A stretch of DNA of 64,000 nucleotides from Eunapius fragilis (taxonomy: Eukaryota > Porifera > Demospongiae > Spongillida > Spongillidae). The DNA is taken from NCBI GenBank assembly GCA_963681505.1, contig OY811971.1, forward strand, positions 16,461,734 to 16,525,733, read 5' to 3'. This document shows, in pieces, positions 1 to 64,000 of this stretch (positions are counted from its first letter, which is position 1; each line of letters begins with the position of its first letter). The notes beneath the pieces are model-generated. The model searched no databases. It had not been told where the DNA came from and saw only the letters and a program-made list of their open reading frames with translations. The position numbers and the translations under genes were made by a program.

Positions 1-381
1 AACTCACCGGTACTACGCCCGAACAAAGCGACGTAAAGGTACGGCGTTACGATAGGCAGATTGAGCACAGTGTTTTACGTACCACAGTATAGTTTTTGTG
101 ACATGAATACGTCGTACTCGATATAAAAATTTTAAAAACTTACTTTTGACTAGGTGTGATACTCACCGGTATAGCGACCGTAGCTTTGTCGTAAAAATTC
201 TGAAAACTTGACTACCAGATAGCCAGATGAAAAATATGTGCCAACCGATAGTTAGTTTGTCGTCCAAAAAAAATTCTATAATCTAAGCCTTTAATTCGCG
301 CGCAATTATTGCCCTAGAGATAAAAACAGGTCATCGTCAATAATGTGGTCGATTGCACCCTGAAAATCATCTGAATGTGAA
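1..381. other. No recognised feature
   Basis: AT-rich non-coding sequence. An 'actcaccggta' word occurs near the start and again near 161, perhaps an old ~160-bp duplication. I see no gene or element end here. Confidence 0.4.
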
Positions 382-667
382 ACAAGTAAATAAAAACATT
401 CTCTACGAGAAAGTTGGTGGGATATAGGATTTGATTATGACATTGGTGGTGTAAAAAGCAAGGAAACAAGGTCTTATCAGAAGGGAAAATGTCATAGTCC
501 TATATTTAGCACATTTCTAGGGCATGTGTTGTTTGTGTGCTAAATATAGGACTATGACATTTTCCCTTCTGATAAGACCTTGTTTCCTTGCTTTTTACAC
601 CACCAATGTCATAATCAAATCCTATATCCCACCAACTTTCTCGTAGAGAATGTTTTTATTTACTTGT
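382..667. repeat. P1 foldback MITE, copy 1
   Basis: Long near-perfect inverted repeat of 286 bp. The arms are about 125 bp, begin ACAAGTAAATAAAA and end in its reverse complement, and flank a ~30-nt loop near 510-540. Related copies lie at 23833-24098 and 26423-26708, with a diverged relative at 62614-63815. In all three close copies P1 is followed on the same side by a T-rich linker and then repeat E2, so P1 and E2 probably belong to one larger composite. Confidence 0.85.
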
Positions 668-687
668 TTTCTTAATTTTTTTTCATA

Positions 688-1070
688 TATTATATAAAAC
701 CGAGTCCTCCAGCCGATTCTGAAGCTATTGGTGAAATTTTCATCGCTTAGAAATGTTCCTGTCCTGAGTTATGCGTTGCCAAGAAGGAGAAGAAGAAGAA
801 GAATAAGGAGAAGACGACCCGCCCCTTGTTCCGAGACTGGGTACGAGGACGGGCAGTACACTCTTGTTCTCAACAACCACGCGGTTCAGCGACATGAAAC
901 AAAAACGAAACTACTCATTTTTGACTTCTAGATCGATTGCTAAAACAAGCTACACGATCCGATCGTCGGGAGTGTTGTTACAGACGGGTCGCGTTTTTTT
1001 TAATGACATTCATAGTCGTGGTCAAATCCTATATGGAAGTTTCTAACGAAACTTCCGATAAAACAATCTA
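688..1070 (+). repeat. E2 repeat, left arm only
   Basis: Matches the left arm of the E2 foldback at 24262-24906. It stops just after the foldback hairpin centre (the GGAAGTTTC...GAAACTTCC region near 1035-1055), so the right arm is missing. Open frames inside it are shadows of the repeat. Confidence 0.7.
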
Positions 1071-1232
1071 CAAAACCATAAACTTTATGAAAAGTGTTCC
1101 CTTTACCACAATCCACGGATGCGTTCTTTTCCGCTCGCTCCTGCGTACCCGCCATTTTAGCCGTAAATGCCTTGGGACTTGAACTGCCAGGTCTGTACTT
1201 GTTAATTGGTCTGTTTTCCCATCCCTTTAAGT

Positions 1233-1989
1233 CTAATATCTATGATTAAGTGGTTTAGCGATGACACCAAATTCCTTGCTAAATCTGCGGTAATAATTCG
1301 CCAGTCCCAAATACTGTTGCTTATATTGAGGTGTGGGCCACTTTGCAATCACTTCGACCTTTTCCGGGTCTGTGGATATGCCCTGGGTAGAAACGATGTG
1401 TCCTAGAAACGTCACTTGCTGCTGGCAAAGTTTGCATTTAGTTGGATTCAGTTTTAACCCAGACTGCCTGAGATGGGTTAGTACAGCTGCCAAATGCTTT
1501 AAGTGCTCCGAAAGAAGTGCTACCAATAACAATGATGTCATCAAAGTACACTAAACAGCTTGACCATTTAAGGCCGCACAATACCCTGTCCATTAGGCGT
1601 TGAAAAGTAGCAGGGGCATTACAAAGGCCAAACGGCATTACCTTGAACTGAAAAAGTCCCTCCGGTGTTACAAATGCCGTCTTTGGCCTATCTTCTGTGG
1701 CCATTTTAACCTGCCAGTACCCACTGGCGAGGTCCAAGGTGGTGAAGAACTTTGACCCGCCTAACGTGTCCAATGTGTCATCGACTCTGGGGAGAGAATA
1801 GGCATCCTTTTTTGTTACAGTATTTACTTTTCTATAATCCACACAGAAACGCAAGCTACCATCCTTTTTCTTGGCCAGCACAACAGGGACGACCATGAGC
1901 TATCAGAAGGCGCAATAATACCGTTGTCGAGCATTTCTCTCAGCAAACGGCGCACTTCTTCTCGGCATGCCTGGGGAACGCGTCGGGGA
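1233..1989 (-). pseudogene. Gypsy-1 reverse transcriptase fragment
   Basis: The minus strand encodes the N-terminal RT segment (VPQACREEVRRLL, then MLDNGIIAPS). After a 1-nt frameshift near 1900 follow AKKKDGSLRFCVDYRK, TLDLASGYWQV, MPFGLCNAPATFQRLM and the catalytic YFDD box (LVYFDDIIV). A further frameshift near 1510 leads to the thumb region (FLGHIVSTQG and ANYYRRFSKEF). These are classical Ty3/gypsy RT blocks. Sequence ends near 1200 with no RNase H. The copy cannot encode an active polymerase. Confidence 0.9.
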
Positions 1990-1994
1990 AGCTG

Positions 1995-3112
1995 CACAGT
2001 GGTTTAGGACCAGGACATTTGGTAGGAAAGGATTTTTCATTTCAAGTGGAAAAACTGTTGTGTAATACCCTACAGTACCACAATATTAGATAAATCTGTT
2101 AGGATTCACAAAGTGTAAAGAGCCGTGTGAAGGGAAAGCATTAGTCATGCCATTTTCCACCCTAGCCTAAAAACATGAGCTAGTTATGTATCCGACAGTA
2201 CAAAGTCAATTATAAAGGAATGATTAGATAGAACTTTTTATTACCAATTCAATGATACTTGATTTATGACATTCTCATGAATTGTGCTAAAGATATTTGT
2301 TTGTTTGTGGTCCAAAATGACGCCATTTTTACCCAAATCTACTTTAGATTCATTGCTCAACGAAGCTAGAGCGCTATATACTGTGTTGTGTGTTTAAATA
2401 CTTTCATCTATCGTTGGCCCTTAGTATAATGCTCGCCGAATCCTGCCGATTCTTAAACCGACGCGACAAAACACTTCGTAACAGATCAATACTATAACGA
2501 TAATTTATTAATAACGGGTAAAAATAGCCACAAATAAGAGACTGGGGACTATTAAAGCCACTACGCTACGATGCAAGCGAAGCTGTTCTCGGGCCTTAGT
2601 GCTGTCTGATAGATAGCATTTGTGTTCTTAATGATGCGCCGTCTATGCTGTTTTTGTTAAAAACGAGAGTGCTTCGTGCGCGCGCACTTTTGTCTTTTGT
2701 TGTCTGTACGTGTACATGTTTATACTAGGGGAGTACAATGAGCTGAAGGAATCCCTTCGGTACGTTTATCAGCGATCTACCGAACGATTAAGTCATATTA
2801 AGATCAAAATATTTTGATTTCATTGGGTTGATTTTAATAAATTATTCTGAAATGACTATCAACATTAATTGCTATGATATGGTAGTAAATGTTTAGTATT
2901 ATTAAAATGTTTTGTTAAAATGTTTCAGTTCATTACAGTTGGATATATAGTCAAACTTGATTGTTTTGATTAGATTTTAATTAATTAACCATAATTAATA
3001 TCATGATTTACTTAGCACCACCTCATTATAAACAACAATACAAACAATTTAGGTTTATTGGTTCACAACAATTTGAAAATGTCCTGGTCACCTATGGTTT
3101 TAAACCACTGTG
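1995..3112. mobile_element. Non-autonomous element with CACAGTG (RSS-heptamer-like) ends, copy 1
   Basis: A 1118-bp insertion in the gypsy-1 pol region, flanked by a perfect 5-bp duplication AGCTG (1990-1994 and 3113-3117). Both ends begin CACAGTGGTTTA. A shared block GACCAGGACATTT follows; its GACATTT part starts 12 bp after the heptamer at the left end and 22 bp after it at the right end. CAC-type termini and 5-bp duplications are known for Transib and ProtoRAG, whose ends are related to V(D)J recombination signals. The interior is AT-rich with no supported ORF, so this is a non-autonomous copy. Assignment to the Transib/RAG lineage is inference. Confidence 0.75.
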
Positions 3113-3117
3113 AGCTG

Positions 3118-4010
3118 ATGGATTGGGGAAGCATTTCCTGTGCTAATAAGGTGGCGCAATACTGACTTTCGCCCCAATTCGTTACTTCTGAAACAGAACA
3201 TGCACATCTGCATATTCTTGTAACAACATGCACGTACAACTGTTCTTTCTCCTTAGTGCCCAAACAATCACCCACCTTGTTCACCAACTCCCACAACAAC
3301 TGGTTCGTAGTTGAAGATTCTCTGCTTGCTTTTGTGACTGAGACATTGAGTACAGAATCCTGTCCAATATGATCCATTTTAGCCAGTTCACTTCCTTTCT
3401 TCAGCTCAATGCTGCACTCTCGAGGATTAAGAATACGAATAGGAACCAATCCATCCGACGGACACGTAACGGCTCTGGCAACTATCACCCCATGACTCAG
3501 CTTAGGGTCATTTTCTATAATTCAAACACCGCCCAATGCCCAAACCGTATTGTCCACCGGTGTGACCATCAACTCCATTTCACACTCAGGAGAAACAAGT
3601 ATTCTTTCTGTTGTCACCAGTCCTACCGACCCCACTGTGGATGTCATTTCTTCCATTGCTTTCGGAGGTAGGAGTTCTACAGACACATCTGCTAATAGTG
3701 TTATCAGAGCAGTCAATAACACACTTGTGTGCCCTAATGAAATCTAATCCAACAATCGCTTCTACCCCAAAGGTCACTTGTTATGACAAAGGATCCATCT
3801 AACTGAGTACCACCAATGCACAAGGGCGCATGAAAACATCCTCTAACAGACAATGGAGTGCCATTAAGCCCCACTAGTTTTTTACCAGGCCAGGGCTGCA
3901 TAATAATAGGAACCCTTGTGTTCTCTATATCTCTCCATATTTTGCTACTCAACAATGACACTGCTGCACCCGTATCTACTAAAATTTAATATGGGTAGAA
4001 GCAATAGTTC
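3118..4010 (-). pseudogene. Gypsy-1 protease and pol linker
   Basis: On the minus strand LVDTGAAVSLLSSKIW (near 3985-3940) carries the aspartic protease DTGA motif. GLNGTPLSVRG and IVGLDFIRAH follow, then a linker with VARAVTCPSDGLVPIRILNP and ELKKGSELAKMD, typical of the spacer between gypsy protease and RT. The segment ends at the insertion of the CACAGTG-ended element. Frame changes are needed throughout, so this is a pseudogene. Confidence 0.8.
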
Positions 4011-4189
4011 CTTGTACACAAACCCTCAACATACCACTGGGTACCGACAAAGTGGGAACTGCTATTTGTGCTTCACTGTCCTGGGCCTTCAGTGCTCCTC
4101 CCCCTCATGGCTGGCCCTTACCATGGAGGATTTGAAGTTTCCCTGTTGCTTTGAATTCTTGCTACTCCAGCACCTATGCAATGTGTCCT

Positions 4190-4919
4190 CTCTATCCGCA
4201 GTTCCAACATATCGGCCCCCTTTTCTCAGCATCCTTTGCTCTGTCGGTATCTTGCTTTTCCTGTGAAGATGGATTAGATTTACTTACCACCATGACCTCC
4301 AGCTTGTCTAGCCTCTCATTCAATAGCTGTAAGGCTTTGGATAGTGGTTCGGACTCTTCCACTGCTGTAGCAGCCGCTACAACAGGTGTAGGGGTGGTGG
4401 TCATCTTTAGGTATGATTCCAGTTCAATAGTCATCATAACTGCCGCGTCCAAGGTCTCAGGGCACTTTTGACGTACGCCAAACGCAACCTGTGAGTTATC
4501 AATGTTGGAGAGAAACTGACCTAAGGCGAGGCGTTTGCGCACCTTTTCTTCCAGGTCACTGTATACGCCTTATCAGCCAACGTCCTCAACACATCGCCAT
4601 AGGTAGCCCAATCCTCGTCTCGCCGTCTAGCTCGAGTTGTCAGTTCTGCCCGATACAGCTCTTTTTTGCTGTCTGGTTCAAACCGCTGCTTGAATGCTTT
4701 AGTACACTCCTCATATTTAGTTTGTACACTAGCTGAAAACTTACGGAAAGCCATCCGAGCTTGACCAGTAATTCGGACCTTGAGCCACTTCATTTTCTCC
4801 TCGGCGCTCTCCCATTTGTTTATAGCCGCCACACTTTCAAAATGTTCGAGCCACTCCGTCCAGCTCTGTGGTTCTCCACTGAAAACCTCCGGTAACAGCA
4901 AGGGCTTCGCAGTAGCCAT
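4190..4919 (-). pseudogene. Gypsy-1 Gag-like region
   Basis: Starting at MATAKPLLLPEVFSGEP (first Met near 4919), the minus strand encodes a capsid-like stretch (WTEWLEHFESVAAINKW, then KRFEPDSKKELYRAEL). A 1-nt frameshift near 4565 leads into VRKRLALGQFLSNI and MMTIELESYLKM. A degenerate zinc knuckle (CWNCG, stop codon, then RTHC) ends it near 4190. The composition resembles animal gypsy Gag; the frameshift and stop mark it as dead. No LTR or primer-binding site was recognised upstream. Confidence 0.75.
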
Positions 4920-5518
4920 CTCCTCTAGCTGCCGACTACGCCAGTGAAATGATTGGCCAAAAGTAATGACAATCACAGCATTTTCAATACAGCGTTACAA
5001 AAATATATATACGATCAGTCATTCCATACATTTGTACTTTTGTGCGCAAGCGCACAATTCAACTCATTACTGATGCACTGGGTGCGTTGGCTCTGGTGGT
5101 ACAGACTGATTGTGAGACTGACGATTATGATGCTTTTGAGAAGGCGGTGTTCGACAAGAATGAGTGAGCAGCGTGTGGAGGAGAACTCACAGAGTGTGAA
5201 TCTGATGTAGAGGTAGTGAACAAGCTTGCTGTTATTTCGTTGAATATGGCTCGCGAGAAGATGAGGGAGCTCGTGCATGGTGTTATTTGAGTCTCGCATT
5301 GACTCCTTACAAAACCAAGCTCATAAGGGAACATTGGCTAGGGCAGTAAGCAATGCTTGGCAAACTCAGACTAGAAACAGATTTGGTTGACAATGAAGTC
5401 CACTTGATTTCCGAGTGGTTGCTGCGCCCCTCTCCTCTTACCTCTTATCAACCTGGCGTATTCCGTTAATAACTGCTGGGAGGATCAACAGGGGTATAGT
5501 TGACATTAACTACGTTCT
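4920..5518. other. Intergenic sequence, nothing recognised
   Basis: Expected position of the gypsy-1 leader and LTR, but I find no LTR, TG...CA boundary or tRNA-complementary site. The open frames are short and overlap each other. Confidence 0.4.
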
Positions 5519-5680
5519 AAAGGCCGACATACACGGGTCGATTTATCGCCTGCAAGGCTGCAACTCAAATGAATACGGGTGAAAATTCAGTAAACTAAAG
5601 TTTTACGGAGTTTTTACCTATATTCATTTGAGTTGCAGTCGATAAATCGGCAGGAAGTCGACCCGGGTTTGTCGGCCTTA
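5519..5680. repeat. Foldback MITE (~162 bp)
   Basis: Inverted repeat with arms beginning AAGGCCGACA and ending TGTCGGCCTT. The arms share the GGTCGATTTATCG and TGCAACTCAAATGAATA blocks as reverse complements. Confidence 0.75.
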
Positions 5681-5807
5681 ATAAGATTCTATCACAAGGT
5701 GAATCTCATTAGCGGTGGGTTGAGGCGATCGCGAGGAACACAAAACCCTAGCCTAACATCACTATGCTTCCCACATCTATTGCACCGTCATATCAACCCC
5801 GTGGTAT

Positions 5808-5838
<31 letters not shown>
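5808..5838 (+). repeat. Poly-G tract (31 G)
   Basis: Uninterrupted G run, one of several long G/C homopolymers in the window. Confidence 0.95.
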
Positions 5839-5840
<2 letters not shown>

Positions 5841-5861
5841 TGATAAGGGTACGGATACTAG

Positions 5862-6650
5862 TATACAGTACCGGCTCGGTCATTGATCATAGAGAAAATA
5901 AAGCGTATACATCTGTGTTCATAGCAACCGCTATGAAAACTATAATAGTTGGCTTAGTCCCAATGTATACGCTTTATTTTCTCTATGATCGAGCTGCGAA
6001 ATTTCTCTAAGACAGAGCCAGTACTGTAAATAGTTTTGATAGTGGGATATGATATGACCGCTAACAGCTAGAAGGCCCAATGATTCTCATCTATTGTTCG
6101 TTGTTCATTTTCCGTTGTTTTGAACCCCCTCTTTAGATGGATAGCTCGCACAAACCGTAGGCTCTATTCACCGCTCCCTGCCCACCTTGAATACCAGAGC
6201 AGATCACGGAGTGTGGGTAGTAATTCGCTATAATTAATTTCCAATCCCTCTCTAAAGTATCTATGGTTCAGAGAAAGTAAGAAAACTTGACGTGTACGCA
6301 AATCTAGCGCCAATACGACCCGAAGAACTGGATAGATGTGAGTAATATTTATAAAATGCGTGGTATAGTAGTTTGCGTAACTGATTACCAGCCTTAGTGT
6401 CTATGACGTTATAGAAACGCGCAATCATTACTGCGTGGTAGTCGTGTAAGCGTCTACAGACGAGGCCGGTTATGGTGTACAAGTGACCAGGCAGTGCTGT
6501 CATGGATAGTTCTGTCTAAATAAAGAGGCTAATAAACAGATGCAAGAGGCCTCCGCTCGTAAACATTCATATTAAAAACAAAAACCACCAACGGTGCATT
6601 AATTAGAATACATGCGTATTCCAACAAAGGCAGGGGCGGTGGAAGGGGGG
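5862..6650 (+). repeat. Dispersed repeat; inverted partner at 45640-46225
   Basis: Starts near TACCGGCTCGGTCA and contains an internal hairpin (ATCATAGAGAAAATAAAGCG near 5886 and its complement near 5970). From 6000 to 6650 it matches the reverse complement of 45640-46225 with scattered substitutions, including the GGATAGCTCG and CAGAAGATC-type landmarks and the MITE-like end near 6610. No coding potential seen. Confidence 0.75.
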
Positions 6651-6673
6651 GCAAGGGCAAATTCAATGTTGGC

Positions 6674-6700
6674 GGGGGGGGGGGGGGGGGGGGGGGGGGG
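6674..6700 (+). repeat. Poly-G tract (27 G)
   Basis: Uninterrupted G run, followed by a short C run. Confidence 0.95.
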
Positions 6701-6843
6701 CAGACCCCCCCCTTCCTCCATAATTGTGATACACCTTAATATGAATAAGCGTTAGCGGTGTGGTTCAAGTAATGTGATTCGCTGCCACGCCTGCCAGTAT
6801 GCCACTCATCGATTTAATTACCTGTCCAAAGGATTTAATACAC

Positions 6844-6999
6844 CGCAATTATAAATTATCTATGAATTGGTTGCGAAAGATGCTCACGCCTGCAAATAGG
6901 CTGCCCAGGTACAGAAAGGTTCCGCGTCGATATGACGATGGATTTCCCCAATTTGCTTTCAGTGATCCTCGATCCTATTACCGTCATAAGTATTTTTAG
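6844..6999 (+). CDS. Small basic ORF, possible terminal exon, unidentified
   Basis: An open frame ends at TAG (6997-6999). From an internal Met near 6862 it encodes about 45 residues rich in Arg, Tyr and Pro (MNWLRKMLTPANRLPRYRK ... FSDPRSYYRHKYF). Composition looks more protein-like than the surrounding sequence, and a candidate acceptor (CCTGCCAG) lies just upstream near 6797. I do not recognise the family, and no partner exon was found. It could be chance. Confidence 0.25.
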   Translation, partial: RNYKLSMNWLRKMLTPANRLPRYRKVPRRYDDGFPQFAFSDPRSYYRHKYF

Positions 7000-7337
7000 T
7001 TCAGCTAGAATTGAACGATCGGTCAAGTTTTTTCAACGCAATATCAATAGCTACCTTGGAGTCGCTGTTAATGAAGTCTGCCAATGGACATAGTTGCTTG
7101 CAGGAACTTTCAGATATGAAAGAACCCATTTTTAGCAAGGACGTTTGTTGGATAAGCTAGAGACCCAATTGTGAATGCTAGTATATGTGATTCGTGTGGT
7201 ACTACCCGAAGTTAAGAAAGATATATACCAGCATTAGAACCATTTGTGATGCCATGGCACAGCATGTGAACAAGAATCTCCGTTCTGAGGTGCATTTGCT
7301 ACTTTGATTGTACTTCACAATTCCAATAACATCAGCC
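7000..7337. other. Intergenic, nothing recognised
   Basis: No gene or element end identified before the TIR element at 7338. Confidence 0.4.
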
Positions 7338-9639
7338 AGTCTGGGGACCAGACAATATGGACGGTTTTGTTCCAGGTGTCTCCTCGCAGTACCACAGGAA
7401 TGCTAATAAACGTTATTGTGGGATTACCATGACAATCGCGGTACTCTGTAGTTAGGTACTTCAAGATTTTATTGAAATCGTGTTTTGTGTTGCGATTTTA
7501 TTATCATCAAAAAGAGCAATACAAATGCTGCAGAATGACACCTTAAGCATGATATTTGGTTTAGTATATCAAAAGTTACAGCGTTCCAAACACTGCATTT
7601 TGAGTGAACGGTACGGTATGCGCAATCATAGAAAAAATTGTGACGGTTTATGTTCTCTTTACTGCAGCTATTGTACCACTCAATATTATCTTGACAGAAT
7701 ATAACTACATGTAGGGTACACATATATATGCATACAAATTAGATGAAATAACATTTTCAGATATTTGCAGGTCATCAGTAACATAGTCAACTAAGAACTC
7801 ATAAACGGTCATAGTAGCGTCATGTCCTTCATTCTGATTTTCATCGTGTTTCCAGTAGGTAGCAGTAACTTTTGGCATATTTGACCTTTTGGAACACTTT
7901 ACTGATAAGACATGACCTTGGTAAAGGACATTTTGGTTGTCTACAAACCACATATGTTCAAAGTGAAATCCAATAATTATGGCTGGATTGGTGAGTATTG
8001 CAGTAATGGTGCTTCTCTGATTATCCTGTAGTTCTGTTCTGGGAACTCGTCATGTAGCTGGGCCTTTCCATCAGCCACATTCTGCAGTTTTTTTTGCAGT
8101 TTTCTTCTGAATGGGTTATTTCACACCATCTACTTGTTTGCTTCAACAATAAGTTTTCAGTTTTCAAATGTTTTATTGCAGCATCTTTCTGAGCCATCTT
8201 TTTCTTAAGATCCCTTAATTGTGAGCGAAGGTTGCTTTCAATTCTTAATTTTATACTCAAAGCCTGTTGTTGCTTGCAATTGTCATGCTTTCTGTTTAAA
8301 ATAGTTTGAAACTTTTGCTTCAGTACCTTCTTTGAAATCCAAATCTCTTTTAATTTCAATTGTCTGCATAGACATTGTTCACAGTGGGTCCTTAGCTTCT
8401 GTGAGATGGAACTACTTGGCTTGTCAACTACTGGACACAATGAGGTAGAAGTATGAGGTGCTGAAAGGATTTGAGTTGAAAGGATGAATTGCTCATCTAA
8501 GAGCTTAATCATGGCATCCCAATTCCGATCTAGATGCTTCTTGATTGTTTTTATTGTGTCTGTGAAACGTTGTATTGACCTCTGTAAGGCATCCAGTTCA
8601 CAAATGCTCCAGCTTGTAGAGAAGGCACTTTTTTGGCAGTGCCTGAAATGCTTCTATTTGTGTCATTTGTATATAGGTACATCACCAATGAGTCCTTTTC
8701 TTAGTACTTCAGCCTGTAGAATATTGTCATCACTCATATCACTTCTGAATTCTTCAAGATGCTTGATAAAATCAGCAGCAGTCTTCATCCTAATGTACAA
8801 AATGACACACATTTGACGATTTGTTTACAACGTCTACATATATTTTTACTTTGTGACCGTAAAGTAAGTCAATATAATTGGTCTGGGGACTAGGCTTGAA
8901 ATGATAACCTTGTTTAAAAGTACCTTGGGCATCGGTTGTAAATTACAGAATTCTAATCCCTAGTACTGTTGCATTAGCCATGAAAGAATCTCAACTAAAT
9001 AGTTGCGCCGCTCGAAGATTAAGGTACGCTCTAATTAGAGTTATAATGTGCTCGATCTTTAGACACATAAAACTATTTTCCACTGTTTTATAAGTTACAG
9101 AAACTAGTAAAAAAAAAGTGCTTGTTACACTAAAAGGTTTTGTACGTGATTTGGTTTTACAAAGAGCGCATATCAAGTGCAATCACGAAGGCCATTTGAT
9201 AACACCTTGGGCATCGTCTGAAGTCCATGAAAAAAGAAATGCCAGTAGATTATAACCTTTGGAACCTGTTTATTAAAACTTTATCCCCGCCGCTCAACAC
9301 ATACAAAAGTTTTGCAGAATATGAAAATCAACCATTATTTCAGCGCGCCAGAAATATTGAACAAGTCTAGTTTTCTAGGTTTTGACTGCACCAAGGCTTA
9401 GATAATTTAGTATCCTACCTGAAAAGCACAGCAGAGTCCTCAATTGCAACCGAACAAATAAAAACTAGCCTTCGCTTCTATATCCCGTACAACTTCAATC
9501 CGTCACTTCCGTCACAATTTTTACTCGTTATTTCGGTTACCACTTTTTCGGTACACGTACGTCAAATATTGAAGTACCTACTGTAGTGCTGGATAAGTAC
9601 ATTCCTCTGGCACAAAACCTATGGTCTGGTCCCCAGACT
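7338..9639 (-). mobile_element. 2.3 kb TIR element, AGTCTGGGGACCAGAC family
   Basis: Both ends carry AGTCTGGGGACCAGAC as inverted repeats. The terminal ~100-120 bp at each side matches the 196-bp MITE at 36902-37097, which is essentially the two ends joined. The interior (7705-8816, minus strand) has protein-like sequence. The right end abuts a G-rich tract, so a target duplication cannot be read. Superfamily not determined. Confidence 0.75.
7705..8816 (-). pseudogene. Coiled-coil protein fragment inside the TIR element
   Basis: Minus-strand reading starts with FIKHLEEFRSDMSDDNILQ and CELDALQRSIQRFTDTIKTI, then a Lys/Gln-rich stretch (residues 60-130 of a 163-residue frame ending at 8021) predicted as coiled coil (LRSQLRDLKKKMAQKDAAI). 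A frame change near 8030 leads to a C-terminal block FHFEHMWFVDNQNVLYQGHV ... TVYEFLVDYVTDDL, reminiscent of a small Tudor/chromo-like barrel; this resemblance is only by eye. No transposase motif is seen. The gene is frameshifted and its role in the element is unknown. Confidence 0.5.
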
Positions 9640-9657
9640 GGGGGGGGTAGGGGGGGA

Positions 9658-9659
<2 letters not shown>

Positions 9660-9695
<36 letters not shown>
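9660..9695 (+). repeat. Poly-G tract (36 G)
   Basis: Immediately beyond the right end of the 7338-9639 element. The adjacent sequence (9696-9745) recurs in reverse near 36845-36885, next to a C run and the related MITE. Confidence 0.95.
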
Positions 9696-9697
<2 letters not shown>

Positions 9698-9878
9698 TAA
9701 GGAACCAAAGCTGTAGATAAATGGGCTGTACCTAAAGAGAGAAGGCAGAAAAATAAAATGTCTCGTTCCCAGACCCTATTTATTGGTAAATAGGGTCTGC
9801 GACCAAATTTCGGTTGCAACGGAGTGTTACGTAAGAATTTAATTATACACATCAATTACAAAGCAAGTCACTCAGAAA

Positions 9879-9986
9879 TGTCACGTTGCCGTGTTTGTGG
9901 TGAGGTCCCGCTGACATCGAAAGATAAAAGGATTCTAAATCCGGTGATTGCTCCAGATGTCCAAAGTGCAGAGCCTGCTAAGTAGC
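9879..9986 (+). CDS. Tiny Cys-containing ORF fragment
   Basis: ATG-initiated 35-residue frame beginning MSRCRVCGEVPLTSKDKR and ending at TAG. Sequence after the stop in another frame is very basic (RYRRRRKGVGRPFK). It may be a first exon or remnant of a zinc-binding transposon protein. No partner exon found; weak call. Confidence 0.2.
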
Positions 9987-10425
9987 AAAAGAGGTACCGT
10001 AGCCTAAAGCCAGCTTTGCTTTTGCTGAAAGGTCTCTATAGGTACAGAAGACGTAGAAAAGGAGTCGGTCGGCCATTCAAGCTAACTATATTACTTCCTT
10101 ACTTAGGTTTTGCTTAAATGTCTGGTAGCAGGCTTTGCTCTTTTGTCTAGACACTTGTATTAGTAAAAGGGATTACGTACTCTGTGTTGTAGTGTCCCCG
10201 TAGCTACCAAAGTGTGTGGGAGGTCAGAAGTGGTGCCCGTACCTCCGTTGTAGCTGCTAGCGCTTATCAGGACAGTCCAACGAATCTCGCTACCTCCATA
10301 TATGATAGATAAGGTGTGACAGAGGTTGAAGCGTGTAGTTTGGGCCAGCGGGGTAACCGATAGTGTAGCGACCTCACCAAGAACGGAGACCACCTCAACC
10401 GACCGTACTAGTGGCCACGTATTCA

Positions 10426-10640
10426 CACTGTGGAAAAACACAGTTATACAGTACAGTATAACACGTGTGTATTCATTCGTTATACACATGTTATACACTA
10501 GAATACACATGTTATACGCACCGCGTATAACTCTGCGTATGGATACTATATACACAGCATTTCGTATAACGCTTATATACACGTACGGTATAACAGTGCG
10601 TATAACGAGATTAACATGTGTATAACAGCGTGTATTTTTT
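10426..10640. promoter_or_regulatory. CACTA left TIR and subterminal repeats
   Basis: After the TIR, many copies of TATACAC/GTATAAC-type words in both orientations occupy about 200 bp. In CACTA elements, subterminal repeats like these are transposase-binding sites; that function is inferred here. Confidence 0.75.
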
Positions 10641-11019
10641 AAGGGGTGTGTACGTTAGTCACGTCACTAACCTCAAGTCCCAGTTTAGTATGCTGTAATC
10701 TTCCGAGCATTTCATACTAAATCTTGGAAATGCGCTCCGCTTTCGTGCAAAGCTCCCGCATTTTAATCCGAATATTATTCAGTTGCCAATGAAGGAATGG
10801 TACATACATGTACATGTACAGTCGATGTAACAAAAAAAAAAAAAAAGTTCTATTGAGCAGCCAGCATCCACGGCAGAAGTCCGTCGGGAGGAGGGAGCCT
10901 CACGGGTGAACCCAGAGTGCGTTCTTTTCGCGCTGTTTTGGATGATCCATCGGCCCTCTTATCAATGTCATCCAGCGCAGAATTGAATTCCTCCGATCTC
11001 CAGCTTGGCCGCTTCCTCC

Positions 11020-12071
11020 TTATCTTTCCTTCTTCTTCTTCTTCTCAAGTTCCGACATCAGCGTTGGGTTAAGGAGCACCCAGAACTCCTTTTCCGTTTC
11101 AAAAAGGTGTTTAGACCGACGTTCCCAAAGCTGCCATGGAGTAGCACGTGACTGTGGAAGTAATACGTTAACTTCTTTGCTTACGCGTTGTTGGCGAGAA
11201 CGAATTCCTCGCCGCTTTGTTTCTTTGTTGGTACTCTCTCGTCTAAGTGTCCGTCTATACGTCGCTACTCCAACTACATATGGATCAAAATAGTGCTCAC
11301 TGATGTTAAGTTACACAAACAAACCTCGAATGTCGCTGTTCTCAAAATCCGGCCCAATTTCAGCTACGATTTTGTCCACAACCGTGCAGTTGTGAGCGCT
11401 GGATATCCTAGAAATGTTCTGAAAAACAAAAATAACTAGCACGTAACTCACGGCTCATCTGTTTTCAGGCGGCAGTCTTCACCAAAGGCCTCGTGAAGTT
11501 TTCTAATTTTCATCTTTTCAAAAGGAGGAACAAATATCGTGTGCATGCAAAAGTGTAATTGAATGCTTACCTGAAGAGATAGTGGCGTAATCCTTCTTCG
11601 TTTTGAAGACTTCTCACTGTTCGCGCCTGTAACTGCTCCCACATGAGACTCGACAATGGCCTTTAAGGACTCCTCTAAGGCCGAAACGCGATCGCATGTG
11701 GACTGAAGGACCTGGTTGATCCTAGCAATTTCGCTACCGAGGAGGGCCTTGATCTCCTCAACAGCAGCTGAAACTATCCGCTGGTGTGATTGATGGTCAT
11801 TCGGTAGAGCCTGACCTGGAAGCCACGACACATCATCTACAGGAATGCTGATTGATGGAGGTATGTGCATCCCCTGGCGAGGTCCATAAAAGCTGGTGGC
11901 GTTTGTCCCTGACGTCTGCTGCCTATATTCTGAGAAACCAGCTGCTTCGTGGTTCTGTTCACTACAAAGGTTCCTTGGAGTCAAAGGTGTGCGGGACTGA
12001 CGACCGCGACCAGCAGGAGGAGTTGCCATTTCTGCAAGCTTTTGTGAGCCACGTGGATTTTTCGCGCGCAA
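11020..12071 (-). CDS. CACTA second gene (TnpA-like position), four exons
   Basis: Four exons join in one frame: 12071-11571, 11513-11452, 11407-11325 and 11264-11020, with introns of 57, 44 and 60 nt and GT...AG borders. The first donor is GTAAGC and the stop is TAA at 11022-11020. The product is 296 residues (282 if the Met at 12029 is used). Visible parts are a Pro/Gln-rich N-terminus, a coiled coil around residues 105-145 (IKALLGSEIARINQVLQSTC), a nuclear-localisation-like SSKRRR and a very basic C-terminus (TYRRTLRR, IRSRQQRVSKEV, SELEKKKKER). I know no named family. The divergent position beside the transposase suggests a DNA-binding accessory protein, like plant TnpA. Expression is not shown. 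Confidence 0.7.
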
Positions 12072-12083
12072 AAATAATTAAAA
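12030..12083. promoter_or_regulatory. Presumed bidirectional promoter of the CACTA genes
   Basis: The two CACTA genes start head to head; ATGs are at 12071 (minus) and 12084 (plus), or 12029 and 12084 if the internal Met is used. Transcripts must therefore start within each other's leader or coding region. The gap contains an A/T-rich AAAAATAATTAAAA stretch. Function inferred from layout only. Confidence 0.4.
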
Positions 12084-14944
12084 ATGAACGGCGAGGGAAA
12101 TGAGTATGTGTGTATGGGATGCAATCAAAGTGCGTCAAAAGCAACTTACTATAGACACAAAATACCTGGTGTATGTTCCAGAAAATTTACTCCATTGCGA
12201 AATGAGAATGCAACCTTCTCGGAAGGAGCTGAGTCCGAGCCAGAGTTAACACACAGTGCTAGCGCAGAGGAAGAGTCAGCTGAGAACATATTTGGCATAG
12301 AGTCGGGCGAGGTAGATTTGGAAATGGCAGGAGTAGAGGTTCTTCCGGGAGACGAAGAAGGTGCCGATGTTGCTCCAGATGACACAAGTGTTGCTGAAAT
12401 TGACGTTGAATTAGAACTCACTACAACTCCTGAGGAAATGCGCCTGAATGCGTTTGTGAATACATTGGTGAGTTTCTTGACTTTTATTCAGCTGAAATTT
12501 GGTTTACCAGATAGAGGGTTGCAATCACTTCTTTATCTTGTTGCGTTTGTTATTGAAACAATTTATGCATTGATCCCATCAAACCACATATTAAGAAGCT
12601 TAAGGGATAAAATTCCAACGTCGCTTTATTCATTAAGAAAACGTGCAATGCTACCAAATGCAGGCATAAGGCAGTATTGTGTCTGCCCAAAATGTGATAC
12701 CTTGTACAGTGGTGGAAATCATACCATTCAAACCTGTACATACATTCAATTTCCCAATCATCCTCACAAAAGTCGCAAAGCTGCATGCAATGCATCACTT
12801 CTCAAAACAATAAAAAGCTCGTCATCTTACAAGCTTTTACCAAGAAAGTTGTACAGTTACAATTGCATCATAGAAAATGTTAAAAGGTTAATGTCACGAC
12901 CTGGATTTATGCAACTCTGCAGGGCATGGAATGACAGAACCGTGTCAAGTGGAGTATTAACAGATATTTATGATGGTGGTTTGTGGAATGATTTTAGGAA
13001 TTTTCAGGAAAGACCATTCTTGAATTTTCCTCATAACTTAGCATTTCTTTTGAATGTTGATTGGTTCCAGCCCTTTGATCATGTCCAATACAGTGTTGGT
13101 GTTCTATATCTTACTATTTTAAACTTGCCACGCTCTCAAAGGTACCTTTTAGAAAATGTTATTGTTGTTGGATGCATACCGGGCCCTAGCGAGCCCCACA
13201 ACCTTAATCCTTACCTTGAACCATTGGTTGAAGATTTACTAACCCTTTGGGATGGAGTAGTTTTCAAACCAGAGTCATATCCATTTCCAGTTGTAATTAG
13301 AGCCTGCCTTCTTGGAGTAGCCTGTGATCTTCCTGCAACCAGAAAAGTGTGTGGCTTCACTGGTCATACATCAACCCAAGGATGCTCCAAGTGCATGAAA
13401 ACATTTAAATGTAATAGTTTTGGTGAAAAGCTTGACTATTCAGGATTTAATAGAGAAACTTGGATACCAAGAACTCAAGTTATGCATAATGAAGCAGTGA
13501 ATGCTCTCTAGGTAAAGCAACTTGTTTATCTCAACAGGAGCGCATTGAAAAGATGTATGGTGTCAGGATCTCAGCTCTTGTAAAACTACCATACTTCAAC
13601 ATAATTCGACAACATGTTGTTGATGCTATGCATAATTTATATCTGGGTACAGCCAAACATTTGATTACCATTTGGAAGGAAATGGGATTGTTAACATCAA
13701 ATGAATTAGACATAATTCAAAACAGGGTTGACGAAATGGATGTGCCACATGGCATTGGAAGGATACCAAATAAAATATCATCAAAGTTTAGCAGCCTAAC
13801 AGCAGATCAGTGGCGAAATTGGACAAATATATATTCCTTGTACGCACTGCATAATATTTTACCATCTGAACATTACTCATGCTGGAGTATCTTTGTCGAG
13901 GCATCGATTATTCTATCTCAATACTCTATATCTAAGGAAGACTTGAAGAAAGCTGATGAAAAATTGATTCTTTTTTGCCAAACATTTGAAACATTATATG
14001 GGTCTCAATCATGCACACCTAATATGCATTTACATTGCCACATAAAGGAATGTGTTTTAGATTTTGGTCCAATTTCGTCATTCTGGGTATTTCCATTTGA
14101 ACGTTTTAATGGAATAATGCAGTCATTTCTTAATAATTGGGTTTCTCCTGAGCTTCAAATGATGAAAAAGTTCATTTCATATCAGAATGTGATTTCTTTT
14201 CCCACATCAACCTCTGCCAAACTTGATTATATTCAGTTTGATGAAGGAAGCAGTCTGTTTGGAGAAGGATCTTTGGTGCAAACAGCAACAGATGGCTATG
14301 AGCGTCAGATATATGCGCAAAACTATATCTGTCCTCTCAATTCAATTAATGCTGTACAATTAAAATTTCATACAATTGGTCCTAGAATATTTGAAAACTA
14401 TTTTTCTGATGATGAAGTAAAGAACATCACAAATGTGTACAGCTGGCTTTATCCTCAGTTCATTTCACACCCCCTATTTGTTTGCCGAACACATTTACAA
14501 TTTTATGACTTGCATGCCCATGGAGAACATTTGATTTCCATCAGAGCTAGATCAATGCGTTCATGCACAATCATGGCAATATTTCCAAAGCTAGGTGGGA
14601 CAATAGATCCTGAACAGAAAGTTCTTAGATTTGGAGAAGTTCAGTTCTTCATTCAACATTCCATTCAGTTACCAAACACAGCTATCACTACTGTTCATAG
14701 TCAAACAAAACACCTATTTGCTAAAGTCAAATGGTTCTGTCAACATCCTGGAGAAAATACAGTCTCTTGGCCTCTGAAGATTGTTGCAACAGATTTTGAG
14801 CCAGAAGGTCCATCAACATTTATTCCAGTCAGCAGAATAATATGTAGATGTGCAATTGCTAAGAAACAACCAATAGCATTTGATTGTGGTCATGATGTTG
14901 TTAATATTGTGTGTCCTTTGTTTACTACAGTTGTTCAATTGTAA
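12084..14944 (+). pseudogene. CACTA/EnSpm-type transposase with a single frame break
   Basis: First part 12084-13511 (475 aa): a C2HC-like finger at residues 11-32 (CMGC...H...C), an acidic region, a CPKC site, the block LNVDWFQPF (likely first catalytic Asp, ~residue 325) and CSKCMKTF near the end. The second part starts in another frame near 13500 (GKATCLSQQERIEK), then VVDAMHNLYLGTAKH (likely second Asp) and FERFNGIMQSF (likely Glu), ending at TAA 14942-14944. Together about 950 residues. The join is best explained by a 1-nt loss near 13508. A 41-nt intron (GTGAAT...CAACAG, 13497-13537) would also restore frame but would delete family-like residues. If spliced, the gene could be active. 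Confidence 0.85.
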
Positions 14945-15269
14945 TTTCAGTTATGTTGAAATGAAATGAAGTTTTTGGTTAAAGGTATAATTCATTGCAG
15001 TCTGCATGGTTGTTAAGGTACTTTTACCAGATTATTCCATTAAGTGAACAACACTTCATTAATATGAAACAAAAACTGAAGCAAATTATATAATTGATAT
15101 TGAACAATAACAAGACAAAACACAAACAGATATGAAAAGTTAGCATTGATAAAAACGTCACTAATACAACTTTATGTTCAGCATTTAGTCCACTGTAGGA
15201 CATGAAATTTGAAATATGCGTCAAAATGAACAAAGAGATTACAGAGCTCAATAAAGCAGTTCGCATCCT

Positions 15270-16800
15270 ACCACAGTCACTGGGTAAAGATCTGTCACGT
15301 TGGAAAGCTTAACAAACAAGCAATCCGTGTGAAAGAGTACGACCAAGTTATGTCATTCCCACGTAAAATAGACAAAATAGATGCCATATGCTCACCTGAT
15401 GTAGCCACGCCTACCCCTGTCACATGACCTCTTGCACTGTCACCGGCGAGAAGGTCTGTCACATTGGAAAGCTTAACCAACCAGCAATCTGTCGATAAGA
15501 GGAAGACAAGTAATGTCATACCCACATACAATACACTAAATGGAAGCCACTTACTCACCTGATGTAGCCACGCCTACCCCAGTCACATGACCTCTTGCAC
15601 TGTCACTGAGATGAAGGTCTATCACATTGGAAAGCTTAACCAATCACCAATCAGCCCGTAAGAATAAGACGAGTAATGTCATACCCACGTACAATAGACA
15701 AAATGGATGCCACATGTTCAACTGATGTAGCCACGCCTACCCCAGTCGCAAGACCTCTTGCACTGTCACTGGGGAGAAGGTCTGCTGCATTTGAAAGCTT
15801 AACCAACCAGCAATCCGTCCGTGAAAGGAAGACAAGTAATGTCATACCCACATACAATACACAAAATGGAAGCCACATACTCACCTGATGTAGCCACGCC
15901 TACCCCAGTCACATGACCTCTTGCTGCACTGTCACTGAGGTGAAGGTCTATCACATTGGAAAGCTTAACCAATCACCAATCAGTCCGTAAGAATAAGACG
16001 AGTAATGTCATACCCACGTACAATAGACAAAATGGATGCCACATGTTCAACTGATGTAGCCACGCCTACCCCAGTCACATGACCTCTTGCACTGTCACCG
16101 GGGTGAAGGTATGTTGCATTGGAAAGCTTAACCAACCAGCAATCCATCCGTAAAAGGAAGACAAGTAATGTCATACCCACATACAATAGACAAAATGGAA
16201 GCCACATACTCACCTGATGTAGCCACGCCTACTCCAGTCACAAGACCTCTTGCACTGTCACCGGGGAGAAGGTCTGCTGCATTGGAAAGCTTAACCAACC
16301 AGCAATCCGTCCGTGAAAGGAAGACAAGTAATGTCATACCCACATACAGTACACAAAATGGAAACCACATGCTCACCTGATGTAGCCACGCCTACCCCAG
16401 TCACATGACCTCTTGCACTGTCACTGAGGTGAAGGTCTATCACATTGGAAAGCTTAACCAATCACCAATCAGTCCGTAAGAATAAGACGAGTAATGTCAT
16501 ACCCACGTACAATAGACAAAATGGATGCCACATGTTCAACTGATGTAGCCATGCCTACCCCAGTCACATGACCTCTTGCACTGTCACCGGGGTGAAGGTC
16601 TGTCACATTGGAAAGCTTAACCAATCACCAATTTCATACCCATGCACAATAGACAAAATGGATGCCACATACTCAACTGATGCAGCCACGCCTACCCTGT
16701 CACAAGACCTCTTGCACTGTCACTGGGGTGAAGGTCTGTCACGTTGGAAAGCTTAACCAATTACCAATCTGTCCAAAAGAGTAAGACAAGTAATGTGATG
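15270..16800. repeat. 163-bp tandem repeat array (about 9 copies)
   Basis: The landmark TGATGTAGCCACGCC starts at 15397, 15560, 15723, 15886, 16052, 16215, 16378 and 16541, with a variant at 16678. The period is 163 bp (once 166; last unit shortened to 137). Two unit types alternate over much of the array: one with CAGCAATCCGTCCG and the other with CACCAATCAGTCCGTAAGAA. This gives a ~326-bp higher-order period. The array lies inside the CACTA element between the transposase stop and the right terminal region. Open frames across it are repeat artefacts. Confidence 0.93.
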
Positions 16801-17029
16801 GCAATAAAGTACAGTGACAAAGATTCCAATAAACAGACGCATTGGGTATGATGCGACACACGTAGAAATTCACGTTTGTTCGCCGGACTGTAAAACTACT
16901 ACAATTGTGAGACTTAACATATCCTAATCCGACTACTGTAACTTTACCTTTTGAATTGAACGCACTTACCATTCATGCGATAAGTTAGCTCTTTGAAAAC
17001 CAATAATTAAAGCATCATTAACAGCAGTT

Positions 17030-17233
17030 ATTGTGTATTTCGATGTCAGTCAGTTATACACAAGTGTGTATATCTCGAGGTGTTCACACATGGCGGCTGA
17101 TAAGGAATGAATACGTTTTATCAGTTATACGCCTGTTATACGTATGGTGTATATCCGAAGTATACCCAAATGCGTATAACCCTATGTATATTGAATATAT
17201 ACACATCGAGTATAACTGCCTTTTTCCATAGTG
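17030..17233. promoter_or_regulatory. CACTA right subterminal repeats and TIR
   Basis: Dense GTATAC/TATACGC words in both orientations mirror the left end, ending in GTATAACTGCC and the TIR at 17233. TSD TCA follows. Confidence 0.75.
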
Positions 17234-17237
17234 TCAG

Positions 17238-17653
17238 TCAGCTATTATCATGTTCCTACTTCAATATTCAAACGCGGACGTAAGGTACGTGACGCAGTTC
17301 CACTCCGATAAAATGGTAATTGTTTCTGGTTGAATGCTTCTTCGTAAGTAATGCAGGTGGGAGGGAATATTATCAACTTCCGTTCCAACTATCTGGAGTG
17401 TTGCAGTGATACATCCAGAGGATATGTGGCTTAAAACGGTGATTTTGGCACAACAGAGAGTATACCTGGTACCAAGTACAGCTCCATATTAATTAATTAA
17501 ATTCATACGTATAAACCTGACAGTTTATGGTGTAATAAGTGCAATGTGAAAAATGTATCCAATTCCTCGAGCTACAGAGGTGGTGCTTATTTTTCAGCTA
17601 AAGATCAGCAGAAACTGTTTACACTCACTGGTAAACGACTCATAATAGGCTTT
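17238..17653 (+). repeat. Direct repeat A, left copy
   Basis: About 410 bp that recurs in the same orientation at 36421-36830 with roughly 90% or better identity by eye. The left copy starts right after the CACTA target duplication. Neither copy has an LTR-like TG...CA border. It flanks the inverted arms B/B'. Confidence 0.8.
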
Positions 17654-17851
17654 TTTTTTTCTAGTCTCGTTCCTTGACCCTATTTATTGGGAATAGGGTC
17701 TAGTAAAACGCGAACAAATTTCGGTTGCAAGCGCTGGAATCTCGGCGGCACCAATCAGATTACAGGTATGCGTGGAATGTAATATAGGGCGTGTCTAAGT
17801 AGGCCGCGCGAGTGCACGTGTACATGGTTACGTGTATTATGGTATCACCAA
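17654..17851. repeat. MITE-like insert between A and B
   Basis: Begins TAGTCTCGTTCCTTGACC, related to the Mutator-like TIR family found elsewhere in the window. It has a short inverted repeat around CCCTATTTATTGGGAATAGGG. A similar end occurs at 9757-9810. The right boundary is unclear. Confidence 0.5.
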
Positions 17852-18224
17852 TAATACATCTCTGCGCGAACTCAATGATGCCATATAATGCTGAATGTTA
17901 TATAGCTCGTTATTTGGTCACTGTCATGGTGAGATGGCAATAGAGACTGGCAACCTCCCTGGACACTGTTCGATCAGCTTTGATGGAGAGCCGGCAAATC
18001 AACCATATATGTTGTGCTTCGATACCCTTGATGCTGACAAGATAGATGCAATGTTTAGGATCGTGTTTTTCTAGTGTTTCCTGATCTCTGACCTAAGCAG
18101 GTGACCTCTGAATCCCACCTCTGAAATGACATTACATTAATCAGTTTAGGCAGCCTGCTACATGCAGCACTAGTGAGTTGGAAATCAATATGTCAGCTGG
18201 TGGTGGTCTGGTGGTGCATGGTCA

Positions 18225-18490
18225 TGGGTACCCATGTCCAGTGTCACAATGAACGTTTTGTGCCTATACTTATGTTTTGTCTGAAGACAACGGCGCTGTC
18301 TTCAGACAAAACATTAACATAGGCACAAAACGTTCAAGCATCAGCAGGATCGTAATGTACTCACTGCTCTACATCAATTCTTACATGCTTTGGGCACCAC
18401 GTAAGATCATGTAGGGGTAAAGGGGTCATCTCCAATATGATCTTAAGTGGTGCCCCAAGGAGTGTGTAGAGCAGTGAGTACATTACATCT
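18225..18490. repeat. Nested palindromes in arm B
   Basis: Two adjacent foldbacks. One is centred near 18295 (TGAACGTTTTGTGCCTATAC and its complement). The other is centred near 18420 (GTAATGTACTCACTGCTCTACA and complement). The second motif recurs near 19270, 34560, 35790 and 35920, so it is a dispersed MITE family. Confidence 0.8.
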
Positions 18491-18844
18491 GGCTGATGTT
18501 TTCAATTCATGACCACACGAGTTGGCACTACAAGCAAGGAGGAATAAAAGGCTGCTAAAAGCCTAGCCTTGTCAGCATAGCAAACAAATATCTAACTGAA
18601 AGTCTAAAATTTGTGATTTCTCCATGAGCTTCTTCTTCTTAGGACATAAATCTGATGCGATTTTATTATGAATGGTTGCAGCACCTGAAATGACAAGGGT
18701 GGCACTGTGGAAGCTTGTGTCTTTAAGGCCATGCAGGCAATAGCCTGATATGGTTATCACACAAGGCCAAGTTTTTTTGCTGTATTTTCCTTGCTATGTA
18801 GGAGAGTTTTTGCAATCTAAAATCAAGGGAAGAAGAAAAGGATC

Positions 18845-19040
18845 ATATTGAGAGTTACGTAACTCTCATATAAGATTTGACCCCGATTATGAATGTCATT
18901 TAGAAAACGCGACCCGCTTCTAACAAGACTCCTGACGATTGGATGGCTTACCTTGTTGTCGTCATCGCATAAGAAGACAACAACAAGCCGTTTCGTGATT
19001 GTTTGATGTCACATGGTACAATGCTCTTAAATCAAGGAAA
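18845..19040 (-). repeat. E2 right-arm fragment inserted in arm B
   Basis: Positions 18868-19015 match the right arm of the E2 foldback (24612 onward). The stretch AAATCAAGG.AAGAAGAAAAGGATCA flanks it on both sides, whereas arm B' has it once near 35430, giving the empty-site sequence. Confidence 0.75.
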
Positions 19041-20027
19041 GAAGAAAAGGATCACATGGTACAATGCTCTCAAGGGACACCAATTGCATCATAGCTGCAT
19101 GTGCTGCTTTGAGATGCAATAAAGGCAGAACACATGGTATAGACAGTAAGTTTAATTAGGCAAACTCACATCTCACTATTATCTATTAGAACTGCACTGA
19201 AATTTTCTTTAGTTGCAGAACAGTAACAAGAATGCCTCGGCTTTTTATGTTGAGACATAGCTGTGCGCGGAAGCAGTGTAGAGCAGGGAGTGCACTATAG
19301 GATCCTGCTGATGTATTCAATACCAAGCCGCAATTAGATGAATGTTAGTCACTCTCCCTAACCACAAGTTGGCACCATGAACAAGGAGGAAAAATAGGCT
19401 GCATGTGTGAATATGAAGGAATAATACAAACGGATTAACCTCACACCTATACAAAACATCACAATGGTACTTCCTATAGTCCATAGGCCCCCACATGCAT
19501 GACGTCACAGGGATTTTATACAATCCCACACATAGCGGAAATGTCACATATACAATATATACATACTCATTTGCACCAACATTGGATTAAATAATAAATC
19601 CCTCACACTTATAAAATTGCGGATAAATCAGGACATTTTAGTTTTATATAAGCATGTTGACTTAAACACTAACAAAGTTTCACGCCCACATTTCTTTATC
19701 CTTTTAGACAACTACACGGCACAGATAAATAGTTCAATAAATATATATATATTTCAACACCAATGGTACATTATTACTTGCATGACCTATGGAATTATAA
19801 ATGCTCCGATAGTCTCTTTGTCCGTCATCATGCATGTGCTTTTTAAAATTATTAATAACATTGCAGAATACATGTGTATTAATTTTACATTCAAATAGAT
19901 AAGTTAATGGCAATGAACCATTGCCATATTTATGGTATAGTAATGGTATTGCCATTTATTTGTGTATGTGGACATGATTTATACAGAGTTAACAGGAGTG
20001 AAATTGAAAGTGAAAAGAACCTCTGAA

Positions 20028-20924
20028 ATGTCAAGTGGGCTAGATGGTACGTACATCTTGCTGATTGAACATCAACCAGTGTTTAGAATGAGATTCTATA
20101 ATGCATGTTTTGGATGCATTTCAATGTAGCATGACACCACTTATCCTTTTCTAATCGGTGCCCTGATGCCGTCGAACAGAGAACACATCTTCTTCACACT
20201 ACAGCGCAATTGCTGATGTCTACGACCAATGCAATGCACAGATCTTAGAAGAATTATTCAAAGTTGTATATCGCTTGGTTAGCTTTGACGGGGACGATAC
20301 TGTGGTTGACATCGGTGGCGGAACTGGAACCCTCACACATGCCATCTATAAGCGAGCAGGGTTGAAGCGCGGCATCTTGTGCGTAGATTCCTCAGAGCAA
20401 ATGCTCAGAGAGGCTGGTAAAAAGGAAGGGATCCATCCGCTCATGATGACAGCCGAAGAATTCTTCGGGAATAAAGAGAACTACACTTTCGACAAGGCGT
20501 TAATTCTGTTGCAGCATCCACCTCTTCTCAGATGTTACCTCCATTTTCAAGATGTGGGCTCAGTGGATAACCCCTGGTTCACTTTGCTTCATCCTGACAA
20601 GGCCAGCGAAGACTAAAATACCCTTCTTTGCCAAGGCCATACCGTTGTATGAGAAGTCGTGTGCTGATATTCCGGCCATCATTGAGTGCTTAAGGTGCCA
20701 TGGTATGGCGGTCGAGGTGTCAGAAGAAATTATGGAGATGAAAATGAGTAAGCACCAGTGGTACACCATGTTGAGGGCAAGGTATATGACCCATTTGCGT
20801 GCCCCTGACAGACAGTGATATTGAAGATGGGATCAATGAGTTGGAACGAGAGAAATTCATCAGCAATGACGATATCACTGTCCTAGACAACATTACAGCC
20901 ATCATTGTGCGCAAAGATAAATAG
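20028..20924 (+). pseudogene. SAM-dependent methyltransferase, left-arm copy (frameshifted)
   Basis: Same gene as 32941-33842. Exon 1 is 20028-20046 (ATG, donor GTACGT) and exon 2 starts at 20180 after CAG. Motif I VVDIGGGTGTL is intact. Compared with the other copy it has one extra T near 20509 and one extra C near 20805, each shifting the frame, so the encoded protein breaks after about residue 135. The stop TAG used by the ancestral frame is at 20922-20924. This copy is probably a pseudogene created after the inverted duplication, unless the two single-base insertions are sequencing errors. Confidence 0.8.
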
Positions 20925-21948
20925 GCTAGATTTACATTTTTTATTATGATTAGAGTTAGTTTGTATACAATGTGGCACTCACACGTTGAACCATCATGCA
21001 TTTCTCATTTCACTAATCAACATCTTCCTCCATTTTACTTTTTAAAAGACATACAAGTACTGTAAACAAAATCAAGGAATGGCTGACTTTGAAATGACTT
21101 TATATGATTTTAAGAAGCAAACCAAAATTTACCACCATTGTATATGCATTATTGTGATGAATGTCTCTAGAGTGGCAATGTGCCTTCTAAATGCACGTTA
21201 TTCCAATCGATATCATCTCTTTTATACATGTGTAACTAAGTTCTTCTATGCCGTCCAATATTATCAGAATTGCTGTATGATAGATTCGATGGAATTATTG
21301 CATGTACTAGTCCATTTAAGCGTATTCCTATGGCCAACAAATTGTGTACATCGATAACAGTAGCTCTTTAAAAAATGTATGCAACTCCTGTTCGGTACCA
21401 ATAGGAGCCACAACCACATATTGCATATATAGTAATGAGATTTACTGAAACTGCATGGGGTAGTCTAAATACACTTCATAATGTACATTGTCTAATGAAT
21501 ATATTGTCCACGCTTTTGCTTATCTGCACACTAGTCTCGTACCCAGACCCACATCGCAGCTGCGGATGGAATACATCACCGCCTACGCGAGTAGTGGGTC
21601 TGGTGTCCTCCTTTACAAATTTCTGTCCAGTTGCGCCGGAATGTTGTAGCGCCCAATCAGATTTGAGGTATGCGCTAATTGCATATTCTAGTTATCAATC
21701 GAAGTTATCGGTTATGGCGGTAAGGCTAGAGATGGATGAAGTACAGGTAATGCGTGCGATTCAGTCGGCGGGTGAACGTATGGGGTTAAGGACGAACAGT
21801 TCCGAGTCATCGAAGACGTGGTCCGTTTTCGGGACACGTTCGTAAGCTTACCAACAGGTTACGGCGTTCTGATCTGCTATGGGTATTTATTTGACGAGCT
21901 ATCGGTTCGAGAGGTACGAAGCAAGCCCCTCACAATCGCGCCAAAAAG

Positions 21949-22100
21949 CACAGCAAAAAAAGGGGGTCGAATCAAAATTTGATTTGCAATTGATTGATCA
22001 ATGACATTCTGATACAGGATTGATACAACATTCTGTATCAGAATGTCATTGATCAATCAATTGCAAATCAAAATTTGATTCGACGCGTTTTTTTGCTGTG
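21949..22100. mobile_element. CACAG-ended foldback MITE (152 bp), copy 1
   Basis: Near-perfect foldback beginning CACAGCAAAAAAA and ending in its complement, with 3-bp duplication AAG on both sides (21946-21948, 22101-22103). A relative lies at 63561-63730. The 3-bp duplication and CAC ends suggest a CACTA-related MITE. Confidence 0.85.
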
Positions 22101-22353
22101 AAGGCAAAGAGTGAGAAGCGATGTCACAGCCGATCCTCATCTTAGGAGAGAAGCCCGTCGTCTGAGTTCAAGCGGCGCGAGAGGACCACCACTCCAGGTC
22201 ACGGGAGAGCAGCTTCCTCAACGCCCCCTTCAGCCTACACTACCATGTCCCTACCCCTCGAGGCACGAAGTCAAGAGGTGTAAGCATGCCCACTTTGATA
22301 AACTTACCTCTCCCATAGACGATCCTTCCTCACTCCCCGTTTGACTGAGATAC

Positions 22354-23269
22354 TCAGTAAAAAGGTTGATGGAGTGCTTGATTCCTTGGCAGAGTGGTCA
22401 GGTTAAATTTGTGACAGAAGGCGTAACAGAAGGCGTAGTACTTCCTGATCCCTGCCCTGTTGGTGGCACTGGACGTTGAAGGGGCCACAGCTCTGTGGAG
22501 GAGGTGTCTCAGGCGACCTTCTAGAGCTCTGCCAGCTCTTGAGGCACTGGTGTGGGCAGTTGCCTCCAAACAAGGCCCCATCCAAGTAAGCCCCATAACC
22601 ACAGGTGCCAGAGGCATCCGTGTACAACTGGATTGGACTCTGCATAGTTCCAATCTGGGGAGATGAATATAGAAATGCCATTCCAAGATGGTAGGAAGCT
22701 GTTCCACCATCGTATGTCAGCTCTGGTTTCAGAATTAAGATGGATATGGTGGTGGAGCCTCCTCAAAATCAGCATTCAGTATGGTTCCGATCCAGGCCTC
22801 TGAATGGGAACTCCATTCAGAGGCCTGGATTGGAACCATTCTGAACTCCATTCAGAGGCCTGCATTGGAACCATTCTGAATGCAGATTTTAGGTCTACCT
22901 TGGCCATCATGGCTCCTTTTTCAAATCTGCTAAGGAGCCCCACCACATTGTCAATTGTGGAGTAATGGACAGTGAAATTAGGTTGCGTGCAGTGAAAGGA
23001 AAGTGAGGTCCGTTGTAGGGTGTGTGCTGTGAAAGGAAAGAAAGGTCCATGGACACACCACCAGGAGACGCAGGATGATCTTTCAGTTGCTGGAGCTCAC
23101 ATAGTCCCAGGCAAGGGGGCAGGCCTTGGCGGGGTGCTCCCCACCGCAGCCTGTGACCCAGCACTTGTGATGCAGCATAGCTTACATTTACCTTGACCGC
23201 GCTTATGAGAGATAATTCAAAAAGCTGGCGTTTAGGATTGGGTGATACCAATGCTAAGTGCACTGACAA
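22354..23269 (-). pseudogene. DIRS-like retrotransposon fragment (RT start, RNase H, YR start)
   Basis: The minus strand shows an RT-type block MMAKVDLKSAFRMVPM near 22910-22860. After a deletion it resumes with RNase-H-like IQLYTDASGTCGYGAYLDGA near 22640. The start of a tyrosine-recombinase domain follows (LHRAVAPSTSSATNRAGIRKYYAFC, read in part). RNase H followed by a tyrosine recombinase is the DIRS order. Frames change and large parts are missing, so it is non-functional. Confidence 0.7.
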
Positions 23270-23832
23270 TCGCTTCCTTAATAGGGGAAGATATTGTACG
23301 AAGAAGGGAGAGATCCAGAAATGTAGTTGCTGGCTATTTAAAGCATTAACACACTAATTGCATTCTTGCGGAAGATAATATTTTCATACATGACGTTGAA
23401 TGTAAGTATTATGTAATCGCTGGACAAAAATTTGTACAGGAGGACACCAGACCCACTACTTGCGTAGGCGGTGATGTATTCCATCCGCAGCTGTGATGTG
23501 GGTCTGGGTACGAGACTGTCTGCACACGCAGCTAGTAACTGTGCTATATATAATTTTCTACTAGTTGGGGTTTCGATCCAAATATTCTACTGTAGAATTC
23601 TAGCCTGTATTTAAAAGTTAATCAGCCAGTGCAATGGGAGGAAAATGTTATGCACTGTAGCTGAAGGTATCTGTGAAACATTAGATGATGCCCAAAACGA
23701 TTGAAAGGAAGACTTATAATTTCAGTTAAATGTGTTCATGCAGTGGTAAAGTTTGCATGCTATACTCCGAGTCTTTGGTACTAAACTATGCGCGATAGCC
23801 CATAGACGCCATGTCGAGAGTTACTAACTCTC

Positions 23833-24098
23833 ACAAGTAAATAAAAAAATTCTCTACGAGAAAGTTGGTGGGATATAGGATTTGATTATGACATTGGTGG
23901 TGTAAAAAGCAAGGAAACAAGGTCTTATCAGAAGGGAAAATGTCATAGTCCTATATTTAGCACATTTCTAGGGCATGTGTTGTTTGTGTGCTAAATATAG
24001 GACTATGACATTTTCCCTTCTGATAAGACCTTGTTTCCTTGCTTTTTACATCCTATATCCCACCAACTTTCTCGTAGAGAATGTTTTTATTTACTTGT
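23833..24098. repeat. P1 foldback MITE, copy 2
   Basis: As the copy at 382-667 but 266 bp, because about 20 bp (CACCAATGTCATAATCAAA region) is missing from the right arm. Confidence 0.85.
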
Positions 24099-24261
24099 TT
24101 TCTTAATTTTTTTTCATACCCAAGTAACCCAATGACTGTTGTATGGCTGCTTCTCCCTTTTCATTTCTTTCAATCCAGATATACTTTTATCTTTAGATAC
24201 CGTAATTAAATTATACAAGACATAGGAGGCTGATAGTCGATTGTTTATCAAAGTATTATAT

Positions 24262-24906
24262 TATATAAAAGCGAGTCCTCCAGCCGATTCTGAAGCTATT
24301 GGTGAAATTTTCATCGCTTAGAAATGTTCCTGTCCTGAGTTATGCGTTGCCAAGAAGGAGGAGGAGAAGAAGAAGACGACCCGCCCCTTGTTCCGAGACT
24401 GGGTACGATGACGGGCAGTACACTCTTGTTCTCAACAACCACGTGGTTCAGCGACATGAAACAAAAACGAAACTACTCATTTTTGACTTCTAGATCGATT
24501 GCTCAAACAAGCTACACGATCCGATCGTCGGGAGTGTTGTTACAGACGGGTCGCGTTTTTTTAATGACATTCATAGTCGGGGTCAAATCCTATATGGAAG
24601 TTTCTAACGAAACTTCCGATATAGGATTTGACCCCGATTATGAATGTCATTAAAAACGCGACCCGCTTCTAACAAGACTCCTGACGAGCGGATGGCTTAC
24701 CTTGTTGTCGTCATCGTACAAGAAGGCAACAAAAAGCAGTTTTGTGTTTGTTTGATGTCACAAAACCGCATGGTTGTAGAGAGCAAATCTTTTTTCCTAA
24801 CTCGTACCCAGTCCCACGTTCTTCTTCGTTGACCACGCATAACTCGGGATAGGAACACTTTTAAGAGATTAAAATCACACCAATGGCTTCAGAATTCGTT
24901 TGCACT
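24262..24906. repeat. E2 foldback, full length (~645 bp)
   Basis: Left arm (from GAGTCCTCCAGCCGATTCTG) and right arm (to CAGAATTCGTTTGCACTCTC) are diverged reverse complements meeting at a hairpin centre near 24605-24615 (GGAAGTTTC...GAAACTTCC). Only left arms are found at 688-1070 and 25826-26215, and only a right arm at 18868-19015. Open frames on it are not genes. Confidence 0.8.
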
Positions 24907-25281
24907 CTCGCTTCTGTGGTAAAAACGTCTCGAGGCTACATGACATATATCGGTGGTTGTGTTAGCAAATCATGTATAGTTAAGCTTACTGCACAGACAC
25001 GACTCGGATAGGTCATACTTCGCTCTTTATACGGTAGTATACATGATGTAATCAAATGTGTACGGTCTGGGCAATTCACGTAGTGGTAATTAACTGTGGC
25101 ATTATCCGGTTTTGCGCTACATGTATTAATAACACTTCTCAGTGATGGAAGAACTCTCACAGGGGGCAGCCGTCACGAGATTTGGAGACACGGATTCAGG
25201 AATCAAAATAGCCAATGGTATGGAATAGAGGTTGGAGATTTTACTTGTCTTATGTAATAATCTGCAACATTTCACAACACT

Positions 25282-25298
25282 CCCCCCCCCCCCCCCCC
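25282..25298 (+). repeat. Poly-C tract
   Basis: Run of 17 C in otherwise featureless sequence (24907-25690, where no gene was seen). Confidence 0.9.
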
Positions 25299-25695
25299 AT
25301 CATGCCGGCTTCATTTGCAAATGCAAATCAGTAGTACACACAGATTTGCACTATCACATGCACATTCTTTGAAGCCATCAGTGTGTGCCTTCACCCTACA
25401 AAAGCTGCTGCCATTGATCATGATCAAATAGCAACGCTTTGGCCTTGTAACCACCTCGTTAAAACCGGCATGCATACCGTACGTGTATATGCTTCTGACA
25501 TGTCAACTTCATCTATATCAGAATAGAAAAGTGATATGAATGATCTTTCGAATCATTTAGAAATCATTTAGAAATCTTTGCATGTGTGATTGAACCGCAG
25601 AGAATCACACAGCTAGGCAATTGGTCAATAAATTTGGTACTTTTCAACCCGCTAGGGGACACGACGATACAAAGTCACGACTTTCGCACATACAG

Positions 25696-25703
25696 TACAC
25701 ACA

Positions 25704-25751
<48 letters not shown>
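25696..25751 (+). repeat. (CA)n microsatellite
   Basis: About 25 CA units with one interruption. The frames reading through it are artefacts. Confidence 0.95.
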
Positions 25752-25755
<4 letters not shown>

Positions 25756-25773
25756 CTCACAAACATTTTCTTC

Positions 25774-25805
25774 GGGGGGGGGGGGGGGGGGTGGGGGGGG
25801 GGGGG
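25774..25805 (+). repeat. Poly-G tract with one T
   Basis: 18 G, T, 13 G; directly before the E2 left-arm copy 25826-26215. Confidence 0.95.
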
Positions 25806-25825
25806 AGGCGGGATAAATTTTTCCG

Positions 25826-26215
25826 ATCGAGGGAGGATATCGGAAGTTTCGATAGAAACTTCCATATAGGATTTGACTCCGACTATGAATGTCATTAAAA
25901 AAACGCGACCCGTCTGTAACAACACTCCCGACGATCGGATCGTGTAGCTTGTTTTAGCAATCGATCTAGAAGTCAAAAATGAGTAGTTTCGTTTTTGTTT
26001 CATGTCGCTGAACCGCGTGGTTGTTGAGAACAAGAGTGTACTGCCCGTCCTCGTACCCAGTCTCGGAACAAGGGGCGGGTCGTCTTCTTATTCTCCTTCT
26101 TCTCCTTCTTGCCCACGCATAACTCAGGACAGGAACATTTCTAAGCGATGAAAATTTCACCAATAGCTTCAGAATCGGCTGGAGGACTCGCTTTTATATA
26201 ATATAATACTTTGAT
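25826..26215 (-). repeat. E2 left arm, inverted copy
   Basis: Reverse complement of the left arm of E2 (24262-24620), again ending at the hairpin centre. With P1 copy 3 it forms an inverted partner of 23833-24620. Confidence 0.8.
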
Positions 26216-26247
26216 AAACAATCGACTATCAGCCTCCTATGTCTTGT

Positions 26248-26380
26248 TAGTCTCGTACCCAGACCGTCTATGACGTAAGCGATTATCGCTGTAAACACTA
26301 CGTCCATACGTATGGACGTAGTGATTATACTGTTTACAGCGATAATCGCTTACGTCATAGACGGTCTGGGTACGAGACTA
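26248..26380. mobile_element. Mutator-like foldback MITE, 133 bp
   Basis: Begins TAGTCTCGTACCCAGACC and ends in its complement, an almost complete palindrome. Flanked by a perfect 9-bp duplication ATGTCTTGT (26239-26247, 26381-26389). Same TIR as the 21532-23518 element; inserted in the E2-P1 linker. Confidence 0.92.
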
Positions 26381-26422
26381 ATGTCTTGTATAATTAAATG
26401 GGTATGAAAAAAAATAAAGAAA

Positions 26423-26708
26423 ACAAGTAAATAAAAACATTCTCTACGAGAAAGTTGGTGGGATATAGGATTTGATTATGACATTGGTGGTGTAAAAAGC
26501 AAGGAAACAAGGTCTTATCAGAAGGGAAAATGTCATAGTCCTATATTTAGCACACAAACAACACATGCCCTAGAAATGTGCTAAATATAGGACTATGACA
26601 TTTTCCCTTCTGATAAGACCTTGTTTCCTTGCTTTTTACACCACCAATGTCATAATCAAATCCTATATCCCACCAACTTTCTCGTAGAGAATGTTTTTAT
26701 TTACTTGT
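26423..26708. repeat. P1 foldback MITE, copy 3
   Basis: 286 bp, same as copy 1 but in the opposite orientation judged by the loop and the T-rich linker. Confidence 0.85.
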
Positions 26709-28062
26709 AGAATAATTTATCCGGGGGAAAAAAAATTCCGGAATACATTACCCGGAGGATCAGTTCATGTTACGGGGGATAATATACATCGTGACGCCGA
26801 CCTTAGCGTTAGGCACACTAGGCAAATGCAAAGGGCCGCCGGTCAAAGGGACCGCCAAACTGTTGCTACTTTTTAAATTCATATGCCATATTCCAGGGAT
26901 TTCATATAAAGTCACCATGAGTTATCTGTCGCTTCCGCTTATCTGCGTGAGCCAGAATCGTTCTTAATAGAGTCAGACATCAGTTATTATTTGTAGAATG
27001 CACAGATGCACGTCATGCAGGGTCAATGGGATTCAGACAATGACAAGGAATGAATCAGGACCTACGGTAGTAGGTCCTATGTAGGATTGTCCCACTCTAT
27101 TTCTCACAATTTTTATCTACTTGTCGATGATGAAGTGAGTGCATGCATGCAGCATCAACAGCATATATGCATCCTCAACATTTCAGAATACGCAGGGCAG
27201 CCAGGATGAATAATGCAGCAGATTGACAACATGGGTATTGCATGGCTGTTGGCTAGGTGACCATGAATCATTGCCGAAGACTGCCGATCGAGCGGTTGTT
27301 AGCAGTCAGTTTCTTAGCTCAAAACAATTAACCTGGCATTTCGAGGAACGTAGAAGAACAGTTGAATGATGGCGTATGTAATGATCCTAAATCTTATCAT
27401 TGCTGATCAGTCAAACGTGCTATATAGCCTTATACAGGAGCATAGCTCTTGTACACTGAACAGGGTCGAATTTCGCTACAAGTTGCCGGGACTAGGCCTA
27501 TAAAGTCTATATTATTAAGAAATGCATTTCATGTAGTATTGAGCCAAAAACTGAACTATTGCTATTAGCTGCTCGCGGGTATAGGTAAACAAATACAAAT
27601 CATGCAATTTCAGACATCCATACGCGTCTGTACATTGAAAACGCACGTAAAGTATTTGATTGTTTTCAAACTATAACGCAGTAGGATTATTTATATAAGT
27701 AATGCATTCTTTTATTTTTCGCTTTCATTTTGCGAGCAGGAGAATCAACAACAAAATCAATTACTTTTGCTATTTCGCAATAATTTTCTTTAGAGTCAAT
27801 AATGATTAATAACATCAAATGGTGGGCGCGCCCTTATAGTGCAAATTATAAATTCTGTTGCGTGGCGTTTTCTAAAAGCTCGTAATGTGCCCTTGGTTCA
27901 ATACATTTCAATATTTCTTTCATCGGCGTGAATAGACGAACGTGCGCTCGGCGTGGATGACAATCTACCTGTTTTCTACGACTGCATGCGTATCAGTTAA
28001 CGGCTGTTCCTACATCTTGATACCTCATCCCGATATGCGCAATGACACACCACGCGCGCGCG

Positions 28063-28125
<63 letters not shown>

Positions 28126-29259
28126 TCTCACATACTCCCAGCTCATTTTCCTATTAGGAAGAATCACTTTAGCTGACATACATATACTGCATGGTTCAAC
28201 CTGCGAAGTTCTTTCATTGCTTCGATCGGTTCCTGTTAGGCAACTGTTACTGTTGAGAGAATCTACGCCGTCAGTATGAAAACGTACCTGACATCTACCT
28301 AGTCTGGAGACCCGACTGATGGCTGTACTATCTATCATGCAGTCTGGTGACTTGATCGCATCCGACTAGTTGGCATCATGCATGCATGAACTTACATGAA
28401 TATAATAATGTGGATAACGGTTTTAGCATTAGTACGGCGGATAATCTTTCAATCGGATATGACCTTACCAACCTTCAACTCGAAAGGCGGCGCCTTAACG
28501 GAACATCTTCATCTAGCGTTATACGTTTATGGAGGACGTTCGCGCAAGATGAGCTGTCGCTAGGAGGTTACCCTGTCGATTTGATCCTGTTAGCTGCAAA
28601 ATGTGTCGTGCATGTTTTACAGTATGGTAAAACAAGAGGGAAAACTGAGGAGCAAAATACACACCAAAAACGTCCTGCCCAGTGGCTATAGCTAGAACTT
28701 CCAATTGAGGCTCTTTAATTTAAACCCAATTTAAGTCTTTCCACAGAGTAATGGATAGCATCAACGCACATCCGTATATCGGCCATTACAAAAACGAACT
28801 ATATTATTCATAATGTTATGGTTTATAGTTAATGACATACATGCTCGTAGGTAGGGCACAAATTAGATTCATGCTACCTGCAAGAATTCTACAGCCATCA
28901 GTCGGGTCCCCAAACTAAGATCTACCATGACGCAAGGGAGATCTACCATGACACAAGGGAAGTTAAACAGCGTTACATATAAACTTAGAAGAAATATTCA
29001 ACAACAAATAATGGACGGATTAATCACTTCGGAGCAAGCAAGTGTTAGCACCAATGAAAAATGCAACACGTGCAGGGGACATGGTTTTCAAAGAAAGGGA
29101 CTATTCAGCCCGGCCAACTCAAGCTGGACTGCAGTGGCGGACACAGGATTTTCCAAATGGGGGGTGGGAGGGGGGGGGTTAGACTCGCGAAACGAAAAGC
29201 GTGGGGAGAGGGTTGCTGTCCGCTTCAGGCACGATAAGAAAAGCGGAATGGTTATTAAA
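26709..29259. other. Intergenic, no gene recognised
   Basis: Contains a (CA)n microsatellite at 28065-28124 and a short G-rich patch near 29160. The open frames are short and show no motif; the one at 28386-28691 has no recognisable domain. Confidence 0.5.
28065..28124 (+). repeat. (CA)n microsatellite
   Basis: About 30 CA units preceded by a CG-rich CACGCGCGCG stretch. Confidence 0.95.
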
Positions 29260-29942
29260 ATTACCTATGCAGCGCCTTAATGAGAACATCACAGTTCGGC
29301 CGGTGGGTCAAGCTTGGAGTTGCCAATATTTTTCCTAACTGGAACGACCACTGAATGGTTTATGATTAAAGTCGGAGTAGGGAGCGAAACGTTTTGTAAG
29401 TGATTTCAGCGTTAGGCTCTCTCTCACAGCGAAACCGCTATCCGGAGACGGGTTGCAACGGTATACTCCGTCTCTTTCGAACATGACGGGCTTCTACGTA
29501 AATGTCACGGAAACGTTTATTGACGGTGCCCGTGTATGAGCAATGGTAATCGACGAACGCTACCGCACGGTACCGTCCACATAGTTATTGACGTCATGGT
29601 CACATGATTATTATTGTTATTATTCTGGCTGATCTAAGTGAAAATGAGCGGCAAGCGACGCTACTGTCACCACTATGGGGAATACGTGTGTAGATCTACA
29701 TGTAAATGTTCTGTCCTGAATGCAGCAGATACTGGTCTCCTGGGAGGTGTAGACCTTCACGGGCGTGGCCTCATCAGGTAAATGTGTCGTTAGGCGCCAT
29801 TTTTGTAGTGACGAACCCCCTTCTTTCAGTCTACTGGAATAGGTTGTAACGCGAAAGTACGTGCTTTTCGTTATGTAAGTTGATATCTGATACTTGTTTT
29901 TCCTCTCGCTTACCCTTTCCACGAACGTACTCTGGAGCGCCA

Positions 29943-30084
29943 TAGTCTCGTACCCAGACCGTCTATGACGTAAGCGATTATCGCTGTAAACAGTATAATC
30001 ACTACGTCTATACGTATAGACGTAGTGATTATACTGTTTACAGCGATAATCGCTTACGTCATAGACGGTCTGGGTACGAGACTA
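29943..30084. mobile_element. Mutator-like foldback MITE, 142 bp
   Basis: Same family as 26248-26380: TAGTCTCGTACCCAGACC termini and near-perfect palindrome. The 9-bp duplication has one mismatch (GGAGCGCCA left, AGAGCGCCA right). Confidence 0.9.
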
Positions 30085-30086
30085 AG

Positions 30087-30400
30087 AGCGCCATGAGGTA
30101 TGTCAATGTGTCACAAGGATCTCTTTTTTTTTTTTTGTAACAGATGAACGTTTGCTGGCAAGAGAGTTGTGCCTTTCGCATGCATTACAGTATACTCTTT
30201 CCAATCTGTAAGTTGTTGTATTTTTGTTGTTGGGCTATGATTTTTGTTTCCTCGCTTACAGTCGAAGTTACTTTGTTTGTCTTTGGAGCGCAATGAGGTA
30301 TGTGCAAAAGAATCTCTTTTTTTCACCTGCGACTTTTTGTAACAGATGAAGGTTTGATGACGAGAGAGTTGTGCGACTGTCGTACAGGTTTCACGCCCGT
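30087..30400 (+). repeat. Local direct repeat (~200-bp unit, two copies)
   Basis: GAGCGCAATGAGGTATGT...TCTTTTTTT...TTTTGTAACAGATGAA.GTTTG occurs at about 30087 and again at about 30287. The Mutator-like MITE is inserted at the start of the first unit. Confidence 0.65.
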
Positions 30401-30978
30401 GTCATCAATATCCTAACCACAATTGTGATTTTAAAAGCAAGTACTTCGTGTGGTTCTCATCTATCTTTCAACAAGGACAGAATCCTACCAGTACAGTTGT
30501 TTTGTACATCAATACGTACAGAGACCAAGCAAAATACTTGCGCGTTTCCCTTTCGTACATGCCTATGTATTTGTACAATGACTTTTTCAAAACTGCTTCA
30601 GAATCTGAGAAAGGTGCATGTGATAGTGTGGTGCTGCATGGGTAGAAGCGGCGTGGTGCCTAAAACGTACCGACGGTACGACATGGTAAAAAGCGAACCT
30701 CTTTAACCGTCGATTTACCGAAGTGACGGATTTTAACGTATAAATGACGTGACAGAGTGACGGGGAAAGAGACGTTACCGTCCACTCTCAGTCCACAGAC
30801 GGCCCGTTGAAATTGATTTCAACGGTATCCGCCTACATCAAAGAGACGGGTAAGGTCACGTGATGAGACGTTACCGTGTCCATGTAACGGTTTCGCTGTG
30901 TCTATAGTTTATTTGAGTTACAATAATTATTTAGCCAAAGAAACTGTGATGTTCTCATTAAGGCGCTGCATAGGTAAT

Positions 30979-31951
30979 TATTCATTCACTCATTCACCAA
31001 TCTTGTAGACGGTACGGCAGTGAGAAAAGAGGAGAGACGACCAGTGCAGATGACCATCTAGAACTCGAGGTCCTTCGAACCAGAACAGTTACGATATGCC
31101 AGCAGGACTGACTTGGCCCCGTTATCTAACGTTTACTGGGGCGGCTATCGCCGCTAAGCTTCTAGGAGCTTCGCTCGTTCATAGTTACTATAAACCAAAC
31201 CTGGTTAGTTGTGAATAAGCGTAATCAGCTAGCTTAAATTGTGATTTGATTATGTCGTATCAATTTCTGTATAGGACCTGAACAGACCCCTACCATTGTT
31301 TCCTCTGGGAAGTTTTCACTTAAAAGTCTAAGGATGAATTGTGACTGTTTTCTGTTTAAGTTCATTTATACATTACCAGATCACTACATTATTATTATTT
31401 TTGGCCTTAATCATTATGTGTACAAAGCAGGAAAAGTTACCTTATCCACTAAACAGGCATGGTAGAACCTTGTTATTATAGTATTTCAATATGCTGGTGT
31501 CGATTAAAATTAATATGAGGCCTTATAGACACCTATACTTTTACATTTTTGGCTTTCTCGAAGAGTATTAAGAGGTTGCTTTTTTTGCAACTGCACCTGC
31601 TGTATGTAGTCAGTTCACTTTGAAGCATTTTTTTGCAGGGGTTTTGGTTCAAAGTTGAACTGCAATTGCAAAGTCAACGTCCATTTCCTGCAGATGGACT
31701 GTGTTCGTCAAGGCTACTAGCTGGCTCAAATAAACATGGTTCATCAATGTGCATAATCAATGCATATTCCATCACAACCTAATATGTTCCTCTATGCAGA
31801 TGTGAATCATGAATATTGACTGAATGTCACAGCTCAAGATTAGAGTAGATAGAGCTTTAGATTTGAATCAACAATATGCCAGTAAGATCATGCATATCAC
31901 CAGTAATTGATTTCTTTGTTTCTCATTGAGAAAGTGTATTGTGGCTTTGGG
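30979..31951. other. Intergenic, nothing recognised
   Basis: No gene, TIR or tandem repeat identified between the TIR element and arm B'. Confidence 0.45.
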
Positions 31952-34900
31952 AACTTTATCACTGCATGAACACATTTAACTGAAATTATAAGTCTTCCTT
32001 TCAATCATTTTCATCTAATGTTTTACAGATACTTTCAGCTACAGTGCATAATATTTCCCCCCATTGCATTGGCTGATTAACTTTAAATACAGGTTCGAAA
32101 TTCTACAGTAGACTTTGTGGATCGAAACTCCAACAAGTAGAATACATATAGCACAGTTACTAGCTGCGTGTGCAGATAAGCAAAATCAATGCATGGACAG
32201 TATATTCGATTCATTAGACAATGCACATTATGAAGTGTATTTAGACTACCCCATGCAGTTTCAGTAAATCTCATTACTATATATGCAATATGTGGCTGTG
32301 GTAGTCTGCACGACAATTTTAAGTCGACTTTTTTTAATGTCTGACATCAATAGATAGATCGCTGCGCCTCGAAACTGTTACAGAGTCACGCACGGTGCGT
32401 GCAGGGACTTTCCTTTTGGCCCACGGAAAGAAGCAATTCCCATATTAATTAACTTTGAACAGAGCAATGTAAATATCTACTCCTATTGGTACCTAACAGG
32501 AGTTGCGCATACAATTTTTAAAGAGCTACTGTTATCGCTGTACACAATTTGTTGGCCGTAGGAATACGCTTAAATAGACCAGTACATGCAATAATTCCAT
32601 CGAATCTATCATATAGCAATTCTGATAATATTGGACGGCATAGAAAAACTTAGTTACATGTATAAAAAAGATGATATCAATTTGAATAACGTGCATTTAG
32701 AATGCACATTGCCACTCTAGAGACATCAAACAATAATGCATATACAATGAGTGGTAAATTTTGGTTTGCATCTTATAATCATATAAAGTCAGCCATTTTT
32801 TGATTTTGTTTACAGTACGTTACAAAGTAAAATGGAGGAAGATGTTGATTAGTGGAATGAGGAATGCATGATAGTTCAACGTGTGAGTGCCACATTGTAT
32901 ACAAACTAACTCTAATCATAATAAAAAATGTAAATCTAGCCTATTCATCTTTGCGCACAATGATGGCTGTAATGTTGTCTAGGACAGTGATATCGTCATT
33001 GCTGATGAACTTCTCTCGTTCCAACTCATTGATCCCATCTTCAATATCACTGTCTGTCAGGGCACGCAAAGGGGTCATATACCTTGCCCTCAACATGGTG
33101 TACCACTGGTGCTTACTCATTTTCATCTCCATAATTTCTTCTGACACCTCGACCACCATACCATGGCACCTTAAGCACTCAATGATGGCCGGAATATCAG
33201 CACACGACTTCTCATACAACGGTATGGCCTTGGCAAAGAAAGGTATTGTAGTCTTCGCCGGCCTTGTCAGGATGAAGCAAAGTGAACCAGGGGTTAACCA
33301 CTGAGCCCACATCTTGAAAATGGAGGTGATATCTGAGAAGAGGTGGATGCTGCACAGAATTAACGCCTTGTCGAAAGTGTAGTTCTCTTTTTTCCCGAAG
33401 AACTCTTCAGCTGTCATCATGAGCGGATGGATCCCTTCCTTTTTACCAGCCTCTCTGAGCATTTGCTCTGAGGAATCTACGCACAAGATGCCGCGCTTCA
33501 ACCCTGCTCGCTTATAGATGGCATGTGTGAGGGTTCCAGTTCCGCCACCAATGTCAACCACAGTATCGTCCCTGTCAAAGCTAACCAAGCGAAATACAAC
33601 TTTGAATAACTCTTCTAAGATCTGTGCATTGCATTGGTCGTAGACGTCAGCAATTGCGCTGTAGTGTAAAGAAGATATGTTCTCTGTTCGACGGCATCAG
33701 GGCACCGAAGAGAAATGGAAGAGTGAGGAGAAGAGGTGTCATGCTACATTGAAATACATCCAAAACATGCATTATAGAATCTCATTCTAAACACTGGTAG
33801 CTGTTCAATCAGCATGTACGTACCATCAAGCCCACTCGACATTTCAGAGGTTCTTTTCACTTCCGATTTCACTCCTGTAACTCTGTATAAATCATGTCCA
33901 CATACACAAATAAATGGCAATACCATTACTATACCATAAATAGGGCAATGGTTCATTGCCATTAACTTATCTATGTGAATGTAAAATGAATATATTCTGC
34001 AATGTTATACTAAAAATAATTTTAAAACCACATGCATGATGATGGACAAAGAGACTATCGGAGCATTTATAATTCCATAGGTCATGCAAGTAATAATGTA
34101 CCATTGATGTTGAAATATATACATTTATTATTGAACTATTTATCTGTGCCATGTAGTTGTCTAAAAGGATAAAGAAATGTGGGTGTGAAACTACGGTAAT
34201 GTTTACATCTACATGCTTGTATAAAACTAAAATGTCCTGATTTATACACAATTTTATAAGTGTGATGATTTACTGTTTTATCCAATGTTGATGCAAATGA
34301 GTATGTAAATATTGTATATGTGACATTTCCGCTATGTGTGGGATTGTATAAAATCCCAGTGAGTTCATGCATGTCGGGGCCTATGGACTACCATTGTGAT
34401 GTTTGTATAGGTGTGAGGTTAATCCATTTATAGTATTCCTGCATGTTCACACATGCAACCTATTATTCCTCCTTGTTCATGGTGCCAGCTTGTGGTCAGG
34501 GAGAGTGACTAACATTCATCTAATTGCGGCTTGGTATTGAATACATCAGCAGGATCCTATAATGTACTCCCTGCTCTACACTGCTATGGGGCACAGCTAC
34601 GTCTCAACATAAAAAGGCAATGCTTTTTTGTTACTGATCTGCAACTAAAGAAAAATTTCAGTGCAGTCCTAATAGCTAATAGTGAGATGTGAGTTTGCCT
34701 AATTAAATTTACAGTCAATTGCAGATAGGATAGGTTTATTGCTGCATCGATTATTATAAGTTACACTACATAACAAAATGATCAAAGGGATTGTGCAAGA
34801 TAAGTTGAAGTGATTCCAGTGAATCAATGGCATGCTCCTTTGCAGCTACAGATTGTTTTCCTTGCCATGTAGGAGAGCTTGCATAATCCTCACAAGCAGA

Positions 34901-36420
34901 GAAGGAAAGGATCACATGATACAAAGGGACACCAATTGTGCTTCATAGCTGTGCATGCAGTATGCAAAAAAAAGCAGAACCAATTTTAACATCCATAGAA
35001 AATAGAGCGGTGTCTGCATTCTGTGTGGCTAAGTGGTTTGCATTTTGATGTTTAGCAATTGGAGAGCGGACCCATCTCTTCCATGATATTATAGGCCTAT
35101 ATTGACAGCTATTTCAGGACCAGCAAGTACCAACGATATGTAGGAGCAATTCAGTACTTGCTTATGTAGGAGCAATTCAGTACTTGCTGGTCCTGTAACA
35201 AGTGTCTCAATGGCCTGTAATATCACGGCTACACATCAAAATGCAAACTACTCAGCCATGCAAAATGCCACATTGCTCTATTTTCAATCTCAAATTGCAT
35301 GTATGACGACATCTAATTACCCAAACCTGGACATCATGAGTGGTACCATGTGTTCTGCCTTTATTGCATCTCAAAGCAGCACATGCGCAGCTATGATGCA
35401 ATTGATGTCCCATGAAAGCATTGTACCATATGATCCTTTTCTTCTTCCCTTGATTTAAGATTGTGAAAACTCTCCTACATAGCAAGGAAAATACAGCAAA
35501 AACACCTGGCCTTGTCTGATAACCATATCAGGCTATGGCCTGCCTGGCCTTATAGACACAAGCTTCCACAGTGCCACGCTTGTCATTTCAGGTGCTGCAA
35601 CCATTCATAATAAAATCACATCAGATTTATGTCCTCAGAAGAAGAAGCTCATGGAGACATCACAAATTGAAGACTTTCAGTTTGATATTTGTTTGCTATG
35701 CTGACAAGGCCAGGCTTTTAGCAGCCTTTTATTCCTTCTTGCTTGTGGTGCCAACTCGCGTGGGTCACTAAATTGAAAACATCAGCCAGATGTAATATAC
35801 TCACTGCTCTACACACTCCTTGGGGCACCACTTAAGATCTTGTAGGGGTAAAAGGAGACGACCCCTTTACCCCTACATGATCTTACGTGGTGCCCAAAGC
35901 ATGTAAGGAGTGGTGTAGAGCAGTGAGTACATTACGATCCTGCTGATGCTTGAACGTTTTGTGCCTATAATGAAGACAACGCCGTTGTCTTCAGACAAAA
36001 CATAAGTATAGGCACAAAACGTTCAATGTGACACTGGACATGGGTCTACCCATGACCATGCACCACCAGACCACCACCAGCTGACATATTGATTTCCAAC
36101 TTATTAGTACTGCATATAGCAGGCTGCCCAAACTGATTAATGCTAATGTCATTTCAGAGGTGGGATTCAGAGGTCACCTGCTTAGGTCAGAGATCAGGAA
36201 ACACTAGATAAATACGATCCTAAACATTGCATCTATCTTGTCAGCTGCAAGGGTATCGAAGCACAACATACAGTTGATTCGCCGGCTCTCCATCAAAGCT
36301 GATCGAACAGTGTCCAGGGAGGTTGCCAATCCCTATGACCATCTCAACATGACAGTGACCAAATAATTAGCTATACAACATTCAGCATTGTATGGCATCA
36401 TTGAGTTCACGCAGCGTTGT
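31952..36420 (-). repeat. Inverted duplication, right arm (B')
   Basis: Reverse complement of arm B. It holds the intact methyltransferase copy and the empty integration site of the Mutator-like element (around 32165-32180). It ends at the junction with direct repeat A'. Confidence 0.88.
32941..33842 (-). CDS. SAM-dependent methyltransferase (class I fold), intact copy
   Basis: Two exons give a 253-residue product: exon 1 33842-33824 (MSSGLD plus one base, donor GTACGT) and exon 2 33683-32941 after CAG preceded by a pyrimidine-rich tract. The splice keeps frame into HYSAIADVYDQ. Motif I VVDIGGGTGTL (residues ~48-58) is the SAM-binding Gly-rich loop and CVDSSEQML (~77-85) the acidic loop. Later blocks are FDKALILCSIHLF and DNITAIIVRKDE at the C-terminus. 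It belongs to the broad methyltransferase 11/25 type. No transmembrane or targeting signal is evident and the substrate is unknown. Exon 1 is short and inferred. The gene sits inside the inverted duplication and is the only intact host-like gene here. Confidence 0.8.
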
Positions 36421-36830
36421 ATTAACATGTTCTTACTTCAATACATTCAAACACAGACGTAAGGTACGTGACGCAGTTCCACTCTGATAAAATGGTAATA
36501 GTTTCTGGTTGAATGCTTCTTCGTAAGTAATGCAGGTGGGAGGGAATATTATCAACTTCCGTTCCAACTATCTGGAGTGTTGCAGTGATGCATCCAGAGG
36601 ATATGTGGCTTAAAACAGTGATTTTGGCACAACAGAGTACCTGGTACCAAGTACAGCTCCATATTAATGAATTAAATTCATACGTATAATCCTGACAGTT
36701 ATGGCGTAATCAGTGCAATGTTAAAAATGTTTCCAATTCCTTGAGCTACAAAGGTGGTGCTTAAAGAGCAGCAGAAACTGTTTACACTCACTGGTAAATG
36801 GTAAACGACCCATAATAGGCTTTTTTTTCT
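36421..36830 (+). repeat. Direct repeat A, right copy (A')
   Basis: Same orientation as 17238-17653. Because B' is inverted but A' is not, the order is A-B ... B'(inverted)-A'. Confidence 0.8.
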
Positions 36831-36901
36831 GTCTTCCCACCTCAGGCACACCCCATTTATCTACAGCTTTGGTTCCCTTATGTGCCCCCCCCCCCCCCCC
36901 C

Positions 36902-37097
36902 AGTCTGGGGACCAGACCAGAGGTTATGTGCCAGAGGAATGTAATTATCCAGCACTACAGAGTACGGCAATTGTCATGGCAATCCCACAATAAGCATACA
37001 ATAACAATTACGTTAATTAGCATTCCTGTGGTACTGCCTCAGTTTGGGGACACATGGCACAAAACCTTCTAGACCCATATTGTCTGGTCCCCAGACT
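36902..37097. mobile_element. 196-bp MITE, AGTCTGGGGACCAGAC family
   Basis: Terminal AGTCTGGGGACCAGAC inverted repeats; its two halves match the two ends of the 7338-9639 element, so it is a deletion derivative. It is inserted in a C-rich tract (36885-36901 and 37098 on), so the target duplication is obscured. Confidence 0.85.
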
Positions 37098-37850
37098 ACC
37101 CCTCTCCCCTCCCCCACGAAGGTTGTTGAGGTGTGTTCGCTATATAATATGTAAGTATCTTACCTGCTTGCTGTGTTATATGTGGGTACGCTGGCTTGCA
37201 TAAAAAATATCGTTAGTCACCACGCGTCCTTTAGGGGGCTTGTCCAAACTATATTTGGAAAAATTAGCGTCATTGTGACGTTAGAGGGAGGGGTTAAGGC
37301 TATGACGCTAAGAAAATTTTATTGTCGCAAGTTTTGCGAAACATCTTAGTACTATAAAGCTATAAACTAGCTTGCAAGCAACATTGACTCTAGTGGCAGC
37401 AGTTATGTCTATTCAGACTACACTTTTCAGAGAAGTATTGAAAGATGTGCAACACATTTACAAGGTGCCATGAGACGCGTGCGAAAATTTTATTGAGTTG
37501 TGGTGGCAACGAGCCAGGCAAGAGAAACCAGGAGCAAGCAAGAACGAACTTCTCAAGCAAGCACAGGTATGTAGTTTATAGAGGCACAGCTGCTAAATAT
37601 ACTTCTAACCTGTACTATATGGTAGGTTAAATGGAAAGCTATGAAGAATTCACCTAAGGATCTTGAAAACTTTTTCACTGAGTGTGAGGAACAAGGTACA
37701 GAGAGTGGGCAGTATGATGTGGATGTACCGGATTATGAGAATATGGGTTTTCCAGAATGGCAACCTCAACAACAGGTGTGCAGTCTTGTTGTATATAGAT
37801 CTAATTGTACATAAAGATTTTCTGTTTACATACATGTACAGCAGCAATGC

Positions 37851-38155
37851 ATGGCCCTCAGTCATGCTCAACACATGGCCCTCAGTCTTGCTCAACACAT
37901 GGCCCTCAGTCATGCTCAACACATGGCCCTCAGTCTTGCTCAACACATGGCCCTCAGTCATGCTCAACACATGGCCCTCAGTCCTGCACAACACATGGCC
38001 CTCAGTCTTGCTCAACACATGGCCCTCAGTCTTGCTCAACACATGGCCCTCAGTCTTGCTCAACACATGGCCCTCAGTCTTGCTCAACACATGGCCCTCA
38101 GTCTTGATCAACACATGGCCCTCAGTCTTGCTCAACACATGGCCCTCTGTCACCA
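37851..38155 (+). repeat. 24-bp minisatellite, 13 copies
   Basis: Unit ATGGCCCTCAGTCTTGCTCA plus ACAC, at exact 24-bp spacing from 37851 to 38139. Because 24 is divisible by 3 every frame stays open, giving 8-residue peptide repeats such as HGPQSCST. It begins right after a candidate acceptor (TACATGTACAG). Opposite-strand frames are artefacts. Confidence 0.97.
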
Positions 38156-41100
38156 TCATGTCCTGTGATTTCAAGTACATTGCAAGCAACTTGTGTGCCA
38201 CCATCATCCACTCCCTCACAGGCAGAATCATCATCAACTCCTTCACACATGCTTTTCAATTTTCTCTGTCCTGCAATTGACTTTTTGACTGATGATGTGA
38301 GGAATAAAAAGGCATTCATGACTTGTGTGAAATCCTCAGAGCAATCATTGCTGTATTTCCTAAACCTCAGGGAGAAATATTTGGCAAAACAAATCCGAGA
38401 CAGGCCAAGAAACCTCAATAAGTACCTGGATGAAATCCAGAAAAGTATTGATGCAATTATTTCCTTTATTGGCGAAGCTTCAAAGTTGAATATCAACCCA
38501 TCCATTGGGGTTGATAGACTTGCATGAATGTGTGTGCAGAAGCAAGAACTTCTCACTCGAATTGGTCAATCCCTCATTGCACTGAAAAACAAAATAACCT
38601 CTAGAGATGTACTGAACAACATTTGTCGCAGGGTTCAACAGCAATCAGAGGCACATACAGAAGACAGCAATGTGATCTGCTGCCACATGCCCAACTATAC
38701 TTGGAAATTGGCCTACCAAAAGCTTGAAGATCAGCAAAACTCAGGTGTCTCTGGTTTTCCCCTTCAAGATGATGGATGACCTAAGGTAAGGTTATCTGTA
38801 CACCTTAACTCATTTAGAATTACATGTGATAACAGTGTAAACCATGAACCAGATAAGCATATCTTGTTGTTACTGCATACACACAGAGAAATAGGAGTGA
38901 TGCTGGAAAGTTCTTTGGCTGTCCCTCTCTCTGAGCTGATGAAGTGTTTTGAGCACTTGCTCACCCTCGGCTGTTGTTAGGCAAAAGTTGCTGAGTCTTT
39001 CCCAATACTGGTCGTTTCCAAGGGTGATTACACTGTGCTGATCAACAGCCATGAGCTTATAATGACTGGTGATGGCTTTGAAGCTCTGCTACTTGTTGAT
39101 CAAGTTCCAAAAAAGCTCCCACAAGAAACCTTCAGAGAAAGAAACCACCTTTTTGTCTACTGCTAGTGGAACATATAGTCAAATCGGAATACCATCACTT
39201 GTGTCTCAATTTCCCTCAATTGTGTCTACTGCTGCCTCATTTGTGAAAGCTAATGGAATCAGTGCACATGAGCGGTGCAGAGAAAGCATTGGAAAAGTAG
39301 GAGTGAGCCTCAGAGAAATTAGAAAGCATCTACTCAGCACAGTACCTGGCTTAAAAAAACATGGAATTAGTGCAGGCTCAGTGGCTCGTCTCATGCAGCC
39401 CCCAAGACATGGAACAAGAGCAAGCTTAAGGTACAAAGGGCAAGTTGCTGCCAGGGTTCCTGGCAAGCAAAACCGGTACCGAGAATTCCACACAGACCTG
39501 CACTAGCACTATCTCTTTGCTCAAGTTGCCTACAGGAGTGAGTTCTCAGTCATGTTTGAGAATGAATGTGCTCTGTTCAGCTGTGATGATATGAATAAGA
39601 TCAAGGTGGGGGCCTTAGCAGTAAGCCGTTATCATCAAATTCAGCGTTTCTTCCCTGATGATGATGTTCCAAACGTGCCTGATTACAATTTTCCAGTTCC
39701 AGGATATCTGCTGATTCCTTCTGGGTATATGAGACTAGTGAAGAAGCCATCACCTACTGCCAATACAATGTACCTAGAAAGTGAAGACATGACAGAGTAC
39801 AGAGACGATGGGCTGAACGATACCTGCACAATGTCTCTAGCCACAGCTGTTTGCACAAGTGCCCATGAAGGCCATGGTCAGCATCATGGACACAAATCTT
39901 CTCATCACAGTACCTGTCAAGTGACAACAGTCAGCACCACTACTATTTCAAGTACACAAATATCCATCCATGTGGAATACAGACCAACAACAAGCCAGAA
40001 TGCCAATCTACATGTGGAGGTTCATAGTAATGTAAACCAAACAATATCACTGTCATGTACTACCAACACTCATGGCAATGTCTCCATGAAGACTCCTGAA
40101 GTAGCAGCCCATAGTACAATGACCTTGGTAGACCACATATCAAGATACCACACACTGGCCCCACGACAGTCTGCTTACGTGCTGCTCGTTTCCATAGCTC
40201 TACGTGTGAGATGCACCTCCATGATATGATAACCTTTAATCAGAGCTGCTGTCAGTGAAGGGAAAACGGTCGTAACACTCATAGTTGATGGTGGTCCTGA
40301 CTGGAGTGCATCCTCACTGTTGAATGCTCTCTACTTTATGCGGCTTAGGAAAGCCTGCAAGCTCGACATGCTGTGTGTCACCTCCTTTGCAGCACGGTAC
40401 TCAGCTTACAATCCAATTGAGCATCTGTGGTCTGTGCTGAGCAAGAAGTTAGTGTCAGTTCAGTTGTCTGCTATTGCTACAAGTGATGACAAGGCTCCAT
40501 ACTACATCAGTGGCATAACAGATGAGCAGAAGAAAGCAAAAGAATCTCAAGTATTCGATGATGCTATTGAAGAGATTGCTGATGTTCACTGGAACAATGC
40601 TGTATTTGATGGCTTTCCTATCACTCCTGTCCCAGTGAAGTGTAGTGACCACTTTGCAAGTGATCATGACATAGTTTCTAAGTTTTTGAAAGCCCCTCTA
40701 AAGGAGATTCGAGCTGGATCCACCCACACAGTGCTACTTGAACAGTTTAGGTCTCTGTTTGGACACGTGAAGATGCACCATAATGAGATTGTGTTTCTCA
40801 AGTGCCAGGAGAGTACCTGTACTCATTGCACAAGCAATCCGGTTTAAGCAAGGAAGTCTTTCCTGATAGATACATGTAGGAAGATGAAGCTCTTTTACCC
40901 AATGCCCAGTAAAGAGCACAAAGATCATTACTACACTTTTCTGGACATGTGTACTAAGAAACCTGAGGAGCTGCCCAATGCAGATACCCACCTGCCATCC
41001 TATGACAAGAACCTTGGAAACTGTCCCCATTGCCCTGACTTTGTCTTCCTCTCCAAGACTGCAAAGAAACGGCACCTTCAAGTGTTCCACCCCAAGAAAA

Positions 41101-41308
41101 GGAGTGTGGTCTGGAAAAAGTCCTCTCAGTCAGCTGAAAAGAGGTTCAAGTGCATCATCAGCTATGCTCTGGTGCTGTTTGTGGCCAGATGTTTGGAACC
41201 ATGTACCAGTTGCGAAAGCATTGTAAAATCGCTTAACACCAGGCAAATCGTAAGAGAATATCTGCAGCAGCTTCATTAACCCCTAAGAGAAATAATCCTC
41301 CTAGTGAC

Positions 41309-41600
41309 ATGTCTGACTCTGAAGGAGACAACCCTCCTCCTGGTGACATGCCTGACTCTGAAGAAGCCAACCCCCCTCCTGGTGACATGCCTGACTCTGA
41401 AGAAGCCAACACCCTTCCTGGTAACATGTCTGACTCTGAAGAAGCCAACCCCCCTCCTAATAACTTGTCTGACTCTGAAGAAGCCAACCCCCCTCCTGGT
41501 GACATATCTGACTCTGAAGAAGCCAACCCCCCTACTGGTGACATGTCTGACTCTGAAGAAGAAAACCCTCCCTCTCCTGGTGACATGTCTGACTCATAAG
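41309..41600 (+). repeat. 39-bp coding minisatellite (acidic 13-residue repeat)
   Basis: About seven tandem units encode DSEEANPPPGDM-type peptides, with unit variation including one longer unit. It lies between the C2H2 finger and the PHD finger of the DDE-type gene, acting as an acidic linker. Confidence 0.9.
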
Positions 41601-41895
41601 GAGACAGCCCTCCTCCTAGTAACATGTCTGACTTTGAAGGTGACAACCTTCCCAGCGACACATCTGATGTGGAAGAAGCTGTGACTATGCTGCCAGCTGG
41701 CCACAGCAGAAGAGCTAAGATGTGACTGTGTTGCCTCCTTCAGAAATCAAGTCCTATGTCACAACAGCCACCACCTCAGATGAGGGAGCAGAGAAGTGCA
41801 TTCTGTGTGAGTTAGGTGAAGATGAGGATGAAGAGATGGAAGTCTAGATTGAATGTACACAATGCTTTAGGTGGATACATGAAAGCTGTCTCTTA

Positions 41896-43329
41896 CACAG
41901 TGGTTTAGATATAGGGGTGATGTAGACATTTTTTATTTCATACATGTTATATGCATATCACAATTTTAAACCAATATCATGTCCATAACCATTTATGAGT
42001 TATTAATTAATTCTAATAGATATAATCAAGCCATAGTAATCAAGATATCAAAATTTTGAGATCTCACAATATTTAATCATAATAATATTAGTTATTTTAT
42101 TTAATTCTACTGTCATTATATAGGCCAATATCATTTCCATAACCATTTATGAGTTTTTAATTAAATTCAATAGATATAATCAAGCCATAATAATCAAGAT
42201 ATTTAGAAATTTGAGATCTCACGATATTGAGTCATAAGAATATTAGATATTTTATTTCATTCTACTGTCATTCTGCAACCATTGGCACTATTTTCTTCTT
42301 GAAGTAGTGCCTGCGTTTTCCTGGTTCTTTCACATGGGCTGAGCTAATGTAATGCAGTGTTTCTACTCCTTCACTCCGACCTTCCAGCACACGAGCAATC
42401 TGTACCACAATCACTGGATCCTTATACAGATGTACCTGCTGATGGTAGGCCTACATTCTCTGCACTGGTAAGATCAGCAGTTGTGGTTGCAGGTTCACAA
42501 ACATTGCAGCTTAAACACTGCTTTTATAGATATGTTGGAAAGCCTCGAAAGCAATTATACAAGCTGCACTTCTTTGGATCTTCATCTTGGATGGCGCCAT
42601 GTAGTTTGTTCATAACGAAAGGAAGCAAAACGCACACAAGCTGCCTTTGTACGGCTTCCTTACCTTCGATAGATTGAACACCTTCGTCAGCCTGAAATTG
42701 TCTTGCAGAACCTGTTTCTAGACGTACTTGTTGTAAGGTTCCACGATCGTAATTTTTTTTGTCGTGCGTGCGCGTGCATGAATTATTGTGGGTTATTAAT
42801 ATGTTCGCGTAAGTGGGTAGCGTTTAGTTCTGGCCTTATTAGTGACATTAAACAGAAAGCGGGGCGTTGGCGGTGCGTATTTTCGGGATGCCAGCTGATA
42901 TTAGCAGCAATTTTTATGATCAATTTTTTTTTATGGGCTCTAGTTTGTTCTACCGGATGAATGTTAGACACTACAATCCAATATTTTGCCATTACGCAAG
43001 CCTTTTGTTGCAAAAAAAAGGCTTATTCGAAAGGCTTAAAGCATTACATATTTGGTATCTTTCTATACGTAAGAGAAACCGCTATCTAAATACGTATTCA
43101 TTTTGTTTCCCATTTGCTCCATTAAATGTGCAGTTGCATATAATGACGGAAATGGAACAGCTCAAAATATTCATCTTTTTTTTGCTTCAACATTAACAAT
43201 CTAACAAAATCCAAACAATTCGACATTGTTTTTAGTGAAATGTGATCCTTTAGGCTATTTTGAGCAACTATTTGTAAAAAAGCATTTAGGTCATACCCTA
43301 ACCCCATGTCTACATCTTAAATCACTGTG
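41896..43329. mobile_element. Non-autonomous element with CACAGTG (RSS-heptamer-like) ends, copy 2
   Basis: A 1434-bp insertion inside the PHD-finger exon. Left end: CACAGTG, 22-bp spacer, GACATTTTT. Right end (reversed): CACAGTG, 12-bp spacer, GACATGGGG. The flanks TCTTA (41891-41895) and TCCTA (43330-43334) are a 5-bp duplication with one mismatch. Removing the element and one duplicate joins SCLL to PNYPFKSQDN in frame. The interior holds a ~155-bp direct repeat (41966-42110 and 42120-42260) and a minus-strand protein-like stretch near 42250-42450. It shares ends, but not interior, with 1995-3112. Confidence 0.75.
42252..42445 (-). pseudogene. Unidentified exon-like stretch in CACAGTG element
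   Basis: The minus strand encodes AYHQQVHLYKDPVIVVQIA then RVLEGRSEGVETLHYISSA, ending KRRHYFKKKIVPMVAE and a stop. A candidate acceptor (GAATGTAG) precedes it. A further protein-like stretch (TLQQVRLETGSARQFQADEG) lies upstream near 42740-42665. It may be a captured host exon or remnant of an element-encoded protein. I see no resemblance to RAG1 or Transib transposase. Confidence 0.3.
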
Positions 43330-43859
43330 TCCTACCAAACTATCCATTTAAATCACAAGACAATGACTTCATATGTCCAGATTGCTACAGGCACATGTAA
43401 TTTGTGCATGTTTATGTATGTGTGATTTCCAGGACCTGTATAATTAGAGTGTCAAGTGAGTTTTCACTTTAATACTACAATGATCACAAATCTCCAATGA
43501 CTCTCAAATCAGTCATGCACATTGAGTAATGTTCCATGCTCTAATATCATCGGTGAATTTAACAAAACCTAAATGACGTTAAGGGGGGGTGGGGGGGGGG
43601 GGTTAATATGTTAACGTCACAATGACACTAATTTTTCCAAAAGTTGTTTCAAGCCCCCTTACAGATTACCGGCTGAATAATTTATTACGGCACCACTTCA
43701 TTTTGCTGAAATGTAAATTATGTGCGTTACTCGTAGCTCGATCACCTTAGTTCAGCGGGATGAAGCTTCCTTGTAATTTATTTTGTGGTATACATCCGTC
43801 ACCGCTAGACCGCCGTCAGAACATTTACGATTGTGTCGAATGAAGCTTACGTTTGTCAC

Positions 43860-43990
43860 CAACCTTATTACATGGGCATATGCAAGGAGGGGGGTCAATG
43901 GGTTCGAACGACCCCCCCTCCCCAAAACGAGGTCACCATCACACTTAAAGTTTTACTATTTTTTGATTATATACTCCACTCGTATTTTAC
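43860..43990 (+). repeat. Dispersed repeat, GGTTCGAACGACCCCCCC type
   Basis: Shares the order CATGGGC.TA.GCAAGG, G-rich run, TGGGTTCGAACGACCCCCCC, CGAGGTCACC with 61900-62010. Confidence 0.75.
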
Positions 43991-44307
43991 TACACACATA
44001 TCTTAGCTTGTAATGTTTCAATAAAATAAATTTACAACATACGCGTACGCGCGTACGCATTCTAGCATTGATGGGATTGGCAACTCAGTCAAATGATGAA
44101 CACAGACTGAGTATAAAACCACAGAAACCACGCCACAACCAAAGTAGAATATCATACAATTGTTTCGTGCAACTCACGAATCATAACAAAGTTGTTTTTA
44201 AATGCACAGGGACAGGCTAACGTTAAGCAAAACGGCAACTAACTTTATTGTACTGCATACTCAATCCGGTCACTGTCCAATGAAAATCCCCTAACAGTAA
44301 TCCACAG

Positions 44308-44992
44308 CAGTTTTGCCACGATATGTCGCGATTAACAATATATCGCGATTAAAAAGTTATATCGCGATTAACAATTTATCGCGATTAATGATGCTGTCAA
44401 TCGCGATTAAAGTATGTGGACGTTAACGGAAAATATAGGGCATTGTTTGTTTCTTAATAGAACTAGTTCGAATCATATCACAAGTAAATTTACAGTATAT
44501 TCACTCTGTTGTCATCTTGAGCGTATATGGCTATATGCTACAGAAATTTAGAGTTTTTCTTTAGAAAAATGCATTTATTGAGCCGATTTGGCAAAAGTCT
44601 CCATCTTTTATTCTGTAGTATATTTTTTGCCGTAGAAAATACTCTTTCTGATGGAGTTGTAGATGCTGGAATCGCCAAATACTTTCTTGCGAGCTTGAAA
44701 AGATGCTTCATGACATTTCCACCACGTCAAAGGATCATCTTTGCGAAAGTTTATTTCCACCTCCTTCAGGTATCTCTGCATCTCATCATCTATGTCGTCA
44801 TCAAGAGCATGAACCGCTTCTTGTACATAGGTTTAGCTTCTCTCTTTGACATCGCCATCGCTCTGATCACACTTACGTAAGGTTTATTAATGTTTATTCA
44901 AGATTATTAATGATTATTATATCGCCGATTAAATATCGCGATTAAATGCGATTAAAACGATTATGGGCAAGTACTTAATCGCGGCAACACTG
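44308..44992 (-). mobile_element. hAT element remnant, 685 bp
   Basis: Imperfect TIRs CAGTTTTGCCACGAT (left) and CAGTGTTGCCGCGATTAA (right, reversed), typical of hAT ends. Clusters of ATCGCGATTAA lie inside each end (44330-44415 and 44925-44985). The interior retains a hAT C-terminal dimerisation domain. No clean 8-bp duplication was readable. Internally deleted copy. Confidence 0.8.
44555..44880 (-). pseudogene. hAT transposase C-terminal dimerisation domain
   Basis: The minus strand reads EMQRYLKEVEINFRKDDPL then TWWKCHE. After a frameshift near 44695 it continues LARKYLAIPASTTPSERVFS and TAKNILQNKRWRLLPNRLN. DPLxWWKxHE and KYLAIPASxTPSERVFS are hallmark blocks of the hAT dimerisation domain. 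The catalytic core is absent. Confidence 0.88.
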
Positions 44993-45639
44993 AGATTCCA
45001 CAGTTTGACAACTGGCGTATACAGGGCCGGATTTAGACTGTCGTGGGCCCTGGGCAACTAGCTTTGCTGGGCCCCCAGTCCAAATTGCAAGGGGTCCCCT
45101 TGCGGTAGTCCAAATACGAGAGGATCCGGAGCGGGTTGATTCGCCAAATACGACCATTCCGAGTTGGCGAAGAAGCTTTGGCAGCTTTTGTAGTAACATA
45201 CATGTATTCCACTCATCAAGGGGTACTTTCTGCTTTTCGTTTTGATGCTCTGCTTCGCGCGCACTGTACGATTCTCTGCCGCGCCGGCTTGCATGTGTTA
45301 TTTCTGAATTTGCCAAAAACTATATACTAGGGATCCTATCTGCCTCTGGTACTGGGCCCTTATTTGCTTCCTTATCTGCCTCGCGCATTGTGACTTTAGC
45401 ATATGAAAATGTATACGCGTATATACGTACATTAGTAATGATTACGTAATACATAATTTTGCTTTACGTCATGAAAGGTCACCTTTTTAAAAAAAAGTCG
45501 ACCCTCCCTTACCCGAAGGCTGCGTACGCCCATGTATTACATATAAGTGGTAGGGTATTCTTCTATCTTCTTGGAAATGCCGTTATAACCTCTTTTGTAT
45601 GAAGTAAAAAAAGACCTAGCCTTTGTTCGAATATGCATG

Positions 45640-46225
45640 TATTCTAATTAATGCACCGCTGGTTGTTTATTTTTAAAATAAATGTTTACGAGTGGAGGCC
45701 TCTTGTATCTGTTTATTAGCTGCCTCTTCGTTTAAACAGAACTATCCTTGAAAGCACTGCCTGGTCATTTGTACACCATAACCGACCTCGTCTTTAGACG
45801 CTTACACGAGTAATGATCGCGCGTTTTTATAAAGACACTTAGGCTGGTAATCCGTTACGCAAACTACTATACAACGCATTTTGTAAATGTTACTCACATC
45901 TATCCAGTTCTTCGGGTCGTATTTGCGTACACGTCAAGTTTTCTTACTTCCTCAGAACCATAGATACTTTAGAGAGGGTAATTATAGCGAATTATTACCC
46001 ACACTCGGTGATCTGCTCTGGTATTCAAGGTGCAGTGGGCGGGGGGGGGGGGGGGGGGGGGCGGCTGTGAATAGAGCTACGAGCTATCCATCTAAAGAGG
46101 GGGTTCAAAACAACGGAAAAGGAACAACGAACAATAGATGAGATCATTGAGCCTTAAACTAGCTGTTAGCGGTCATATCACATCCCACCATCTATTACAG
46201 TACCGGCTCGGTCATAAAGAAATTT
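45640..46225 (-). repeat. Inverted copy of the 5862-6650 repeat
   Basis: Matches the reverse complement of 6000-6650; a poly-G tract (46041-46061) occupies the site that reads GCTCCCTGCCC in the other copy. It ends at TACCGGCTCGGTCA near 46215. Confidence 0.75.
46041..46061 (+). repeat. Poly-G tract (21 G)
   Basis: Inside the 45640-46225 repeat; absent from its partner copy at this position. Confidence 0.95.
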
Positions 46226-46269
46226 TGTAGCTCGATCATCACGGCTGTTACAATACAGACAAAAGGTCC

Positions 46270-49020
46270 ACGCCCACTATGAGAATTTTAAGTACCTAGC
46301 AACAGGGCTCATTACTTCCATAGCAACGACGAGAGGCTTGACAATGTGCACATGAAGATATCGTCCGAGTTTTCACTTAAAGCGCAACCTTACATATGCA
46401 GTAAGGACTTTGCCACCTGGCAGTGCTAATTTCTAGCAATGATACCTTGGCGAACACGTGCCACACTGCCAAAGACTCACGAGGTCTTAACTAGTGCGGT
46501 CAACGGTGCTTATGTTTTCTAAATATTAGTGTTATATTTTTCGACAGGAAACGCCTTGAACAAAGTAAAGGGTTTGATCTTGCGTTTCAAGTAGCTTTTA
46601 CGTTGCTAGGCGGCTTCGACTGTCCATTATAGTCGGTTGAACTATAGCGCCATTTTGGGTTCACTAATGACGCGCCCCCTGTGGATATGATGATGATAAT
46701 AGAAAGGTATGTATTCTTTTCTTAGGCGGTGGTACTGCAACTGATATCTGTGATGAAATGTTAAAGGTAATGGTCCTGCAAAATGTTTTTAAGCCTATTT
46801 TAAGTGTGCGTATTAACGAATTGAATTTAGCATGTATGGTTCAGCACCTTGCTCCCCCATTAGACCATAGTGGTATATAGATTCCCATTCCAACATGTGC
46901 ATGGTCCTCACTTGATGGCCTGACCTATTAGAAATGAAAGGAATAGCTTACAAGAATTACATTAATGCCGTCTGAATGCTCCCTCGTGCTATAGCTTGCT
47001 TTTGGTTTAATTCCAATTGTGTTTGAGTTGATTATTTGCCCAAAAGGGGGCAGACAACCATCCAGTCGGGTGCATAGGGGTGCTGACCCCTTGCCCCGAG
47101 CCTGACTGGAATCAAGAGGTGCTGCTGGTCCCCTTTACTCAGCTCACCCCATGACACTGGTTGAGGTAAGGTAGGGGTAGAAGCCCGAAGGGTGCCGCCT
47201 GCCATTGATGTATATGCAAGAACACAGCAATACATGTACAAAGTACAGCCACTGCACAGGTGGAGTCGTGATGAGTATGCAATGCAGCTAGCAATTAGCT
47301 GTAAACAGCCTTCCACGATCCTTTTTTTACATGTTTGACCTAGACCCATATCAGGTGTCAATATGTTTGGGATCAGAGTGTATTAGATTGGGTTGACTAA
47401 ATTGAGGTGAGGCTTTTCAGTCCCCAGACTTTAAGCTCGGGGTTTAATGGAAGTACTGGGATGTTCCCAGGCTTTAGGCTAGGGGGTGTATAGAGTATTA
47501 CTCATTCACCAAACATTAAACCAATTAGTTTAGTACCTAAAAAAACCACTTACATAGAATAGGTATGCACACACCACGTTTTTGTATGGTACTTGAGTCG
47601 TGTACTGTACTGCCATACAGGGAATGGCATTTGGAGAATTTCAGCAGAATTTATATGAATGAAGCTCTCCTTGGAAGCATCAAACACTCTTTGCACTACC
47701 TTGCTGACAAGTTGCCTCTTGGCTGGTTACATCAGTACAACATATTCGATACCACCCCATCATGCAGGAGTATCTAATTATTCTTGAAGATTCTTGCTGT
47801 TCAGTGTGGTGCTGTAGAATGACACAATGCAGCAGTCAAAAATGGAAGGCATGAGGAAGGAATTCGAAGGACTGAATTGTGAAAGAATTTTTTATTGCAC
47901 ATGCACTACTTTACAGGTACTGATTGCATGGTTGCACCAGTCATGTGGCTCTAACAAACATTTGTTAAAGTGTTTGGCTTCGTGATGCAACTCTTATATG
48001 TTTCATCATCACGCGGTACGCAGCACTTGAACGTGAATAACTTGCATGGGTGTTGGATTTCAGGACTGTCTTTTTGTGTGTCAATATGAATGGTTGACAG
48101 TAGCTCTTGATGAATTGCTGCTTTTTTAGATGGCCTGCAACCACGTAACCAGCACAAATCATCCAATGGACACTTGTGCTTAGGTTCCATTGTGGATGTA
48201 GATTGCTCGTGGTGTGTAAATTATTCACGGTTTTGTAAGAGATCTTAAGCAAATCGAGAAATTGGCGGTCAAAAGGATTACGCGGTATTCGGTCATTTGC
48301 TTAATTCAATGTCCATAGAAAATGTACGGACGCATTCAGAAAACTGCAGCTAACTGCAGGAAAAAAATTTATTGACTACTTGCTCTCGGATTTGCAATTT
48401 GGGGACTAGTTGACATAATTTGTGTAGTTTTTCGCAACTTATGTACCTGTATCCACACTTCCACATTAATTATGCAAGGTTTCCAATGTCCATTCATTTT
48501 TGTCTCATTTCCTTATTCAGTCATCAATAGTTTCCAAACCAAATGATATTTCCCTTACCTGCTAACGGATTACATGAGAATAATCAATGCACTTATTTAT
48601 CATTATTTTTTCAGAGCTTAGGGCCTTCAAATCGCTCTTCCTTTGAATGGTTAGTGAGATATACCCCACATTCAATGTGCCTACCACGATCATCACGTGC
48701 CACCCTATCGTCACCAGCCGTGCCCAGACCTTGCTGTTTTTGAAGTTGTATTAATGACCAACAGACTTACTAGCACAACCCCTTGTAAGAGTGGGCACTA
48801 ATTGGGATTATATGTTGCAAAGACGGAGGTGGCGATTGCACAGAGGAGTTTGCCACTCATAGAGTCGACACAGGATTGCCTGGGCATGACAACCAACCAG
48901 TCTTCTTACAGAAGCATCTTGCAAGTCTCAGAGTCCTAGGTTAGCATAAATGTGACACGTACATGATTACAGTAGCTACGTCCATAATAGGCTAAATGGT
49001 TGTGTATACCAGAGCGTTGG
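46270..49020. other. Intergenic, no gene recognised
   Basis: Several short open frames (for example 47565-47777 and 48543-48743) have no motif I can name. The two overlapping minus-strand frames at 47951-48252 are equally uninformative. Confidence 0.4.
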
Positions 49021-49627
49021 GAAGCCAGGAAGTTAGGCAGAGGGGGGGAGGGGGGGGGGGGGGAATCGATTAACACTTCTGAAAGCATTTATCCGGGGGG
49101 CCAAATACGGGGGGAGTGAGAGGGGGAGGGAAGTCCGTCAGGTCCCCCCCTCGCGTTTAGCGGGCCAAATACGAAAAGAGAGACACCTTCGGGCCTAATG
49201 CATTTTTATAAGTACCATAACTAGAAGAGGCGGAACTCAAGCATCGAACGGGGGAGGGGGGTGGCCTGATAAAGCTTACACATAGTGAGGTAACGTCATA
49301 GATCTCTTAACTATCTACATGTATGGTAACGTCTGGTACAAACGGTGGAAGCATCAAATGTACAATAGCAGTCATACACTGGCGGTACGCACCTTTCCCA
49401 TTGAAAATGAATGCCTTATATTAACTTTTAACTTTGCAACAGTTAGTCCGACTTTAAGTTGAGGTGCATAAGATTTGTGTCAACTATAACATTTGAAAAC
49501 TACCATGTTTTCTCTGCCCCATATGTGTATGTACGTACATGCATGGACATGTATATGTGACAGTTTCCACGAACACATATAATTATTATATTAAAATAAT
49601 ACAATGACTGTATAAAATGTTATAAAA

Positions 49628-50127
49628 ATTCTTTGCGTTTGAATCATTATAACTTCCAAATAATTAATGCTATCGACTTCCTATTTTCAACACTTCATAC
49701 CACACCATTTATCAATGGTAAAATACATTTTGGGGTCTTGCACTTGCTCTATACCAGTATTGCAACGTCCAGTACCCCACCGGGTTCAAACCTACCATAA
49801 CTTTTGGTATGAGTAATCAAATCGCTTCAAATTCGGTTTGCAAAAACAGAGGTCCCTACATGCACATTTTCCCATTTGATATAGCGGGACACAACTTGCC
49901 ATGATAGGTACAGGAACCTCTCTACCCACAAACCGAATTTTAAAAGTGATTTGATTAAAGGAGAACCGAAAGGTATTTGGCGGGTTTGAACCTAGTGGGG
50001 TATCACACATTGCAATACCCCAAAATGTATTTCTCTGTACAGAAATGGTGTATTATGAAGTGTTGAGAATAAGAAGTCATTAGCCTTAACCGTTTGGAAG
50101 TTATAGTTATTCAAACGCAAGGGAATT
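49628..50127. repeat. ~500-bp foldback element
   Basis: Arms of ~220 bp are diverged reverse complements. Landmarks are TGCGTTTGAAT, ATAACTTCCAAA, TTTTGGGGT.TTGCA and GGGTTCAAACC on the left and their complements on the right, with the centre near 49880. No coding function. Confidence 0.8.
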
Positions 50128-50159
50128 TTGAGAGGCAATTTTGTTGGAAACTGTCCCAT

Positions 50160-50400
50160 ATATATAAATATGTGTGCATACACGTATGTGTTTTTTGTAC
50201 ATGTATATTATGTATCAGTGTGTGTATGTGTACATGTATGTGTGCATGTTTTATGTATGTGTGTACATGTATGTATTTGTGTATGTTTTATGTACACATG
50301 TATGTGTTTATGTACACATGTGTATGTGTGTGTTTTATGTATGTCTGTACATGTATGCATTATGTGTGTGTTTTATGTATATGTGTGTGCATGTGTATAC
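50160..50400 (+). repeat. TATGTGTGTACATG low-complexity tract
   Basis: Imperfect GTATGTGT/ACATGTATG reiteration. Long open frames of Cys, Val, Tyr and Met here are artefacts of the repeat. Confidence 0.85.
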
Positions 50401-51898
50401 AATTGATCGTTTGAAGTAATAATAGCACCATAAACAAACATGTACAAAATAAAATTCTACGTTCCTGACCTTCATGTTTTCTCAGCCTTGTAGAGACTCA
50501 CTGATGAAGAACCATGTGTATAGCTATGTTGGTGATTCAGTGTCAGCGCTCTTGAACTATAGAAACACGAGGACCCACCAGTTCTCATTGTTGTTGAAAG
50601 CATCGTCACCTGCTGACAAGGCTCGGCTGCTCTGTGTCAGCACCTCATGCTGCATCCATGAGCAGAGATAATATATAGAGGGATTGGAAACGGGGCAATT
50701 CAACACTAATTAACGCGCGCAATCCTCGAATGAATCCTTACAAGCGGTTCGAATACATGTATAGCACCAGAATTTTTATACAACAGACACGTTTAGAAGG
50801 TTGTACAGATATAACCTCTAGAACAAGCACGGACAAGGTTAGGCCTTCTGTAACAGGTACATATACTTGAGCGCGAGGAATTGCCACGACCAAACTCCCC
50901 CTTCTTAATGTGCCGAAACCTCAATTTACTTCCACCCATCACCTTAGAAGAAATGTACAGAACGATTGAAACGTGATTTAACTTAAAAAACATGTGCTAG
51001 GCACACAACCAACATAGCTCTACCAAAATAATATATCAAAACCAGCCACCATCGTTACAAAAAGCAGTGGCTCCCCGCAAGAGTAAGGGTACCCAAAACA
51101 TCACAGCGAGGTTTCTGAAGATGCTATACGAAAACAACAAAGCGGTAGGCACATACTAGACTATGAGCATTAAATACACAAATAATGACGAGAACAGTTC
51201 TTTTAGATCGCCGGATTCTCCCCGCAAAGTAATAAAATGGCCATTTTTTTTTCTTTTTCGGTTAAAAAATGGCTCAAAATCGAATCTATAAGTATTCAAT
51301 GAATCTTTAATGGATCGACTATCGACTACTTTTTTTAAACTTGAGAAGGCATGTTTCTTTACCTTGTGACATTCAAGACTTCAATTCAAGCCTACAATTC
51401 CGCCCCCTTTTTTGGTCAATGTAGGTGTGATTCACGCGTGCAAGGATATGGCGCGCTAAAATTGCTAAAGTTTATGGCGTACGTGATTCGTTTCCAATCT
51501 CTCTATATTATCTCTGGCATGAGCATGCGCAAGTCACCATCCGGTTACATAACCGGTCGTCCGGTTGTGTATCCGGTTGTCTGGTTGCATAATCGGTCAA
51601 TTGCTGGGTATTCGTACGGAACATATACAAATATGTCAAGGCCCGATTTCAAACAGCTGGCCCGCTTAAAAGCGGGCCAGCCCATTTTAAAGAGGGCCAG
51701 CTGGAAAATTAAAGTAATACATGAAAGTACGAACCTTAGCATTCTAGTTTCGATTTGTGATAACTATCACGCTTTAGAGGTAAGCAGCGCGTTAAATCGG
51801 GCTGCGTGGGGCCCGATTCAAAACCGGCCAGCCCATGGTCCGCATGCGTCCATTAAGGCGTAAAATATTTATTACCTGCCCGTGGCGACCTATAGTAG

Positions 51899-51951
51899 TT
51901 GGGCGTAGCCCGACCTTCGAGTATTGGCGAAGGTCGGGCTACGCCCAACTA
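51899..51951. repeat. Perfect hairpin, 22-bp arms
   Basis: AGTTGGGCGTAGCCCGACCT and its complement separated by about 8 nt. Lies ~50 bp upstream of the integrase-type gene; could be a MITE or a transposon end. Confidence 0.85.
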
Positions 51952-51998
51952 GACCTGTAGAGTGTCTTTCCAGGTGTTGGTTGTTGCTGTGGTTTGAA

Positions 51999-54900
51999 AT
52001 GTCGAAGGATAATTTCGAGGGACCTTCCCTGACGATGATAAGAGATCTACCACACAGGAAGCTAGGTCAGAAAATTAAGGATTGTCTTCTAGGAAACGGG
52101 TCTTTTGATAAGAACTTCAGATGCATGATGACGTGAATTTTCACTGTTGAATTTGCCGAGTGTGGGTATGAGGGATGTATACTGGTGGTGCCAGCAAAAG
52201 ATGAAAAGGTACAGCTCAGCTAGCTAGTTGACTCTACAGGCATACGCTTTTCACTTTTAAAATATATCATAGATTGAGGATAATTCGCTTCTTGGGAAAT
52301 TCCGCATGGTAATTTATGTTGAAGGCTATTGGAACACCCTTATGGAAGTTCATGACAAACATTTGTTTCATGCTGGCTACAGGAATACCTTCCATAAGGC
52401 ATGCCACAGTAGTATTGTAACTGATTGAGGTATTAAGGCGTATTTCTGTATAACTTAATTCAAGTGCAAAGCATGTATTGTAGATTTCCTCAAAGCGTCT
52501 AGCTTTCTAGAGTTTGTGAAGGCCTGCACAACGTGTCGGCTGCGCAGACCACAACGAGTTTCAGCTCCATTAACCAATCCTTGCTTTGGGATTCATGAGT
52601 CCATTACACGTATTTATTGTCAGTTGCATATTGCATTGAGTTATGTACAGTTACATTTATAGATTGATCTCATTGACATGAGGCACCTGCCTGATGGTGA
52701 ATATATCATTGGATTTTGCACTGCATAGATCATTGCTCTACCCTATTAAAACATGCAAAATGTGTAGCAGAATGCCTAGACAAAATTGTATTCCCACATT
52801 TTGGCATTCCATGTATTCTGCAATCAGACAATGGAAGATAATTTATTAAAGCATGTCATTAAAGAGCTTATGGATCAATGGCATTCAATCATTCAGCTTG
52901 CAAGTGGACGACCTCACCACCCTCAATCACAGGGAGTGGTTGAAAGAGCTCATGCCACACTGGAGAGAAAACTGTCAGCAGAAATTAGCAATGGTAAAAC
53001 TAAAATATCTCCACCCTGGGCCAAACTACTTTCAAAAGTCACATGTTAATTTATTAGATAATTTGTATAATTAATCATACTGCAATGTTATTTTTAAATA
53101 GATTCTATGAACACGCAAGTTCATGACACTACTGGCAGATGAGTATGAGTTGGTGTTTGGTCAGATGCCCTGAAAAGTTGTATTTATGTCAAGCAAAAAA
53201 ATCTGCTATTATTTTGTAGGAGGACTTGGAGGCTGATGGTGTTGTCCTTGAGAGTTTTGATTGTCACAATAGTGCCATAAGTTCCAAATGTACAAACGAC
53301 AGTGAAGAATCTTGTCAGGAAGGTAATATTTATATTGGTCAGAATCCAGATGTGTCTAAATGTGATGATGATAATGATAGTGCTGGTGAGCTTGAGTGTC
53401 TTCAAAAGGATAATTCAAAAGGATGATAATGACCAGCATGATGAAACCAGTGGTGTTAATGATGGTTTTAGAAATCCTGATGGAGACATGCATGGATTGC
53501 GGTAATGATGGTGATGGGGAATTTCCTAATGTAAATGTGGATGCAGATGGGGAGCATGACAACAATGAAGCAGCAAGTGATGTACATGTAATTGATGCAG
53601 ATGGAGTTTTTCATAATGAAATTGAGGATGTGCACAGTCTGATACATACCAGTGGTTGTGAAAATGACGAGGGAATTGCTACAGATGTTGATGATTTGGT
53701 GATGAAAAAAGGTGGATACCAACTCTGATGATTTGGTGTTAAGTAGGCCTAAGCATTTAGCAATTACCAAAAAACACATTCAGGTATATTAAGTTATGGT
53801 TACGAATATTAATACCTGTACATCCCTTTCATCTCAGGTACGACAAGTAATAATATCTGACAGGGCACAAAAAATGGCTAACCGTTACAACAGTAAGATA
53901 TGTGTGAAGTCATTTGGTGTGGGGGATAAAGTATCAGTGAGGATACCACGAATTGGCCGTACATGTTCAGACTTACATAGGTTGCCATGTCGTATAGTTG
54001 AAGTATTAGGAGGTGTCCAGGGTGCCTATCGTTTACAGTAAGCTATTTTGAATTTTTATACAATGGAATGATTTTTTTATCACTTATGTTTTTAGGAGTG
54101 AAAATGGAATACTGTCAATATGTTATCCTGCCAGTCAGCTTGAGGATTATGTTAGTCCACTTTGTTGTGAATTTAATGGATGGAAAGAGATGAAGAAAAT
54201 ATCAATATGAGACGCAGCCAAACACCAGGCACCATGGTATTTAATTACAGAAAATGCTTGTAATTGCACCACTGGTTGTCGAACAAAACAATGCCGATGT
54301 TTGAAACAGAATCTTAGTTCTACCAGTCACTGTCATGGTTGGAAACAATGCTCTAATCAACAAGATACCAAGCTTTGTTGTGCAAATGAATCAAATTTGC
54401 AACAAAATCACTGTGATATCAAGAAAAAAATGAAATGGCAAGTAAAAGTACAGTTAGTATGTAAGTAAAAACATTAACTCAATAGAACTCAAATCATGTG
54501 TATTGATGGCATCTTCTAATACAGGTGCCCTGGCTCAAATCATTGAATCTCATGCAAAATGATCAGTTAACCTCGGAAGCAAACAGTGCTTGAATGACAA
54601 ACACATCCATGCTGCTCATAAGATATTGCATCAACAATTTGATAAACTTCATGGGCTTCAATCAACTCTCCTGGAACAGGTTGGTACCACCCCAGGATAT
54701 AACTAAATGTTGATTTATATGCTCTGATTTTTTTGACAGCAATCCAGAAATTATATGATCGTGAACGAGAGAACATTGGGTTACCATATGGTTTTCAAAT
54801 GGTAAAGTATATTTGATGGACTCTCTATTTGCTGAACATCTATCACAGAGCTATAAATGCAAATTTTTCGAAATGCTGACATAGGAAATGGAATATCAGT

Positions 54901-55280
54901 CACTGCCCTTCCTGTTCAGCAGCAACGTGGTTCAACAGTCTGTGGTGTGATGAGCAATGCATTTGCATGCCATGCAGCTGCGAGGAACAATGTAGCTGAA
55001 ATAACATTAGATCATGTTTGATATGGCAGCATCTCATTGCTTGCTGTGAAAAGGAATCATTTAGCCCTTTCCCAGCTGCATCAAACACCGATGAAATCAA
55101 GAGAAAAAGTAGAAGGAATTCCCCATCCTGCTGCATTGCCATTGCAATCTACCTGAGTGTTATGATAACAACATGATAGAGTGTGAAGTATATTGCAAAT
55201 GGTTCCTCTACAGAGTTGTACAGCTGAAAAAAGCACCTAAAACTATGTGGAAATGTTCCATTATCTAATGCACTCTTTGA
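51999..55280 (+). pseudogene. KRBA2/Ginger-like integrase gene with CXC, Ulp1 and PHD modules, decayed
   Basis: Pieces of one multi-exon plus-strand gene. Start MSKDNFEGPSL at 51999 with in-frame TGA at 52134. An H2C2 zinc region (VHDKHLFHAGYRNTF) is followed by an acceptor at ~52660 before IDLIDMRHLPDGEY (first Asp), LQSDNGR (second Asp) and GVVERAHATLERKL (Glu). Next come an acidic stretch (53220-53728), VRIPRIGRTCSDLHRLPCR with a clean splice (donor GTAAGC, acceptor TTTTAG) into SENGILSICYPAS, and in-frame TGA near 54208. Then a Cys-rich CXC block (CNCTTGCRTKQCRC), a C48/Ulp1-like part (LNDKHIHAAHKIL ... VQQQRGSTVCGVM, catalytic Cys retained) and a degenerate PHD (MIECEVYCKWF). The domain order matches transposon-derived KRBA2-like proteins. 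Stops and frameshifts make it a pseudogene. Confidence 0.75.
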
Positions 55281-55947
55281 CAGTCACTTCGCATTTATGA
55301 ACTACTTCATATTACATTGTTATCAACTGCAAACACTATATAATAATTATAATGGATAATGCTTGTATATGATCATTTTTGTCTTGTTATTAAAAACTGG
55401 TCAGAGAGCTGAATTTAAGGTGGGCTTCTCTTCAAATGTCTCTGTGCAATTAGGATTGCACAGAGACAGGTACATGCATGAAGTATATCTCGTCTTGCTC
55501 TTCCTTACTGTACGAAAGTGTAACTCATGATATCGATCCGATGGCAATAAGTAACAATAGGATTAAGGAGACTGGGTAATGAAAATCTGCAAAAGCTTAA
55601 CGCACTTACACTGTTGAAGGGTTTATAACTTGAAATGTAGCACATATGTGCTCTATGCAATGACTTCTTACTATCTCCATAATGAATATATATACTTAGG
55701 CTAACAAAGAAAACTGCATCTTAGGACCATTTGCTCAACTGATATACATCAGTATTGGAATCAATTTTGCATGATTATGGCCTGGCCATATAAGAAATAG
55801 TCCAACATCCATCCAGAGCAACTGTTTATACTCTGGCATGAGACTACTATACAAACTCAGACTAGTTTACTGCAAACGCATGCAATTTTCAACCTCATGA
55901 GCAAGCAAATACAATGTACATGTATGTACATGTATAGAGATGGCTAG

Positions 55948-55973
55948 CCCCCCCCCCCCCCCCCCCCCCCCCC
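55948..55973 (+). repeat. Poly-C tract (26 C)
   Basis: Uninterrupted C run, the largest C-strand homopolymer in the window. Confidence 0.95.
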
Positions 55974-56064
55974 TCGCCGGTAAGAACAACAATGCTGAAA
56001 CTACATAATATACATCAATCTCAACTGACTGTGGGAACCATGGTGTTGATTTCATTAAATGGAT

Positions 56065-56066
<2 letters not shown>

Positions 56067-56143
<77 letters not shown>
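56067..56143 (+). repeat. (GT)n microsatellite
   Basis: About 38 GT units. Confidence 0.97.
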
Positions 56144-56144
<1 letters not shown>

Positions 56145-57247
56145 GCACTGGTTTAAAATCTGGTATCAGTTGTCAGGTTGCGGTCATACTTCCAGAATCT
56201 TTTCAAAATCATCAATCATCGATCCGACCCACTTGGGATTGCCTCATCGGTGGAGGAGCTGGAAGTGAAACAAAAATAGTGAGGCCTGTAGAGACCGCTG
56301 CATATCTCCCTTGACCTCAGCACCTATAATTGTCATGCAAATGATCTGACTCCAAAAAAAGCTCAGTACATGAGTATGTTTGTTTATGTTTATGTGTGTG
56401 TATGTGTGTGGTAGGGCAGGCTATCAGCATAAGCCATTGTATATGGATCACTGAACATAGAGAACTCAGGAAGCTGTAACAAAAAAAAATTAGAAATACA
56501 TCTTTACATGTATATAACTTGTTGACAACTTAAGCTACTAAGAAAATTTATAAACAACAGACATTGAAGATCACACACAGCACAAAGCAAGCAAAGCATT
56601 TGTTCATACATATGCCCTATGTGAGAACTGGAGCCCTTTCAAGAGTTTATGTAAACGGGAGATCATTCAAATGCTGACTTGGCACAATAAGTTGGAGCCT
56701 CTCACTCCCCTCTCTCCCCTCTTGTCAACTTGGCCATTAAATCTTCACAGTTCAAGCACTTCAGACTGTAGAAACACTCAACTCTTAAAACCATTCCAAA
56801 CATGCACATTCCTACGGGCAGCCACACTCAGCAGTGTGGTATCTATTACACAGAAGCACACAAATGGAATCATTCTGATGGTTTTGATGCTTGTTAAGTT
56901 TATTTTTGGAGCTGTACACACATGACTATCTATGTGTGTACCAGCTTGTCTTCTACAGCTTTGTTTATAGGGGCCACAGCCCATTTTAAATTTCATAGTG
57001 GACCTACAAGATATAAAGCATGAATTGAAATCAATAAAATTTCCTGTAACCATGGCAGCCAACTGTTGCCTTCACATATCTCTCTCAGAGGGATGATGGC
57101 TTCCAGGAAGTTAACCTGATGTTCCTGGTCACTTAACTATGAGGTGAATCTGAAGGAAGACACTGTAATTGATTGGAGACTGATACTTACCACTGAGATA
57201 TGTCCTTCTCAGTAACCAGTGCAAGAGCACATAGCTGATTATAGCCC

Positions 57248-57257
57248 TGTGTGTGTT

Positions 57258-57302
<45 letters not shown>

Positions 57303-57324
57303 ATGTGTGTGTATGTGTGTGTGT
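57248..57324 (+). repeat. (GT)n microsatellite, interrupted
   Basis: GT repeat with TTAT and CATG/TATG interruptions. Confidence 0.95.
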
Positions 57325-57592
57325 TTGGAATGGTCTGGTCATTTGCCTTCGACATCAGTGGTTTGAACAGCTAGGGCTTCCAGCCTGTTGATCAAACCAT
57401 GCTCTGCAAGGATATGTCCATTAACACATACATGTATAACGTCGTATAATTTCCGGTTCAACCAATAGTAGCATCAATCATGCACTTGTATAGCCAAACA
57501 CACCACCAATATGCATGCGTACCGTATGCTACATTAACGCATGCGTACTCTACACTACACTACAGCTAACTCCCCCTCTAAAAATGAAGTTC

Positions 57593-57844
57593 TCAAAAGT
57601 CATAGATATTCTGTCCCAGTCTGAGAGGTTTGTGGCGATGCCTTTTTGATCGCCTGACATTGGCTTCTGCAGTTGGTTGATCAGCAACCTCGTGATGATC
57701 CACAGTACCTACTGGCATGGGGTGACTATCATCTTGGTCTTCAGCAGTTGCAGTCAGATCATCATCACCTTCAGGTTGTGTTGTGTTTCGTACGCGATTG
57801 ATCGGGAAATAGGACTTAGTACTGGCACAGCTAACTTGAATCAC
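57593..57844 (-). pseudogene. Gypsy-2 C-terminal tail
   Basis: Acidic stretch then RRSKRHRHKPLRLGQNIYDF and a stop, typical of the last residues of gypsy Pol in which RRSxRxRxxPxRL is common. Confidence 0.8.
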
Positions 57845-58039
57845 GAAATTTCTTTAATAGAACTAACACAACAGAAATATATCTACACAGGAAAAACACA
57901 CCAGAATATATAGATGGGAGTGACACGTTCAGGGTCCTCTTGAACCTGTGATTTACTTGCCTCCCTGGCCTGCTGACCCTGGGCCATATGTGCAGGAGAG
58001 GGTAACAGTGTGTTGATTTTAGCCATGATTTGCTAGGCA

Positions 58040-58607
58040 TTCAGGAGTTCACCTGTGGAGTAGCCCTCTGCTAGAGGTGTTTGCCAATATTGCATAAGAA
58101 ATTCCTGCAATGCTGCTCGAGGTGGAAGTGATGATTTTGGAGTGCCTGCTTAAATGTCTGGACCAAGCGCTCTGCTGCTCAATTTGTGGCAGGATGGTAG
58201 GGTGCACCAGTGAGTTGGGTCATGCCCCTCTCGCAACACCAGGACTGAAATTCCTCTGAAGTGAAAGATGTTGCATTGTCGGACACAATGGAGTGAGGGT
58301 AGCCAATGTGAGCAAAGTCTTGCCCAGGCAGTTCAGTAGTGGACTTGGTGGAGGTGGAAGAAGTTCGATGTATGCAGGGATATTTGGAAGAAGCATCTAT
58401 GAGAACCAGCCAGTTGGATCCCAGGAAATTGATGGCGTGGTCAACATGCACTCGACTCCAAGGCTTCTCTGGAAGCATCCATGGATGGTTGGCTAACTTT
58501 GGTGGCTTGCTCTGGTGCTCTGCACAGGTTGTACATTTATGACAGAGTTCCATGATGCCTGAATCAATGTGTGGCCAGTACATTGCAGTGCGTGCCAACT
58601 GCTTCAT
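58040..58607 (-). pseudogene. Gypsy-2 integrase
   Basis: H2C2 zinc region (HLGHFG near 58630, then CHKCTTCAEHQSKPP), catalytic Asp in RVHVDHAINFLGSNWLVLID, second Asp in HSIVSDNATSFTSEEF, and GAPYHPATN, a stop, then AAERLVQTFKQAL with the Glu. The D-D-E residues are present but stops interrupt the frame at the Met near 58607 and at 58180. Confidence 0.88.
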
Positions 58608-58755
58608 TCACTGCATGCCAAAATGCCCCAGGTGTAATAGCTGTAGAACATGGGACTGCAAGCATGAAGGAATCACCACTCTGGAACCATACAGTAGGCA
58701 CCCATGTGCCGTAGAGAGTGAGATTGCCAATCTCCATATCTCCTTTAGTCTCTAC

Positions 58756-59446
58756 CTAAGTGTACCTCATCACATTGGCAATGACAGGGTCCTTTCCTGA
58801 TTCCTTAGCCAGGATTCCTGGGTCCATGGGCAACCCAATGATCTTGATTGTGCAAACAGTGTCCACATCTGCCATCTCTTTCTCTTCATCAAACCATCTG
58901 GTCCCACTGGTAAGCGACTGAGGGCATCTGCAGTCCCATGGTCCGAGGTCTTCCGGTACTCGATTGTATACTGGTACTGGCTGAGCATCAGAGCCCACCG
59001 TGCCAGTCTGTTAGCTGCCAGAGCTGGAGTTGCCTTTGTTGGCCCAAACAAGGCAAGCAGAGGCTTATGGTCAGACACTAGAATGAATGGATGACCGTAC
59101 ATGAACTGATGAAACTTGCTGAGGGCAAAAATGATGGCCAGAACTTCTTTCTGGATTGACTGTAACCTCGCTGAGTTGGTGTTAACGTCTTTGAGGCATT
59201 AGAAATTCGGCGCTCACTGCCATCAGAATACCTATGGAAAAGCACAGCTCCTATGCCAACTTCACATGCATCACACGAAATTCCTACTGGTAGTGAGAGA
59301 TCAAAGTGGGCCAACACTGAGAGTAGGTCCTTCACCTTCTGGAAGGCTTCTGCTTGCTCTGCTTTCCAGGTCCATGGGGTCCCCTTCTTGGTTAGGCAGT
59401 TAAGTTGTTCTGTGATTGGTAGCCAAATTCGGCAGGAACTTGCCAT
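58756..59446 (-). pseudogene. Gypsy-2 RNase H
   Basis: TPWTWKAEQAEAFQKVKDLL leads to LPVGISCDACEVGIGAVLFH, then ASKTLTPTQRGYSQ, FILVSDHKPLLALFG and RLARWALMLSQYQYTIEYR. GTADALSRLP follows. These are standard gypsy RNase H blocks, spread over two frames. Confidence 0.88.
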
Positions 59447-60226
59447 AGAATTGGACGGAACCTAAGAAGGAGCGAAGGGTGGAAACATTTTCAGGAGGTG
59501 GCATCAATTTAACTGCATCCACCTTTTCCCCATTTGATATTCCTAGCTGTGAGAGTGTAGGTCCTAGGTACTCTATGGATGACTGAGCAAAGGAACATTT
59601 CTCCAGGCGGCAACGAAGACCTTTTTCCTCTAAGCGTTTTAAGAGGGAGCGAAGGTTCTGGAGATGTTCTGAAGCAGTAGCCCCACTGACCAGGATGTCG
59701 TCCTTGTACACGGCCACACCTTGAAGATCACTAGTCAGCTTGTCCATTATCTCCTGGAAGTAGCCAGGAGCAGAACTGATGCCAAAAGGAAGGCACAGCT
59801 GCAGAAGTACCTCTCTGTGAGTGCTCAATGCCAGTCTTTTCTGACTCTCTGGAGAGATCTGGATCTGATTGTAGGCATCTGCGAGGTCAATCTTGGTGAA
59901 ACCATGACCACGGCCCAACCTCTGCATAAGATCTTCTGGATGAGGCATAGGGTGGCGATGTGCCTCCAGTTGATGACAGAATAGTCCCCACAAACTGAAA
60001 GTTTAGATGTTGTCTGACCTGGAAGGGTTGCCTTCCGAATAGGCACTACTGGAGTGCCATAGTCCTTGAATTGGGTAGGCTGCCACACACCTCTAGTAAT
60101 CCCTGCGTCGTAGGCCTTGCAGATTTCATCCTGGATGGCTAACGGAACCACCCGAGGTTTGCAGAAAACAGGTTTGGAGTCCAGTTTGAATCTGACCTCC
60201 AATTGTATATCATTAAGGCAACCCAA
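59400..60226 (-). pseudogene. Gypsy-2 reverse transcriptase
   Basis: Starts near FKLDSKPVFCKPRVVP. Recognisable blocks are GITRGVWQPTQFKDYGTPVVP, FTKIDLADAYNQIQISPES, PFGISSAPGYFQEIMD and VAVYKDDILVSG (YKDD catalytic box), then LRCRLEKCSF and LRSFLGSVQFYGKFLPNLA. At least one frameshift near 59980 separates the two halves. Confidence 0.9.
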
Positions 60227-60518
60227 CTCTGGCTTGAACAGGTCAGGGAATTCCTGGCACAGCTGCTTGAAGGCATTCTGCAGATTAATGTTGGGATTAA
60301 GGACATGAGAAATAGGGTGAACTGAAGAAGTGGTGTCTACAGGAGACCCATCAAAGCAGACACATTGATACCAAGCCTAAAAATGGCATCAGGCCCAAGG
60401 AGGTTGAGTTGGGGAACCTTTGTAACTGTGAACTTCAGAGGTATGCTGGGACAGTTCTCACCCTGTAGTGCAACTGCTGCTATGCAAACCCCCATTTTGG
60501 GGAGGGGTTATCCATTTG

Positions 60519-60830
60519 CTACCTCATATCGACCTGTGGTGGTAAAAGGGTAGGGTTTCCTAACTGGTTCCAGACATCCATGGTACAGAAATAGTCACCT
60601 GCCTCTGTGTCTACTTCAAACACGAATCTCTTGCCATTCATGTTAATAGCTTGCTGAAGTTGAGGACCTGCCTTGACCCCCTTCACTATTTGGATCCAGT
60701 GTTTGGTGATTATATTCACAGGTTGCTGCTGACTCTTCTGCAGACAGACTGACTGGAGATGTCCCATCTTTTGGCAGTAGTGATTTGCCACACCGCGGGC
60801 ACATTCCTTTTGGGAACTTGGCCAGTGGTA
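60519..60830 (-). pseudogene. Gypsy-2 zinc knuckle and protease
   Basis: CQKMGHLQSVC resembles a retroviral-type zinc knuckle. FVFEVDTEAGDYFCTMDVWN follows, matching the protease active-site region but with DTE where DTG is expected, so the Gly is lost. Confidence 0.75.
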
Positions 60831-61190
60831 CTCTTTTGATTTAGGTCACTCTTAGACGGCTGGACCAGGTGAATATCGTTTGTTTTTTAACCATACACTG
60901 TCTCTTTGGCCACCTTGGCTTGGTACACCATCAACTGTTTGATTCACTGGTCTCTTTTAAATAGGATGAAATGAAATGCAATTCAAGAAGATTGCAATCT
61001 TTTCCTCTTTGTGTATCAGTTGGTGCATTTGGAAGTGAAATGAAGTTTAAAATGATTGATATCTATATCTATTCCTATTTCTGATGGAAGCGGTGCACTG
61101 TGTATAGGTGATAAACAGTTACACCATGGAGGAGTCGATTTCAGGCAAGGACTTTGTATTCGAGGAGCAAATGTTACGTGCATGCAGGCG
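60831..61190. other. Intergenic, nothing recognised
   Basis: Expected position of gypsy-2 gag and LTR, but neither is identifiable. Confidence 0.4.
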
Positions 61191-61199
61191 TATCTAGGA

Positions 61200-61320
61200 T
61201 TTCAGCGAGGGGGGGGGGGTGCTTCAGGTCAGGCCCAATACGAAAAGTGTGGGGTGAGGTGGGGTGGGGGAGGGGGGGGGGGGGGCTGTGGTGCTGTCCG
61301 CTTAAGGTCCGATACAAAAA
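61200..61320 (+). repeat. G-rich dispersed repeat
   Basis: AGGATTTCAGCGAGGGGGGG, CCCAATACGAAAAGTG and a further G-rich run; similar phrases (AAATACGA, CGAAACGAAAAGCGTGG) occur near 29150-29240 and 49090-49180. Confidence 0.6.
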
Positions 61321-61913
61321 GTGGGCCGGCCCTTTGTTTTGCAAATACGTTATCGTTAATAATTAATTAACGGTTACAATTTTGGCCGAGATTGAGCACC
61401 CTCACATGCCTAATTGTTACCACAACCCTCCCCACTTGACTATTACACTGGTACCAGCATCCATTCGCACGCCAGGTCAGCCATACACAGCATGAATGTC
61501 AACACCAACTGACAGTGTAACTCCAATCTAGACTGTCTGCGTAATCCAAACCCCTTCCTCTTCTCCACAGCCTGCTTCACCTCTCCACAGCAAGCCTCCT
61601 GCTGTCTCGCACTGCGTTCCACCTTAACCAACACACAACTACACATATACACACAACAAGAGCAGTGGGCATATCTAACTATATTCAGAACAGGTGAGCC
61701 TACACCTGACCCTCGGGGAAAAAAAACCCGTGGAAAAACCTTCTAGAGGAAAAATTCCACCATCTGGGGCAAAAACCTTACTGACTAAACTGCTCACAGA
61801 CAATGCATACAAAACCAATACAAACATCTGCTTCCATCAGCTCCGCCTCCGTCAGCTTACACCGGTCAAGGATCACCTTGTTTGGGGCTCAAACAGCACA
61901 TGGGCGTACGCAA

Positions 61914-61949
<36 letters not shown>

Positions 61950-61958
61950 GGGGGGGGG
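61914..61958 (+). repeat. Poly-G tract (35 G, A, 9 G)
   Basis: Longest G-rich run in the window, inside the GGTTCGAACGACCCCCCC repeat that matches 43860-43990. Confidence 0.95.
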
Positions 61959-62084
61959 TTGATGGGTTCGAACGACCCCCCCTCCCCTAAGCGAGGTCAC
62001 CTTCACCATTTGAATTTTTTTTTTTTCAAATCGCGTACTAGTATTTTACATAAATTACGCTAAGTACGATTGCGTGTACCGGTG

Positions 62085-62429
62085 ATGACGGCAAAATGTA
62101 AATTTAATAACTTTGCCTCACGTCACATGAGTGTTCACAATTACTATGCCAGGAAAAGGGCAGGAGAAGGAATGAAAAGGGAAAGAAGCGGCGGCGATGT
62201 GTCGAGACATTATACAAGGTATACCAAGAAAGCAAAGCAGGTGGGAGTGGTTGGAGATGATAGTTTGACTGGTCCGGTTGTAGCTGGGAGGTTAGATGAG
62301 ACAACGGCAAGCACAACAGATGATAGCGCGAGTCTGAGCGGGAGTGTTTTCGAAGTGCATTGCAATGCGGTCGTTGTTGCTGATGGTAGGGAAACTGTGC
62401 ATGTTTTGTTTCCCTTACCACATATATAG
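62085..62429 (+). CDS. Hypothetical basic/acidic ORF, possibly a first exon
   Basis: ATG at 62085 opens a 114-residue frame: MTAKCKFNNFASRHMSVHNY, a basic stretch (KRAGEGMKRERSGGD), then a Ser/Thr/Asp-rich tail ending FPLPHI. The N-terminus has C and H residues that could be a degenerate zinc finger. A GTAGGG donor-like site follows near 62386. Not recognised; could be chance. Confidence 0.3.
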   Translation: MTAKCKFNNFASRHMSVHNYYARKRAGEGMKRERSGGDVSRHYTRYTKKAKQVGVVGDDSLTGPVVAGRLDETTASTTDDSASLSGSVFEVHCNAVVVADGRETVHVLFPLPHI

Positions 62430-62775
62430 CGATCAGAGAGATGCATCAGGGTCATTATTGTCCAGTGAAGCGTATGTCTATGACTTATCTGCGCATCCAC
62501 CTACAACCACCAGTTATTCCAATCAGTAACAGCAAATTCTAATCAGGTAACAATCCTGTGCCAATATTGTCATTAGTCAATGCAAGTGTATTAGATTGGT
62601 TTTCACAAGTTAAGAAAAACATTCTCTAACGAGAAAGTTGGTGGGATATAGGAATTGGAGGCAATGGTGGTGCTAAAAGGAAGGGAACAAGGTTTTGAGA
62701 AAAGGGTAATGAGACAAAAATCCTATACTGAGCACGTGTAAATGTAACAGATGCTAATATAGGATTTTGTCTCAT

Positions 62776-63764
62776 CATAGATAGTATAATACATGGATTG
62801 GAAACGCTATACCTAAATACGTACGTGACGTCATTTCCCGCGTACAGTCCGTTACTCGTTTTTCGAGGTACTTGAAATTCTCTGGAGTCTTTGTCAGGTG
62901 AGTTTTTTTTTCGTGATTCCAAACGTACTAATACTTCAGATAGCTTTTCTGGCACTACAAATGGAAGGTACGTGTGTTGTATTGTAGTTCTACATAAGGT
63001 ATAGGCCAGAAGGCCATAGTTGAGCCGAGTTTTGGTTGTGTACTTTTCCTCATTGAACGTAACAACTCTGCTAGATTTTTTATGGCCTATTACTTGCTGC
63101 TGCACAAGATGTATTGCCCTGTGGTATTTTTAAGGCTTGAAAGGCCTTCGCATATGAAATTACATTCAAAAATAGGTGTTTTCTGTACTACAAGTGATCA
63201 CTTTTTGTGGGATTTTACTCACGAAACATTGTTACATCATGAACTAGAAGCTATTTTAAACTGATCTATAATTATTCTAGAATTGTTTAGTCAGTATTCC
63301 ATCTATAAATTGTCATTTGTGTCGCAGCTTCTACTGGAAGTTAATTGATTGTCGAACCGGCTCGTTCGTGGGCCCGAAGCCCTTGAAGTTTTCTATTTCT
63401 TTGGCCAGCTTCACCCGCGGGGTGACGTGTTTAAACGGGACCTTCAACTTCCAGGACCGAGGCAATAGCACTCCGAACGATACCTGTAGACATCTACAAG
63501 AAACCCGGAGGTCAAATAGTTTACGGAAATCGAAACGCGCATGAAATCCGTAATCTTTATCACAGCAAAAAAACGCGTAGAATCAATTCTTGATTTTCGA
63601 TTGATTTGCCACTTACATTCTGGTACATATTGTTAACAGTTTGTACCAGGTATGTAAACATTTTGTACCAGAATGTAAGTGGCAAATCAATTGAAAATCA
63701 AGAATTGATTCGACGCGTTTTTTTGCTGTGTATCGTTTCCAATCCATGTATTATACTATCTATG
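62776..63764. mobile_element. 989-bp TIR element nested in the P1-like MITE
   Basis: Ends CATAGATAGTATAATACATG and complement; TIR at least 30 bp. Flanked by GTCTCAT (62769-62775 and 63765-63771), a 7-bp duplication. It contains protein-like minus-strand stretches (for example FNEEKYTTKTRLNYGLL near 63050 and LKVPFKHVTPRVKLAKEIEN near 63400) and the CACAG-ended MITE at 63561-63730. Superfamily unknown. Confidence 0.8.
63561..63730. mobile_element. CACAG-ended foldback MITE (170 bp), copy 2
   Basis: Begins CACAGCAAAAAAACGCGT and ends in its complement; 3-bp duplication TAT on both sides (63558-63560, 63731-63733). Same family as 21949-22100. Confidence 0.88.
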
Positions 63765-63812
63765 GTCTCATTACCCTTTTCTCAAAACCTTGTTCCCTCC
63801 CTTTTAGCACCA

Positions 63813-63843
63813 CTATGTATGTATGTATGTATGTATGTATGTA
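63813..63843 (+). repeat. (TATG)n microsatellite
   Basis: About 7 TATG units between the two P1-like copies. Confidence 0.9.
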
Positions 63844-63844
63844 C

Positions 63845-64000
63845 AAGTAAAGAAAAACATTCTCTAACGTGGGATATAGGAATTGGAGGCAATGGTGGTG
63901 CTAAAAGGGAGGGAACAAGGTTTTGAGAAAAGGGTAATGAGACAACAATCCTATATTTAGCACTTCTTTTGGTTCTGTTACATTTACACGTGCTCAATAT
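63845..64000. repeat. P1-related foldback MITE, cut by window end
   Basis: Starts ACAAGTAAAGAAAAACATTC and reaches the loop (ACATTTACACGTGCTCA) before the window ends. About 15 bp of the arm (AGAAAGTTGGTG) is missing relative to 62614. Confidence 0.85.

Follow-up and report, generated by a model that had tools for sequence, protein, structure and literature searches.

The analysed window, 64,000 nucleotides of contig OY811971.1 from the freshwater sponge Eunapius fragilis, holds two Transib elements in opposite orientations, and every end of both begins with the heptamer CACAGTG (Table 1). The first-pass annotation had assigned each copy one end with a 12-bp spacer (12-end) and one with a 22-bp spacer (22-end), mirrored between the copies, and all four ends were recovered with exact letters. 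Both insertions are bordered by 5-bp target duplications, matching at 5/5 letters for copy 1 and 4/5 for copy 2. Within each element the two ends have a block in common that extends beyond what the first-pass annotation recognised. In copy 1 it is the 13-bp GACCAGGACATTT, in copy 2 the 11-bp GATGTAGACAT, and both copies have it starting at element positions 14 and 24. No transposase gene was found in either window copy. When the flanks were joined across the insertions, an open frame spanned the junction of copy 1 and a Cys/His-rich frame that of copy 2. The 78-bp repeat pair inside copy 2 gives the same double alignment in its relatives.

Table 1 Features of the two Transib copies in the window
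Feature	Position	Strand	Remark
Copy 1, non-autonomous Transib element	1995..3112	+	1118 bp; 12-end left, 22-end right
Target site duplication AGCTG, left of copy 1	1990..1994	.	identical to 3113-3117
Target site duplication AGCTG, right of copy 1	3113..3117	.	same letters as left
Copy 1 12-end	1995-2022		CACAGTG + 12 bp + GACATTTGG
Heptamer CACAGTG, copy 1 12-end	1995..2001	+	
12-bp spacer, copy 1	2002..2013	+	
Shared box GACCAGGACATTT, copy 1 12-end	2008..2020	+	includes GACAT
Copy 1 22-end	3112-3075	-	CACAGTG + 22 bp + GACATTTTC
Heptamer CACAGTG, copy 1 22-end	3106..3112	-	
22-bp spacer, copy 1	3084..3105	-	
Shared box GACCAGGACATTT, copy 1 22-end	3077..3089	-	
Copy 2, non-autonomous Transib element	41896..43329	-	1434 bp; 22-end left, 12-end right
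Target site duplication TCTTA, left of copy 2	41891..41895	.	4/5 letters as in 43330-43334
Target site duplication TCCTA, right of copy 2	43330..43334	.	4/5 letters match left
Copy 2 22-end	41896-41933		CACAGTG + 22 bp + GACATTTTT
Heptamer CACAGTG, copy 2 22-end	41896..41902	+	
22-bp spacer, copy 2	41903..41924	+	
Shared box GATGTAGACAT, copy 2 22-end	41919..41929	+	
Copy 2 12-end	43329-43302	-	CACAGTG + 12 bp + GACATGGGG
Heptamer CACAGTG, copy 2 12-end	43323..43329	-	
12-bp spacer, copy 2	43311..43322	-	
Shared box GATGTAGACAT, copy 2 12-end	43306..43316	-	
Two 78-bp repeats, copy 2 interior	41971..42202	.	41971-42048 and 42125-42202; 92% alike

CACAGTG alone occurred in the window at chance level (15 sites against 12.4 expected). 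CACNGTGNTTTA was found at the four ends and at one further site, position 66, and nowhere else in the window. When the window was scanned for paired heptamer-like ends flanked by a 5-bp duplication, with no more than one mismatch allowed, the two copies took the top two places among 15 candidate pairs. Independent shuffling of the four ends produced a common 5-mer at a consistent pair of spacings in 1 of 20,000 trials. Copy 1 is 98% identical to locus L032 of the same genome and is directly linked to a transposase-bearing element by end sequence only. Copy 2 is 88–91% identical to L029, L027 and L031 of the same genome, and 67–75% similar over three stretches to L055, which bears a transposase. 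Between the two copies we detected only a weak, AT-rich similarity beside the 22-end, equalled by 2 of 300 shuffles. The first-pass claim that the interiors are unrelated needs correction in that each interior belongs to a repeat subfamily of the genome. Its corollary, that the shared spacing is unlikely to be inherited, is a weak argument, since a transposon family hands down its ends no matter what becomes of the interior.

We searched the 219-Mb genome of Eunapius fragilis for CACAGTGGTTTA plus GACAT at spacers of 5–35 bp. The census returned 235 matches, as compared with 2 in reversed controls of the same searches; CACAGTGGTTTA itself gave 326 matches against 51 in the control. Spacers of 12 bp (109 matches) or 22 bp (110) accounted for 219 of the 235. 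The other 16 included several at 20–21 bp and one 22-end counted twice. Among the 200 ends listed, 48 inward-facing pairs lay less than 8 kb apart and 47 of them joined a 12-end to a 22-end; 10,000 label shuffles gave a mean of 24.1 and a maximum of 38. The proposal that every element has one end of each type is therefore supported, with a single exception among these pairs, the 22/22 pair L022. Since L022 lacks a 5-bp duplication and its flanks are inverted (attgctaatg / cattagcaat), it probably represents an inverted duplication rather than an element.

Of the listed ends, 104 of 200 lay outside any pair under 8 kb, and 2 of 18 unpaired ends examined, from 54 unpaired in a first list, had a convincing partner. 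L040 showed a weak partner with a 5/5 duplication, 8/12 letters and no GACAT, and L054 combines spacers of 21 and 12 bp with a duplication matching at 4/5 letters. Three pairs without GACAT, noticed among the matches listed, were all 12/22 with one-letter changes in the boxes, two of them representing one duplicated stretch. In the 18 two-ended regions examined, the 5-bp duplication matched at 5/5 letters in 13 (two in homopolymers) and at 4/5 in 2, and was absent in L017, L022 and L028; it was also absent in L057 and L059 and present in L058. No recognisable family member was found in the viral_contigs collection (2 matches, at spacers 33 and 19, in one search and 0 in another) or the genome_contigs collection (6 matches, none at spacer 12 or 22, in one search and 0 in another), and these eight matches are taken as chance.

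Relatives of the window copies encode, between such ends, a DDE transposase resembling the RAG1 core, and open frames for it occur in the family. Its best sequence match is HzTransib, followed by BbRAG1L. Wherever a listed end flanks the transposase gene, the gene has the 12-end on its 5' side and the 22-end on its 3' side. L021 was the sole element among those examined to combine both ends with a single long transposase frame, whereas L055 and L056, with the longest open frames among the loci examined, have one recognisable end each. A second ORF of at least 150 residues was found neither in L021, both ends of which are known, nor in L055 or L056 with their one known end. A RAG2 profile gave no match in the genome, but none in any of its controls either, so this result carries no weight. 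In the 12 listed transposase proteins, the stretch from CxxC to LH measured 67–71 residues in nine, the other three yielding no score. A CCHC-like tail was present in six (Cx2Cx3Hx4C in four, longer gaps in two), and the other six end or shift frame ahead of it. Structural models of the transposase were poor, with a mean pLDDT of 42 for the first and 54 for the second. Foldseek with the first model returned HzTransib, RAG1 or BbRAG1L in 47 of 47 rows at E ≤ 0.001, a result that rests partly on sequence. In the structural comparison the HzTransib, RAG1 and BbRAG1L chains were tied (Z within 1), and no nonamer-binding domain was aligned. The transposase is kin to all three.

The 5-bp duplication, the terminal CAC heptamer in inverted ends and, in relatives, the RAG1-core-like transposase are those of Transib. 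Taking together the pairing in 47 of 48 cases, the transposase match and the gene polarity, these elements are Transibs with fixed, polar and asymmetric ends. We put at roughly 80% the probability that the window copies are non-autonomous sponge Transibs whose unequal bipartite ends are paired by a RAG1-like DDE transposase and inserted with a 5-bp stagger. Each end comprises a terminal CACAGTGGTTTA, the proposed cut site, and an inner box GAN4GACAT, a putative transposase binding site. The same two parts stand at spacings that differ by 10 bp, about one turn of DNA, with 12 bp from heptamer to GACAT at the 5' end and 22 bp at the 3' end, and this offset may let the two boxes face the same side of the double helix. 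A transposase supplied by the longer relatives would pair one end of each kind, cut at the heptamer and then insert with the 5-bp stagger; the same enzyme presumably moves both window copies. It may also require the 12/22 pair, a pattern that inheritance alone could yield as well.

That last point is the core of the strongest alternative, pure descent, in which the founders had unequal ends by accident, their copies inherited them and the transposase has no 12/22 preference. Since cut-and-paste copies bear both ends, asymmetry persists within a subfamily, and many of the 47 pairs do come from few subfamilies, with 21 distinct spacer combinations, the commonest in 10 copies. RAG1 without RAG2, moreover, reportedly has no preference for asymmetric pairs (PMC8355894). 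Against this, the lengths hold at 12 and 22 while the letters in the variable parts of the spacers diverge (pairwise identity averages 0.44 and 0.56 among 21 and 48 distinct variants), in elements whose 12/22 pairs, among the 200 ends listed, span 983 to 6469 bp, so that indels elsewhere are common. In addition, the 12-end spacer AGACCAT is paired with four different 22-end spacers; ends may thus have been swapped between subfamilies, and such exchange may have occurred without producing 12/12 or 22/22 elements. We regard pure descent as a possible account but lean against it.

Membership in a ProtoRAG-like RAGL family, which would encode both RAG1L and RAG2L, is improbable. Such elements would likewise have a CAC heptamer, ends that are bipartite and asymmetric, duplications of 5 bp and a RAG1-like core. 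The tail Cx2Cx3Hx4C resembles the RAG1L CTT* motif Cx2Cx3GHx4C, being one residue shorter, and a CxxC-to-LH stretch of about 70 residues is near that of RAG1 and longer than that of HzTransib. However, HzTransib is the better sequence match, L021 with its two ends and single long frame showed no second ORF of 150 residues or more, and CACAGTG differs from both the protostome RAGL consensus CACTWMCAAAC and the ProtoRAG heptamer CACTATG.

Chapaev-type (CMC) elements, scarcely credible here, also have CAC termini, and L017 and L020 hold a gene like RING or the RAG1 N-terminus, as reported for Chapaev (PMC4411706), with profile scores under the curated cut-offs (in L020, RAG1_imp_bd E 1.6e-4 and RING E 2.2e-4). 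Chapaev target duplications are generally 3–4 bp (PMC4079192) but those here are 5 bp, the HzTransib match contradicts this assignment, and the L020 gene sits in a 2.3-kb insert nested within an ordinary 1.46-kb element. That nesting, seen when L020 was aligned to L029, also led us to reject the RAG1 N-terminal/RING region as cargo of the 12/22 elements; the gene has many copies across the genome. Compared with L018 and L048, L017 also contains about 2.9 kb of additional sequence. Chance likeness of short motifs, for which the unremarkable number of bare CACAGTG sites in the window speaks, is at odds with the shuffles of the four ends and is refuted by the genome counts of 235 against 2.

Asymmetric Transib ends, 12/23 among them, are reported for Transib5 of Drosophila melanogaster and for Transib2, N1, N2 and N3 of Anopheles gambiae (PMC8355894, Fig. 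2, which cites Kapitonov and Jurka 2005). These resemble the sponge family in their CAC heptamer, in having a 12-type end opposite one of the 23 ± 1 type, and in their RAG1-core-like transposase and 5-bp duplications. The sponge family differs in its inner block, GAN4GACAT instead of an RSS-like nonamer, in its long spacer of 22, in its host, and in its sampling, with about 219 ends, several subfamilies and a demonstrated gene polarity. According to PMC9435367, all Subgroup I Transibs have asymmetric ends, a retained alpha11-alpha12 stretch and a CTT1 tail. With its 12/22 pairs the sponge family may belong in this subgroup; its listed proteins have the 67–71-residue stretch in 9/12 and a CCHC-like tail in 6/12. 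The main text of that paper does not contain the word "sponge", and in the open-access literature we recognised no paper on Transib end spacing in sponges, which is not proof of absence. HzTransib (Helicoverpa zea, PDB 6pqn) is the best sequence relative among solved structures, although its CxxC-to-LH stretch, counted on printed alignments, is about 31 residues as against 70 in the sponge transposase.

ProtoRAG of amphioxus likewise combines a heptamer-like TR1 with a 9-bp TR5 that is no nonamer, at unequal spacers, and favours an unlike end pair in assays; it differs in its 27/31 spacers, its TR1 CACTATG and the RAG2L that it carries (PMC8289069). Its TR5, GCCATCTTG, agrees with the sponge boxes at 4–6 of 9 letters, which we do not read as homology. 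A TR5 or YY1-like reading of GACAT was set aside, agreement at 6/9 letters or better being reached at 1% of window positions. The 12RSS and 23RSS of jawed vertebrates share with the sponge ends the consensus heptamer CACAGTG, one 12-bp spacer and the pairing of unequal spacers. The sponge long spacer is 22, not 23, and the sponge signals are ends of mobile elements, not gene-segment signals. As the first-pass annotation had noted, the inner block is not the canonical nonamer: ACAAAAACC was matched at 1–2 of 9 letters in 34 ends of 17 elements. The parallel that it drew with the 12/23 rule is nonetheless, given the census, a real structural one with the same enzyme superfamily behind it.

How the 12/23 rule arose is an open question. 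According to one review, no invertebrate RAGL ends follow it, and some Transibs are the only transposons that conform to it (PMC8355894); a later paper describes asymmetric ends throughout one Transib subgroup (PMC9435367). Asymmetric Transib ends, 12/23 included, are thus already published, and the sponge family is an unusually well sampled case. With some 219 ends, 12/22 spacing, fixed polarity, the same letters preceding GACAT at either end in 30 of 47 pairs, and open transposase frames, it makes the need for a 12/22 pair in the absence of RAG2 directly testable. It also indicates that the inner box need not resemble a nonamer. It is a tentative and rather doubtful idea that the pairing of signals offset by one helical turn is ancestral to the Transib/RAG lineage and was already fixed, with CACAGTG, in sponges. 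If true, the 12/23 rule would have been inherited from transposon end recognition and would predate Bilateria, and only the nonamer and its binding domain would have changed later.

The four element ends reported by the first-pass annotation are present in the window exactly as it described them, in heptamer, spacer, block and position. They bound two non-autonomous Transib-type elements in which CACAGTG is separated from GACAT by 12 bp at one end (12-end) and 22 bp at the other (22-end). The heptamer by itself occurred at chance level in the window (15 seen vs 12.4 expected), and 1 of 20,000 shuffles gave an arrangement as consistent as that of the four ends. Empty sites were reconstructed by joining the flanks of each copy without the element and without one duplication. 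The joined flanks of copy 1 carried a frame open through the joint (PIHQLPRRVPQACREEVRRLLREMLDNGIIAPS) that by eye resembles the beginning of a reverse transcriptase of the Ty3/gypsy type, the reverse transcriptase proper lying in another frame; those of copy 2 gave by eye a PHD finger-like frame (CTQCFRWIHESCLLPNYPFKSQDNDFICPDC), with an in-frame stop farther upstream. The boundaries of both copies, and a duplication length of 5 bp, are therefore well supported.

Coordinates of the two elements and of other features, in the window unless a locus (L) or contig (C) of the host genome is named
Feature	Position	Observation
Solitary CACAGTGTTTTA + GACAT	66-105	spacer 27; no partner found in window; probably a chance match
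Reverse transcriptase beside copy 1	1441-1899, minus	profile match, RVT_1, E 6.1e-27
Copy 1	1995-3112	1118 bp; AGCTG at either flank (5-bp duplication)
Long poly-G tracts	5800-5852, 6638-6707, 9621-9711, 61884-61974	
tnp2-type transposase	12078-14944	across two adjacent ORFs; PF02992, E 1.3e-15; DUF4218 match under its cut-off
Tandem array	15282-16799	163-bp period, ~nine copies
193-bp direct repeat	17266-17458, 36445-36637	just beyond both arms of the inverted duplication
Large inverted duplication	17852-21382, 32507-36424	arm pieces 88-98% alike; one methyltransferase-like gene in each arm
24-bp minisatellite	37797-38228	several frames open (WPSVLLNT repeat)
Run of ORFs without Pfam match	39066-41895	adjoins the PHD finger-like frame (by eye) interrupted by copy 2; 39-bp repeats between; NPIEHLW in one ORF, presumably DDE-transposase-like
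Copy 2	41896-43329	1434 bp; flanks TCTTA / TCCTA
Element with a 2.3-kb nested insert	L020:324-4110	in the insert, RAG1-N-terminal-like (RAG1_imp_bd, under cut-off) + RING-like gene, of a type reported for Chapaev; two parts of this gene have 157 and 169 matches genome-wide
Element with ~2.9 kb of extra sequence	L017:248-6716	Cys-rich, RING-like ORF (by eye), opposite strand; no RING match in Pfam
Ends of two subfamilies	C16:3868104-3868289	12-end and 22-end back to back, ~190 bp; transposase copy adjacent

The host's own genome (G000; 218.9 Mb, 24 contigs; window at G000:C1:16461734-16525733) was searched for CACAGTGGTTTA followed by GACAT at spacers of 5-35, with reversed-pattern controls. 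There were 109 matches at spacer 12 and 110 at spacer 22, together 219 of all 235, and 2 at 5-11, 11 at 13-21 and 3 at 23-35; one of the two shortest-spacer matches was a 22-end counted twice. The controls gave 2 matches in total. The 12-mer by itself, with no box demanded, matched 326 times vs 51 in the control, and by subtraction most real ends carry the GACAT box; general loss of this block, which the first-pass annotation had set against its own proposal, was not what we found.

Ends were paired as nearest inward-facing neighbours less than 8 kb apart, among 200 of the 219 ends (100 of 109 12-type and 100 of 110 22-type). These listed ends formed 48 inward pairs, of which 47 were 12/22, one was 22/22 and none was 12/12, so that the proposed rule of one end of each type per element held in all but one; 10,000 label shuffles gave a mean of 24.1 and a maximum of 38 12/22 pairs. 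The sole 22/22 pair had inverted flanks and lacked a duplication. For 104 of the 200 ends no listed partner lay within 8 kb. In a first list, comprising 100 of 237 matches of a somewhat wider pattern, 54 ends were unpaired; among the 18 of these that were fetched, two had a convincing partner, a 22-end in L049 (duplication matched at 5/5 letters) and, in L054, a 12-spaced end with an altered box letter that faces a 21-end (4/5); the candidate partner in L040 was weak. Among 100 of the 326 12-mer matches, three inward pairs lacking GACAT were noticed, and they too were 12/22, with one-letter box changes; L057 and L059 are one duplicated stretch lacking a 5-bp duplication, and L058 has CACAG at either flank. 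Across 18 fetched two-ended regions, duplications matched at 5/5 in 13 and 4/5 in 2, and L017 (2/5), L022 (2/5) and L028 (0/5) had no good duplication. Counted among the 5/5 cases are L024 and L030, whose duplications are CCCCC or GGGGG, so both sit in poly-G tracts.

The transposase, a RAG1-like DDE protein encoded by longer relatives, had at least 86 genomic matches (a lower bound, with 61 of 266 candidates scored), merged into 42 clusters. A listed end lay less than 5 kb upstream in 21 clusters, 20 of the 12-type, the single 22-type end being part of a neighbouring pair (C1:7732228-7733633); in 17 clusters one lay less than 3 kb downstream, always of the 22-type. Both were present in 10 clusters and neither in 14. 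The 12-end is therefore the 5' end of the element and the 22-end its 3' end, so that copy 1 runs rightwards in the window and copy 2 leftwards. Copy 1 shares 98% identity with L032 and 94-95% with both L033 and L034; the link of this copy to the transposase is end sequence, GACCAG 22-ends adjoining transposase clusters on C2, C8 and C13. Copy 2 shares 88-91% identity with L029, L027 and L031, and it aligns at 67-75% with three stretches of the transposase-bearing L055, where the 22-end is clear and a 12-end was searched for and not found. Named proteins among the hits came from the sponge Ephydatia muelleri and point to a sponge host; identity was 88% for the transposase vs 60% for the window methyltransferase, which may reflect horizontal transfer or merely different constraint.

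Past the first 12 bp, the two ends of each copy have their longest exact block in common from position 14 (12-end) and position 24 (22-end) onwards (GACCAGGACATTT in copy 1, GATGTAGACAT in copy 2). The four letters preceding GACAT are the same within each element and differ between the copies, which suggests GAN4GACAT, not a 9-bp nonamer, as the inner recognition unit. These letters were identical at both ends in 30 of the 47 12/22 pairs (CCAG 12, TGTA 11, TGAT 5, TGCA 2) and differed by 1 or 2 in the other 17. In a comparison of 17 elements, the sequence on the 3' side of GACAT showed a tendency to be rich in G at 12-ends (GACATGGGG, GACATTGGG) and rich in T at 22-ends (GACATTTTT).

Descent alone, with no requirement for an unlike pair, could explain the 12/22 pairing and is a serious rival. 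The 47 pairs, with 21 distinct spacer combinations among listed ends, are not independent, because many are copies of one subfamily. Against descent, spacer lengths are sharp while spacer letters drift: mean identity of the variable letters between distinct types was 44% for 12-ends and 56% for 22-ends, in a comparison where length is constant by pattern choice and is itself tested by the searches at other spacers. Moreover, the 12-end spacer AGACCAT occurs with four different 22-end spacers, a hint that ends may have been exchanged between subfamilies. Both points favour constraint on the 12/22 arrangement, our preferred reading, and neither proves it.

Transib ends with 12/23 asymmetry are described from one fly and one mosquito in PMC8355894. 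PMC9435367 gives all Subgroup I Transibs asymmetric ends, a kept alpha11-alpha12 stretch and a kept CTT1 tail, and a pelagophyte RAGL spacers of 4/13; ProtoRAG has 27/31, with an unlike pair preferred (PMC8289069). Of 12 listed sponge transposases, 9 have a CxxC-to-LH stretch 67-71 residues long (~65 in RAG1 and ~31 in HzTransib, counted on alignments), and 6 have a CCHC-like tail; in stretch and tail they would fit Subgroup I. The sponge ends resemble a paired-signal system but, judged by sequence, are not an RSS, because the nonamer is absent, as the first-pass annotation had recognised, and the long spacer is 22. Asymmetric Transib ends are already known; the sponge elements thus join a known kind, and what is new here is a further, well-sampled case.
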